64,000 nucleotides of DNA from Branchiostoma floridae (taxonomy: Eukaryota; Chordata; Leptocardii; Amphioxiformes; Branchiostomatidae): the NCBI RefSeq assembly GCF_000003815.2, contig NC_049980.1, positions 8,222,209 through 8,286,208 of the forward strand, given 5' to 3'. Numbering within the stretch: the first letter of the stretch is position 1; the number at the start of each line of letters is the position of its first letter. A model generated the notes under the pieces. The model saw only the letters and a list, made by a program, of their open reading frames with translations, did no database searches and was not told the DNA's origin. Of this stretch, positions 1 to 64,000 are shown one piece after another. The translations under genes and the position numbers were made by a program.

Positions 1-320
1 CATCATAACCTGGCTTAGGAGATACAGAAATAGGACTCTTCCATTCCACTGGCCATTACATACTGGGAGGAGGCTGTATAAGAAAAAATGTACAGACAAA
101 TATATATTAAAGACAGATGTTTTAGTTAATTTGCTAAGCCAGGTGAATCAAATACATTTCAGGTCTAGACTGTGATTTGTTTTCCATATATCCCTCTTTG
201 TAACTGTCTAGTTTAACCTGGTCTTTTGGGGAACTAGCTGGCATAAACATCTTAACATAAATTCCTTGTGCTTAGCTAAGTTTTCCTTATCAATATGTAT
301 TGATGAAGTGTCATACATAC

Positions 321-3300
321 CTTTAACTCTGGCATTTTCTCTATGTACTCAAAGGGCACCTTGATTCGGGATGCCTCACCCCGAGTGTAGCTCTTAGGAA
401 TGTGGTCAGAGTCCAGATCCCGATACCGCCTGAATATCCTACAGAAAATACAGCAGAAATAAAAAGATACATATTACACATGGATAAAACTGTCGTGTTT
501 ATGTCTTGGATTAAGCTGAAACTTCAGATTGGGTAGGATGTAATAAATATCTTTGAAGTCTTCAGTTCAGAGACAAAAGCATTCTGAGTTTGCCTGACCA
601 TTCTACTGTACCTATAAGCAGGCAGGTACATACAGGCATGCCTCTCAGTGCAAGGAAAGTATTATTTAAGTACATCATAATTTTCAGCACCATGGACAGA
701 CGTCATTTTCAGCACCATGGACAGACTTCTTTACTTTAACAACATTTCTGTTTTTATTCATTTATTATTGGCTTGTCTGTTCAACACTCACTGCCAGGAC
801 TGCCCAACTAGCCTCTGGCTATTAAAAATGGCTAGCCCTGATGATCAAGACAATACACATGGAATTTGATGTGGACAGAATACCAATGTTCCAAGTACAT
901 TCAGATGATTGCACCTATAACAGTATCTGTACAGCATCTTGTCCATTCCCCCTATCCCTGATTAGAGCCTTTAACACCAATATGTGTCAGTTGCACATTT
1001 TGCTATACTTCTCTATGTCTATCTCTTGTGCCAAGTCCACCATCGGGTCTAACCTTTGGTGCATCCAGACTGTCTGATGACCAAGTGATTAGACCTGGCC
1101 ATCAGCCAGACTCCCTCACCTATGGTAAATACCTGGTTATCACTGTTCCATCATAGCCAGCCTGGCTGATGACACCACATTTGCCAACGTGTGGCCACTT
1201 CTTGGCAACCAACCGCAACTTTTATTCTAGCTAGAGGGGATGATTAGTACTGTCCAGACCGCATAGCCATCGACCCAAAGTTACAGGCGATAACATACCA
1301 TCAGTGATTTATATATTTTCGTTGTACACATATACAAGTACCCCTGCTTAGATAATAGTCAGTGTGTCCGTCAGAGGCTCCCACATGGCTATACATTATC
1401 AGTTAGACATAACTTGTAAACCAAATTTCCATTTAATCTTATATGCTGGCATATGTCCAAGTACATCTGTCCCTGGGCCCTGGGGCAAAATAGAAGTTAT
1501 CTCAATCCAACTTTGGGTGGAAGTTCCAAGCTAATAAATGGTAGACCTAAGAGGTTGGCCAAAGGACTAGGAGAGAGATGTTTGTATAGATAAAGAAGGG
1601 ATGCTAAAACATATGCATAATATATCAATCTGTACATGATTACAAGTCAAGGTCGAATAATGGCATACATAAAAAAATTGCTGGCTATAGAAAGGTTTGG
1701 TCATGCATCATATGTATACTTATGATCACAATGGGCATAGATAAGTTTGTTGTCAACTGTACGTACATTGAGGAATTATTAAGGAAATCCTTCCTTAACA
1801 TTCTGAAATTATACATGTAGCAGTTTCAAAAAGCAACCAATTGGCTTTTTATACTAACATTGAAAATGTATGATCAGTTCTTGTGATGACCATATGGACC
1901 CCATCATGCATATTATTCTTCACTTAGGTCTATACAGAAGCATGCATAGATGTCGGAAAACTGACTATAGTATATACTGGTGAAATGGGCATGATGCTAC
2001 AAATCCTTTAGTCAAACTTAACATTAAAACATTTCTTGAATTTCTGTTGTGTATTATTATGGTTATATTGAAACCTTTTAATTTATGTAATCTGCACTAC
2101 CTTCAGTTACATGTACTTAAGCGTTGTTACATTTGACCATTCTTATGTTTGCAATTTCAGAATCTCAGTTATATTGCTTTTGAATGCTGTTTGGTACAGT
2201 TATGGTTATATTGAAATCTTGGTTATAATTTACATCATTCTTGTACAGAAGTCTTTAATTTGTACTATTATCATCAATCTGCTGGATGGTTCCACAAGTT
2301 TTTCCTTATTATTTTGTTCTTTGAAAAACCCAACATTAAAACGTTGACACATACATGTTGTATCCTCTTTTAATTCTCAGTAAGGGGCCCAAATTCTCCC
2401 CTACCGATATTGTACAGCTCAAAGTCAAAATTAACCAAAAATTGTTAACAAGCCGCCATTTTGGTTTGCAAAATGGAGACGGCCTTCTTGCCTTAGTGTG
2501 TCTGCCCCCTTTAATCTCATCATTCAATTTACGACTGTGTGCTGTTAACATATACGTATTCCCACGGGAGTCCATACAATTTGCAAAGTATAGATTTTGC
2601 TGCAGAAATTATGAGCAATGGATGACCCATTTATTTTGGGTGTGCCATGTTACCTCCGTTTATCAGTCCACCTTTTGGAAACCCAGATCGGTACAGCGGT
2701 CGTCTACGATATCAATCAACTGCTATAAAATAGTATAAAGATGTGGCAAGTATAAAGATGTGGCAATACATCCAACAACGCTGCAAATAGATTGCCTCTG
2801 TGTTAGTAATGTAATGAGCATTGAATCTATCTTCCCTTATTTATACTAGAAGACTTGTGATACTTTCCATTGTGCAATTCACACCATATTAAATCATTTT
2901 TGAGGAGGCAATGATATACTATTGAAATGTTATGAAAGTAATGGTAATGATATTGAAACATCATCAAGGATGAACAAATGTTGAATTTAAAACCCAGAAA
3001 TCAAGCCATTTCAAGTCTGTTATACCAACCCTTTTGATCAATTTCAGAATTGTAATGTAAAATGAATTAACACCAAAACAAATTCATGAAGACAGATTGC
3101 TGTTATCAGATGATGGGAAAATGAATATGATGAATTATTACACAAGCACTATTCATATCTATCAATCAAACTGTCATTCCAAGGATACACATAAATTTTA
3201 AAAAAAAGAAAACCATGGGAGCTAAGGAAGCTCGCGATGAACAGGATGAAGTGGAGAAAGTTATAGAAAGACAGATTGCAGATGCAAAGTGTCCAGACCA

Positions 3301-6300
3301 CTGCAGCAGCAGAACACAGTGGATACTATACAAATAAATTAGTATGATGATCTTAGAATACACACTTATACATTAACCATATCAACGATAGGAGTATTAT
3401 TTTCATTGCAAAGATTGTACCTGGCACTTTGTTTTCAAAACAAAACAAAACATTTCGAATTTAGGAATTAGGAATGCTAAAAAAATTGCTACCTCTGTTT
3501 CATTCCCTGTAAAACCCTAACAGTAGCTGCCACTTCAATCAGTAGTATTCTATTGAAACATGGCCAATTTCTTTATACTACACACACACACACACCCCTC
3601 CTTTCTTGTACTTTCCTACTTGTTTTTCACATACTCCGTACAGTATATACAGCGATTAGTTCAACTGTCATTTAATGTATCCACTGACAAATATTTCCTG
3701 ACATGTTATTTGGAACATTTTGAGGCCAGAAGGAGACAATCAATAGACCATGTTTTGGGCACTTCTACTTTTAATCTAAAATATTGGCCAACATCATGTT
3801 CAACTAAAAAACATGTGTTATTCTTTGTATATCCCTAAATCAGATGGGATATATGATGAAAAACAGTTGAATGCTTGTTTTTTTCTCACTAACACTTAAG
3901 TGGGTTATAGTGTTATGCAGAGATCAATATTTAGGATTATGTTTGCTCAAAGGGCCATTTGGTGGTTACTAGAAAATAGCAATCCTTAAGGACCCCCTTA
4001 AGGGTTTATATTTCAATCACAATGAAAATAACTTGAAAGGAAATTTTATTTGAAGCCACATGTCTGGCATAATAACAGATACTAGTAGGTTACACTGTTC
4101 CATATAGAGCCATGGAATTTCATAATAAGTACCTGTGCAACTTATTTTTTACTTTTGGTGCACTACTAGTAGTGCACCTAGGTATTTGTGTAAGTAATGA
4201 ATGGTACTATTATGCACTAGCCATGTGTCATTGTGTGTATACAGCATATTGTTGACATTTGATTGTCAAGAAGGATACTAAAACTTTTGTTGTATTTAGT
4301 TCTAGTATTAGCTGTATGATTTCAGATTAATGTTCTGAAGAGGCAGGAAGGTTTGTAAGACATTTTACAAAATCAAATCTTATGTTGTACACTCAATGTC
4401 TTTTTTCTGTACACCTTAAGTTTAAGATTAGGTGCGCCAGTACACTTATTCCCAAAAATGAATTTCAAGCACTGCTTTATCTGCATTACAACTCAAATGG
4501 TTACATGGCATATGTTAACCCTGTCCTCTGCCTTGTACATATTTTACTTCCTCAATGTGTAGCTGAATCAAATGAACTAACCGTACATTAATTAAACACT
4601 ATGCAGATGGATCATATCTAATTCAAATGTGTCTAATATTTCAAATATTGTGTGAATATCATTAAAGGTCTGAGTCCGAGCTTTCAATGATAAGGAAGAG
4701 ATCATTAGATAATGATTCAAACATCATCAGGACTATTTGTATTACAGGAACTTCACTTGAGAACAAGTTGTAATTAGGCACCATGCATGAGAGGTAATTG
4801 GCACTTTGCATTGAGTATTATAATGTTGTCAACAGACATCTGCTTCTGTGAGTCATCCAGTATTGATATACTCCCTTTTCAGTTTTACAGATATACTTGA
4901 ATGAACCTTCAAATGAAGTGGCAACTAAAGTTCTACAGTCAGAATAAGCTAATTCCAATAGGTAAGGATAGAGTAGAAGTCATGCATTCCTCTCTTTAAA
5001 GTTTAATAAAGGAATAGACAAGTTATTTATGTTTCCCGTAATTTGAGAGGTAACAACATTTTGTGCACTTGCCTTCTATTACATGTATATAGAAGGTTTG
5101 TCTGATTTCAGCATCAGCACTGTCAGGAGATGCAGAACCTAAGACTACTACTAGTAGGGTGCTGAAAAGGGCCCCCTCCTTTCTTTACCTTTTTATAATC
5201 TTAATCATTTAAGATGGTCTAATTTGCATGTTACTGAAGATGTACATAAAAAGACATTCTCTGATTTTCGTGCTGATGCACAGAGAATGTATACAATAGT
5301 TGTATGCATCAGATAGACCCCTAACAACATCCAAAATCTTTACTTACAAGTTACCAATGCACATGATGTTACTTACCTGAGGATCTCTTTTCTGGTAAAA
5401 AATGTACAGTCCTGTAGAAACACAAAGAAAAATATACGTCAGTGCTACTAGTAGATTGCATGCAATTAAAAGACAATCTGTACATGTATCAATTTTGTTT
5501 TACTGATCCCACACTTTTTGTCAGTGTTTTTGGTTTGACTGTGTAAAACTATGTGAATTTCATCATCATTATGCTTGAGCATGGGAAGTTCTGAATGATA
5601 CGAGGAAACCATGTTTAACTGCACAGCTCATCATGGATCATTACCAAACTAATCACTGTGAACAGGCTTCAGGCAACACAAACGTCAGACACAAACGTCA
5701 CAACCACACGTCACAGCATGCCCACAGATGCCCATTTTTTTGGTGAGAAGAGATATTATAAATATATTGCATCAAAGTAGTATTACATATCTTATCAGTT
5801 AAAATCTGCTGCTACTGTTGGACCAAGGAAAAACATGTTGTTTCCTGTTTCCCGACCTACCTTAGGTAAACCTGCCGACCCTAGACTTTTTATGGGTGGG
5901 CATTAGAGTTCCCAGTTAGAATTTCCATTCATTCTGCTTCCTGTTCAAGTAAACAAAATTGCTTGTCCCATCTAATAATTTCAAGGGTAAATGTATCCAA
6001 AGATTTGTAACCATCATGCACAAAGTTAAAGTTTCACATTGAAAATATATTATATGTCCTCATACATTTCAGTTTTACTTTGTTGAACTATATTTCATCA
6101 CTTAAGGTTTGGCCAAAGACTAAAAATATTTTCAAAAACATGATAATCCTACGTCCCGACCCTAATGTTTTAGGACTGAAACAGGAATCAACATTTTTTC
6201 CTAGGCCTTAGTATAAAGTCCCACATTTCTGGTGTTACTATCATCTGGTGTATTTTGCCAGCCAGTAGGTACCCCAAGTATGAGTAATGAGGCTGCTTAA

Positions 6301-8101
6301 CATGGTCGAGGCACCTCCTCGAGCACGGGACCCTCGTCATCAGCACTTGAATTTGCCCATCATTAAGCTATCTTATATCCCTGTCAATTATAGTGCTGAC
6401 CACAAGGCACATATCTACTCATACATATATAATGCAAACTGGTGCTTTAAAAGGACACATGATACTACCTGACAGTATCTCTGGCATACATCCCAGACGT
6501 CTTCCAAGTGCTCAGCAGACAAAGTGTTTTTGATCCCAAGTCAATTCTAGACTTGCATGACATATTGATTTTCCTATGTCTAAGCTAGTCTGCTGATACA
6601 CTAGGGACTGGCACTTGTCTGTAGTAGTGGTATAATTCACCATTGCAATACTTGAAATTGGTTTGAAGAGATAGAAACTCACCACCGGTATACATTGCAC
6701 TGTATGAGTAGGCTATGCCAATGGTATTGAATAGAAGATTTCTAATAGGAGTGATTGAATTTATATGAAGGTTTGAAATACTGCAACATCAAGGTCATTC
6801 GTCTTTAAAGGAAAGCTATCAACTTTTTTAACATGTGTACTAGAATATAACTATATTGCATACTCTGCCTGCACAGAATTCTTTGTATCATAGAAAACTG
6901 TTTATGGCAAACTGACCTGGATATAGTTTCATGCATGTCCTTGGTGCTGAACCTTATGTTACTCTAATGTTCAAGTGGTTGCTTACTTGAAGTTACTGTA
7001 AGTCTTGACATTTTTACAGTGGTTTTAAATTATGGTTTTCACTATGACCACTTCACAGCAAACTCAAAACCAGCGTTGTTTCCAATACTTTATTTGCGAC
7101 TATCACCATTTAAAACAACGGCAAATCTAAAAACACTCCATTATAGCCTTACGGCAATCACTGCAAACTTAAAGGTATTTACAGTATCCTCTATTCTTCA
7201 ACTATTAAAAAAGGACCAATGCACCAACTGAACTTTATCATGTTAAAACTTGACCAAGTTTGCTAGCTAATACCAAGAGGGTTGAAAAGGGAACTTCGAT
7301 CTTTCTCTGTTGTATCTTGTAGCATGCTGGCTAGCTGTTCTAAACTCTAAACTGAAAATTCCGTATATTTCGATGGTAAACACCTTGGCGGGTGTGACCT
7401 ACATACAGGGCAAAACGTACCAACGTGCAATCAGCCCGGAGAGTAAAATGACCCCTTCCTGACCTGAATCTTGTGCCTGTAAATTACAGTAGTAGTCTCG
7501 TGGGACAGCTTGCCTCATCCAGACGCTGAGCCCAAATTGGGAGCAGTGATACTAATTTGAAATTCAAATGAATCCACCTTGTTTTGTTCCTGGTAATTTT
7601 TTTTTAAAGCTCCACGTTTCTCTAAGTATACATGGTTTGACTGTGTGCCTTTATGTTAATTTGTGGTATTTATCATAGATGGCGGTGTTTCACGAGTTCA
7701 ACAGTGTGTGAAAAAAGCGCAGGATTTAATCATGGATATTCAAAAGGCATCGATTCTTTAATCTGATGAAGATTGGAGACGTTCTACGCCTGAGCGTGTA
7801 ACCGCCCACCCCCTCTGATGTACCAGGTTAGCAACTGTAAATGCACTGGATTTAGTGATGAACCCAACCGGGCGGTTTCAACAATACAGTTACACAACAC
7901 TGTAGTACCTTTACTAAAGCTACAGAATGTGTACCTCATGAAGATATTATCTACTTTTGCCGTAGGTTGATAGAAAGGAATGGAACGGTACAGACAAAAT
8001 TGTTAGTCTGTCTACATGGATAGTTGTTGGTGAGCGACTGTAGAACCAACCTGGTATTGCTCCAACTGCGATTCAGTGAAGGCTGCCTGCTTGTTTCCCA
8101 T
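321..8101 (-). CDS. CIB2/CIB3: CIB2/CIB3-like calcium and integrin-binding protein, 5' part (3 exons)
   Basis: Three spliced exons give the first 68 residues: exon 1 8051-8101 (17 codons, starts MGNKQ, ends EQYQ), exon 2 5377-5411 (35 nt) and exon 3 321-438 (118 nt). All junctions are GT-AG and the frame is continuous across them. The joined protein contains DCTFFTRKEILR and VPFEYIEKMPELK, which match the N-terminal helices of the CIB family before the EF-hands; the MGNKQ start is a myristoylation-type N terminus. The Ca-binding EF-hands are not present and must lie before base 1, because exon 3 ends in a good donor (gtatgt). CIB proteins are small EF-hand adaptors that bind integrin tails; CIB2/3 also act with TMC channels in hair cells. 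The FTRKEI and PELK segments look closest to CIB3, but an invertebrate gene may predate the CIB2/CIB3 split. The two introns inside the window are large (4.9 and 2.6 kb). Confidence 0.9.
684..727. repeat. Two-copy direct repeat in CIB intron 3
   Basis: The block ttttcagcaccatggacaga occurs twice in a row about 22 bp apart. It lies in the intron after exon 3, the part of the intron still inside the window. No other function is visible. Confidence 0.6.
4157..4178. repeat. 22-bp perfect palindrome in a CIB intron
   Basis: GGTGCACTAC followed by its exact reverse complement around a central TA, with no mismatch. It is isolated within the 4.9-kb intron. It may be the remnant of an inverted-repeat element or a chance palindrome. 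Confidence 0.5.
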
Positions 8102-8708
8102 CTCCCTTTAGGATGACAGCGTCTTCATAGCGACCCAGAAAACTCCCTCGTCTCCTCCTGACCACCATCAAATTTACCATAAGCGTCCCTTGCCCGCCGG
8201 CAACAGGTCATTTATGGGTGAATAGAACGAAATTCGCAGTCCGATTTTTTTTCGGAGAGAGATTTGTGGCTATCACAACACGACCCGTGCACGCATGTCT
8301 GCAACGTGTGACGTCAGGACGCAGTTTACGACCTTCCATTAAAAAATCAATTTTGATAGTTTATTGATCATTGCTTATTTTTGAACTGTTATTTGTGTTT
8401 GTCTGAATATCACCTTTACGTAGAAATACACATTATTTACGCAGTGTCGTAAAGATGCGGCTAGCCGGGGGAATTGATGTCGTAAATATTGGTATTACCG
8501 TAAAATGTACCTGTCCGGCGCATACAGTACATTCTTGAAAGTATCCCGGAAGTAAGGCTGTTCTATTCCAGTGGCGGGATTTGCTTGGATTTGAACGTGA
8601 TCTGAGCTCATCTACAGTGTAAATATGCATCGCAGTGGTGATCGGGGATATAGAGTGTACTACCAGGAAGGTTTTAAGCTTGACCTGATGAACTAGTATG
8701 CAGAGGAA
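8102..8708. promoter_or_regulatory. Divergent promoter region between CIB and LRRC61
   Basis: The start codons of the two divergent genes are only 607 bp apart, so both 5' UTRs and both promoters must share this stretch unless there are unseen upstream exons. It is richer in CpG than the flanking introns and contains one perfect palindromic CRE (TGACGTCA) at 8309-8316. No TATA box is obvious. Transcription starts cannot be placed from sequence alone. Confidence 0.55.
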
Positions 8709-11700
8709 ATGTCCGAAGATACGGAAAAGGGCGCAGGTGAGTTACTTCACTGTAAACTGTTAACAGGTGTACAGCGCCGTATCGTTTACATGTTGCCTAA
8801 CAACAAACCGTACCACCAACTTCAAGCCAAGGAAGACACCCCATAAAACAAAATTATATGTGTGTTTCTGTGCATTCTTCTTCTAATCATGACATATGAT
8901 TTCCAACTGATAGAATTATGCAATTGTATGAAATTAAAACTATTTATGGCTCACTATTTGCTTGTACAACGTTACATAAATTTTTGAGGCTCGTATGTAA
9001 ACCGTTCAACCAAACGTCGTACAGAAACGACAAAAAGAAATACTCCGTGACCTTGGATATCAAGGAGGTTGAAATACTGTACATGTACAGTACTAGGAGT
9101 AGAGTAGATCTCTTCGGTAAATTATGGATCTACGAGTTGTTTGACTCTTTGTGAAGTTTGCAACAATCCTGCTTGAAGCAGTATGAAGATTCTAGCTTTC
9201 ATGATATTCAATATATGTTTCTTCTTTGGTCTGTATCTGTAGTGTTATATCAAATCATTACAAATACAATGCGTGGATGGGTGCATTTTGTCTTGGCATG
9301 GAAATGACAAACAGCCAACTTCTTTTCTGCTGCACTATACATAATCATTTTATCTTTGAGACTTTTTGCTGTTTTCCAGGAGAGCCCAAACCCCTTACCC
9401 AGGTGACCCGTCAGGCACTGAAGACTCACAGTGGGGAGTTTGAGTTGGACAGCATCACTTACATCAATTTTCATGACAGAGGTGAATGCCTACCCAGGAA
9501 GAGCTGCAATGGTCATAAATCATGCAAATTAGGGCCTCATTTACATCATTTACGAGGAAATACTACAATTTCCTTCTTTGCCAAGATAAGACTTTGATAC
9601 TAGTTTGAACAACTTTTGTTTCTTGTGTAGAAAAGACAATCAACTGATATTATTAGGCAAATGAGGACCTTATTTGCATAATCAGTGAGAAACATTTTAA
9701 TATAGCATATCGCTCAAGACCCTGATTGAACCTCATTTGGCAAAGGTATAAGGCCATGAAATTCAAGGCATTTTAAGGTTATATAAAAAGTTCTTAAACA
9801 CTTTTATCCAAAATATTTTTGAATGATCCTTGTGACTAGGCTTCATGATATCTGAACAAAGTACCTACATGTTACGTCGTTATGTTTTGTCAAGGTATCA
9901 GCGACCTAGGCTGCATTGGAGAGTGCACAAACCTGCAGCATCTAAACGTCTCGATGAACGACATCTCGCGCCTGGCACCGCTCAGCACGCTCAAGCACCT
10001 GGTGACCCTGGACATATCAGCCAATAGGATCACTCAGCTGGGTCAGGCACCTTATTACATTAAATCATCTTCATTGTACATGTGTATTTCAGTACAGAAA
10101 ATGTTGTAATAACCTTGTACAATGTATATGCATCATACCCAAGCCATTCATCTGTAATACAGCTTATTCTACCTTTACTCCTTTGCTTGATATTGTGCCA
10201 CAGTGTAAAGAACAGTAACATAGAATGATTTGAAATTACGTTGTATTTGAATATTCTTGATTACAGATGCTCTGAAAGATGCTGACAGTCTTCACACCCT
10301 TAATGCAGCTGGTAACCTGATCAGCAGGTAATCTGTACTTTGAACAGCATACATGTAGTTATAAATGTTAACGTTAGTCATCATTGTCACTTACTTCAAC
10401 TCTTAGTGTAGACGTAATGAAAGTTGTATGATTTTATCCATGAATAGTTTCACCAGGTTGGCAAGGTACCTAATAACCAGATTTTTTGTACTAAGTGTTT
10501 TATTCCACCAACGTTTCAGTGACTGTCTGTCACCTCCCTCAGGGCAATTCTGACTTGTTCACGTTGCACTGCAGCACAGGTGTCACTGGTTCACGTTGTA
10601 CTGCAGCATAGGTGTCACTGGTTCACGTTGTACTGCAGCATAGGTGTTGCTGCTTACAGATTCATTGAATCATTCCCAAAAATGACGGATTGACGTGAAT
10701 AAATTACATTCCAAGTATGATGTATTTATGTAAATAGATTATGTTTTGGACTGCATCTGTAACAGTCAACAGGCTAAGCTGCAGTGCATTGCAATGTGAA
10801 CTATCAGAAATGTCCTGAGGAAGACAACAAACATCTGTGGACTAAAACACTTGGTTGTGTACGTAAAATATTGTTATACAGTTTTGTATGATTATACTTT
10901 AAAACTTGATTGATTATTATAACCTCTTGATCTCACCTCCAGTATTGACAAGCTTGCCTGCCTGGCTAAACTGGAACATTTCTCCAACCTGAGGCTTCAG
11001 GATAAAGTACATCAACTCTTCAACCCAGGTGAGAAACTGTTTGATATCTTATTAGTCCTCCTGTTATGTTGCAATTTTTGACTGTACAACTCCAGGCTTT
11101 GTCAAGGTTTGAGCAATCCACTGCTTCAGTGACATCACATTATGCAGACAGAAGAAGTGACTTGGTGAGCGGTGGATTATAAGTTGCAAGAGGAATAACA
11201 GAAGCCATCTATTAGCTGTTGTGTGACGGCAAAGATTGGTTATACCAGCTACATAGATACAGGTACATACATCAGGGCTTTACAACCATCCCTCAACAGA
11301 GACAGGAGGCGCCATAGATTTCCTACAACTTATAATCCGCTGCTCACCGAGTCACTTATTTTATGTGCATAACATGACATCACAAGCAGTAGATTGCTCA
11401 TACCTTGACAAAGACTGGAATTGGACTGTCGAAAATTTGTAAAAGACGAAGTTTTTGTTGGAAACATAACTTTTTGTCTTTTATAATCCCTCCCCTGCAG
11501 TATGTCATGGTGCTTCCTACAAAAAGCGGTTACTATCTTTGATGCCCAGGCTGAAGGTTCTGGATGGTAAGTCATAACAGAACTGGAACCCTTTTATACG
11601 CCAATACATTCAAATGCATGGCCAGAAAGAATTGGAGTTGTGCTCTATTTTAAGTAATACATTATAAGCCCCTACTTAATTATTGAAAGAAGCGATCAAT

Positions 11701-14090
11701 TTTTTTACCTAATTCTAACCACATATAAAGCACATGCATGATTGTGTATGGGTACTTTGCAGCAAAATTAAAAGATGTGCAAGGATTCAACAAAGTTCAG
11801 TGAAGTTTAAGCCTTTCAAAGTCGCATCATAAGCAATCAATTATGGTACATGCTTATATCCATGGCTACTGGTGACATAAGGCAGGTTTAATAATTTGCT
11901 CCTTGTCTGTTTATCCTTGCAGGTGAGGTGTTGTCAGGTAAAGGATCCGAGGTATTCAGGATATGCTCTGAGATCGATGCAGCCCTGCAAGGTAGGACAA
12001 TAGTAGTGATGGATAATTCTTTCCTATGGGATCTGTATGCAACATTGCTTTTGAAGTATCATTCAGTCTGTTTGATTCCTTTTTTTTTACTCCTCTTGCA
12101 TCTATACACCGTGGATGTAACTTAGAAACATGATGCTTTGTCACTTTTGTCTTCAGCTATCTAGCTGTAGCAAAGTTAGCCCTGAAGAAAAGTCTTTTCA
12201 TAAACTGTAGCAAGCACAACGCTGTTCTACTCCTATGTCTCTCCAGCTACAGAAAATGGAACTTGCAGCACCTCTGGTCTTCCTCTGGTAGATAACTTTC
12301 CACTGTCTTCAGAAATCTTTTTAGTTGCCTGACAGGAGATATGACATAGTTCTTCCATATACCTGTTAAAGCATGATAATGCATGTGTTAAAAGTTTTGT
12401 GATATTTTTTTCTTTCACAAACCCCTTTTCACCCCCCCCCCCCTTCAACTTGGCAGCTGCACACGACTCTGGACTCTATGCCATAAATACGAGTAAGCCC
12501 CCTAGTGGTGCTAGTGGTGAGTGCAGTGTGCAGTTTTGTTGGTGTGACTGGTGTGCATTTTGCAGTGATTGTCCACTAATGACAGTAACCCCCCACCCCC
12601 ACCGCGCACACACACACCTACATGTACCATAGGACTTGCCAAACTCAAAACAACTTTACTAGTCTAATGTAGAATTTGATTTTGAAGCTTGTATACCTTG
12701 TTGTATCCCAGCTAACACTACAGCAACTGCTATGTGTGAAAAAACAGAGTCTAAAAATAGGTACATGTATGTGTACATAAGAGATAGGTCAGGCAACTGT
12801 CATCTGAGGCAAATAGGCCCAGCCCAAATAGGCCCAGCCCAAAGGCAAGTATTGATAACACAGTGATTGCTTTGTAGCAGTTTTAGATCTGAATAACCAA
12901 TAATGATTTCATACTTAACTTTTGTAGTCTACCTTAAATCTCAAACTAGATCAAAGAGAACATTTCAATTGACCTTGAATCTGTTCTGCCTCCTTGAGAA
13001 TCAATAGTTTTGCAGGGAACAAAATCAACCACCTGTTCCTGCAATACCCGTACATTAGTGTAGGGGGTGCTAATGTATGGTAGAGACAATTATATCTTGG
13101 TAGCATGGATATAGCTGACCATTCTCACCACATTTTGTCACTGTCCTTTACATGTATATATCCTGATAGCCTATTTAGTTGTGTGAATTATGAAGTTGTG
13201 TTTGACACATGTACTGTGCATTGATAGGCACACCTACGAGTGGCCCAATCCCAGAAATGAGCAAACCGCAGCCCTGGTTTGCCAGTGACTCCCTGAGATT
13301 GAAGGACAGTAAAGCTCAGGATGCTGCCATAGATGATGTCACCAAGAAGTTCAAGGGTAAGGAAGCAATGGACTTGGTCACACTTTTAACGTTTGAACCC
13401 AATGCTGACATGCATGAATTTGTCCATTTCATTTTTCTGTAGGGAGTTAGAACAAGAGGGAGGTGGGTGGAAGACAGAACAGACATTCATAGTTTTAAGT
13501 TTGCACTGATTCAGAAGTAGTTGCTGCAAAAAACATCAACATGAAACTACTATCAAAATTACAATAATGGCAGTCATGCTAGTTCACCTTTATCTGCGGG
13601 TTACCTATATCTATAACATGGTGTTAAGAGATAGCAAGCTGACGAATGGTCAAATAGCCTGTTTTAAAAAACAACGGATTTAGGTCTAGTTAGCCACAAA
13701 AAAGGTGAACTAGTGTTACATCTATCCGAATATTGTATAAAATTGTAAAGATTACATAGTACAGGAGGGACCTTCAATGTGCTTACTTGTGCACATTCAT
13801 GGTACTTACAAGTTTCAAAAACTGTACATGATGCGTGTTGCAAGAAGATTTCTATGACATACATTTGAGGAAAATTCCCAAGTTGTCTTGTTAAAGCCTT
13901 AATTTAATACTAGAAAAGTGTATGGACAACTTACAAGTCATGTGACAACTGCTGTTTGTCATATCATACAGATGTGCTGGTAGACTGTCAAAGGCTCCAA
14001 GAAGAGGGTCAGAGAGCACTGGACCAGGCCAAGTCTTCATCTACCCAGCAAGGCATTGAACATCTGAAAAACCTAGACCTCTCCATGTAG
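8709..14090 (+). CDS. LRRC61: LRRC61-like leucine-rich repeat protein, complete, 10 coding exons
   Basis: Exons: 8709-8736, 9380-9481, 9895-10041, 10267-10327, 10943-11028, 11501-11566, 11923-11991, 12457-12516, 13228-13356, 13972-14090. They join in frame to 867 nt, giving 288 residues and a TAG stop. The order of motifs matches vertebrate LRRC61 (about 259 residues): an N-terminal ALKTHSGEFELDSI segment; SDLGCIGECTNLQHLNVS and LVTLDISANRI as leucine-rich repeats; LHTLNAAGNLI; an LRR-capping segment ending MPRLKVLDG; then SGKGSEVFRIC and a less conserved helical C terminus. LRRC61 has no settled function. The ATG at 8709 was chosen because it reads directly into exon 2; an ATG at 8698 is in another frame. 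Exon 8 has three possible donors that all keep the frame. Introns 4, 5 and 9 carry foldback elements. Confidence 0.92.
10487..10862. mobile_element. Foldback (MITE-like) element in LRRC61 intron 4
   Basis: The left arm (from about 10487, taagtgttttattccacc) pairs with the reverse complement of the right arm (ending about 10862) over roughly 75 bp with scattered mismatches. Between the arms, 10557-10652 holds three copies of a 32-bp unit containing gttcacgttgtactgcagca. There is no coding capacity, which is typical of a non-autonomous inverted-repeat element. Confidence 0.75.
11088..11425. mobile_element. Foldback element with arms of about 95 bp in LRRC61 intron 5
   Basis: The left arm starts ctccaggctttgtcaagg and continues through gagcaatccactgcttcagt to gcggtggattataagttg. 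The reverse complement of the right arm runs from 11425 with the same order of words. The arms are separated by about 140 bp of unrelated sequence. It is non-coding and lies wholly inside the intron. Confidence 0.8.
13579..13713. mobile_element. Foldback element, CTAGTTCACC-ended family, LRRC61 intron 9
   Basis: The ends are ctagttcacc and ggtgaactag. Inside the left arm, cctttatctgcgggttacct resembles the arms found at 19850, 20536 and 24101, so this is one dispersed family. It is about 135 bp long and non-coding. Confidence 0.7.
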
Positions 14091-15767
14091 ATAGGACTGA
14101 CACCGGTTAGGAGAGTTGGTGCTTGAAGAAACATTCTTACATTCAAAGGACCTTATAGGCACACACAGTGCCAGAACTTGTTCATGTTCAATATGGCTGC
14201 TGCTCCAAAAGATATAAATGGTGTCATTAGTCCTATTGCACATGTGAACTTCCCATGATTCCAAAGTATGACACAAGATGACCTTGGGAAGTCCAAAAAT
14301 GCCAGGGCCTCGCCTATTTTTCACTGTGAGCAGGAATCAGAAACCATTTGTGTTCATAACGTTGATAGAATTATGTTCATTACGTCTCCGAACCAGCGTG
14401 CCTCAATGATAGTCTAACATTGACCAATCTGTGCCAAGTGTAATACTTCTGTGTATTTAAGATGACACCTACATTATTGTTTCAAGTTGTAGGTCAACTT
14501 AAGATTTGCTGTTTCTGCATCATTCACAAAATATGCAAGAATCAGATTTCTGGCTGTAAAAAAATCTAAATAAGTTTGCTTGGAGCTTTGAATTCTGTTG
14601 AAGTTTACAAATAGTATTTTTATTATTTATCATTGAATTGGATACATGTATATTTCAGAACCAGACCTATTGAGGGAACCTTTTTTAGTCTTTTTAAATC
14701 ATAGGTCTATGTGAATTGTAAAGCTTGATACAAGGACGTGGAAAAGATTTTATTGTTGTACATAGAATGAGCTTTTATTAGACGAAAATTGTTAATGTGA
14801 AATCCTTAATGTGGATTCATGTACTATATGCAGATGCAGACAATGAATTGATAGACAACAGAAAGTGTCATATGAAATTTTTATTGATACATAAAATACA
14901 ACACTACAAATTGGGGCTTCCTGTAAACATGGAGAAATATAGAAATGTCTTGATTTTCTTTCAATTTTCCAAAGCAGATTGCCTAAATACCTGTCAATTC
15001 TGTTTGAGCTAGAAGAATTTCAATTTGGGGACAAGTCCCCAAACTTGTTCCCAAAAACACTTGCCATGTTTACATGAAGAAACTAGATGTAAGACAAATA
15101 CATATTGTACCTTACAAACTTCATATCATCACCATGTGTTATAAAGATGATACATAGCTGCCAACATCAAGGTTTGTACATCTTAAAAGCAAACATTTTC
15201 CCAAGAGCAAACTTGTAATTTTTTTCCCAATAAAAAAAATCAACGCCTAACCATTTAGGCCTGCTAATTTTAGGTGGGTCCATCTTTGAGTATTTTGTAA
15301 AAAAAAAAAAGCTAGTTGCAACTTCTTTTGCACATGCAGCACAGGCTGAAATTTGCCTTGACTTACACCAAAGAAAGTAGGCAGAAGCTAGACCCTAATC
15401 AGAAATCATTGTTGGCAGCAATGTACAACAGTGCTTATAGTCCCTATGTTATAGTGCGAATCTGAGACACTCTTCTACACAATCACTAATATCAGATCAG
15501 CACTTGGTACAAAAACATCTAACCAACAAGTTGTGACTCCTCTCTCCCCATGGAGGATCGTGTTATACATGTATATCGATCCATGGCACCAACAGTTTGG
15601 CTGGTATTGCTGTCCCTGTCTCACCTGACAACCATATTGAACATGCAGCACACTTACAATAGACCACATTTGGAGAGAAAATCTCTGAATGACATGTACC
15701 TACTGACACCAACTGGGCAACTTTGCTTAATTTCTGTTAATGGGAAGGTTTTAATTCTAATATCTGA

Positions 15768-15867
15768 NNNNNNNNNNNNNNNNNNNNNNNNNNNNNNNNN
15801 NNNNNNNNNNNNNNNNNNNNNNNNNNNNNNNNNNNNNNNNNNNNNNNNNNNNNNNNNNNNNNNNNNN
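15768..15867. other. Assembly gap of 100 N
   Basis: A run of exactly 100 N, the usual placeholder for a gap of unknown size. Confidence 0.99.
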
Positions 15868-16332
15868 CCAACCAAAAGGCTTCTCACCAATATTGTTTTG
15901 AAACATTTGGCAATCAGTTTTAGTCGTGCCATTTTTAGATACGTTTTACCCCCAACTCAAGAGTACGAAATGCCAAAACCCTTCCTTCAGTAGGCATACT
16001 ATAGTTTAACATGTAGGGAGTTGAAAGATCCCATCGGTAGCCATTTTTTGGAATAGAATCACTATGTCATACTTGGGCTCCAATAATTCTAACATTCATT
16101 AAGGGTGTTCCAGACAAGGTATTTACCTGGGTTATCACATACACAGAGTTCTACTGTTTTCACATGCTTCAATAGAATCATTTGAACAAACTTCCAGTGT
16201 GCCGTTGTCGATACTTTGATTACTAAATACTTGCTGTTGTTACAATTTTGTGTTCCTGGACACCAAATTTTCTCAACTCCTGGTGCATTTCACATTGAAT
16301 CGCGTGTTTTCTTGGGTGGGTATGACACAAAT

Positions 16333-16455
16333 AAAATACAACACGGTGTATTAACCTTAGTCCTAGCTCTCCCACTGGTTGGATCAGGCTTTGGGCTATT
16401 CTACCCGCAGTCGGGATGGTACCTTGGGTGATCCGGTATGCGCCGTGTTGTATTC
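16333..16455. mobile_element. Short inverted-repeat element with AATACAACACGG ends
   Basis: The left end reads aatacaacacgg and the right end ccgtgttgtatt. Read on the minus strand, the right half (gaatacaac.., then atcacccaaggta..) matches 25757-25830 on the plus strand, so two relatives of the same element are in the window. Confidence 0.65.
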
Positions 16456-19012
16456 CATATGTACAAAATGATGTAAGTAATTACCTATAGTACAATACCT
16501 ATGATACTAATGGTTGCAGGTGGTGGTCTTAAAGTATGAGTTGCACATGGATCTACTTTAACTTGAGGATGTTTGGACACTGAGCAGAGATGTTGGCTCT
16601 ACTAAGGCATGCACATGTAGCACCAAGTAACATCACACATAGCACCTGTAACATAATCTCAAGATACAATAATACACTGCTTACTTACACTTGGACAAGT
16701 AAGGCCTACACATGAATGTAATCATTATGGCAAGCTTTAAGCTACATTCTACATACATTTACATGTATCTGACTTACAGAGGATCATGTAGACCCAGGGT
16801 GATCATCACATTCAACATTCTGACCTTGTTACAACGACAACCAGGCAAGATTTCACTCTCAATAGTAAAAGCACATATCTCACTGAAGCTGTGGCATGTT
16901 GGTCAATTGATTTGACAACTTCATCAACAAAAAAACATCTTTTCAAGCTTGTTGTCTTTTTGGTCATTTGTCATATGTTTTGCATGATATTTCCATTATA
17001 AAGGTAACACAAATTTAATTCAGAATGCAGCGGCACATTTTCAATGTGCAGTCCAGTGAGATACCTGCTTAGCTTTACAAAACAACTGTCACATAAGGTA
17101 CCAGGTGTGCAGTCCAGTGTATATGCAGCTACCTGCATAGTCAGACCAGGGTTGGTCAAGTTTTCTTTGAAAAAACTGAACTTGAACATGAACTAGACTT
17201 GCTGATAGAACTGTTCTGAGGTACAGATTAGTGTTGGAACTGCATAAAGTATGTACTTAATCAGGTACTTAATCATCAGTCACTGTGTTATGCATCTACA
17301 GTCTTTGAAGAGTCCTGTAGCTGCATTCACTCATTCTTCATCTTAAGTGTATCTTAATGTCAAATCTATGAAATCTTTGAAGGCTTGCATGGCTGGAGGA
17401 ACATTTTGTCTAGCTATTCCGTAGGCGTTATGTCATGTACGTTTTTATGTATGCATCTAGATGTTCCGTATATTTCATTATTTGGATGTGTGTACCTGAA
17501 CTTACATCAGAGGTTTAGCTCAGCTGTTTTGACGACCTTGCTCAGGCAACATTAACATGAAAGAAAAAAATTGTATATGTATAATTGATGCCAGATTATT
17601 CAGAGCCTAGTGCCAAATCCAGATGTGAGAAAGGCAAAATCTTGGCTATACACGGTATCAGTACTGCAGTTACTGTAATACATGTACACACCTTTCACTG
17701 AATAAACCTACACACGTCTATACATCAGATGACATCATTACAACCTGTTTGTACAGAGTGAAGCGATTCCTGCAGGTATGTTTTGGTTTGAATCAGACTG
17801 AGTAATGCTACATAAGGGATGTGAGACTTATTTTCCTCAGTTGCCCATATCTAAAAATCACAATTGCAACATTAAGAGAGAAGTATGTTTTTGTAGGTTT
17901 ATAAGTCAAATCTTAAAGCATGACCTGTGTGGGTAAGCAGCAGGTGGAAACAAAAACATCCCCACCCAACTCTGAGATTAGTGTCTTCATCATGAAGGTT
18001 TCCACAGTTTTACTTGTATCAGTCTTAGAAGTCAGATGCTAAGAAAAGAGGAACATTAAAATTTGTTACGTCTGCAGTTGTTTTTTCCTTACAGCATTAA
18101 ACTGATAAAGCACTGATGCGATGTGAGATGACAATTTTACTATAACCACCACCTCACTTTTTTAGTTGTTGAGTTTACACCCAGAGTTAAAGTAACATAC
18201 CATTCTCATGAAGTGTAGTCAGATCGCAAATATTTTGGTCCCCAATAAAGATCATTGTTTCAATTATGTTTACATGTTGTACAGAAGTTTCTCTTTTCCT
18301 AAACATGCCTCTTCAGATTGGCACATCCACAAGTTTTATTATGAATATGGTTTGAATAAAGATTAGATGAGGAATGTTTTATTTTGTAGAATACATAAAA
18401 AATATGTCAAAATGCACACAAGTTTAGAAAAACAGCTGCAATGGGGTGAGGGTGGGTTATGGGTATTCCAGTACCTCTGCTGCCATTTTAACCACATAGG
18501 TGCACACATATACATGTAACGTAAGTCTTTGAAGAACTGTTGGTTTGCTTATAAAGATATGGAAACATGAACTGTTCGAAAAATATCATAAATGCAATAA
18601 AAGGTCATGCTATCAGACATTTTTTGCATTCAAATTCATGTCAAATGAATTGTGAATGCTGGTTCTTAGTAGAACAGCATGGAATTTAATGCAGACAGAA
18701 GACTTTCTTTTTTTGGGAAAGAAGAATGGGAGATTTTTGAGTCACTGGTACCTCAAGCATATCTACAATCACAATTGGCACACCTTCACAGTCTTTTACT
18801 GCACTGAATTATCTCAAAAAGTGTTGAATCTAGTTTGAACAATGACATCACTTACGTCAGCATTTGAACTATACAAGAGAGAAGAAATCTAGTCATTACA
18901 GGATCTGGGGACCAACAGGTGTACAAAGTCCTAAATACACAGATAAGTTCAAAGATTAAAAATCTAAGACAGAAAAAAGAAAAAGGATGGCTGGTACGGG
19001 AGACCACCTGAA

Positions 19013-21658
19013 CTACTGCCCCTCCTCGGCAGAGTCATCTGTCTTTTCAGCGGGCGCATCAGCATCCACTTTGTTATCTGACTCCGACACAACGGCGGGA
19101 GTGTCCTTCTTGGGACGGCCTCGTTTCTTGGGAGTCTCAACCACTTCAGTCTGGAGAAAGACACAATGTGTTAAATACAACTGTTTCCATTTATATTTTC
19201 TTTGTCTCTGTCAGCAGGGCTGGCCCTTAAATGTAATAGCCACAGGGTAGCTGGGCTCAGCGTGCATGCTGAACAACCAAACCAATGAAAACATAGATAC
19301 AACTTCCAAAATTAGTTCCATCAGGTTTGTAGAATATACAATATAGGAAAATTCTTGTACACCAGGAAAAACTTACTATGCTTAAGTTTTGGTGTCTATC
19401 AGACACTGAGGAAGCTCTGAGGAAGGTGTCTGATAGACACAGAAACGTAAGCACAGTAAATTTTTCCTCGTACAAGAATTTTCCTATATTCTATAGATAC
19501 AACTGTTTAAAATTTTTCAGCCAAGGGCATTTCTTGATTTATTTTGCAAAAGTTTTCCAGCTGTCAGTTTTCAACAAGTGCAAAAGGATTCAATAACTTA
19601 AGCTTCAGGGAATATTCTTGTGTATTTTAAACATTTTGCAAATGACACTGTTGACCTCTGACCTTCTCTTCAATCTCTTCAGCGTCTTCCTCCTCGTCGA
19701 AATCTTCCTCGTCCTTCTCAGCTGCCTTGGCAGGTTGGCCCTTGCCTTTCTTCTTAGAGCCCTGTGATATGAAGTAAGAAGAAATAATCAGTCTCAGGGC
19801 TTTCAATTTGGAATTCTCAATAAAAATCCTGTGGTTTGGAGGGTCACGTACTAGTTCACCTTTATCCAATTGGGGTAACCTATATCCGTTGCTTTTAAAA
19901 GCAGGGTATTTGGAGATATCAAGTCAACAGGTGGTGTTTTTAAATTAGAATATTTCCAAAATATTGCAGTTTAAAATCACAGTACGTAGATTTGATATAC
20001 TTACATGTGCCATTTTTAAAAGCAGTGGAAAATAGTTAACATGCATTGGCATAATACCGGTAGTAAGACTTATACCGGTAGATTAAAAATAGTGGAACTT
20101 AAAGAGATCTACACATGCAACAATAGTTATTTCTGAGCTGTGCACACTTCAGTAAAAATTATACAGTTCATAACGTAATAACATTGCACTTCAATATTGT
20201 AACTCTCACCAGAATTATGCCGTGTTTTGTGATGAACAAATGTATGGCAATATTGAGTCAACTTACCTTAGGCCTTCCCTTTGGCCTGGCTGCCTCGGAG
20301 TTGACACTCTTGGGCGGACGACCTCGCTTGCCCTGACCGCTGTTCACCTTCTTTACCGGAGGCTCTTCATCCCCCTCTGACTTTCGCGGACGTCCGCGGC
20401 CCCGTTTGCCGCTGGGGTTGGGCGGAGGCGGGGCGTAGTGCTCCGGAGCCACCACAGGTCGCCGGCGTAGAGCAGACCTTCCTTCAGCAGCCGGCTGGGG
20501 GCATCATAAATAGATGTGAAACAGCTTATCATAAAACAAACGGATATAGGTTACCCCACGGATAAAGGTGAACAGGAGTTACCTTTATTTTACCAAATTT
20601 CACTCAATGCCAGGCAACTTGCAGCTGACTTTAGACTATTTTCTCTCTCATCAAATCTCTAAATTAAAGTCTTTTTTGGCTCAAAAAGACACTTCACTTG
20701 TCGGGACCAACAAGGATCAATAATCAATAATCAGCAATGAACCACGATGTTTATGTCAGGTCAGAAAAAGTGAACCCATAAAACCCTTACTAGTAGAGCA
20801 TTATGGATGTTATTTCAGTCACACTACATCAGGCTTCTGATACATATTATGCAAATCTATCCCACACAAGTGTCAATCTGTGACCCATATTTGCCCCCCC
20901 TGTGCTTTTTTCCTCTTACTATCAGGCCGAGTTGATTTGCACGCACATCAATTTTCGACCGTTTCCAAGAAAATTTTGACCATACTGTTAATCATACAAA
21001 GCAGCTGCAGTGTTATCGAATATAACGTTATGCCAAAAATTGAGAAAAAAAAATGTTGATGCCAAAGTCAGTCCTAAAGTCAAAGATGAAGATGTGAAAG
21101 AACAAAATAAAGAATCTATTGCTCAGAATACCTACATACTAGATTTGAAAATGAAGGCAAATTTTTTTAATGCCAAACTTTTTTTCATTTACATGCTCGC
21201 ACCAGATTTGGGGTTTCCAGATGATGTCATCCATATAATGAAATCAACATGGCCTAATAAAATAACTGGTTATCTTTCTAGTGACCTATTGGTGGCAAAG
21301 TACTTCTAGCAAAAAAAAATAATAAGACATAAAAACATGTTCATGCGTGTGTGATTATGATAATGTTTCTACATGATTGTATGCCTAATAGCACAGCACA
21401 ACATCAGCANNNNNNNNNNNNNNNNNNNNNNNNNNNNNNNNNNNNNNNNNNNNNNNNNNNNNNNNNNNNNNNNNNNNNNNNNNNNNNNNNNNNNNNNNNN
21501 NNNNNNNNNGATATTTTCACCAGAGAATAAACTGTTACCTGCGCTTCCGATTTTTTTGGCCGGCCTCTGCCCTTTTTGGAGGCGGGCTCCCCTGGTCCCT
21601 CTGCGGCTGCGGACGGAGCTGTTGCCGCTGCTCCCGAGCCGGGCTCTGAGTCGGCCAT
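19013..21658 (-). CDS. HMGA-like protein with multiple AT-hooks and acidic segment
   Basis: Exons: 21539-21658, 20267-20494, 19663-19761, 19013-19150; all junctions are phase 0 with GT-AG sites. The product is 194 residues. AT-hook cores are seen at about residues 28-37 (KKGRGRPKK), 70-78 (KRGRGRPRK), 96-101 (KRGRPPK, looser), 111-116 (PKGRPK, weak) and 157-164 (KKRGRPKK). Residues about 134-149 are almost all Asp/Glu, and a second mildly acidic tail ends EEGQ. AT-hooks insert into the minor groove of AT-rich DNA, so this is predicted to be a nuclear architectural chromatin protein. Vertebrate HMGA1/2 have three hooks and an acidic end in about 100 residues, so this protein is longer and richer in hooks. 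An independent AT-hook protein is the alternative. An assembly gap lies in intron 1 but does not touch an exon. Confidence 0.85.
19340..19490. mobile_element. Near-perfect foldback element in HMGA-like intron 3
   Basis: The arms aatataggaaaattcttgta and tacaagaattttcctatatt flank a second inner inverted repeat, gtgtctatcagacac / gtgtctgatagacac. The whole 150-bp block can form a hairpin with a very short loop. It is non-coding. Confidence 0.8.
19850..20000. mobile_element. Half copy of the CTAGTTCACC-ended element, HMGA-like intron 2
   Basis: It starts tagttcacctttatcc, continues ggggtaacctatatccg, and follows the 24101-24297 copy as far as its centre (gatttgatata), then stops. Only one arm is present here; a matching end in the opposite orientation lies at 20536-20572. 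Confidence 0.65.
20037..20137. repeat. Dispersed 100-bp repeat, also at 32439-32540 in inverse orientation
   Basis: It contains gcattggcataataccgg, then taaaaatagtggaacttaaa, then gagatctacac. The reverse complement of the whole block is found at 32439-32540, and a fragment (cattggcataataccggt) at 31648-31680. It is probably an old non-autonomous transposon. Confidence 0.7.
20536..20572. mobile_element. Terminal fragment of the CTAGTTCACC-ended element, HMGA-like intron 1
   Basis: It reads aacggatataggttacccc then ggataaaggtgaac, the inverse of the end at 19850. With that half copy it brackets exon 2 (20267-20494) in inverted orientation. Confidence 0.6.
21410..21509. other. Assembly gap of 100 N in HMGA-like intron 1
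   Basis: A run of exactly 100 N. It ends 29 bp before the donor of exon 1, so the coding sequence is not affected. Confidence 0.99.
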
Positions 21659-23430
21659 AGTTACACTCTGAAGTAGTGGAACTGTGACTGTTGTTGTAGT
21701 ACACACAAAGCTGGAGAGTGGCCCCTCGCTGCACAAAAATCACGATCCTGCGGCAATTCTCCCGGAGAAAAATCCGGAAAATACGTCAAAAAGCGCCAAA
21801 AATCTTCCACCAATTTTTCAGGGTGAAGGAAGAGTCGAACGCGCCAGTGGAGAGGAGAAATCGCGGAGAAAACGGCAATTTTTGCTGGAAAATCAGACGG
21901 CGGCCATAGTTGACAGCGTTGATAAATACTCAGCTCCCTGCACAGGAGCCTGACGGTTGGTGGCATAATCAGCGTGAGGCGCGAAAAATTTAAACAGACG
22001 TGCACTGTTTAACCATTGAGGGCACATGTTGGAGTAACAAAACGCGTCTTTTCCCCATATTTCCTTCCATGAATTGATGTGATACAATAGTGTTTAGCAG
22101 AAGAAAACAGTAATATGCTGACTTAGCAATTATAACGTTAACGCTAGATTGTATTCATCGCTTTTGTTTTTGTTGTATAACACGTTGAACGGTTTAGGCC
22201 CGTCGATGGCAAATAATGAACCCTAGTTTTTCCTCGTCGACCGTTGAATTTGTGGTTAGAAATACTACTATCTTCATCTTTTTAATAGTCATTTTCCTCG
22301 CCTCTGTTGTCCATTGTTTTATTAGTGATGCGTATGCTTGGGTTGGCATCCACTTGCGCGCTTACCGAAATGCTGTATTCCCGTTAATCTACAAGCAGAT
22401 GTAAGGACCAGGCTTATCCTCAATTCTTGAAGCCTGTTTTTTTATCCACATTGAACAATTCATTAACGTTAGTACTCTTTTGTATTATTGGATTCTCTTT
22501 TGTGTAATACCATAAAAACTGCAAAATGTTGCAAGAACAAAAACACAGAAAATGCGCCTTATCCTTACACATGTTTGAAGACTAGTACCCGGTCAGTCCG
22601 TGTGCGTGTTGGTATCAGTACTATGTATTGCGTAATGTTATTGATATACTATATATATATTTTTTTTTATGAGAAGAGGTTACAATCTTTGTGTAATACA
22701 GACATTTTGTTTGGCTACAAGACAATAACCTTTATTTTTTCACTGATACTTTTTTTTCAAATGCGCACTGCTCCAAAGCCATACATGATGCATATCGTAT
22801 TGTATAATATAAAGTATATCAAATGTATCTGCTTGTAGAAAAATCTCTTGCATAACTTTGCATAGGAACAAACACAATTAACATATGTTACGTGTTTGAA
22901 ATTACAATGAATGCACAAAATGCAGCTCATATCATGATCAATGAAATGTGACACTGGCCACCAAGATGATGGGCGTATGTATGATATGCCACAGTGCCAT
23001 ATTTGTGACAGTTATACTGGCAATACCAATCTCCCTTATTATTATTAGATTGTTGCTGTAAGTAAACATTATTGCCATCAAAATAAAGAAGAAACAATTG
23101 GTACATATTTGATGTCTTTTCCAATCTGGACAGGGAAAGCGCTGCAAATAGCAGTGTTCCATTTACTCATTTTTTTTTATCTTACGTATTTTGATTAGTC
23201 TGGCTCTGGGCTACAAAGTGTTCACCATTTCAGCTATTTTTATTCAACAGTAGGATGCTATAGGTTTCAATGGGGGCACTTTTATGTATTCGCCGCATTT
23301 TTCATATTCACTGTATATTGTTCATTGTATTTGACTGTCGTCATTATGTAATTCTGTGCATTTGTACATTGCTGTTTTTGTGGATATGTCAGTTTCTTTA
23401 TGTTGGCATCTTTTGCTACTACGTTGACTC

Positions 23431-23631
23431 AGGGTGCGGTCACATACTGGCATCAAGCGATCGTCGTACGGTTTTGATACTACCGATATGGATCAAGGGC
23501 CTTTTGTCTAGTACTCCGAGTACTAGTAGCAAAACAGCTGAAGCTTTGCAGGACACATACATGCTGTCCCAAAAAATGCCCAAAGATAGCAATCGTACGA
23601 CGATCGTACGACGTATGTGATTGTGCCCCCT
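23431..23631. mobile_element. Inverted-repeat element of 200 bp
   Basis: The ends are agggtgcggtcacata and tatgtgattgtgccccct, which pair with two mismatches. Subterminal words containing cgatcgtcgtacg and its inverse repeat several times. No open frame. Confidence 0.65.
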
Positions 23632-23765
23632 CCAACTTGCTCAGCCTTGTACAATCTCACGTGTCGCGACATAGTCGTGTTTTACCGGCCACAGGCTAGC
23701 CTGGAAGCCACGCAGCGGCTACCGGGCTTTCCCGGCCCCTTTGAAACATGCCCCATAAATCAAAT

Positions 23766-23970
23766 TAAGGCTTAGGTCACATTTCCAAACCGGGGCCCGG
23801 TCGGGCAGCTTTCGGTAGCGAAAAGAATGATATAAAAGACATCAAAATACACAAAATGTTAATAAAATAAGATTCGTGGGCATGCCTTGTGTATATTTCT
23901 AGATACATGTATACTGATTTTTCGTTTCGGGCCCGGCCCGGCTTGGAAATGTGACCTATTAAAGCCTAAG
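23766..23970. mobile_element. Inverted-repeat element of 205 bp
   Basis: The left end aaggcttaggtcacatttcc pairs with the right end ggaaatgtgacctatt..aagcctaa, broken by a small insertion. GC-rich gggcccgg words sit just inside both arms. No open frame. Confidence 0.7.
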
Positions 23971-24100
23971 TCGGCCCAGGACGTTACGCGGACAGCGGGT
24001 GGTGACCTAATTCCGCTTTACAAGGAATGTAACTAGGCCGGCTAAACAGTACACCGTGGACGACCAGGTTATGTCCAACTTGTGATACGAGTCCTCCACC

Positions 24101-24297
24101 GCAGGTAACCTATATCCGTTGTTTTTAGAAACACGGTATTTGGGGATATCAAGCCGAAGGACGGTGGTTTCAAATTGTAATATTTTCAAAATATTTCAGT
24201 CTGGAACCATATGCACCATCCGTCGACTTGATATCCCAAATACCGTGGGGATTTTTTTAAGAACGGATATAGGTTACCCCGCGGATAAAGGTGACCT
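24101..24297. mobile_element. Best-preserved copy of the CTAGTTCACC/ggtaacctatatccg foldback family
   Basis: Left arm: ggtaacctatatccgtt, then acggtatttggggatatcaa. Right arm: its inverse, ttgatatcccaaataccgt, then aacggatataggttacc. The outer right end has ggataaaggtgacc, and the matching outer left end is decayed. It is related to the copies at 13579, 19850 and 20536. Confidence 0.75.
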
Positions 24298-24530
24298 ACC
24301 GTTATCGCAATAAACTAAATCAAAATCTTTTCTGTAGCAAACCGCATCGCTAACAGCGGTTTTATCTCTAGTAGTCCACCTGACATGTATGCACTGCGGT
24401 TTTCATAGTCTCTACACACAACCAAACTGATTCTAGACCCGACCCATCTTTAGCAGTACTAGATGAGATACTAGTAGTTGTTTCTAATTTCCATTATTTA
24501 TCGTTGAGAGGGACATCATCATCCTGCGTC

Positions 24531-27500
24531 TTAAAAAGTCTGGTTCACGGCAGGAGCTCCGGGATCGGTAGGCTGGTAACGTGGAGGCAGGGACGTGGCT
24601 CCAGAGGGAAGGGCCGCGGCTCCAGGGGGAAGGGCCGTGGCTCCAGGGGGAAGGGCCGTGGCTCCAGGGGGAAGGGCCGTGGCGTATTGGGTCTGGTTTG
24701 GAGGGAGCGGTGTCATGGCTATGGGCTGTCCCCCCTGCATGACGTACTGGCCGGGTACTATGATCTGGGCCAGTCTGCCGTCTGCTCCCATTTGGTAGGC
24801 AACTGCTGGTGGCTGGTAACAGATCAAAATGTCAATGCATGGTTTCTATGGTGCTGTTTTGTTGACAATGGTTTGTGGACGAAATATCCGATATATGTAC
24901 ATGACAACAATCCAACGGAGTGGAGCAAGTATTGAAAATGTTAATGCCACGCCGTCCCACTGTTAACTTGATGTTAAGGCCTTTCACCTTGAGAGATCAG
25001 AACGTATGTGCGGCGACGGGAGGCCTCGATAAAGAGAACAGTCCTTGTCTCGATCAATGTTCGATTTCCATAACAACATCCAGACGGGTTTTGTTTCCTT
25101 TTTGTGGACCGTAACCTTTGACACATTGTAACCTAGGATTCCTGTCGCCGCACATGCGTCCTGATCTCTGTGAAAGGGCTTATTGTTCCATAGTCCGTCG
25201 AGTAACCGTTCATTGCAATTCTCTTCCACAGACAAAAAGGCTGTATAAAACATGCTATTTACCTGGTGACCCTGACCGTCACATCTGCAGCAGGGGCAGA
25301 CGGCACAACACGTCATCACGGAGGAGGTGATTGACAGCCCAGCCTCCAGCAGGGCTAGGATGACCAACAGCGCGTTAATCGCCAAACGGGCATCCTGGGA
25401 AGAACAACGATTTTTCTATAACTACTGAAATGTCGGGATTTCGCTTTCTGATAATGAACAACAAAATTCAAGACGCTTAAGCATAAACTACTGGAAATAC
25501 AATTTCGCGGGGATTTACTTTCGTGGTAGCGGGAAAATGGTGATTTCGCGGTGGCTTTTAAGTTCGCGGTAGCTCCATAGTCTGTAGTCTCATACTATAA
25601 TGGAAAAATGTTCGCGGTGGTCTCAAGTTCGCGGTAAAAACCGCATTTACAGTACATAATATCACTAGAGATTAAGCAAACAATCCTTTGGTAACGGTTT
25701 GTTATTGCTATAGAGCTCTGTCAGGTACACGATCGAATATACGTTCTGGAAATATAGAATACAACCTGGTGTATTCCGTATCACCCGAGGTATCAGCCCG
25801 ACCGCGGGTCGGATCGCTCGACGATCATACCCACCTCAGAAAACCCCTGTTTTGATGCGAAATGCGCCAGAAGTTGAACAAATTTGGTGCCCTCGAACAA
25901 AAAATGTTGCAACAGTAATGTTCCAACGTCTGAATCAGGTATTCGAACATTCGATGGCGCCGCACTCGGCCCGCTCGAAACAGTTCGATTTATTCGAATG
26001 GAGCCTGTGTGATACGCCTTTCGAACCGGTCTGATACGGAAGTTATGGCCCGGCCCGGAACACCCGTATCGAACGTTTTCGCGTCACAGATATGACATAA
26101 TAAAAACCAGGAAAGCTGCTGGACCGGACGGTATCCCGGGAAAACTCCTCAGGGAATTTGCATATGAACTGAGTGGACCACTTTCTGACGTCATCAACTC
26201 GTCTCTTCTACAGGGGAAAGTACCTGACGAGTGGAAAAGTGCGATCGTGGTGCCGGTGCCCAAAACAAAACCGCCCTCTGTCGATCAACTTCGCCCAATT
26301 TCATTGACTTCCCTGTTGGCCAAAATCGCTGAAGGATTCATCACACAGTGGACTCTGTCTGACATACTACCTCAGATCGACCCCCAACAGTTTGGATGCC
26401 TGAAAGGGAGATCTACTACGCACTGCCTGCTGGACTTAACCAACGACCTGTACAAGGCGTCAGACAAACCGGGAACCCTGTGCTCATTGGTATCTACTGA
26501 CTACAGCAAAGCGTTTGATCGGGTAAGCCACACCATCGCTGTAACCCGATTGATGGAGATGGGTCTGCGTCCGTCTCTTACGTCGTGGATCGTGAACTTC
26601 CTTACGGGGAGACGCCAAGTCGTCCGTTATCAAGGAACCCTCTCCGACAGTGCTACCATAACGTGCGGCCTACCACAGGGAACTCTTCTTGGGCCTCTGA
26701 TTTTTGTGGCTTACATCAACAGTGCGGCGCGTCAAATCTCAGCCAAAAGATGGAAATTTGTGGACGATTTAAACCTGTTAGAGATCAGAAACCCCACCGT
26801 AACACCTTCGTCCCTGCAAAACGACCTTTCTGACCTAGAGAAATGGTCTGGTGAAAACAGCATGGTACTACATCCTGGAAAATGCCAAGTTCTACATGTG
26901 AAGTTCAGCAAAGCAGTATTCATACTACCGCCCCTCAAAATTAACAACAACGAACTACGACAGGTTCAAACCATGAAGATTCTTGGCGTCTTAATGCAGT
27001 ATAACCTGAAGTGGAATGCCCACGTGGACTACATGTACGCTAAATCCAGTCAGCGTTTGTTCTTTCTCAGAAAACTCAAACACTTCCACATCGGAATTGA
27101 AGACCTTGTGATCGTGTACACCACCTACGTCCGTCCGATCACCGAGTATGCTGCACCGGTGTGGCATCCCGGACTGACAACATCCCTGTCCAACAAACTC
27201 GAGATAATCCAACGCAGAGCAGTGCGGATAATCCTGGGAGCTAACTACACCAGCTATGCTGAAGCCTGCTCACAACTTGGCCTACCCTCACTTCACCAGA
27301 GGCGTGAGAACTTGACACTAAAGTTTGCAAAGTCCCTTCTAACATCCAGCCAGTACCGTCATCTCCTGCCACCGGACAGACAGAGTATTAGTGGCAGACA
27401 GACTCGCTCCTCAAACAACTTGGACTTGGTTCATTGTAGAACAGAGCGACATAGAAACAGCGCCGTCCCATATATGGCACGCTTGATCAACACATAGCCC

Positions 27501-30476
27501 ACCAATGTATGATGTTGTTGTAAATAGCTCTAACTTACTTTTAACGACGGTGTTGCGTATTATTGTTTTGAATTTTAAATTGTAATAAGTTGTATACTTC
27601 GCATTTGCTTATCCTATAATCATTTTTGTGTAAAATAATACATAAAAAGACTGTCAAGCAGTGCAATTCAGCCCTTTGGGCTGCAAGACCGCTTTTAATT
27701 TGTCATTCTTGTTGAAATGAATGAATAAACCAATCTACATATATAATGTTGTTTATTATGGTGCCAATATTTACTACCTGGTGTATATTGACTGCTATAA
27801 ATTTTCCTTATATAGTTCAAGAAAGCTTTTACCTTGTCGTTACAATACCTGCACGGTATGTATAGATCTACGAATATCGCAGTGGCCGAGTACTGGAGCA
27901 TGATAATGGTGAAGACTGCTGACACGATGGACAGGACCATGAAGGTTATTATCTGTAGAGTGTTAAACCAAACAAACAGTATAAGTTACTACATGCATTG
28001 AATTCTTTGTGAATTACAAGATGTTGCCTTTGATTGACACCGAATGTAGTTACTCGATAAATAAGGAAAATGGATTTGTCATGACAGAAATCTTAAAGAG
28101 ACGGAAAACTAGCTTTTGCCATGCCAACGTGTCTCTTGAACATATAGATCTAGCATATTCTTATATTGCTAAATAGTGAAGAAGGACTGTTCATGAATAC
28201 AGCTTCACGACTTTTCAAAAAATGCAGATGCAGAACACAGTGACACTTTCCCGAAAAAAAAAAGCTACCAACATAACGTTTAACTCACCATGCAGGTAGT
28301 CTTGCGGACCGCTGCGAATATGCCGACGATTCCAGTAGAAAGGAACTTGGCGTGAAAAACAAATAAAGAAGGAACGCGGTAAGTGAAGGATTTACTTCCA
28401 TTTATTTTCATGGCTACCTTGTCCCCCCAACGACCTGGAGGTCAAGGGACTAGGTAGGTAGGTAGGTAGGTAGGATACACGGACAAACGCTGATTGTCTG
28501 AATAGTACAACACGGCATGCCCAATGGCCTGTGTAACGACACAGGCTAAATGTTATAGCCGCCATAGTACCATTTTATAAAGAATGTTTCTTTAAATGAT
28601 CACTGACTTGCGTCTGTTCAATGTTCCCCTAAACTTTATTTTCAAACTGTATGACCATATATGTTGTTTGCTTTTACCAATAACTAGAGTTCCACGAACA
28701 CATACCTTCGCCAAATAACCATGCCTTTATTCAAGACTTTAAGGTTTCATTCATGTATTTCTTAAGAGTACCTATTCCAAAAGCAATAGACTGCATGGAC
28801 GTGTGTTTGCAGCGGTTGGAAGTTCCATTTTATCCATCCCAACTAAACTCGGGTAGTGTTGTCCACAGACAAACAAACAAACAAACACACATACATACAT
28901 ACAGACGCGGCAGTATATTAGGAAAACGGTAGGGGAACCATTTTGGAACTTAACCTTCCTTTCCACAACAGGTACTTCCCAAGTTTACACCTTCGTCCAA
29001 GTTATGCTCTTGACAGAAGACAGGCCCACACCACGCCGTTTTTTTATGTGACCTAAATAAGTATAGCTAGTTTCCCTGAAATTAGGTCTTACCCGAAAAT
29101 GTAGGGGATTTGTAAACTTTCTCCGTCAATTATGTAAATAAGCCCATGATAAACATAATTAGCATCTCATTATATCAATAAAATTTGCATGATTTATTTC
29201 TAATAATGTTCACCATGCTTCATAATGTTGTAAGTATGGAATTCCCATCATGTACCACTATGGAATTATTATATTATCTCGTTAAATATGCAAATGAGGA
29301 TGCCATCTGCAAATTAATTTCTATTGACATTTCTCTCTTTCTCATTTACATATGCGACAATATCAAAAGTCCTATCATGGAATGCAGTGGATTTATAAAC
29401 CTTGCTCATTGATTATACAAATTAGCTGTTAATTTGCATAATTAGTATCTAGTTATGTAGGTCTCCACTTAGGCTATCTACATACCAAAAATCATGACGA
29501 TCCCTAAACACGCTCAAATTTTCTCTATAATTATGCAAATAAGGTCGTTATTTGCGTAATTGATATCTAGTGATATTTCTCTCTTTCTCAACATATGTGA
29601 CAAGTTTGAAAGTCCTATCATGGAATGCAGTGGATTTATAAACTTTCCTCATTAATTATGCAAATTAACTGTTTGTTTAGTATCACTTAGGCTATCTACA
29701 TACCAAAAATCATGACGATCTGTCAACACGTTCTCGAGTTATTCTCGTCCAAAGTTTGAAATGAAATCGGCGCCTGCAGTTCCAAACAAGCCACCATGGC
29801 GCCAAAACTTGCATGACTTCCTCACTGCCCAAAGACGTATCCACTAGTCAAAAATCGTGAACCTGCCACTTGAGGATGATTTTAACGCCAACTTTGACGC
29901 TCCGCTGCAGTACCTCAACTTATCGCCAGGAGGCCCATTATCGAACTTGACCTTCGGTTTCCCAACCCCTACATAACTACCAAATATCATGCAAAACGAT
30001 CGACAGCGTATTGAGTTATCTTGTTCGCAACCGAACACACACACACACACTCGCCCCGCTGCAGCGCCGACGAAAAGTGACAGGTAAACCGTTTTCAAAC
30101 AATACCTCCGTTCCTGCAACCGCTACTCAAATACCAAATATCATGAAATTCGATCCACAGCTGCTCGAGAGTGACCAAAAGATGCAACCCGTCGACCATT
30201 ACTCTATATGTTGGAATGTAATGTCAGCCGTCATGTATTAATACATGTATTACAGGATACACGTGTGATGTTCAAGGAAGCTTAAGGCACGAGCCTTACC
30301 AGGGCTCCTATCCATATTGGATATCCAGTAAAGCTGAACCGGTCCCGAAGCACGATGATGACGATGCCAAAGACGATGGCCAGACCTCCGCACACCACCT
30401 GAGTGATGGACAGGGCTTTGGCGGCGGAGTTGCCGAAACATTTCGGCGTGCGAGCGGGCTGCTGCTGCTGGCACAT
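24531..30476 (-). CDS. MS4A/CD20-like four-transmembrane protein, copy A1 (shortened tail)
   Basis: Exons: A 30300-30476, B 28289-28345, C 27833-27952, D 25263-25394, fused E/F 24531-24812. All joints are phase 0; the product is 255 residues. TM1 includes KALSITQVVCGG; TM2 spans the A/B junction (GYPIWIGAL then FLSTGIVGIFAA); exon C is TM3 plus a loop; TM4 is LLVILALLEAGLSITSSV, followed by a Cys cluster. This order matches the MS4A (CD20-like) family, whose members form membrane complexes in signalling and trafficking. The cytosolic tail differs from its sisters: a deletion joined the middle of exon E to the middle of exon F, and a 7-nt insertion brings a TAA after NQTF. The terminal acidic dileucine signal is therefore lost. 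A LINE lies antisense in intron C-D. Either a living truncated paralogue or an early pseudogene. Confidence 0.8.
24598..24681. repeat. 21-bp minisatellite inside the A1 tail exon
   Basis: Four tandem 21-bp units (gctccagggggaagggccgt plus one base, with small variations) encode repeats of the type ALPPGAT on the minus strand. The unit length is a multiple of three, so copy changes keep the frame. The same unit is present zero to two times in the sister genes. Confidence 0.85.
25470..25660. repeat. Dispersed repeat rich in ttcgcggt, A1 intron C-D
   Basis: Words such as tttcgcggtgg and aagttcgcggtagc recur four to five times. The ends (actggaaatacaatttcgcgg and ccgcatttacagta) are loosely inverted. 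No coding capacity. Confidence 0.5.
25757..25830. mobile_element. Relative of the AATACAAC-ended inverted-repeat element
   Basis: gaatacaacctggtgtattc, then cgtatcacccgaggtatcag and cccgaccgcggg match the minus strand of 16380-16455. The other end is unclear because the LINE fragment begins at about 26094. Confidence 0.55.
26094..27730 (+). mobile_element. 5'-truncated non-LTR retrotransposon with open reverse transcriptase frame
   Basis: One frame is open from 26097 to the TAG at 27497 (466 codons). It starts inside the fingers of the reverse transcriptase (KAAGPDGIPGKLL) and continues with DQLRPISLTS, FGCLKGRSTTHCLLDL, the catalytic DYSKAFDRVSH, GLPQGTLLGPL and the second catalytic box as FVDD instead of the usual YADD/YVDD. 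Thumb and C-terminal parts follow. No endonuclease domain is present, as expected after 5' truncation. The 3' end is probably the gctgcaagaccgc..gaatgaataaa stretch near 27730. It lies antisense in intron C-D of A1. The frame has no stop or shift, so the insertion is fairly recent. The clade (CR1/Jockey-like) is not certain. Confidence 0.88.
28453..28475. repeat. (TAGG)n microsatellite
   Basis: About five tandem copies of tagg in intron A-B of A1. Confidence 0.9.
29090..29760. repeat. ATGCAAAT-rich dispersed repeat, partly duplicated, A1 intron A-B
   Basis: The block containing aaagtcctatcatggaatgc and ggatttataaac occurs at about 29366 and 29609, and taccaaaaatcatgacgat recurs at a similar spacing, so about 220-245 bp is duplicated in tandem. 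Words such as atgcaaataaggtcgttatt resemble 9650-9690 in LRRC61 intron 2, so this is a dispersed family. Further words ataccaaatatcatg at 29980 and 30130 suggest the same repeat type continues to about 30150. Confidence 0.6.
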
Positions 30477-31293
30477 GCTGGTTCTACATGTAACCTCCAG
30501 AAGAATGGGAGGGGGGTGCGATGTTGTAAAGTTAAAGAAATGTATGATTCTGATATTGTGTTACATAGCACTATCAAATACAGTGCAGTACTCTGATTGC
30601 TACTTTGGTTTTAAATATGACAATCGTTTCATGGATGGTTTCCAATACCCTTCTATAAGCGTGTCTCTTGAGAACAGTATCGCCCTAACAACTTGACCTC
30701 ACCACGCTTCTCTATAGTGGAATCCATTCACACAGGTTGCAGCGCTAGCTTTCCTGTGTTGTTTACTTTGTCGTTAGTACTGTTGTGGTTTATTGAACAC
30801 GTCTTATGATATACAAATTTATCACACCTGCTTCGGGTACAGTGACAAATGTTGTTTTGATCCTATTTTACATGGTTTATGCCTAATTAGTTGTCCTTTC
30901 AGTCATGCTTAAATGAACATGGAAGACTTAGCAATGAACATGGCGTTACTAATTAAAAACTATGAAGGTTCTTCTGTTAACTCAACATGCCTGATTCATG
31001 TGTAAAGTTGGTGCTTAGCTTAGCGTTCGTTATTTATAGTGAAAATCTAACTTCGCGAAAATGCTGCCTAGAACAGATTAAAAGAGCTTTAGACTTCAAG
31101 TGATTGACTATGTGGTAAGATATCAACTTTCAATTAACTTCCGTGTCGATTGTCCCCTTTCCATTAGTGTCATGGCTTGAGTGAACCACCTACTTCTTCT
31201 TTATTCTACGATGACTGGTTCAAACACAAAATTACACGCATTTCCTTCATAATCATGGCAAATAAGAGACATACTAAAATGAGCACTACGTAC

Positions 31294-31410
31294 CTGGTAT
31301 CTGGTGACACGGCTAAGAGGAGGGCGATATAATTACGTGTATTATCTGATGTGGATGCACCGGTTGAAAGGTCAAAGCCCTCAGGTACTCATGGCTGAAC
31401 GTACTATTGT
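31294..31410 (-). promoter_or_regulatory. Probable non-coding leader exon and promoter of A1
   Basis: Exon A of A1 is preceded by an acceptor only seven bases 5' of the ATG, so an upstream non-coding exon is required. A strong donor (CCAG|gtacgta) at 31294 is conserved at 38103 for A2. Upstream of it, ggttgaaaggtcaaagccc (plus strand near 31361) is conserved with A2 and resembles the AGGTCA block of the B genes. The 5' boundary of the exon is not known. Confidence 0.55.
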
Positions 31411-33290
31411 CTCTGCAAATCTGGTAGAACAGCACACTGTTTATGTTAGCTTAGCTTTTGAACTTTTGAACGTTTTAGTCAGACAGGTTTTCCATGCGCA
31501 ACACCCTCAATATCATACAAAACCTAGTGATTAATGACAGTCACTGTTTGATACAAAGTAGCATCTAGGTCATGTGTGATATCAAGGAGCTTGAAATTAT
31601 TTTAACCTCCTTGGTGATATCATGACATGAACTTTATTGCACGACATTTGTAACATCCATTGGCATAATACCGGTCGGTTTACTGCAATTTCTCAAGCAA
31701 TGCTAATTTGGCAAATGATCAACGCATCATTTTCTCCAGTTACATGTTGCTGTTACAGCTTACCTTTGCCACTTCTTCTGTGTAAATTATTTTGTCTCTC
31801 TGGTCCTGCTAAAAACACAATATCGTAATTGGAACACACCGCGGAATTGCACGGAGAACGGGCGCGTGGTTGGAAGGGGGTGCACTATCATGACCGGCCG
31901 AACGAAACACGGCACAATTAACTGCCGCTATGTACCTTTATACATCCTCTGTTGTTCCTTTCTTTCCTGTTAGTAGTTGCACAAAACAAAAATCTGCATG
32001 AGCATACAAAAGGTCATGAGAAAATGGGCGTATACTGACAAGAATTTTCATTTAATTTTGGTCCGTCACAACCGCTATGACGTAAAACTGGCCGTAGCAT
32101 TAAAAATGGCTGGAAAATGGCGGCGTACGTTCAATTTGACCCATTCAGCCGTAGATCCGGGCGATAATGCAACGGTTCCTCACACTTTTACACGAGTTGT
32201 AGGTCACCAAAAGAAATTCAAGATTGCTGTTGAATCATGCTCGTCTTGTGCCGTGAGCACATGTGATTATTATCTACAAATCTGGCGATCGATGAACGTG
32301 ACAGTGTGTTTGTCCCACGACGAGCTCGCCTGCCCCGAAAATGACCTGAAAACTTTTGGCCTTGTTGTCTTCGAATGCATTGTTATCGATGCTTTGTAAA
32401 TGATGTATTGGACACCTAGATGTCTGCAGTGTGCATACCTCAGAAATAACTATTGTTGCAAGTGTAGATCTCTTTAAGTTCCACTATTTTTAATCGACCG
32501 GTATAAGGCTTATGACCGGTATTATGCCAATGCATGTTACATGGTATCTGTGAAAAAAACTCTACATGCGCGTTACAAGATAGGTGGCTGTCACAAAACT
32601 GATTCCCAGATAATATGACTTTGGTAAACAGAAGCGTTACAAAAGTGCACCATGAGAACGGCGTACCCAATGTTACAAAAATACACGTAAAACACTGAGA
32701 ATGATCCAGATCCTTACATCTGCTTGAATAAGTGCACTCTCAGTACAAGGAAGATAAAGGGAAGTCCATGATAGTCTAGTAATAGGCTACTTAATGTTGT
32801 ATTTTACTACCGAGTTGCATGAGTGACAGGTAAATCCAAACGTGATTTGATGGTTTTATAACCCTTTAATTCAATAAAATCTGCATAAATTAGTCTTCTG
32901 TGTTAACATTACACGCTGTCACCAATGATGCAATGAGAATCATTGTAAAAACATAAACAGCACCCAGACGCTAGCACATAGTTTTATATGCAGTTACAGC
33001 GATTAAGCTATGCACGAAAGTGCTGGAACAGACAAATCAGACTGTTATGCACAACAAGCTTCCCCCAACGCTGGATAACCAATGACTTTTTTCGTTATTT
33101 CTAAAACAGGGAACCAACCCGCTCCACCAACCGCGGTTTTATCGATATATAGACAGCTGGCATAGTCTCTGCACACAACCCAACTGATACTTAACCCATC
33201 TTTACCATTATGTACTAGATGATTGTAACAAAAGCAGTGACATAGTAAAGATGATTCGGGTTGTAAACTGAATAGCACTTACGTAATCAC
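31411..33290. other. Spacer between A1 leader and A2 3' flank
   Basis: No supported gene. A 140-codon frame at 31977-32399 resembles no family known to me and has no splice or duplicate support. There is a short hairpin at 31583-31622 (gatatcaaggag / ctccttggtgatatc), and copies of the dispersed repeat at 31648-31680 and 32439-32540. At 33110-33225 the sequence matches the 3' flank of A1 (24350-24480). Confidence 0.5.
32439..32540. repeat. Dispersed 100-bp repeat, inverse copy of 20037-20137
   Basis: Reverse complement of the block at 20037-20137 along its whole length, with a few differences around the two accggt sites. Confidence 0.7.
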
Positions 33291-33299
33291 TGACTTAGT

Positions 33300-33836
33300 G
33301 CTAAGTAGATAGTTATCTTGTTTTTGAGGTCTTACAGACTGTTCAGAACAATACCTGGTTATTGACAATATTCGGCACAGGACGGCCGTCACAAAACTAC
33401 GAATCAGTTGCCACAAATTACACATTGAAACCGGAAGACATAACAGCACTCCTCTAGAACAACGAGTATGAAGATAACGTAACTGCAATCTAGATAAGTT
33501 AGAAGACGGACATCATTTTGTAGTAGAATGTAGTTTGTACAAGAAAGAGAGAGCTGAACTCTATAGACTGATAGAACCCATGTTCCCCCACTTCATACCA
33601 CTAAGTAAAATAGACAAATTTATATTCCTTATGTATTAAGACAAACCTTTACTTATAGATAAAGCATATCTGTTCCTACATTTTCAACATCACAAAGAAG
33701 AAGTCGAATTCACGCAGTAGAATACGATTCTTGAGTATTGTAGATTCATTGTATATATTCCATGTATCTTTTGTCGCGACCTGTACTGAACCCAGAGGGT
33801 ATGTATGTACAATAAAGGTCTTCATTCATTCATTCA
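33300..33836 (+). pseudogene. 3' end of a non-LTR retrotransposon next to the A2 stop codon
   Basis: Broken plus-strand coding remnants read TAVTKLRISCHKLHIETGRH, then (after stops and a shift near 33470) LEDGHHFVVECSLYKKERAE, ending at a TAA near 33638. This is the typical zinc-knuckle-like C terminus of many LINE polyproteins. A short 3' UTR follows, with aataaa and a (ATTC)n tail that runs into the A2 stop codon region at 33837. Paralogue A1 lacks it: there the sequence after the stop continues straight into the flank. Confidence 0.75.
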
Positions 33837-36800
33837 TTATTCATCGATGAGAGGGACATCATCATCCTGAAAAGCCTGGTTCGCGGCAGGAGCTCCAGGA
33901 TCTGTAGGCTGGTAACCAGGCGGCGGGGACGCGGCGGTGGGTTGGGGGGAGGTCTCGTGCTGGGGTACGGTCGGCTGCTGTTGGGGCTGCACAGGGTACG
34001 GGGAGGACCCGGGTTGTGGGGCGATAGGCTGCTGGAACTGAACCTGAGGCACAGACTGTGCGCGTGGCTGCTGCTGACTCGTGACTTGTGGCATGGGGAT
34101 GGGGGTGGACGTGGCGAGGACGTACTGGATATTACCTGTAAGGAATCCAGAGAAGGGTGACGTTTCAACAAGGTATGATTGCAATTGATTCATTCATTCA
34201 TTATCGTTCACATTTCATGATTTTCTAACAGTGGAAATTGAATCAGAAACGCCCAGCTTTTGCGTCGTACCAACATCCATCGGTGGATCTCTTCTGAAGA
34301 TCTATGCCAACACTTCCAGAGTTGAAAATATTAAAGAGACTATCGTTCTATGATTTAGTATCAGATAAAACTTACCACCGTGTCCAACAGTTGGCAGTGC
34401 TGGGATCATCTGTGGCTGAGAAGGTGGTGCACGAGCGCCTCCTTGCGCCTGTTGCCCTGCCGGAACAAGCACAACGTTCCCTTGTGGCTTGGGACCCTGT
34501 ACAGCGGTCCCCTGGGCAGCAACCATGTTGGCAGGTGCCTGAGTGATGAGTAGGGGTTGTTGGGCAGCAGCTCCTGGGAGAAGGGGCGCGGCTCCAGGGG
34601 GAAGGGCCGTGGCGTATTGTGGCTGGTTTGGAGGGAACGGTGTCATGGCGATGGGCTGTCCCCCCTGCATGACGTACTGGCCGGGTATCTGGACCAGTCT
34701 GCCGTCTGCTCCCACCTGATAGGCAACTGCTGGTGGCTGGTGACAGATCAAAGTGGTATATGATTTCTGTGTTGTTTTATTGGCAAAGCTTTGTTGGAGA
34801 AATATCATACATGTACATGACATCAATCCAACGGATTCAGCTGAAGCAAGTTTTGCAAGAATTGATGGTCCCATACTCCTTTAACAACCTCCCTCTGGCC
34901 ATTCCCATAACCAATCCAAATTTGGTGCCAAATGGCTATCTTAGCATGCTGAATGCTAGGTAACCGTCTATTGTTATTCCTTTCCATAGCGCAGCAGAAG
35001 TGCTGTACGAGAACGTAACCAAGACGCCCGGTAATAAATTGGCCTGACTATGTAAATCTTCTAGCAGCCCTCTTCCATTAGGTCAGGCCTTGGCAGCGAG
35101 AAGGTATGATGTACGTAACATGGGCTAGACACCAAAGAAACAACCCGTTTTTACCTGGTAACCAGGCTGGCCGTCACAGCTGCAGCAGGTATCCTGACCG
35201 TCACCTCTACAGCAGGGGCAGACAGCACAACACGTCATCACGGAGGAGGTGATTGACAGCCCAGCCTCCAGCAGGGCCAGGATGATCAGCAGCGCGTCCA
35301 TCGCCACACGGGCAGCCTGAGAAGTACAACATGAATAAACAAAATTTGCATAAAATAAATTAACAACAAAGCAATTGTACTTACTTAGTAGAAATCTGCA
35401 AGGTACATGACTGAATTTACTCTCCTGAATGTGTTTTTGTTGCACATTGGCTACTAGTTAATGTAAACTTAATAAGCTATGAATGTTGTTCGAGAAAGTT
35501 TTACCGTGTCGTTGCAATAGTCCTGGATCTCCCAGCACCATCTGTATCGATCATAGTCTACCGCAGTGGCCGCTAAGCCGAGCATGATAGAGGTGAAGAA
35601 GGCGGACACGATGGACAGGATCATGAAGGGTATCATCTGTACAATGTAAAGAAACGCACGAACAGGTTACTATTTTCATTGAAGTTTAGTGTATTACGAT
35701 TTGTTGCCTTCGGTTGAATATGAATGTAGTTACTTGATACTGTCTTTTGAGAAATGATTTTGTCATGATAGGATGTCAAAGTCAAAGAGATGGAAACTGA
35801 ATAGCTTCCGTCATACCAATAAGGTGTCCCTAGCTTAAGCATATAACCTATTTCTATTTTCATTTTGCTTCATAGTTTACACTTTCCCGGAGGAAGTTAT
35901 CAACAAAGTGTTTGACTCACCTATGCATGTAGTCTTGCGGACCGCCGCGAATATGCCGACGATCCNNNNNNNNNNNNNNNNNNNNNNNNNNNNNNNNNNN
36001 NNNNNNNNNNNNNNNNNNNNNNNNNNNNNNNNNNNNNNNNNNNNNNNNNNNNNNNNNNNNNNNNNAACGCACGAACAGGTTATATTTTCATTGAAGTTTA
36101 GTGTATTACGATTTGTTGCCTTCGGTTGAATATGAATGTAGTTACTTGATACTGTCTTTTGAGAAATGATTTTGTCATGATAGGATGTCAAAGTCAAAGA
36201 GATGGAAACTGAATAGCTTCCGTCATACCAATAAGGTGTCCCTAGCTTAAGCATATAACCTATTTCTATTTTCATTTTGCTTCATAGTTTACACTTCTCC
36301 CGGAGGAAGTTATCAACAAAGTGTTTGACTCACCATGCATGTAGTCTTGCGGACCGCCGCGAATATGCCGACGATCCCGGTAGAAAGGAACTTGGCGTGA
36401 AAACAAAGAAACAAAGACGTAGATCAACAGAAAACGCAAGTAACAAGCCCAATGGCGTATGAACATCGCGTATCAGCTGCCAACAGCACAGGCTAAGTGT
36501 CATAGCCGTCATAGTTTGTTATCACTCTTTTACGTCTGTTCAATATTCCTCTAAACTCCATGACAAAGTAAGGAAGAGATCCTGATACAGGCGTGAAACT
36601 CCCGCGGATACTGTCCTTGCCCAATGATATAAATCGATGGACTGACCAAAGTTGCAACCCGACCATCACTCGGCATGTTGGAATGTAGTGTCTGCGTACA
36701 CTGCCCAAGCAAATCTATTGCATACTTTGAGCTGTTAACGTTATGTATCAACACATCATCTATCACAGAGTGCACGTGCGATGTTCAATCAAGGCCTTAC

Positions 36801-36977
36801 CAGGGCTCCAATCCATATCGGATACCCAGTGTAGCTGCTCCCAGCCCGAAGCACGATGATAACGATGCCCAGGACGATGGCCAGACCTCCGCACACTACC
36901 TGGGTGATGGACAGGGCTTTGGCGGCGGAGTTGCCGAAACATTTCGGCGTGCGAGCGGGCTGCTGCTGCTGGCACAT
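33837..36977 (-). CDS. MS4A/CD20-like four-transmembrane protein, copy A2
   Basis: Exons: A 36801-36977, B 36334-36390, C 35505-35636, D 35155-35316, E 34376-34736, F 33837-34135; the product is 395 residues. It begins MCQQQQPARTPKCFG. TM1 is around residues 20-43, TM2 spans exons A/B, TM3 is at the start of exon C, followed by a loop with a WCW motif and one Cys, and TM4 is around 125-148. A Cys-rich stretch (CCAVCPCC, TCCSC) after TM4 may be palmitoylated. The last 220 residues are a Pro/Gln/Ala-rich cytosolic tail with PPAVAYQ, PPNQPQY, PPGYQP (PPxY, a WW-domain ligand) and the terminal acidic dileucine DDDVPLIDE. This is longer than usual MS4A proteins (200-260 residues) because of the tail. 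A second exon B with an extra base lies at 35924-35965 beside an assembly gap. Confidence 0.85.
35653..36376. repeat. Direct duplication of about 313 bp flanking an assembly gap
   Basis: 35653-35965 and 36066-36376 are nearly identical and are separated only by the gap. Differences include a missing c after ggtta, tttcccgg against ttctcccgg, and an extra t in the exon B donor region. Such a layout commonly arises when two haplotypes are placed side by side, but a real tandem duplication is possible. Confidence 0.85.
35966..36065. other. Assembly gap of 100 N in A2 intron B-C
   Basis: A run of exactly 100 N. It interrupts the second copy of exon B. Confidence 0.99.
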
Positions 36978-38102
36978 GGCGGTTCTAACCTCTGGAGAAA
37001 GAGGGAGAGTGCTGTCTATTTATCATATTATACCCTTTTAGTTCAAAACCTTTTTCAGTTGAAAACCGTGATAGTGGTTGTCACAATCATATCACATTAT
37101 TTCACCAGTAGTACATTTGGACCGGAATTATCCTCTTAAGTTAATTAATGTGATAGAGAGGTTCCATCACATTCTTAAATTGAACTAGAAGACACAATCA
37201 TTTACCTCTTACCATTGAATCAATGTGATAGAGGGGTGCTATCACATTTTTCACTAATAGACGAAATCTTTTACCTCTTACTAGTGAATTACGTTGTTAT
37301 GCTCAGGAAACATTATACTAAAAAGTACTCTGACATCGTTTTAGCTAACACTATTAGTTACGGTACTATAATTGCTACTGCGCAACTTATGACAAGAATC
37401 GTTTGTAATAGCCTCGCACCCTGCTAGCTGTAAGTTAAGAACAGGGTTGCCCTCACTTGACCTCACCACGCCTCTCTACAATGGAATCCATTCATGCAGG
37501 TGGGACTGAACCATTGACAAACACATTCACTACGTTGTTTACTTTGTCGTCGGTACTGTTTTACTGAGTTTGAATATACCTTACAGAATGTAATGATTAC
37601 ACGGTGATGATTATCATTACACCTAGTTTCGAGTACGGTTACAAATGTTGTTCTGGTTGTCTTTGTTTAAAATGTTTTAGCCTTGGTTGTTCATGCCTAA
37701 ACGAACATGTAAGCCGTCATCTAGCAATGTATTACGATGCTAATTAAAAACTAATCAAATGTTCTTCTCAACACGGTCCGGTATATCTGAATCTGAATCG
37801 AGTATACAACTTTTCCAAGTCTATACTAGAGACATGACTTCACAAATATGCTACCCACTACAACAATTTGAAACATTGTACAGACTGAGCAAATGTGACG
37901 AACTGCGTGATAAGTTACCAACGTCACATTTACTTCCGCGTTGACTGTTGTTTGTTCAGTCCCTTTCCTGTTGCGTTAATTTTTGGCTTTTGTGAACCAT
38001 ACTTCCTCTTTATACTACAATGACTGCTTTAGAGACCAGTTTACACACATTTCGTTCATAATCATGGCAAACGCGAGACATACTAAAAGGAGTACTACGT
38101 AC

Positions 38103-38200
38103 CTGGTATCTGGCGTCACAGCTGGGAGGAAGGCGGACTACTTGTCTGACGTCATGCGTAGGTTGAAAGGTCAGCGCCCCCTGGCGGAAACCAGAGGTAG
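38103..38200 (-). promoter_or_regulatory. Probable non-coding leader exon and promoter of A2
   Basis: The donor CCAG|gtacgtag at 38103 matches the A1 leader. Within 40 bp upstream is a perfect CRE palindrome, TGACGTCA (38139-38146), then ggttgaaaggtcagcgcccc. Exon A starts with an acceptor (gttag|AACC) just before the ATG, which supports a spliced leader. The transcription start is not known. Confidence 0.55.
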
Positions 38201-38249
38201 TGACCATGATTGTCAAATTTTAGGTATAGATCAGCACGTCAATCACACT

Positions 38250-39600
38250 GTTTATACTAGCTTAGCTCTTTAACTTTGCCAACCAAAAATGTACTAATCA
38301 CGCGCTTTATTCAGACAGGTGTTTTCAGAAGCAATATCTGTAATAGTAAATACACCTATAGTGATTAACAAGTGATACACAAAGTGTTATTTCACCGCCA
38401 GGACTGCAGTTATCTCTGTTATAAAGGAGGCCACATACATCAGAGTATTCCAGCCATCATTGAACAGAGAGACACGTTTGATAAATTACTGACGTCTCGT
38501 ATCTGCAAGATCACATGTTAATAAGATCACTTGTCTGTTACTCCCGTGAGTTTATGTTCTGAAGTGATTGATCTTCAGTATTGATCCAAAGAAGCTTCAG
38601 GAAGAAGGCGACTGGGAAAATTTGATCCGTGTACTCCAGTACCTTTGTGTTGGAAGAAAATTAGCACTGTACTATCTCTGAAACATTTGCACTCTTCAAA
38701 CGCGATACAGGTATATTCGTCACCTAATATGAAACGCGTTTGAAGATACTGACTCCTAGACTTATCGAAGATAAATGCAGTCAAGTGATTTGATCAGCAG
38801 TAGCACTATGACAATCCTGCCTGTGGAAACAGTGGTATCTGTTGTTCCCACCAGTACCCGCTCCAGAATGATAACACCAACCCTTGCTTACTGCATAACG
38901 CATTGTATTACAGACTTCATCAAAACAGATTGGCAACCTGAATTGCTAGGAAACGTTAGGTGGTTCATTCTGAAACCACCACTGCAGAAAGGATTTGTTC
39001 CATCATTAAAAAAAATAATACATGGGTAACTAATTAGCCAGAAGTTAATGCTGCAAAAAAAAAAGCCACTGTTGGCAACAATTACGTGAAGATGCTATCT
39101 GTAGCTGTGGAAGAGGTCCATTACCTAGAAATTTCTCTTCTGCCAATGTTTAACATATTATGTCTCCCACTGCATGGATGGAACAAGAACAAGAACCTTC
39201 AACTTGTTCAGTTTTCTTACAGTATATTCTTCATAGAACCGCACTACCGTGGTCTGTCATTCTTTTAATCAACATCGACTGACTGTCTACGTTTTGTTTG
39301 ATAGAGGCGCTCTTCTAATAATTTGATTTAAGTCACTGTACTTTGTTTCTTTCTAGAATTCTTCCTTCAGCGCCCGCGATCATCATGCTTCAAGTGTTTC
39401 GGTAACAGTTCATCAAACGTTACAGACATTGTTGCTATTCATATTTCTATGGTTAAACACAAGAAGTCTATATGTTGCCTCGCAGGGTTTGCATTACAAA
39501 TTCTGTATGAAGAACATGCTACTAGCATGTCACTTCTGAAAGTTGTCTTGTCTAATAATGATGAAAGTGCTAAGGTGCAATATGCCTTAGATGATCAATG
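38250..39600. other. Spacer between A2 leader and B1 3' end
   Basis: No supported gene. 39130-39545 is a diverged copy of the 3' spacer found downstream of each B gene (words atgtctcccactgcatgg, gaagaacatgct). Confidence 0.5.
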
Positions 39601-39609
39601 CTAATAGCC

Positions 39610-39615
39610 TTTATT
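39610..39615 (-). terminator. Poly(A) signal AATAAA downstream of B1
   Basis: AATAAA on the minus strand about 98 bp after the B1 stop codon, a normal distance for a 3' UTR signal. Confidence 0.5.
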
Positions 39616-39712
39616 GTATTAGATGAGGAAATGCTGTAGAACCTAATTACATGGTTTCACTGGGCATGGTCTTCGGATCACGGATCTCCTTGAAAAGGTA
39701 CTAAGTACCCGC

Positions 39713-42600
39713 TTAATCTTCGATGAGAGGCACATCGTCTTGCTCTGTCGTCATGGCCTGGTTTACAACACCACGGGCGTCAGGCTCAGTAGGCTGGTAG
39801 CTGGGGGGAGGGGAGAATCCCGTGGGTGTGGCAGAGACTTGTCCCTGGGGTACGGTTGGCTGCTGTTGTGGCTGGAGTTGTGCTGGGTGCGGGTAGGGCG
39901 CGGCCTGGCTGGGCTGCTGGAACTGAACCTGTGGTACGGACTGTAGCGGCTGCTGACCTGCCGCTTGGGCTGTGGGTGTGGACGTGCATATGACATACTG
40001 CATGTTACCTGAAGCAAAACATGTGTATATTGATAATCTGTCATACGTTTATAAGGAACTCAATGGCAGACATGTGCAAGTTTTAGTTGCAGATTTATAA
40101 CTAATATTGATATCAAACTCTCTCCTCCGGGTGTTTTGCTGTCCAAAACTTACCATGCCCACCTGTTGATATCGCCACCGGTGGTTCTACTTGGTGCTGA
40201 CGTGGTGCAGGAGCGACACCCTGCACCGGGACAAACACAATGTTCCCTTCTGGCTTGGGACCCTGCCCGGCCCCAGCGGTCCCCTGGGCAGCAGCCATGT
40301 TGCCAGGTGTCTGTGTGACGAGTAGGGGTTGTTGGGCCACGGCACCTGAGGGTAGGGACGCGGCTCCAGAAGGAAGGGCCGTGGCGTATTGTGGCTGGTT
40401 TGGAGGGAACGGTGTCATGGCGATGGGCTGTCCCCCCTGCATGACGTACTGGCCGGGTATCTGGACCAGTCTGCCGTCTGCTCCGACCTGGTAGGCAACT
40501 GCTGGTGCCTGGAATAACAGTTACTGCAGATGAGCGAACAAACCTTATAGATGACAATGTTTCTAGAATACAATGGAAGTCTTACCCTTTGTCGGGGTAC
40601 GCTTTTTATTTTCTTTTAGTTGTGATTTTGCTTCTACCATACCACCGTACTCCCCTCGGTGCAGCCCGGACAGATCGCATAACACGTCATGACGGAGGTG
40701 GCGATGGCCAGGCCCAGCTCCAGGAGGGCCAGGAGGATCAGCAGGACGTCAAACGTGATGATGGCGCCCTGATAATCAGATACAGGTCTCGTCATAAAAG
40801 CGCCACAGTATCACGTTTGCTGCTTTCAGGATGATAAGAGGTATTCCAATATGCACTAAACTACAGACGGTTATATCCCACAAGGACGTTACTCAGTCAC
40901 ATCATTATGGCCATTTGACTTATATCATGGCTGTGCTGCTGTATATTACGATATGCGATGTGATTTCTGTCAACGCATTGGTGTTAATTCCTTTGTATGG
41001 GTATGGAAAATGGTTTACCATTGGACATTCACTTCTTGGAAAAATATTCCAGCACCATCCCCAGACATCATTTGATGAAAGTGCGATGGCCGCAAGGACG
41101 AGGGTAGCGGTTCCCGCCAGGATGGACGAGAGGACGGACAGAACCATCAAAGGTATGATCTGTGCATAATGAGAAACAAAAATGATCATGAGACACTATG
41201 GTGCATAGGGGAGTTGATTCAGCCATAGCTGTTATTTACCTTAACAAAAATTTACAGCAAAGGACCAATATCATAATGATGTACTAACTCAGATCTGGAC
41301 GTATAAACGACAGGTTCACAAAGTGAGCGGGATCGTACCTGACTCGACAAGTTGCCATTGCGCTTCGTCATCATCTAAACAGTCACTGAAGTTCTCCACT
41401 TCTATAGATGGGTACATAGCTCATCCTCTTAGGAGACTATATAAGCAGGTAACGAATGTGAAAAGCACTGCTGACCGTCATGTTCAGTGGATATTTTGCA
41501 ACAAAAAGGCTAACTTACCATACAGTTGGTCTTGCGTTTCGCCGCAAAGATGCCAATGATTCCAGTAGAGAGGAACTAAAGATACAACAAGGGGATCTAT
41601 AATGACAATATGATGAAGGAGAATATCATTGTGTTGTGAATTTAGAAATAGAGCTCCACACATAATCTCGTATAAAAGGCAAAGACGTGAATATGAGACT
41701 AGAGTCCATTCCAAGACACCATGAGGGTTTTTAGGCGATATTTATAATTAGTCTGAATTATTTTGAATAAAAGAATATCTGAGCCACAATAATTAAATTA
41801 TTTTTAAAAAATTGACTGAGAAAGTACTCATATATTTGAATTCCTTTGAATATTTTAGAAACATTTTGAAAGTAACTGTACAAAAATATCTTTATTTAGA
41901 ATAATTGTGAAACCTCTGTGTGATTATTTGATGTTTACAAATATTTACAAAAAATGGTAAACCTCGCCAAATGGTTAAATTAGTTTATTGCCCCCATAAA
42001 AGTAAGCCCCATTGTTGTATCTGTATATTTTTAGATTTCACTGCTGGGCACTGGTGGATCCTTTGTGTGGGCCATTGTTGCATGGCACCCAACCATACTT
42101 TGCAAGGATGTGTGAATTGCTATCTTCCCAGGCCACTGAACCATTTACAAAAAATGGTAGAAAATGGTAAATAATGGTAGAATGCTGTTATCATTATTTA
42201 GAAACCATTAGAAGTATCCAATTCCACACGATGAATATTTCTAAAGTTTTACAGGACCAGGGAAATATTTATAAAGTTGAAACAGTGTTAGAAATATTTC
42301 TGAAGTATCAAATGTCCTAGACATATAATTACAAATCTTTAAAATCAATTCTAAACAATGGCCACAAACATCCGCACGGTGTCTTGGAATGGACTCTAAA
42401 GGGTTAACATTGTATATTCTTACAAACGCTCCGGTCCAGATAGGATACCCAGTCCAGGAGAACTGACTGCCCGGTATGATGATGGCGATGCCCAGTAGTA
42501 TGGCCAGGGATCCACACACTATCTGTGTGATAGACAACGCCTTGACGGTGTTCCCGCCAAAACATTTTGGAGTAGGGCGGGGTTGCTGGAACATATGCAT
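39713..42600 (-). CDS. MS4A/CD20-like protein, copy B1 (altered exon D)
   Basis: Exons: A 42424-42600, B 41519-41575, C 41019-41159, D 40643-40768 (proposed end), E 40154-40508, F 39713-40008. The model gives 383 residues. It starts MHMFQQPRPTPKCFGGN; TM1 is ALSITQIVCGSLAILLGIAI, TM2 crosses exons A/B, TM3 is in exon C with loop GWCW and SEC, TM4 is in exon D. The tail has PPSYQP and ends DDVPLIED. Exon D is unusual: a deletion removed the codons for the second Cys cluster (DSCTCCDTC in sisters) together with the normal donor. A new donor, GTG|gtatgg, at the breakpoint keeps phase 0; without it, translation would stop three codons later. Exon A ends TTT instead of TTG before its donor. Intron A-B is long because of a 699-bp transposon. 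The gene is functional only if the new donor is used. Confidence 0.78.
41700..42398. mobile_element. Non-autonomous DNA transposon with 21-bp perfect inverted ends, B1 intron A-B
   Basis: The left end TAGAGTCCATTCCAAGACAC(C) and the right end are exact inverses. Outermost TA on both sides fits a TA target duplication as in Tc1/mariner elements. B2, B3 and B4 have introns of about 150 bp at this position and lack the block. It is AT-rich inside with no open frame. Confidence 0.8.
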
Positions 42601-42784
42601 GGTTCTGGAAGAACATGAGATTGCACACAGGGAGAAATTATTAAATATGAGATTTCAAACATTCAAATATTGCATCAGGTGATCAACCGCTCTGGTCACT
42701 GTACAACGATTGCAACTCTCATCATGACATGGGAAAATTGAAAGCCTTCGACAAATTGGTACAAAGTGGATCCGGAGGAGAGAT

Positions 42785-43960
42785 TGATTCGTGTACTCTA
42801 ATATTCACAACACCAAAAGTAAAAAGGATGAAAAATGCTTACACTGGCTGACCCCAAATAACACCGCCGCACAGCATGTGATTCGTGACGTGTACTTGTA
42901 GTTAATCAGTGTATGAACTTTATGACTAGAGTTCCACGCACAGTCTCATACATTCGTCGAATGATGTTACCTTTTTCGAGTGACGTATTATATACATGCT
43001 TCTCGTTGATTATGAAAATAACATTCTCATGTACATAAGTCATATTAGTTGATTATCCTTTAGACCCAAACAACACTTGTTCAAAGTACGATGTCCTATC
43101 TTAAGCAAAGATGCCCAAACCTACACCCTCTTTCCTATCATATAAAAGCCACCAAAAAGATCCAGTACACGGCATATCATAACCGCAAGTTCTGTTATAG
43201 TGCCATGGAAAGCCTCCATGAGGAGCCCACAAATCTATCCATTTCCTTTTTTTTGTCACAACCTACCAACGTACCAAATACAAAACCAATCGATTCAGAC
43301 GTACTTGAGTTATTTGGTAACTAATAGACATAGACGCACATACACAAGCCGCTGGCTGCCCAAGATATAACCTTTCTGATAAGCTGTATGTGTGTGTAGA
43401 TAGTCTAACTAACCTGGGATTACACCTTTACCTCGTTCCACCAGCTCTATGAGTACCCAATGTATGTTCTGACAAAATGAAGCATTGACTCAGTACTGTA
43501 TTTAGTACTAGTAGAACAACTGCGCCAACGTGCACGTCGTAAATACCCTACAGTCTATCAAAGTTGGTTTGTATATCACTACATATTACACACCATCAGA
43601 TCAGTGAGCCGGTAGTATAATTGTACACTAAACAGAAAGAAGCGCATTTTTTAACGTTTTACCTAGTGTAACGATGCACTGCGACGTCAGCAACTTAAAG
43701 AATGTTCCCCTGCGTTGGGTCTCACCCACTGGTGTGTGTAATAGGGTCGAAGGTCAACGCCCTTACGTGCCTTCCACTTGTTGTTGTGCAACTTTGGTAT
43801 TTGTGACACGTACATTGCCTCGATCGATTTGTTGCTTCAACATTTTCAAATATGTAATGTCAAACGACAAGGGAACTCAGTATGTTGCTCCGATTCTTAC
43901 ACATGGCATAGATATGATGCGGTATACCTTATTTCAATGAACAGGAGCTGAGAGATAAAA
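42785..43960. repeat. Duplicated 5' flank of B1, near-identical to 54065-55260
   Basis: About 1.2 kb upstream of exon A of B1 and B3 is almost the same, base for base, with small indels. Diverged versions lie upstream of B2 (47160-47560 and 48730-49560) and B4 (58670-59740). It holds the leader exon (donor at 43663). The near identity of the B1 and B3 blocks points to a recent duplication or gene conversion. Confidence 0.85.
43663..43790 (-). promoter_or_regulatory. Probable leader exon and promoter of B1
   Basis: On the minus strand ACACTAG|gtaaaac gives a donor; exon A begins after cttccag with AACC before the ATG. Joined to exon A, the leader has an in-frame TAA (in the ttaag word near 43696) and no ATG after it, so it is non-coding and the chosen start stands. 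A CRE-like gacgtca lies at 43682-43688 and gaaggtcaacgcccttacg at about 43750; both are kept in B3. Confidence 0.55.
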
Positions 43961-44547
43961 AAAAAGCAAAAAAAAGCCACTTGGTAATGGCGACTTTGGT
44001 TTCCTTTTCAAACTCATGACAATATAAAGGGTAAGAAAAACATCAAACTTATGTTTATTCCCGCTATCTACTCTTTTTGAAATTAGACTATAAGGTGCTG
44101 TAGAGTCCATTCCAAGTGCCGCAATGATTTATCAATCATATGTTTAACGTTCTAATGTCTCCCATTAGATGGAAGGAACAAGCACCTTTCATGTCTTTAG
44201 ATTTTCATATACTAGGATCGTCCTAGAATTGTACTATCATTGTCTATCATCGTGTAAATCAACAGTTAAAGCCGAGCTCTTCTTAGATTTGACATAAATA
44301 GTTGCGTAATAAAGTCTCTATGCTGTCTTGCTCCATTTGTACACATGTATTTCAAAATCTGTATGAAGAACTCAACATGCTATTCATGTCACGTCTGAAA
44401 GTTTAGTTTGTGCATAAATACACTAAATTATTACGTTATTTTGTACCTAAAGACACTATATATATTATTACGTTAGATGATGAAAGAGAGTATAGTCTAT
44501 GGTTTCACTGGGCATGGTCTTCGGATTACAGATCTCGAGGTTTCCGC

Positions 44548-47067
44548 TTAATCTTCAATGAGAGGCTCGTCGTCTTGCTCAGTCGGCATGGCCTGGTTTG
44601 CAACGCCACGAGCGTCAGGATCATCAGGCTGGTAGCTGGGGGGAGGGGAAGGTCCCGTGGGTGGGGCAGAGGCTTGTCCCTGGGGTACGGTTGGATGCTG
44701 TTGTGGCTGGAGTTGTGCTGGGTGCGGGTAGGGCGCGGCCTGGCTGGGCTGCTGGAACTGAACCTGTGGTACGGACTGTAGCGACTGCTGACCTGCCGCT
44801 TGTGCTGTGGGTGTGGCGATGACATATTGCGCGTTTCCTGAAGCGAAATATGAGTATATTCATAACATGTCAAAAGTTCGCATAGTTAAATAAGAGTTAC
44901 ACATGTGTGTTTCAGTTACAGCTTTGTAAAAGATATCTTAGATATTAGCTATAGAATATCTCCTCCACGTTTCAGAATCCCGTGGTTTTCTATTTAACTG
45001 TCCCTTACTTTATGGTTTCCACTGTCCCAAACGTACCGTGCCCACCTGTTGACATCGGCGGTGCTACATGATACTGATGTGCTGCAGGAGCGACACCCTG
45101 CACCGGGACAAACACAACGTTCCCTTGTGGCTTGGGACCCTGCCCGGCCCCAGCGGCAGCAGCCATGTTGGCAGGTGTCTGTGTGACGAGTAGGGGTTGT
45201 TGGACCGCGGCTCCAGAGGGAAGGGCCGTGGTTCCTGAGGGAAGGGCCGTGGCGTATTGTGGCTGGTTTGGAGGGAACGGTGTCATGACGATGGGCTGTC
45301 CCCCCTGCATGACGTACTGGCCGGGTATCTGGACCAGTCTGCCGTCTGCTCCCACCTGATAGGCAACTGCTGGTGCCTGGAATAACAGTTACTGCAGGTG
45401 AATATAAACTTCGAACGTAAATGTTAAAGAGCGAAGCAAATCTTATAGATGGCCAATACCTAGAATAGAATGAAAATCTTGTCTTTTCATCGCTGTTACA
45501 ACGCATAGTACCCAAAGCAATTAAGGCATGTCAGGTATGATTGCTATTTTTCTTTTAGTTATGATGTATTCCTTTTGCTTCTAGCATTCTGACTTAGTCT
45601 GATAGTGTCTTAATTTTTGTCGTCTTTCTGTACTTACGGGCAAGCTTCCTTACGGGCAAGCTCCCTTCCAGTAAAATGTTGTCTAAGCGTTAAAATGCGA
45701 GACATCACCTGGTAGCCACTGTTGTTACATGTATCACAGCAGGTACAACTGTCCGTACTTCCCTCGGTGCAGCCCGGACAGATCGCATAACACGTCATGA
45801 CGGAGGTGGCGATGGCCAGGCCCAGCTCCAGGAGGGCCAGTAGGATCAGCAGGACGTCAAACGCGATGATGGCGCCCTGATAATCAGATGCAAGCGTCGT
45901 CATAAAAGCGCCACAGCATCGCGTTTGATGCTTTGATTATGAGGAGACGTACTCTAATATGTACTAAACTAAAGGCGGTTAGATCCCACAAGGACGTTAC
46001 TCAGCAGACCTATGGAATGATTCATCATCAGGCCACAGCAAGATGGGCAGACACCATAAATGTTGTAACAAGACCTAAAGGGAACAAAACGTGGTATCAC
46101 AACCAACGAGGCATTCATTCCTGTATTCAAGAACAAAAAAAATTAAAGGCATGTACTGGCATAGTAAAAGTGGCACTAGTATGGTAGACTGGTATCACTA
46201 ACAAAGTGGCCTTATGGCCATGCATGTGATTGAACATTATGGTTATTTGTTACTATGCACGATGTGCTAGCTGTCAAAAATGAATGTTAATTCACTCGTA
46301 TGGGCATGGACAATGACTTACCGTTGGACATTCACTAAGTGGAAAATTCCAGCACCATCCCCAGACATCACTTGAAAGTGCGATGGCCGCGATGACGAGG
46401 GTAACGGTTCCCGCCAGGATGGACGAAAGGATGGACAGGACCATCAGAGGTATGATCTGTACATAATGAGTAAACAAAAATGATCATGACAAACTATAGT
46501 GCAGAGGGGGTGTGATTTTAGCCATAGCTGTTATTTACCTTACCAAAATTTTACAGCAATGGAACAATATCGTCATGACGCAACATAGATCTGGACGTTA
46601 AAGCGACAGGCCCACAAAGGTGAGCGGGTTCGCACCTGTTCAGTGGATACTTTGCAACAATAAATGTGAACTTACCATACATTTGGTCTTGCGTTTCGCC
46701 GCAAAGATGCCGATGATTCCAGTAGAGAGGAACTAAAGGTACAACAAGGGGATCTATCATGACAATATGATGAAGGAGAATATCATTGTGTTGTGAATTC
46801 AAAAATAGAGCGCCATACATGCACGTACCCTGGTGTAAAATGCAAAGTTGTGAATATGAAAACAAAACGGTTAACATTGTATATTCTCACCAACGCCCCG
46901 GTCCAGATAGGATACCCTATGACGAAGAGTCCACTTCCCGGTATGATGATGGCGATGCCCAATAGTATGGCCGCTGATCCACACACTATCTGTGTGATAG
47001 ACAACGCTTTGACGGTGTTGCCGCTAAAACATTTTGGAGTAGGGCGGGGTTGCTGGAACATATGCAT
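44548..47067 (-). CDS. MS4A/CD20-like four-transmembrane protein, copy B2
   Basis: Exons: A 46891-47067, B 46676-46732, C 46322-46456, D 45709-45876, E 45037-45376, F 44548-44837; the product is 388 residues with intact frames and GT-AG sites. Motifs in order: N-terminal FQQPRPTPKCFSGN; TM1 KALSITQIVCGSAAILLG; TM2 from GYPIWTGALV to FLSTGIIGIFAA; TM3 LMVLSILSSILAGTVTLV; loop VWGWCWNFPLSEC; TM4 LLALLELGLAIATSV; Cys-rich CYAICPGC and CTCCDTC; then the tail with APAVAYQ, two tail minisatellite units, PPSYQP and the end EQDDEPLIED. Exon F starts G-N-A where the sisters have G-N-M/V. Intron C-D holds about 190 bp (46013-46215) not seen in the other copies. Predicted at the plasma membrane or in endosomes; molecular role unknown. 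Confidence 0.88.
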
Positions 47068-47630
47068 GGTGCTGGAAAAACATGAGATTCCGGGGAGATA
47101 TTATTGAATATGAAATTTGAAGCATGTAAATATTGCATCAGGTGACTAACTGTTCTGGTCATAGTACGATCACACAGCATGTGATTCGTGACGTGTGCTT
47201 GTAGTTAATCAGTGTACGAACTTAGTGACTAGACTTCCACGCACAGTCTAATACACCCGTCAAATGGTGTTAACCATTTCGAGTGACGTATCATGTATGT
47301 ACAGTGCTTCTCATTGATTATGAAAGTATCATGTCAGTCGAGTAGTCTCTACACCCACAGATGTTCAAAGTATGTCCTAAGAAAGATACCCAAGCCTGCA
47401 TGCACCAGCGCTATCACTCTCTCCTATCATTAAAAGCCACCATCTTAGATCCAAAACACGGTATATCATAACCGGAAGTTCTGTTACAGTGCCATGGAAA
47501 GCCGCCTGACAACCTACCAACATACCAAATATTAAACCAATCGATCTAGACGCCATGAAGCTGCATAAACGGGATAAGACACATTATATACTCCACGAAA
47601 CATTATAGAAATACCATCAAAAGAGACCCC

Positions 47631-48722
47631 TGTGACAGCGATTTCGCCCCCCTTTAGCGTTTTCGCCCCCCCCCCCAAAGAGCAGCTGGTTACTACATAT
47701 TACAGGTGCGCTACCTGGTACTATACTGCACCTGGGGAGTAACGTGTATGGTGTGTTACCTGGTACCTTATGGCACCTTATTACTGTACCGTAAGATGCC
47801 TGTCATACCTCGAAAGTCGATACTATATTGTTCGGTGCAAACATGACATTGAAATGAAAAAGACAATTTTTGCAGCTGAGGTGGCATAAAAACAGTGCTA
47901 CTGCGAACGTATAAATCAACACCGTCTATGGTACGGAATACGTCAGCTATATGTTTTCAATTTGTCACAGTGTTTTCTTTCTTGTGCTGGAAACATTTCC
48001 AAAGCACTAACAAAAACACACGTGAATAATAGTTTCTCATTATAAACACTATCTACGCGCAAGTTGATATAGCTGTTGCTAAATGCTACACAAACACTGG
48101 TAAAGTACCAGTCTTAAGAAACACGGGTAAATGCATCAGTTCCTAAATACTAGAAAAAACAGTCATGTTGGAGGTGAAGATATCCCTTGGCCAGGTGCAT
48201 ATACCAAAATGTGCGTTATTCTAATCAATACCTAATATTTGCATAATTAATAAAGACATTACATAGTTCTTTTGTTGTCACTTCATGGTAGAGACTTCAT
48301 ATTGGAGATATATAGGTTGTTTGAGGACAGGTGAATACAATGAAATACATCTTATGTCAAGACTCAAGTATATGCAAAAAAGGGAATACAAGGGACCCAA
48401 CCCTCCTTGTCTGAAACAAGTTCAACTATCTTATTACCATGTAATTACGTTAATATTGATACTATGAATGGAGTTATGTATCAAACTCGTGTACTTATAT
48501 CATTCTGAAACTGCATTTTGTGATTTATACCAATCAACTTTTAAAATGTCATGTAAACCCGTTTTTTTGGGGGGGGGGGCGAAATCGCTAAAGGGGGGCG
48601 AGGTAGGGGGGCGAGATCACTAGCCGGGGAGGGCGAGATCGCTAGCGATTTCAGCGCCCCCCGGGGGGGGGGGGCGAGATCGCTAGTGATTTCGCCCCCG
48701 GGGGGGCGAGATCGCTGTCACA
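47631..48722. mobile_element. 1.09-kb element with G/C-tract inverted ends in the B2 5' region
   Basis: The ends are TGTGACAGCG and CGCTGTCACA. Inside both ends are repeats of gcgatttcgcccccc; the right end (48565-48720) carries several such words separated by long G runs, in both orientations. The middle is AT-rich with no open frame. The homologous spacer of B4 near 59180 lacks it. Superfamily not recognised. Confidence 0.75.
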
Positions 48723-49128
48723 CCACTACTAGTTGAGTTATTTGGTAGCCAACAGTCGCACATACACAAGCCGCTGGCTGCCCAAGATATATTATCAAAA
48801 CCTTTCTGGCGAAGGTACTACCACAAGCTGTGGTGTGTGTAGATAGTCTAACTAGCCTGAGACTTCACCTTTACCTCGACTTCCGCCAGTTCTATGAACC
48901 CATGGAAATTGTTCTGGCAAAATGGAGACTAGTTAGTTAACGACTGATTCACTGAAGTGCACGTCGTGAATATTCTAACATTCACGTTTCATAGTATAGT
49001 CTACCACTGAAAACGTACGTTGCTTTGCCTTTCACTCTACACGACACTGCACACCAACAGATCAGTGAGCTGGTACTATATTTATACACTATAGCTAGAC
49101 GGAAAGAAGCGCAGGTTTTAACGTTTAC

Positions 49129-49260
49129 CTGGTGTAACGATGGACTGCGAGAATTTCCTGAGTTGGGCCTCACTCAGCGGTCAGTGTGTGATAGGGTCGA
49201 AGGTCAACGTCCTTACGTACACTTGTTGCTGTGCAACTTTCGGGTATTTGTGACACGTAC
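49129..49260 (-). promoter_or_regulatory. Probable leader exon and promoter of B2
   Basis: Donor ACACCAG|gtaaacg at 49129, 2.06 kb upstream of exon A. The gaaggtcaacgtccttacg block is kept near 49198. The CRE-like word present in B1 and B3 is missing here because of a short deletion (ctgcgagaatttcctgag). Confidence 0.5.
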
Positions 49261-49588
49261 ATTGCCTCGATCGATTCGTTGCTTCAACGTTTTTCAAATA
49301 TATGATATCAAATTACAAGGGAAATCAAAATTTCTCTGTCAAAATTCTTTGTGTCTGTTTCACATGAGATAAATATGAAGCGATCTACATGTACCTTGTT
49401 CTAATGAACAGGGCCTAAAGAGATAAAAAGACCAAATAAACCACTTGAAAATGGCGACTTTGGTTCCCTTTTTCAACTCATTATAGTATAAACCGTAAGA
49501 AAACATAACACTTGTGTTGCCGTTATTCAGTCTTTTTGAAACAAGAGTACGTGATGCTGCAGAGTCCAATCCACGGTGTGTGGCAAGG

Positions 49589-50935
49589 ATTTATTGTTTA
49601 TTGTTTATTGAAAAGATCTCCATTAGTGAATACATGTACAATTCTGACAATGCGTCACTAATCTTCCTGGAGTCTTAAGACAAACACTTAACACAATACA
49701 TTAACAGAACATTGAGACTATTTACACCTTAATTCACAACCTATCCAACCAACCTAAATATACACTTAACGTTATACTTAAAGGAAGACATTACCGCAAA
49801 ACCTTATTCTTAAAATAAAAGTAAATGTAGTTGTGAGATCGAGTAGCTGAGAGGTCAGAGGTCAGTATCAAATATTCTAAACATTAATTCTATATACATA
49901 GTTGTCAATAAATGTCTTACCACCAGTGCTGCAGAGGTTTGTAAGTTTGTGTCTGTGTATTTAGTCTGCATGTCTTTGATGTGCTTTTTGAACATGGACG
50001 GTGTGGCTGATTTGAAGTGTTGTGGTAATGAGTTGCAGGATTTAACACACCTGTAAAGGAAAGTCCTGGTAGCAGCAGAAGTTTTGGGTTTGGGCAATCT
50101 TAATCTCCCCCCCCCCCCCCCCCTAGTCGGGTGTTGTGTCGGTGGGTATTTTTGATTGCATGTAGTCTTTTGTAGGTAGCTTCTGGTTTCTTAGCTGTTT
50201 GTGGAACATAGTGAGGGTTCGGGTATAAAGTCGTTCGTTTACCTTTGGCCAGTTCAGTTTTCTATGTAAGTCATCAGTGTTAGAAGTGTACTTTGCATTA
50301 AGTACTAGCCTGGCAGCCTTATTTTGCAATGTCTGTAGTTTATTTAAATGAGATTGGGAACTCGCAGACAGAAGACATGCACAATAATCCATGTGACTCA
50401 GAACAAGTGTTTGTGCAACAGTTTTTAACGTGTCACTAGTAAAGAAGTCCCGAGATTTAGCCAGTGCTGCTAGTGCGCGTGCCATTTTAGATGTTACTTT
50501 GTCCAGATGTTGAGCCCAGGTTAACTGCTGGTCCATCAACATTCCTAGAAGCTTAGCCTGCTCAACCTGTTCTATCATTTTGTTGCTCATCGAAAGCTGC
50601 AAGGCTGGTTTTTGTTTTAGTTTGTAACGACTTCCAATGACCATAGATTTGGTCTTGTCAACATTGAGCACCAGTCTGTTAGCTTGAACCCAGTTATTAA
50701 TATGGGTAAGTTCGGCTTGAAGAGTGGCTTGTACCTCTGCTATGCTGGCCCTGCAGCAGATGGAGTTGTATCGTCTGCGTACATTACTACGTCACAGTGT
50801 TTTACCACTGCGGGTAAGTCGTTAGTATATACGCAGAACAACAGTGGACCCAAACAGCTACCCTGTGGTACTCCACTATTTATCTCTCTGTAAGTCGAGA
50901 TATCACCATTTACAATTTATCAATTGTAACTTCTA
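49589..50935 (-). pseudogene. CR1-like LINE 3' fragment between B2 and B3
   Basis: On the minus strand: SGVPQGSCLGPLLFCVYTND, then VVMYADDTT (catalytic YADD), a frameshift near 50750, then LNVDKTKSMVIGSR, AKLLGMLMDQQLTW and ARLVLNAKYTSNTDDL. A 17-base G/C run (50107-50123) breaks the frame again. It resumes with PKPKTSAATRTFLYRC, SCNSLPQHFKSA and MFKKHIKDM. The 3' end is a short tandem repeat of caataaa at 49589-49606, as in CR1 elements. The other B spacers (44128, 55398) run straight through this site, giving the empty target. Confidence 0.88.
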
Positions 50936-51314
50936 ATGTCCCCCATTACATGGATGGAACATTTCATTTCTATAAATTTTCGTATACAATAGTGTGTTCG
51001 TCCTAGAATCGTACTATCATTTTCTGTTATCGTGTATACGTGTTATACGTAAACCAACATTAAAGCCGAGCTCTTCTTAGATTTGACATAATAACGGTTG
51101 CGCAATTCAGTCTCTTTGCTGTCTTGCTCCATTTGTATCAGTCAAAATCTGTGTGAAGAACATGCTATTCATGTCATGTCTGAAAGTTGTCTTTTCGATC
51201 TAATCATGATGACAATACATTTCAGTACGTAAAGTTTAAGACACTATATAAGCGAGTAGAACCTAACGTTATGGTTTCACTGGGCATGGTCTTCGGATTA
51301 CGAATCTCATTCGC

Positions 51315-53648
51315 TTAATCTTCGATGAGAGGCTCGTCGTCTTGCTCAGTCGGCATGGCCTGGTTTACAACGCCACGAGCGTCAGGCTCAGCAGGCTGGT
51401 AGCTGGGGGGAGGGGAGGATCCCGTGGGTGGGGCAGAGGCTTGTCCATGGGGTACGGTTGGCTGCTGTTGTGGCTGGAGTTGTGGTGGGTGCGGGTAGGG
51501 CGCGGCCTGGCTGGGCTGCTGGAACTGAACCTGTGGCACGGACTGTAGCGGCTGCTGACCTGCCGCTTGGGCTGTGGGTGTGGACGTGGCGATGACATAC
51601 TGCATGTTACCTGAAGCAAAATATGTCTGTATCAATAACATGTTAAAATTTCACAACGTTAAATAAGAGGTATTTCGATCGTACACGTGTTTCAGGTGCA
51701 GTTTTGTAATTAATAACTGAGATATTAAAATTTCTCCTCCGTGTGGTATAATGGTTTCTATTGTTGTCCCAAACTTACCTTGCCCACCTGGTGACATCGG
51801 CGGTGCTACATTTTGTACTTGGTGCTGACGTGGTGCAGGAGGGACACCCTGCACCGGGACAAACACAACGTTCCCTTGTGGCTTGGGACTCTGCCCGACC
51901 CCAGCGTTTGCCTGGGCAGCAGCCATATTTACAGGTGTCTGTGTGATGAGTAGGGGTTGTTGGGCCGCGGCCGTGGCGTGTTGGGGCTGGCTTGGAGGGA
52001 ACGATGTCATGGTGATGGGCTGTCCCCCCTGCATGACGTACTGGCCGGGTATCTGGACCAGTCTGCCGTCTGCTCCCATCTGATAGGCGACTGCTGGTGC
52101 CTGAAAGATATCAAATACAGACGAATCAAGTTTGAGCGTAAAGAGTAAAGCAAACCTGGATTCTTTAGGTGGTACTGCAGAAGAGATGTTCCTGCGAATG
52201 AAAATCTTGTCCCTTCATCACTGTTAGTCCAGATAGCATGCAGAGCAACATATGTTAGATCGGGTGTTTGACAGTTCATTTTGGAACGTCTTTTTGTGCT
52301 GACAGTCCTCTTTCTTTACAATTCCTATGTAGTGCGTTAAAATGCGAGACATTACCTGGTATCCACTGTTGTTACATGTATCACAGCAGGTACAACTGTC
52401 CGTACTTCCCTCGGTGCAGCCCGGACAGATCGCATAACACGTCATGACGGAGGTGGCGATGGCCAGGCCCAGCTCCAGGAGGGCCAGTAGGATCAGCAGG
52501 ACGTCAAACGCGATGATGGCGCCCTGATAATCAGATACAAGTCTCGTCATAAAAGCGCCACAGCATCGCGTTTGATGCTTTTAGCATGAGGAGGCACACT
52601 CCAATATGCACTAAACTAATGGCGGTTAGATCCCTAAAGGACGATACTCAGAAGTCTAGACCTATAATTCATCATTATGGCCATTTGACTTATATCATGA
52701 CTGTGTTGCTGTATACGCGATGTGCTTTCTGTCAAAGCATCTGTGTCAATTCACTTGTATGGGTATGGGTATGGAAAACGGTTTACCGTTGGACATTCAC
52801 TGCCTGGAAAATTCCAGCACCATCCCCAGACATCATTTGAAAGTGCGATGGCCGCAAGGACGAGGGTAACGGTTCCCGCGAAGATTGACGAGAAGATGGA
52901 CAGAACCATTAGAGGTATGATCTGTACACAAAGAGTACCACGACATAAATCATAACAAAATGCAGAGGTGTGTTCAGTCACCTCTTTCCGTACAAAAATA
53001 CGTTTGTAGAGCAACGGAACTATGTCGTCACGATGGAACTTCGATCTGGACGTAGAAGCGATAGACCCACAAGGTAAGCGGGCTCGCCCCTGACTCGACC
53101 GCTGTTATTTTGCCACTGCGCAGCGTCAACATTTAAACATCTTTACTGACATCTGAATTACTTGATGAGTACATGACCCATCCTCTTAGGGGCCCATATA
53201 AGCAAACGTTTGTAAATAGCACGGGATATTAAGTGGATACTTTGCAACAATAATTGTGAACTTACCATACATTTGGTCTTGCGTTTCGCCGCAAAGATGC
53301 CGATTATTCCTGTAGAGAGGAACTAAGGGTACAACAAAGGGATCTGTCATGACAATACGAATGAGAATATCGTTGTGTTGTGAAGTTTAAAATAGAACTC
53401 CATACATAACCTCGCATAAAAGGCAAAGTCGTGACTATGAAAACAAAAGGGTTAACATTGTACATTCTTACCAACGCCCCGGTCCAGACAGGATACCCAG
53501 TTCGGAAGAGCTCACTGCCCGGTATGATGATAGCGATGCCCAGTAGTATGGCCAGGGATCCACACACTATCTGTGTGATAGACAACGCTTTGACGGTGTT
53601 CCCGCCAAAACATTTTGGAGTAGGGCGGGGTTGCTGGAACATGTGCAT
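51315..53648 (-). CDS. MS4A/CD20-like four-transmembrane protein, copy B3
   Basis: Exons: A 53472-53648, B 53266-53322, C 52787-52921, D 52356-52523, E 51779-52100, F 51315-51610; the product is 384 residues, all frames open. Same plan as B2: FQQPRPTPKCFGGN start, four membrane segments, Cys-rich juxtamembrane part (CYAICPGC, DSCTCCDTC), then the Pro/Gln tail with APAVAYQMGADGRLVQIPGQ, PPSYQP and EQDDEPLIED at the end. In exon E the ALPSGA minisatellite is completely missing (ATAAAQQP), and a three-codon insertion QNV is seen near the exon end. Intron lengths are the shortest of the group. A hairpin transposon sits in its leader intron. Transmembrane segments are more conserved than the tail by eye, which suggests selection on the protein. 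Confidence 0.88.
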
Positions 53649-53831
53649 GATTCTGGAAGAATATGAGATTACACACAGGGAGAAATTATCAAATATGAGA
53701 TTTCAAACATTTGAATATTGCATCATGTGATCAACCGCTCAGGTCATTGTACAACGTTTGTAACTCTCATCATGGCATGGGAAATTGAAAACCTTCGACA
53801 AATTGGTACAAAGTGGAGGAGAGATTGATTC

Positions 53832-54063
53832 TACCCTGGGGGCCAGCCGGGATCGGGCAGCTAGGATAGTTTATTCGGAGGCCCAAGACAGTCAGGCCCG
53901 CCTATCTGCTATTAGCGCCCGGGGAGTTTAAGTCCGATAAGGGTAGCGATAACTCCTTCGGGCTTAAATTCCCCGGAGCACTAATGTGAGATCGGCGGGC
54001 TGACTGTCTTGGCTCCCCGAACAAAACTCGCTAGCTACCCGGTCCTGTCTGGCTCCCAGGGTA
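53832..54063. mobile_element. Foldback transposon with 10-bp target duplication in the B3 leader intron
   Basis: Ends TACCCTGGGGGCCAG and CTGGCTCCCAGGGTA, with arms of about 70 bp that also pair further in (aagacagtcaggcccgcc / ggcgggctgactgtctt). It is flanked by agattgattc on both sides (53822-53831 and 54065-54074). The B1 flank (42785) has this word once and no insert. Long arms with a 9-10 bp duplication suggest a Mutator-like (MULE) non-autonomous element. Confidence 0.82.
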
Positions 54064-54952
54064 TAGATTGATTCGTGTACTCTAATATTCACAACACTAA
54101 AAGTAAAAAGGTCCGGGGATGAAAAATGCTTACACTGGATGACCCCAAATAACACCGCCACACAGCATGTGATTCGTGACGTGTACTTGTAGTTAATCAG
54201 TGTATGAACTTAGTGACTAGAGTTCCACGCACAGTCTCATACATTCGTCGAATGATGTTAGCTTTTTCGAGTGACGTATTATATACATGCTTCTCGTTGA
54301 TTATGAAAATATCATTCTCATGTACATAAGTCATATTAGTTGATTATCCTTTAGACCCAAACAACACTTGTTCAAAGTACGATGTCCTATCTTAAGCAAA
54401 GATGCCCAAACCTACACCCTCTTTCCTATCATATAAAAGCCACCAAAAAGATCCAGTACACGGCATATCATAACCGCAAGTTCTGTTATAGTGCCATGGA
54501 AAGCCTCCATGAGGAGCCCACAAATCTAACCATTTCCAGTTTTTGTCACAACCTACCAACGTACCAAATACAAAACCAATCGATTCAGACGTACTTGAGT
54601 TATTTGGTAACCAATAGGCATATAGACGCACATACACAAGCCGCTGGCTGCCCAAGATATAACCTTTCTGATCAGCTGTATGTGTGTGTAGATAGTCTAA
54701 CTAACCTGGGATTACACCTTTACCTCGTTCCACCAGCTCTACGAGTACCCAATGTATGTTCTGACAAAATGAAGACTTGACTCAGTACTGTATTTAGTAC
54801 TAGTAGAACAACTGCTCCAAAGTGCACGTCGTGAATACCCTACAGTCTATCAAAGTTGGTTTGTATATCACTACATATTACACACCATCAGATCAGTGAG
54901 CCGGCAGTATAACTGTACACTAGACGGAAAGAAGCGCATTTTTAACGTTTAC

Positions 54953-55090
54953 CTGGTGTAACGATGCACTGCGACGTCAGCAACTTAAAGAATGTTCCCC
55001 TGCGTTGGGCCTCACCCACTGGTGTATGTGATAGGGTCGAAGGTCAACGTCCTTACGTGCCTCCCACTTGTTGTTGTGCAACTTTGGTAT
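54953..55090 (-). promoter_or_regulatory. Probable leader exon and promoter of B3
   Basis: Donor ACACCAG|gtaaacg at 54953. Upstream are CRE-like gacgtca (about 54972) and gaaggtcaacgtccttacg (about 55038), in the same order as B1. Confidence 0.55.
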
Positions 55091-55730
55091 TTGTGACACG
55101 TACATTGCCTCAATCGATTTGTTGCTTCAACATTTTCAAATAGGTGATGTCAAATGACAAGGGAACTCAGTATGTTGCTCCGATTCTTACAAATGACATA
55201 CATATGAAGCGGTATACCTTATTTCAATGAACAGGAGCTGAGAGATAAAAAAAGCGAAAAAGACACTTGACAATAACGACTCTGGTTTCCTTGTCGAACT
55301 CATGACAATAGAAATTGTAAAAAAAACATAAAGCTTGTGTTGACGTAAATCCTTTTCAAAATATGAGTATGTGGTGCTGCAGAGTCCATTACAAGGTGCC
55401 GCAAGGATTTTTCAATCACATGTTTAACGTTCCAATGTCATCCATTACATGGATGGAACAAGCACATCTTCTTATAGCACGTTCGTCATAGAATCATCGT
55501 CTCTGTCATCGTGTAAAACAGTGCTCTTCTAAGAGTTGACATAACAAATATTGCGTAAGAAAGTCTCTATGCTGTCTTGCTTCATGTGTATTTCAATCTG
55601 TATGAAGAACATGCTACTCATGACACTTCTGGAAGTATCAGAAGTATATATATCATTGCGTTAGATGATGATAATAGAGCCTATGGCTTCAGTAGACGTG
55701 GTCTTCGGGTTACGGATCTCGAGGTGCCAT

Positions 55731-58191
55731 TTAATCTTCGATGAGAGGCACATCGTCTTGTTCAGTCGGCATGGCCTGGTTTGCAGCGCCACGAGCGTCA
55801 GGCTCAGCGGGCTGCAGCTGGTAGCTGGGGGGAGGGGAGGATCCCGTGGGTGGGGCAGAGACTTGTCCCTGGGGTACGGTTGGCTGCTGTTGTGGCTGGA
55901 GTTGTGGTGGGTGCGGGTAGGTCGCGGCCTGGCTGGGTTGCTGGAACTGAACCTGTGGCACGGACTGTAGCGGCTGCTGACCTGCCGCTGGTGTTGACGT
56001 GGCGATGACGTACTGCATGTTGGCTGGAGCAAAATAACATGTTAAAAGTTCATCTGGTTGAAATAGGAGTATCTCCATAGTAGACATGTGTACGTTTTAG
56101 TTTCAGCTGTGTGATTAATGGTTAAGATGTCTGAATCTCTCCTCCCTATGTGGCATTAGGGTTAAGGTTTCCACTTTACTGTCCCAAACTTACCTTGCCC
56201 ACCTGTTGATATCGGTGGTGCTACTTGGTGCTGAAGTGGTGCAGGAGGGACACCCTGCACCGGGACAAACACGACGTTCCCTTCTGGTTTGGGACCCTGC
56301 CCGGCCCCAGCGTTCCCCTGAGCAGCAGCCATGTTGCCAGGTGTCTGTGTGACGAGTAGGGGCTGTTGGGCCGCAGCTCCAGAGGGAAGGGCCGTGGCGT
56401 ATTGCGGCTGGTTTGGAGGGAACGGTGTCATGGCGATGGGCTGTCCCCCCTGCATGACGTACTGGCCGGGTATCTGGACCAGTCTACCGTCTGCTCCCAC
56501 CTGGTAGGCAACTGCTGGTGCCTGAAATGACAGTTATTGCAGATGAATTTAAACTTCGAACGTAACTGTTAAAGAGCAAAGAGAATCTTATAGGCGACAA
56601 AGTTCCTACTAGAGTACGTTCAACTTGGAAATCTTGTCCTTTCACCTGTTACAACAAATATACACAAAGTGATTACGACATATATCGGGGAACGGATTCT
56701 TTTAGTTGTCATAGATAACTTTTGCTTCTACCATTCTGACATGGTCAGAGAGTGTCTTAATTTTTGTCGTCTTTCTATACTTATCGGCAAGCTCCCTTCC
56801 GAATTTCAGCTAAAATTAAAATATTGTCTCAGCTTCAAAGGGCGAGACATTACCTGGTAGCCACTGTTGTTACATGTATCACAGCAGGTACAATTGTCCG
56901 TACTTCCCTCGGTGCAGCCCGGACAGATCGCATAACACGTCATGACAGAGGTGGCGATGGCCAGGCCCAGCTCCAGGAGCGCCAGTAGGATCAGCAGGAC
57001 GTCAAACGTGATGATGGCGCCCTGATAATCAGATACAAGTCTCGTCATAAAAGCGCTACAGTACCACGTTTGATGCTTTCAGGATGATGAAAGGTACTCC
57101 AATATTCACTAAACTACAGACGGTTAGATCCCACAAGGACATTACTCAGAAATCTAGACCTATAATTCATCATTATGGCGATTTGACTTATCTTATGATT
57201 ATGACTGTGCTGCTGTATATTACAATGCGCGATGTGCTTTCTGTCAAAGCATCGGTGTTAATTCACTCGTATGTGTATGGAAACTAGTTTACCGTTGGAC
57301 ATTCACTGCCTGGAAAATGATCGCACCATATCCAGACATCATATGAAAGTGCGATGGCCGCAAGGACGAGGGTAACGGTTCCCGCCAGGATGGACGAGAG
57401 GATGGATAGAATCATCAGAGGTATGATCTGTACACAAGAGTAAAACGTCATACATGTAAATGATAACAAACTACAGAAGTATATCCAACTATAACTGTTA
57501 GTTACCGTATAAGATACATTTTTACAGCAACAGAACTATATCTTCACGATGCAACTTCGATCTCGACGTAAAAAACGACAGGCTCACGAAGTGAGCGGGC
57601 TGGCACCTGACTCGACCGTTATATTTTGCCACTGCGCCGCGTCATCATTTAAACGATTATACTGACATCTGAATTACTTGATGCATATGAGTACATTACC
57701 CATACTCATTGGAGCCTATACAAACAGGTTATGTATGTAAATAACACCAGTACTGCTGCCCGTAATGTTCATGAATTCAGTAGATATTTTGCAACAATAA
57801 ATGTGAACTTACCATACATTTGGTCTTGCGTTTCGCGGCGAAGATGCCGATGATTCCAGTGGCGAGAAACTAATTAATAAGGGTACAACAAGGGGTCATT
57901 ATGTTGTGATCATGAATTTAAAAATAGAGCTCCATACATACCCTCGTATAGAATTAAAATCGTAAATATGAAAACATACATGTAAGGGTTAACATTGTAT
58001 ATTCTTAAGCTTACCAACGCTCCGGTCCAGATCGGATATCCAGTCCGGAAGAGCGCGCTACCCGGTATGATGATAGCGATGCCCAATAGTATGACCACGG
58101 ATCCACACACTATCTGTGTGATAGACAACGCTTTGACGGTATTCCCGCCAAAACATTTTGGAGTAGGGCGGGGTTGCTGGAACATATGCAT
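55731..58191 (-). CDS. MS4A/CD20-like four-transmembrane protein, copy B4
   Basis: Exons: A 58015-58191, B 57813-57869, C 57293-57427, D 56854-57021, E 56194-56521, F 55731-56023; the product is 385 residues, frames intact. Same architecture as B2 and B3, with four membrane segments, Cys-rich CYAICPGC and CTCCDTC, and a tail with APAVAYQ, one ALPSGA unit, PPSYQ and EQDDVPLIED. Differences: exon B encodes FLATG instead of FLSTG; the exon C loop reads WIWCDHFPG where the sisters have WGWCWNFPG; exon F begins A-N-M because its acceptor is followed by CC instead of GT; the tail has an extra LQ before PAEPD. Its usual leader donor is lost by deletion (see 59311). Likely a working gene if a leader can be spliced. 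Confidence 0.87.
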
Positions 58192-59310
58192 GGTTCTGGA
58201 AAGAACATGAGATTTCAGAGAGAAATTATTCAATAGCACACACAATATGATACTACGTATATTATATATTATATATTATATATATATTTTTTTTGGGTAA
58301 ATATTTCATCATGTGAGCTCTTGTCATATCATAGCACAATCTTCAATCTGGCGATTGCAACTCTTAAGAAAGCTGAACGACAAATTGGTAAAAGGCAGAG
58401 GAGAGATATTTAAAAATCATATCTTGTATGAACTGGATAATGAACTTTGCTCAGGCTTTCAGAGCTGCCTTCCTGCTGTCGTTCATTTGACTGCCGTCAT
58501 TGGGAAGACGGCACATGATGACAAGAACGCCGTGACTAAATTTTCTCTTTTGATTTTTCACATTTGGGTGTTTGATTAATTTCAACACATCTCGTGTCTA
58601 ATATCCACACCACAAAAAGAGCCGAGTCCTGGGCCCAATATGAAAAAAATATTTCACACCCTCTGACCCCAAATAACACCACCGCACAGCCATGTGCTTA
58701 GTGAGTAGTTAATCAGTGAATGAACTTTGTAACTCGAGTTCCTCATTGTCTCACACACTTGTCAAATGGTGTCAACCATTTCGACGTATATACAATGCTT
58801 CTCATTATGAAAATAACATCCTCGTGTTCAAAAATATATCAGCATGATTAGACCCAAAAAACACTTGTTTAAAGTATGAAAGTCCTATCGTGAGCAAAGA
58901 TGCCCAAACCTACAGTGCTACACCACTCTCTCCTAACATTAAAAGCCACTAAAAAGGTCCACTACACGGCATATCAAAACAGGAACGTTCTGCTACAGTG
59001 CCATTGAAAACCAGGAGCCCAGAAATCTTACCATTTCCAGTTCGTATCGCAACAGACCAACGCATCAAATATAAAACCTATTGCAATCGATCTAGACGCC
59101 ATTAGGCTGCATAAACTGAATAAGACACAATGTATATACTAGAAGAAATAGTATAGAAATACTGTCAAAAGAGGCAACAGACAGACGAACGTACACAAGC
59201 CACTGGCTGCCCAACCCATAACCTTTTGCGAAGGTAATTACACGAGCTATATGTGTGTAGAGAGTCTATTAACTAATTATAACCTGAGACCAGCTACACC
59301 TTGACCTCAC

Positions 59311-59430
59311 CTTCCACCAGTTCTGGTGTAACGATGTATTGCGACGTCGGTAGTTGATAGAATTTCCCCTGCGTTGGGCCTCCGTGACCCACTGGTGCGT
59401 GTAATAGGGTCGAAGGTCAACGTCCTTAAG
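59311..59430 (-). promoter_or_regulatory. Altered leader region of B4
   Basis: A deletion of about 210 bp relative to B1 joins ccaccagttc to tggtgtaacg and removes the usual gtaaacg donor. A nearby minus-strand donor, GAAG|gtgaggt, at 59311 could replace it. CRE-like gacgtcgg and gaaggtcaacgtcctta are still present. Confidence 0.45.
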
Positions 59431-60300
59431 TGCCTCCACCCACTTGTTGCTGTGGAACTTTGGCATTTGTGACACGTACATTGCCTCGATCGATTCGTTG
59501 CTTCAGCATTTTCAAATATGTGATATCAAATTACAAGGGAACTCAGCATGGCATAAATATGAAGAGATTTACCTTATTTCAATGAACAGGACCCGAGAGA
59601 TTGAAAAAAAAAAGAGAGAAGAAAAGCCACTTGATAATGGTGACTTTGGTTCCCTTTCAAACTCAAGACAGTATAAAGGGTAAGAAAAAACATCAAACTT
59701 GTGTTTATTCCCGTTATTTACTATTTTTGAAATTAGAGTATAAGGTGCTGCAGAGTCCATTCCAAGTGCCGCAATGATTTATCCATTACATGGATGGAAC
59801 AAGCTCCTTTCATGTCTTTAGATTTTCATATATTAGGATCGTCCTAGAATCGTACTATCATTGTCTGTTATCGTGTAACACTTAAAGCTGAGCTCTTGTT
59901 AGATTTGACATAACAATAGTTGCGTAATAAAGTCTCTATGCTGTCTTGCTCCATTTGTATTTCAAAATCTGCATGAAGAACTCAACATGCTATTCGTGTC
60001 ACATCTCAAAGTTTAGTTTTAAGACACTATATTTTTGACGACGCCTCAGGGGAGTCGTCAAGTGGTATATATTGCGATCAGTCTGCAAAAATTCTAGGAA
60101 TTGCACAGGCATTTTTCCACAGGAATACAGTATGCTGGGTATGCAAGCACCCCCCCCCCCCACCCACAAATCTGTTCCAGATGTATCTCTGGTATGCAAT
60201 GGTGGGATGTAGGTCACACTGGCTCCCTGGAGGAATTTGTCCTTTGAAACTTAAGCGGTAGACAGGGAAACTCTGCACAATGGATCACGTTGTCTTTGTT

Positions 60301-60356
60301 GTTATGTTATGTCATGTTATGTCATGTTATGTTATGTTATGTTATGTTATGTTATG
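60301..60356. repeat. (GTTAT)n microsatellite
   Basis: About eleven tandem pentamers, mostly gttat with two gtcat variants, in the spacer between B4 and B5. Confidence 0.92.
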
Positions 60357-60918
60357 AAGGGTACATTTTCTTTTCTAGAGCTTGTTCAAGCCATACGCCA
60401 CAGGCAGACAGGAAATACTTCATATAGAGGTCATGATCTGCATCGATGGCATCCAAATGGTTATCATATTCAGAGCCAAATATAATTGTTCAAGGCCTAT
60501 TATACTATCCAAGGACTGGAATTTTACGAAGTAGGACAGCCATGTGGGTTAGGTGCAAGAAAGTAATTCAAGGACGGAAGTGCTGGAAACAGTTGGTTCT
60601 TCCTTATTTTTTATTCTCCACTACACACTGTAGTGCCAGGTATTAGGTTACTGACAGACGATTGTGCTGTACCAGGGATAGTACATTTCTGCTCGCCGTA
60701 GGTTTATGTTACAGGTGGGCTCGTATTTTGTGCCAGGGATAGTGCGACAGGGAAGTTCCAGTCTATTTCTGATTTGAGCTGTATTGTTGTTCCCCTCAAT
60801 CGTCGTCATGGCAATAATATTTCTATTGCCAGTCTTGTTTACGTTAGATGGTGAAAGAGAGTATAGCCTATGGTTTCACTGGGGGTGGTCTTCGGATTAC
60901 AGATCTCGAGGTGCCCGC

Positions 60919-62226
60919 TCAATCTTCGATGAGAGGCACATCGTCCTGCTCTGTCGTCATGGCCTGGTTTGTAGCGCCACGAGCGTCAGGATCAGCAGGC
61001 TGGTAGCTGGGGGGAGGGGAAGGTCCCGTGGGTGGGGCAGAGAATTGTCCCTGGGGTAGGGTTGGCTGCTGTTGTCCTGGGTGCGGGTAGGGCGCGGCCT
61101 GGCTGGGCTGCTGGAACTGCACCTGTGGTACGGACTGTAACGGCTGCTGACCTGCCGCTTGGGCTGTTGACGTGGCGATGACGTACTGCACGTTACCTGA
61201 AGCAAAATGTGTGAATATTCATAACATGTTAAAAGTTCACATAGTTAAATAAGAAGTACACATGTGTGTATCAGGTGCAGCTTTGTAATTGATTTCTGAA
61301 ATATTAGACTCTCTCCTCTACGTTTCAAAATCCACTGGTTTTCTATTGTCCTTTACTTTATGGTTTCCACTTTACTGTCCCAAACGCACCGTGCCCACCT
61401 GCTGGCATCGCTGGTGCTACATGATACTGATGTGCTGCAGGAGCGACACCCTGCACCGGGACAAACACAACGTTCCCTTGTGGCTTGGGAACCTGAACGG
61501 CCCCAGCGGTCCCCTGGGCAGCAGCCATGTTGGCAGGTGTCTGTGTGACGAGTAGGGGCTGTTGGGCCGCGGCTCCAGGGGGAAGGGCCGTGGCGTATTG
61601 TGGCTGGTTTGGAGGGAACGGTGTCATGGCGATGGGCTGTCCCCCCTGCATGACGTACTGGCCGGGTATCTGGACCAGTCTGCCGTCTGCTCCCACCTGG
61701 TAGGCAACTGCTGGTGCCTGAAATGACGGTTATTGCAGATGAATCTAAACTTCGAACGTAACTGTTGAAGAGAAAAGCAAATCTTATAGATGACAATGTT
61801 TCTAGAATACAATGGAAATCTTGTCCTTTCATCGCTGTTGTACACAAGCAGGTAGTACACAAAGCGATTAAGACATGTCGGGTACGATTGTTATTTTCTT
61901 TTAGTTCTGATAAGTACCATTTGCTTCTACAATTCTGGCATGGGCATGGTCAGAGAGGGACTTAATTTTTGTCGTCTTTCTTTACTTGCGGGCAAGCTCC
62001 CTACCGAAGTTCAGTTAAAATTAAAATATTGTTTCAGATTGAACGACAGGGTCATTACCTGGTATCCACTGTTGTTACATGTATCACAGCAGGTACAATT
62101 GTCCGTACTCCCCTCGGTGCAGCCCGGACAGATCGCATAACACGTCATGACGGAGGTGGCGATGGCCAGGCCGAGCTCCAGGAGGGCCAGTAGGATCAGT
62201 AGGACGTCAAACGCGATGATGGCGCC
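60919..62226 (-). CDS. MS4A/CD20-like protein, copy B5, exons D-F only
   Basis: Exons: D 62059-62226, E 61390-61717, F 60919-61196, giving 257 residues in frame (TM4, Cys clusters and full tail). The tail has one ALPPGA unit, PPSYQP and EQDDVPLIED, then a TGA stop where the sisters have TAA. In the sisters exon C lies 270-400 bp upstream of exon D; here homology stops at about 62385 and no exon A, B or C is found to 64000. Without TM1-TM3 this could be a truncated pseudogene, a gene with a greatly enlarged intron C-D running past the window, or a misjoin. The exons themselves are undamaged, which argues for a recent break or a continuing gene. Confidence 0.75.
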
Positions 62227-62516
62227 CTGATAATCAGATACAAGCTTCAAGCTTAGTCATGAAAGCGCCACGGTAACACGTTTGATGCTTTCAGAATGAG
62301 GAGACGTACTCCAACATGCGCTAACCTAAAAGGCTGTTAGATCCCACAAGGACGTTGCTCAGAAGACCTATGTAATAATTCAATATTAGGTAATTGTGTA
62401 GTTTGCGGTTCCGAGCGTTGTATTTTGAGGCCGATAGCCCGGTTGCGCGTCGGTCGACGTTTTAGGTATCCGATGTCACGGTCACCTCTCGCTCGTTATT
62501 TTACGTTGCAACGTCG

Positions 62517-62800
62517 CTGTTTGAAAACCGACATCGCTTTTTTGAAACCCGACGTCGAAACCCGACGTCGAAGCTCTTTCGAAATCCGACGTCGGTTTTG
62601 AAAATACACGTCGCTTTCGAAAACTGACGTCGGTTCTCAAAAACCACATCGCTTTGAACACCGACGTCGGTTTTGAAAAACCACATCGCTTTGAAAACCG
62701 ACGTCGATTCTAAAAAACAACATCGCTTTGAAAACCGACGTCGGTTTTGAAAAACTACATCGCTTTGAAAACCGACGTCGGTTTTGAAAAACTACATCGA
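62517..62800. repeat. 37-bp satellite with palindromic core
   Basis: At least seven units with period 37 in the regular part (62640-62797): gctttgaaaaccgacgtcgg then ttttgaaaaactacatc. The core AAAACCGACGTCGGTTTT is an 18-bp perfect palindrome. Units become shorter and more diverged toward 62517. Frames across it are only repeat translations. Confidence 0.88.
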
Positions 62801-64000
62801 GGATTAACTCCAGGGGGAGGGGCCTTTTACACCTTTCATTCACACCAACCAAACAGATGTGTATTTGTTATCAAACCCACCATGGATCGACTAGTTAGGG
62901 ATCTGGCCTGCCCTTACGCCCCAAACAGAAATTCGGCTCCGAGCAGTTGGGAAAAATTTGAGACTTTTATCATATGCCTCTTTCTTGTCCCGCCCTTGTT
63001 GGGGAGGGCGGACGAAAGACGCGGCACATAACAATGCCGCAATTTTGCTCCCAAACCTCTGCAAGGAGCTTCCGACTGGTTTTGACGTCGGGCCTTCTTT
63101 TTTGTTTAAACTTCCCCTTTAAACACTTGGTTTGGTGACATAGCAAAATAAAATAAAAAAACAACGTTAAAACCAGTCCTTTTGCGTGGGGAGTACATAT
63201 CACCGTGAACTAAGCTATATTTACCTTACACACCTACAGGGCAAAAATTCTACATAGATGTGTATTACACTATGTGTATTATACTGTATCTCTCCAAGCA
63301 GAGGTTGCGCTTCGGCTGTTTTTCATGTGTTTTAGGCCTTTTTGTGGGGCTTTCAATTTTGTACAGGAGCCTTCATGTTCGCCGGCCAAACAGACGTGAA
63401 GAAAACAATACACAATAGAAAGCCCAGCAAAGAGACCCAACTGAACACGTCAAAAACTGCCGAAAACACCATTGCTTGGAGAGTACACTAACATGTCTAT
63501 ACCTGTCAGTTGGCGGTGGTTGGAAGAACATTACTTACCTATAATGTCTCTTATCACGCCAAGGAAATATTGCTTTCACCAAGGAGGTTATATAACCTCC
63601 TTGCTTTCACTAATCTAAGAGAATCGTTGCTGACTCACTTTGTGTCAACTTATCTGGCGGAATCAGGTTGCTGTACATGTGCGAGCTTTGTGTGTGTGGT
63701 GCCTGTTGATGCGTTCATACTCTTCACACACACAATGAAAACACCAACACATGTGTTAGGATGGGGGCGAGTGCGTGCACACCGCAGGAATACTTTTATT
63801 TGCCAAAGGTACAATCGTAACGAAAGCGGAAGGTCAAAGATCAAATTGAACACCGAAACATCAATATCCAAAAGGGATCGTCAAACCAATTCCAAAGACA
63901 TACGATTTTTCGTGATCACGTAAACCAAACTGTTAAACATTAGCATACATAGCTGCTTATGTTGTTTGCCAGCCACGAAAGCACGAAGGCCGAAAAAGGA
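62801..64000. other. Gene-free region at the window end
   Basis: No coding exon recognised. It contains one foldback element (63285-63489); the rest is unremarkable AT-rich sequence with a short (CA)n near 63725. Confidence 0.5.
63285..63489. mobile_element. Foldback element of about 205 bp
   Basis: The left arm starts tgtatctctccaagcagagg; the reverse complement of the right arm starts gtgtactctccaagcaatgg. The arms continue to pair with about 70-75% agreement for roughly 75 bp (shared words ggctgtttttcatgtgtt and gggctttc). No coding capacity. Confidence 0.72.

Follow-up and report, generated by a model that had tools for sequence, protein, structure and literature searches.

What kind of protein is specified by the repeated genes on the minus strand of this DNA, and what might their long Pro/Gln tails do? 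Motif searches and splice-site modelling of the window (the whole stretch analysed, 64,000 nucleotides) revealed seven head-to-tail gene copies on the minus strand at 24531–62226, which bears out the number, arrangement and coordinates given in an earlier note on this sequence. Exon edges were picked by eye and GT...AG was imposed by script, so that the dinucleotides at the junctions lend the models no support of their own; independent support comes from frames that are open at all joins and from identical intron phases (0,0,0,0,1 in every copy, so far as the exons exist).

The six coding exons which the note had ascribed to all copies are present in B2 to B5 and A1 (382–395 aa), while B1 shows only exons 4–6 within the window and A2 has five. 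All on the minus strand, B2 (385 aa) lies at 58191–55731, with exons at 58191–58015, 57869–57813, 57427–57293, 57021–56854, 56521–56194 and 56023–55731, followed by B3 (384 aa) at 53648–51315, B4 (388 aa) at 47067–44548, B5 (382 aa) at 42600–39713 and A1 (395 aa) at 36977–33837. Exon 4 of B5 has 123 nt vs the usual 168 nt and a weak donor (gtggta), and through this shortening the latter half of its Cys-rich segment is missing. Exon 2 of A1 was placed at 36390–36334; intron 2 contains a 100-N gap, and an additional exon 2 adjoining it looks like an assembly duplication. The partial copy B1 (62226–60919, minus strand; 257 aa modelled) consists of exons 4 (62226–62059), 5 (61717–61390) and 6 (61196–60919), and exons 1–3 are absent from 62227–64000 as judged by tblastn and by blastn-short, which gave just five matches of 9–10 bp. 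In A2 (30476–24531, minus strand; 255 aa) exon 5 ends in a stop, shortening the tail, and the end of exon 6 persists as an other-frame remnant at 24526–24497. Intron 3 of this copy contains a reverse-transcriptase frame. The predicted starts, MCQQQQP in the two A copies and MHMFQQP in the four B copies with exon 1, were read as the note had read them, and an AG lies 4–7 bases 5' of the ATG in all six. The leader it had thought to be shared was not established: alignment of the upstream DNA of these six copies gave no clear common exon, the matching blocks being shared within B or within A only.

The array is a tandem family of CD20-like (PF04103) proteins with four predicted membrane spans, and the family itself is already known. 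The Pfam search which the note had proposed was run on six proteins (all but B1) and gave 43.5–55.3 bits in each, above the curated cut-off of 27.9 bits (B2, E=3.6e-14; B3, 4.2e-13; B4, 4.3e-11; B5, 2.2e-11; A1, 1e-14; A2, 2.3e-14). The match covered profile positions 1–156 of 156 in five of them; in A2, for which two stretches were counted, the best covers 1–82. Against solved chains the core of B3 matched FceRI beta (E=3.9e-6) and CD20 (E=0.0016), and a six-protein profile gave the same two (E=3.5e-6, the best match, and E=0.025); the pairwise match of the A1 core alone to FceRI beta was weak (E=0.064). The CD20/MS4A-type core recognised in the note is supported by the profile and by the similarity of the B cores to these chains. 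A Kyte-Doolittle window found four spans in B2, B4 and A1, missed TM2 in B3 and B5, and gave additional overlapping peaks in A2; B1 is partial. A Cys-rich stretch is located past TM4. Tetraspanin (PF00335) was rejected at 12.6 (A1) and 17.1 (A2) bits with a cut-off of 32.1, the four B proteins being unlisted, as were the NCBIfam candidates tapirin (4/6) and SMR transporter (1/6), all far under cut-off. Scanning viral and genome contigs with the six-protein alignment returned 123 plus 75 pattern stretches and no tblastn relative, which is uninformative on animals. In PMC2826416, invertebrate MS4A candidates, those of the lancelet included, are described as sharing short stretches only, perhaps by convergence; if the present host is an invertebrate, the whole-profile CD20 match and the FceRI beta match (E=3.9e-6) argue against that view.

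From PAVAYQ onward the tail measures 200, 205, 204, 208, 215 and 218 aa in the six full-tailed copies, in keeping with the roughly 200–220 residues given in the note, and 92 aa in A2. Every tail (7/7) contains one PPxY, which is PPSY in the five B copies, and six of the seven contain a C-terminal acidic dileucine, [DE]xxxL[LI], A2 being the one without. In B2 the signal region from PPSY to DDVPLIED occupies 55734–55832 (minus strand; positions reckoned from the end of exon 6), and five further copies end in the same two motif types. When each tail was shuffled 5000 times, PPxY turned up in 13–20% of the shuffled sequences, a dileucine within the final 15 residues in about 0.1%, and the two together in 0–0.08%; PPxY by itself is not rare in such a proline-rich tail. 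Exon 6 of A1 has diverged from that of the B copies (dS 0.84–1.12, amino acid identity 57–62%), and both motifs are nonetheless retained in A1. The long cytoplasmic tail carries what are likely endosome-sorting signals. Comparison of the B2 tail (205 aa) with solved structures gave nothing credible, the best match being an FMN reductase (E=0.076). Among the literature matches listed (titles and the starts of abstracts, with subscription literature mostly outside), none described a CD20-like family with such a tail.

The two subfamilies are separated outside exon 5 by a branch of 0.625 substitutions/site with bootstrap 100 (fixed HKY+G model), which supports the older A/B split and subsequent local expansion that the note had put forward; in exon 5 codons 1–45 the same branch measures 0.008. 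The unusually B-like stretch of A1 lies at 34455–34736 (minus strand), and its counterpart opens exon 5 in each B copy. A and B are near-identical for about 135 nt from the exon start, and the likeness fades by about 280 nt, towards 34455. At 4-fold sites A1 differs from the B copies at 0–2 of 21–26 positions in exon 5 codons 1–47 vs 42–54% in other exons; in codons 45–90 A1–B dS is intermediate (0.23–0.44), and exon 6 is as diverged between A and B as the core. Most likely the start of exon 5 has been homogenised across the subfamilies, gene conversion being the probable agent, and the A and B tails are alike in part for that reason. The "conserved tail" of the note needs correcting in that it seems partly due to homogenisation: the likeness between A and B extends even to synonymous sites at the start of exon 5, while exon 6 shows core-like divergence. 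Nucleotide-level constraint (splicing, RNA structure or an overlapping element) is an unlikely source of this likeness. It would fit the strong identity starting with exon 5 and the fact that codons 1–45 alone do not reject an A1+A2 clade (AU p=0.595, among four author-chosen topologies). However, exon 5 synonymous sites do change among B2–B5. Pairs of these copies differ at 2–6 of 41–54 4-fold sites in exon 5 codons 1–95 and at 10–17 of 128–138 in other exons, without a contrast comparable to that of A1, so that the sites are free to change and A–B alone is anomalous. Codons 1–95 reject the A1+A2 clade (p=0.028, among the same topologies), and, the introns having diverged, a conversion tract would also be expected to halt at the exon edge.

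Extracellular loop 2 (YDVWIWCDHFPGSECPT in B2; 57293–57343, minus strand, counted from the exon 3 end) contains two Cys in all six copies possessing it. It has the highest core pN/pS among the B copies, and its ratio is 0.89–1.28 vs 0.23–0.48 in the remaining core. Three independent pairs gave 24.8 nonsynonymous and 4.2 synonymous changes in this loop and 51.5 and 55.5 in the remaining core (Fisher p=0.00025, loop 2 being one of 11 regions looked at); with a ratio near 1, relaxed constraint is an equally good reading. For the A1–A2 pair alone the loop 2 result is not significant (p=0.18) and pN/pS is likewise high in TM3 (1.54) and TM4 (1.08), and in A1–B pairs the values are 0.59 for loop 2 and 1.00 for loop 1. 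What looks new here is that the copies pair an outer loop that changes fast with a tail exon apparently kept alike by gene exchange, and that a leucine-rich-repeat gene (below) lies near them.

We lean slightly towards the view that these are CD20-like proteins whose constant sorting tail routes the protein, together with a partner bound to its loop, to endosomes or lysosomes. CD20 oligomerises in the membrane, and the array proteins would do so as well, in the manner of the CD20 family. The Cys-rich stretch past TM4 would be palmitoylated, the tail PPxY would recruit a Nedd4/ITCH-type ubiquitin ligase, and DDVPLIED would recruit AP-type clathrin adaptors. The variable outer loop would bind any partner or ligand, and the complex would be delivered to endosomes and lysosomes. 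The copies differ most in this loop; the start of tail exon 5 has been kept alike across subfamilies, most likely through gene conversion. Counting against this view are A2, without the dileucine, and B5, without half of the Cys-rich stretch. With a variable loop joined to a homogenised tail exon, the array would serve as a simple model of how membrane proteins form a repertoire around one common trafficking module.

That the array is instead decaying, with the tail a low-complexity filler and its motifs due to chance, is very improbable. A2 is truncated, the B5 donor is weak and the 5' half of B1 is possibly missing, but frames are open over matching joins in five copies, and pooled B2–B5 pN/pS values are 0.06 in the N-terminus, 0.13 in TM2, 0.20 in TM4, 0.53 in tail exon 5 and 0.40 in tail exon 6. 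A possible, if doubtful, alternative is that the array corresponds to TMEM176A/B, which are CD20-like cation channels found in the Golgi and endosomes, and that it occupies an ancient locus in the neighbourhood of LRRC61; the tail would then place the channel in acidic compartments. Near the array, on the plus strand at about 9.4–13.4 kb, lies a leucine-rich-repeat gene with an exon in 9849–10106 (LRR_4, E=5.2e-12) and two further presumed exons without Pfam match. This gene is a putative LRRC61; a single linked gene may be chance, and an AT-hook frame intervenes between it and the array. Such a neighbour would match the proximity of LRRC61 to TMEM176A/B in human, where the list given runs ATP6V0E2, ACTR3C, LRRC61, C7orf29, RARRES2, REPIN1, ZNF775, two LOC entries, GIMAP genes, one LOC entry, TMEM176B and TMEM176A (PMC4962380), and in rat, where Lrrc61 to Tmem176b is about 244 kb (PMC12494634). 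TMEM176A/B are described as CD20-related with an MS4A-like topology (PMC2826416) and as cation channels that acid activates and that lie close to the trans-Golgi network (PMC4806298); the mouse pair, however, is described in the latter source as lying in opposite directions, unlike the head-to-tail array. A related and equally tentative proposal is that the array is a pre- or non-vertebrate descendant of the locus from which TMEM176 and MS4A arose, still near LRRC61, and forms a receptor repertoire with a diversifying outer loop and one cytosolic sorting exon homogenised across old subfamilies by gene conversion. If true, this would contradict the 2010 conclusion that MS4A-like genes are absent from invertebrates (PMC2826416), and the LRRC61 linkage, if the identity holds, would offer a testable point from which to trace how TMEM176 and MS4A originated.

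The proteins might also be ENTREP-like adaptors that serve chiefly to recruit a ligase of the Nedd4 family to some other membrane protein, though we think this improbable. ENTREP1/FAM189A2 is described as combining CD20 homology with association with ITCH via cytoplasmic PPSY and PPPY (PMC8811627), so the union of CD20 homology with cytoplasmic PPxY motifs has precedent, and PPSY is the form found in the five B tails. That source, however, describes ENTREP with two spaced PPxY motifs and a single transmembrane domain, and the array tails have one PPxY each. For the preferred reading, sorting by a common tail, LAPTM4/LAPTM5 offer a parallel that would work alike: they are multispan proteins with PY and [DE]XXXL[LI] motifs in their C-termini, PY motifs and Nedd4 being described as involved in their sorting (PMC3214061). 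They are nevertheless a separate family, none of the Pfam matches listed with E values of 1 or lower being to a LAPTM profile, and ENTREP and LAPTM4a/5, by description, have two or three PY motifs where the array tails have one.

With MS4A proteins (CD20/MS4A1, FceRI beta/MS4A2) the array shares the CD20 core across the whole Pfam profile (five of six scanned), a GYPxW stretch that aligns with FceRI beta, tandem clustering and two Cys in loop 2. The extracellular loop of CD20 contains a disulfide. Human and bovine MS4A14 are described as having exceptionally long C-terminal regions (Zuccolo et al. 2010, PMC2826416), which, by description, provides a long-tailed vertebrate case and qualifies the statement of the note that vertebrate MS4A proteins do not show such a tail. 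The array proteins differ from the MS4A proteins in having a Cys-rich stretch and then a long Pro/Gln tail with both PPxY and dileucine.

The window carries, at 24531–62226, a head-to-tail array of seven related genes on the minus strand, designated B1 to B5, A1 and A2 after two subfamilies (proteins starting MHMFQQP in B and MCQQQQP in A). The earlier note had given each copy six coding exons and a leader. The array stands, six exons were recovered in five copies (B2, 58191–55731; B3, 53648–51315; B4, 47067–44548; B5, 42600–39713; A1, 36977–33837) but not in B1 (62226–60919) or A2 (30476–24531), and the leader was not established. The five specify proteins of 382–395 amino acids, with exons of 177, 57, 132–141, 123–168, 322–361 and 290–299 nt and introns of 137–848 nt, A1 intron 2 including a sequence gap. 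Exon edges were picked by eye with a script requiring GT...AG; open frames across all joins and identical phases (0,0,0,0,1), as far as exons are present, support the models.

B1 has only exons 4–6 within the window, exons 1–3 not being found in the 1.8 kb of upstream sequence remaining there. A tandem array with 13/19/37-bp periods lies at 62544–62799, just upstream of B1 exon 4, the expected place of exons 1–3. Two of the introns of A2 are long, at 1954 and 2438 nt; the latter, intron 3, contains a reverse-transcriptase frame (26013–27494, plus strand; RVT_1 E=1.1e-25) that reads as LINE type. A2 also ends early, a stop being reached in exon 5, and the end of exon 6 persists as an out-of-frame remnant. 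Exon 5 contains a 21-bp minisatellite with ALPPGAT-type repeats (24589–24683 in A2), of 4.5 units in A2 and about 2.2–2.4 in A1, B4 and B5. The sides of the 100-N gap at 35966–36065 are 99% identical over 314 aligned bases (35653–36377) and both include A1 exon 2, most likely representing unmerged contig ends rather than a real duplication. Further 100-N gaps occur at 15768–15867 and 21410–21509. A frame between B3 and B4 (50126–50791), without a Pfam match above the cut-off, resembles a retroelement remnant.

The proposed likeness to MS4A/CD20 is supported by the Pfam CD20 profile (PF04103), which matched all six proteins scanned (43.5–55.3 bits; cut-off 27.9) and was covered from position 1 to 156 of 156 in five. 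Against solved chains, the four-span core of B3 matched FceRI beta (E=3.9e-6) and CD20 (E=0.0016), as did a profile built from the six proteins (E=3.5e-6 and 0.025, respectively); the A1 core alone reached only E=0.064 against FceRI beta. Hydropathy alone indicated four spans in B2, B4 and A1, and missed TM2 in B3 and B5. Loop 2, the extracellular TM3–TM4 loop, has two cysteines in all six copies that include it, and a Cys-rich stretch follows TM4 (7–8 Cys per 31–33 residues in five copies; 3/18 in B5, 6/21 in A2).

Relationship to TMEM176 instead of MS4A must be weighed. Frames on the plus strand at about 9.4–13.4 kb (9400–13440) were taken for exons of one leucine-rich-repeat gene; that lying within 9849–10106 (+) matched LRR_4 (E=5.2e-12), while 11895–12122 and 13206–13439, presumed exons of the same gene, had no Pfam match. 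This gene is a putative LRRC61. Between it and the array lies, on the minus strand, an AT-hook frame (20261–20503; E=9.3e-05); an acidic frame rich in Lys and Glu occurs on the same strand at 19630–19923. LRRC61 is close to TMEM176A/B in human and rat: a human gene list places them in a single stretch, separated by RARRES2, REPIN1, ZNF775 and GIMAP genes (PMC4962380), and the rat distance is given as about 244 kb (PMC12494634). The literature describes TMEM176A/B as acid-activated cation channels situated close to the trans-Golgi network (PMC4806298). Because of the candidate neighbour, this linkage and that description, the TMEM176 relation is a serious rival to MS4A, and shared synteny through the putative LRRC61 is possible. 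The array is filed as a CD20-like family member whose tail is uncommon and whose pattern of evolution is informative.

Comparable proteins may already be present in public databases. Zuccolo et al. 2010 found invertebrate candidates, lancelet sequences among them, whose similarity they considered short and unspecific; their conclusion was that MS4A-like genes are absent from invertebrates (PMC2826416). Should the window be of invertebrate origin, the match along the full length of the profile would count against that view.

The start of exon 5 has a history of its own. At 4-fold degenerate sites outside exon 5, A1 differs from the B copies at 42–54% (five comparisons), whereas in exon 5 codons 1–47 only 0–2 of 21–26 differ. 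A1–B dS (NG86) is about 0.6–1.9 in exons 1–4 and 6; along exon 5 it is 0–0.10 (codons 1–45), 0.23–0.44 (45–90) and 0.57–0.80 beyond. For A2 against B, codons 1–45 give 0.14–0.18. Upstream of the exon 5 start, identity drops to background. In the other exons the branch between A and B measures 0.625 substitutions per site (bootstrap 100), compared with 0.008 in exon 5 codons 1–45 (bootstrap 56). General constraint on exon 5 is disfavoured, since the B2–B5 pairs show no synonymous depletion there (1–3 of 22–27 4-fold sites differ in codons 1–47, six pairs, the A1–B values being no higher). The best reading is gene conversion between the subfamilies, or an exchange of this stretch between them. 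Topology tests help less: with four self-chosen topologies and the A2 deletions kept in the data, the AU test did not reject an A1+A2 clade for codons 1–45 (p=0.595) and rejected it for codons 1–95 (p=0.028). A single conversion into the A1/A2 ancestor would also be compatible with an intact A1+A2 clade.

Among B2–B5, pooled pN/pS reaches 1.21 in loop 2. Elsewhere it is 0.06 (N-terminus), 0.35 (TM1), 0.36 (loop 1), 0.13 (TM2), 0.33 (TM3), 0.20 (TM4), 0.10 (Cys-rich stretch), 0.53 (exon 5 part of the tail) and 0.40 (exon 6 part); the short intracellular loop has zero synonymous changes. In three independent pairs (B2–B4, B3–B5, A1–A2), loop 2 shows 24.8 nonsynonymous and 4.2 synonymous changes against 51.5 and 55.5 in the rest of the core (pN/pS 1.20 versus 0.32; Fisher p=0.00025), a contrast tested after inspection of eleven regions. 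B2–B4 and B3–B5 alone give p=0.0014, the other two B pairings p=0.0028 and 0.008, and A1–A2 alone p=0.18. Against a special role for loop 2, A1–A2 pN/pS is also high in TM3 (1.54) and TM4 (1.08), and A1–B pN/pS is lower in loop 2 (0.59) than in loop 1 (1.00). Because the ratio lies near 1, it does not distinguish diversifying selection from relaxed constraint.

Counted from PAVAYQ onwards, the tail measures 200–218 amino acids in six copies, in agreement with the approximately 200–220 first estimated, and 92 in A2; Pro and Gln make up 33–37% and 29%, respectively. All seven tails contain one PPxY, and six carry [DE]xxxL[LI] (DDVPLI or DDEPLI) close to the C-terminal end. Of the shuffled tails, 13–20% contain a PPxY and about 0.1% a dileucine among the final 15 residues, so that the weight falls on the dileucine and on the fact that both subfamilies retain the pair of motifs although exon 6 has diverged (A1–B dS 0.84–1.12, amino acid identity 57–62%). 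Among vertebrate MS4A proteins, MS4A14 is a long-tailed member according to Zuccolo et al. 2010 (PMC2826416). Both signal types, PY and [DE]xxxL[LI], are reported in the C-termini of LAPTM proteins, and sorting of LAPTM4 and LAPTM5 is described as involving PY motifs and Nedd4 (PMC3214061). ENTREP, a CD20-homology protein, is described as associating with ITCH through PPxY motifs (PMC8811627). By analogy, we infer that the array tails may act like these LAPTM and ENTREP signals in sorting and ligase association.
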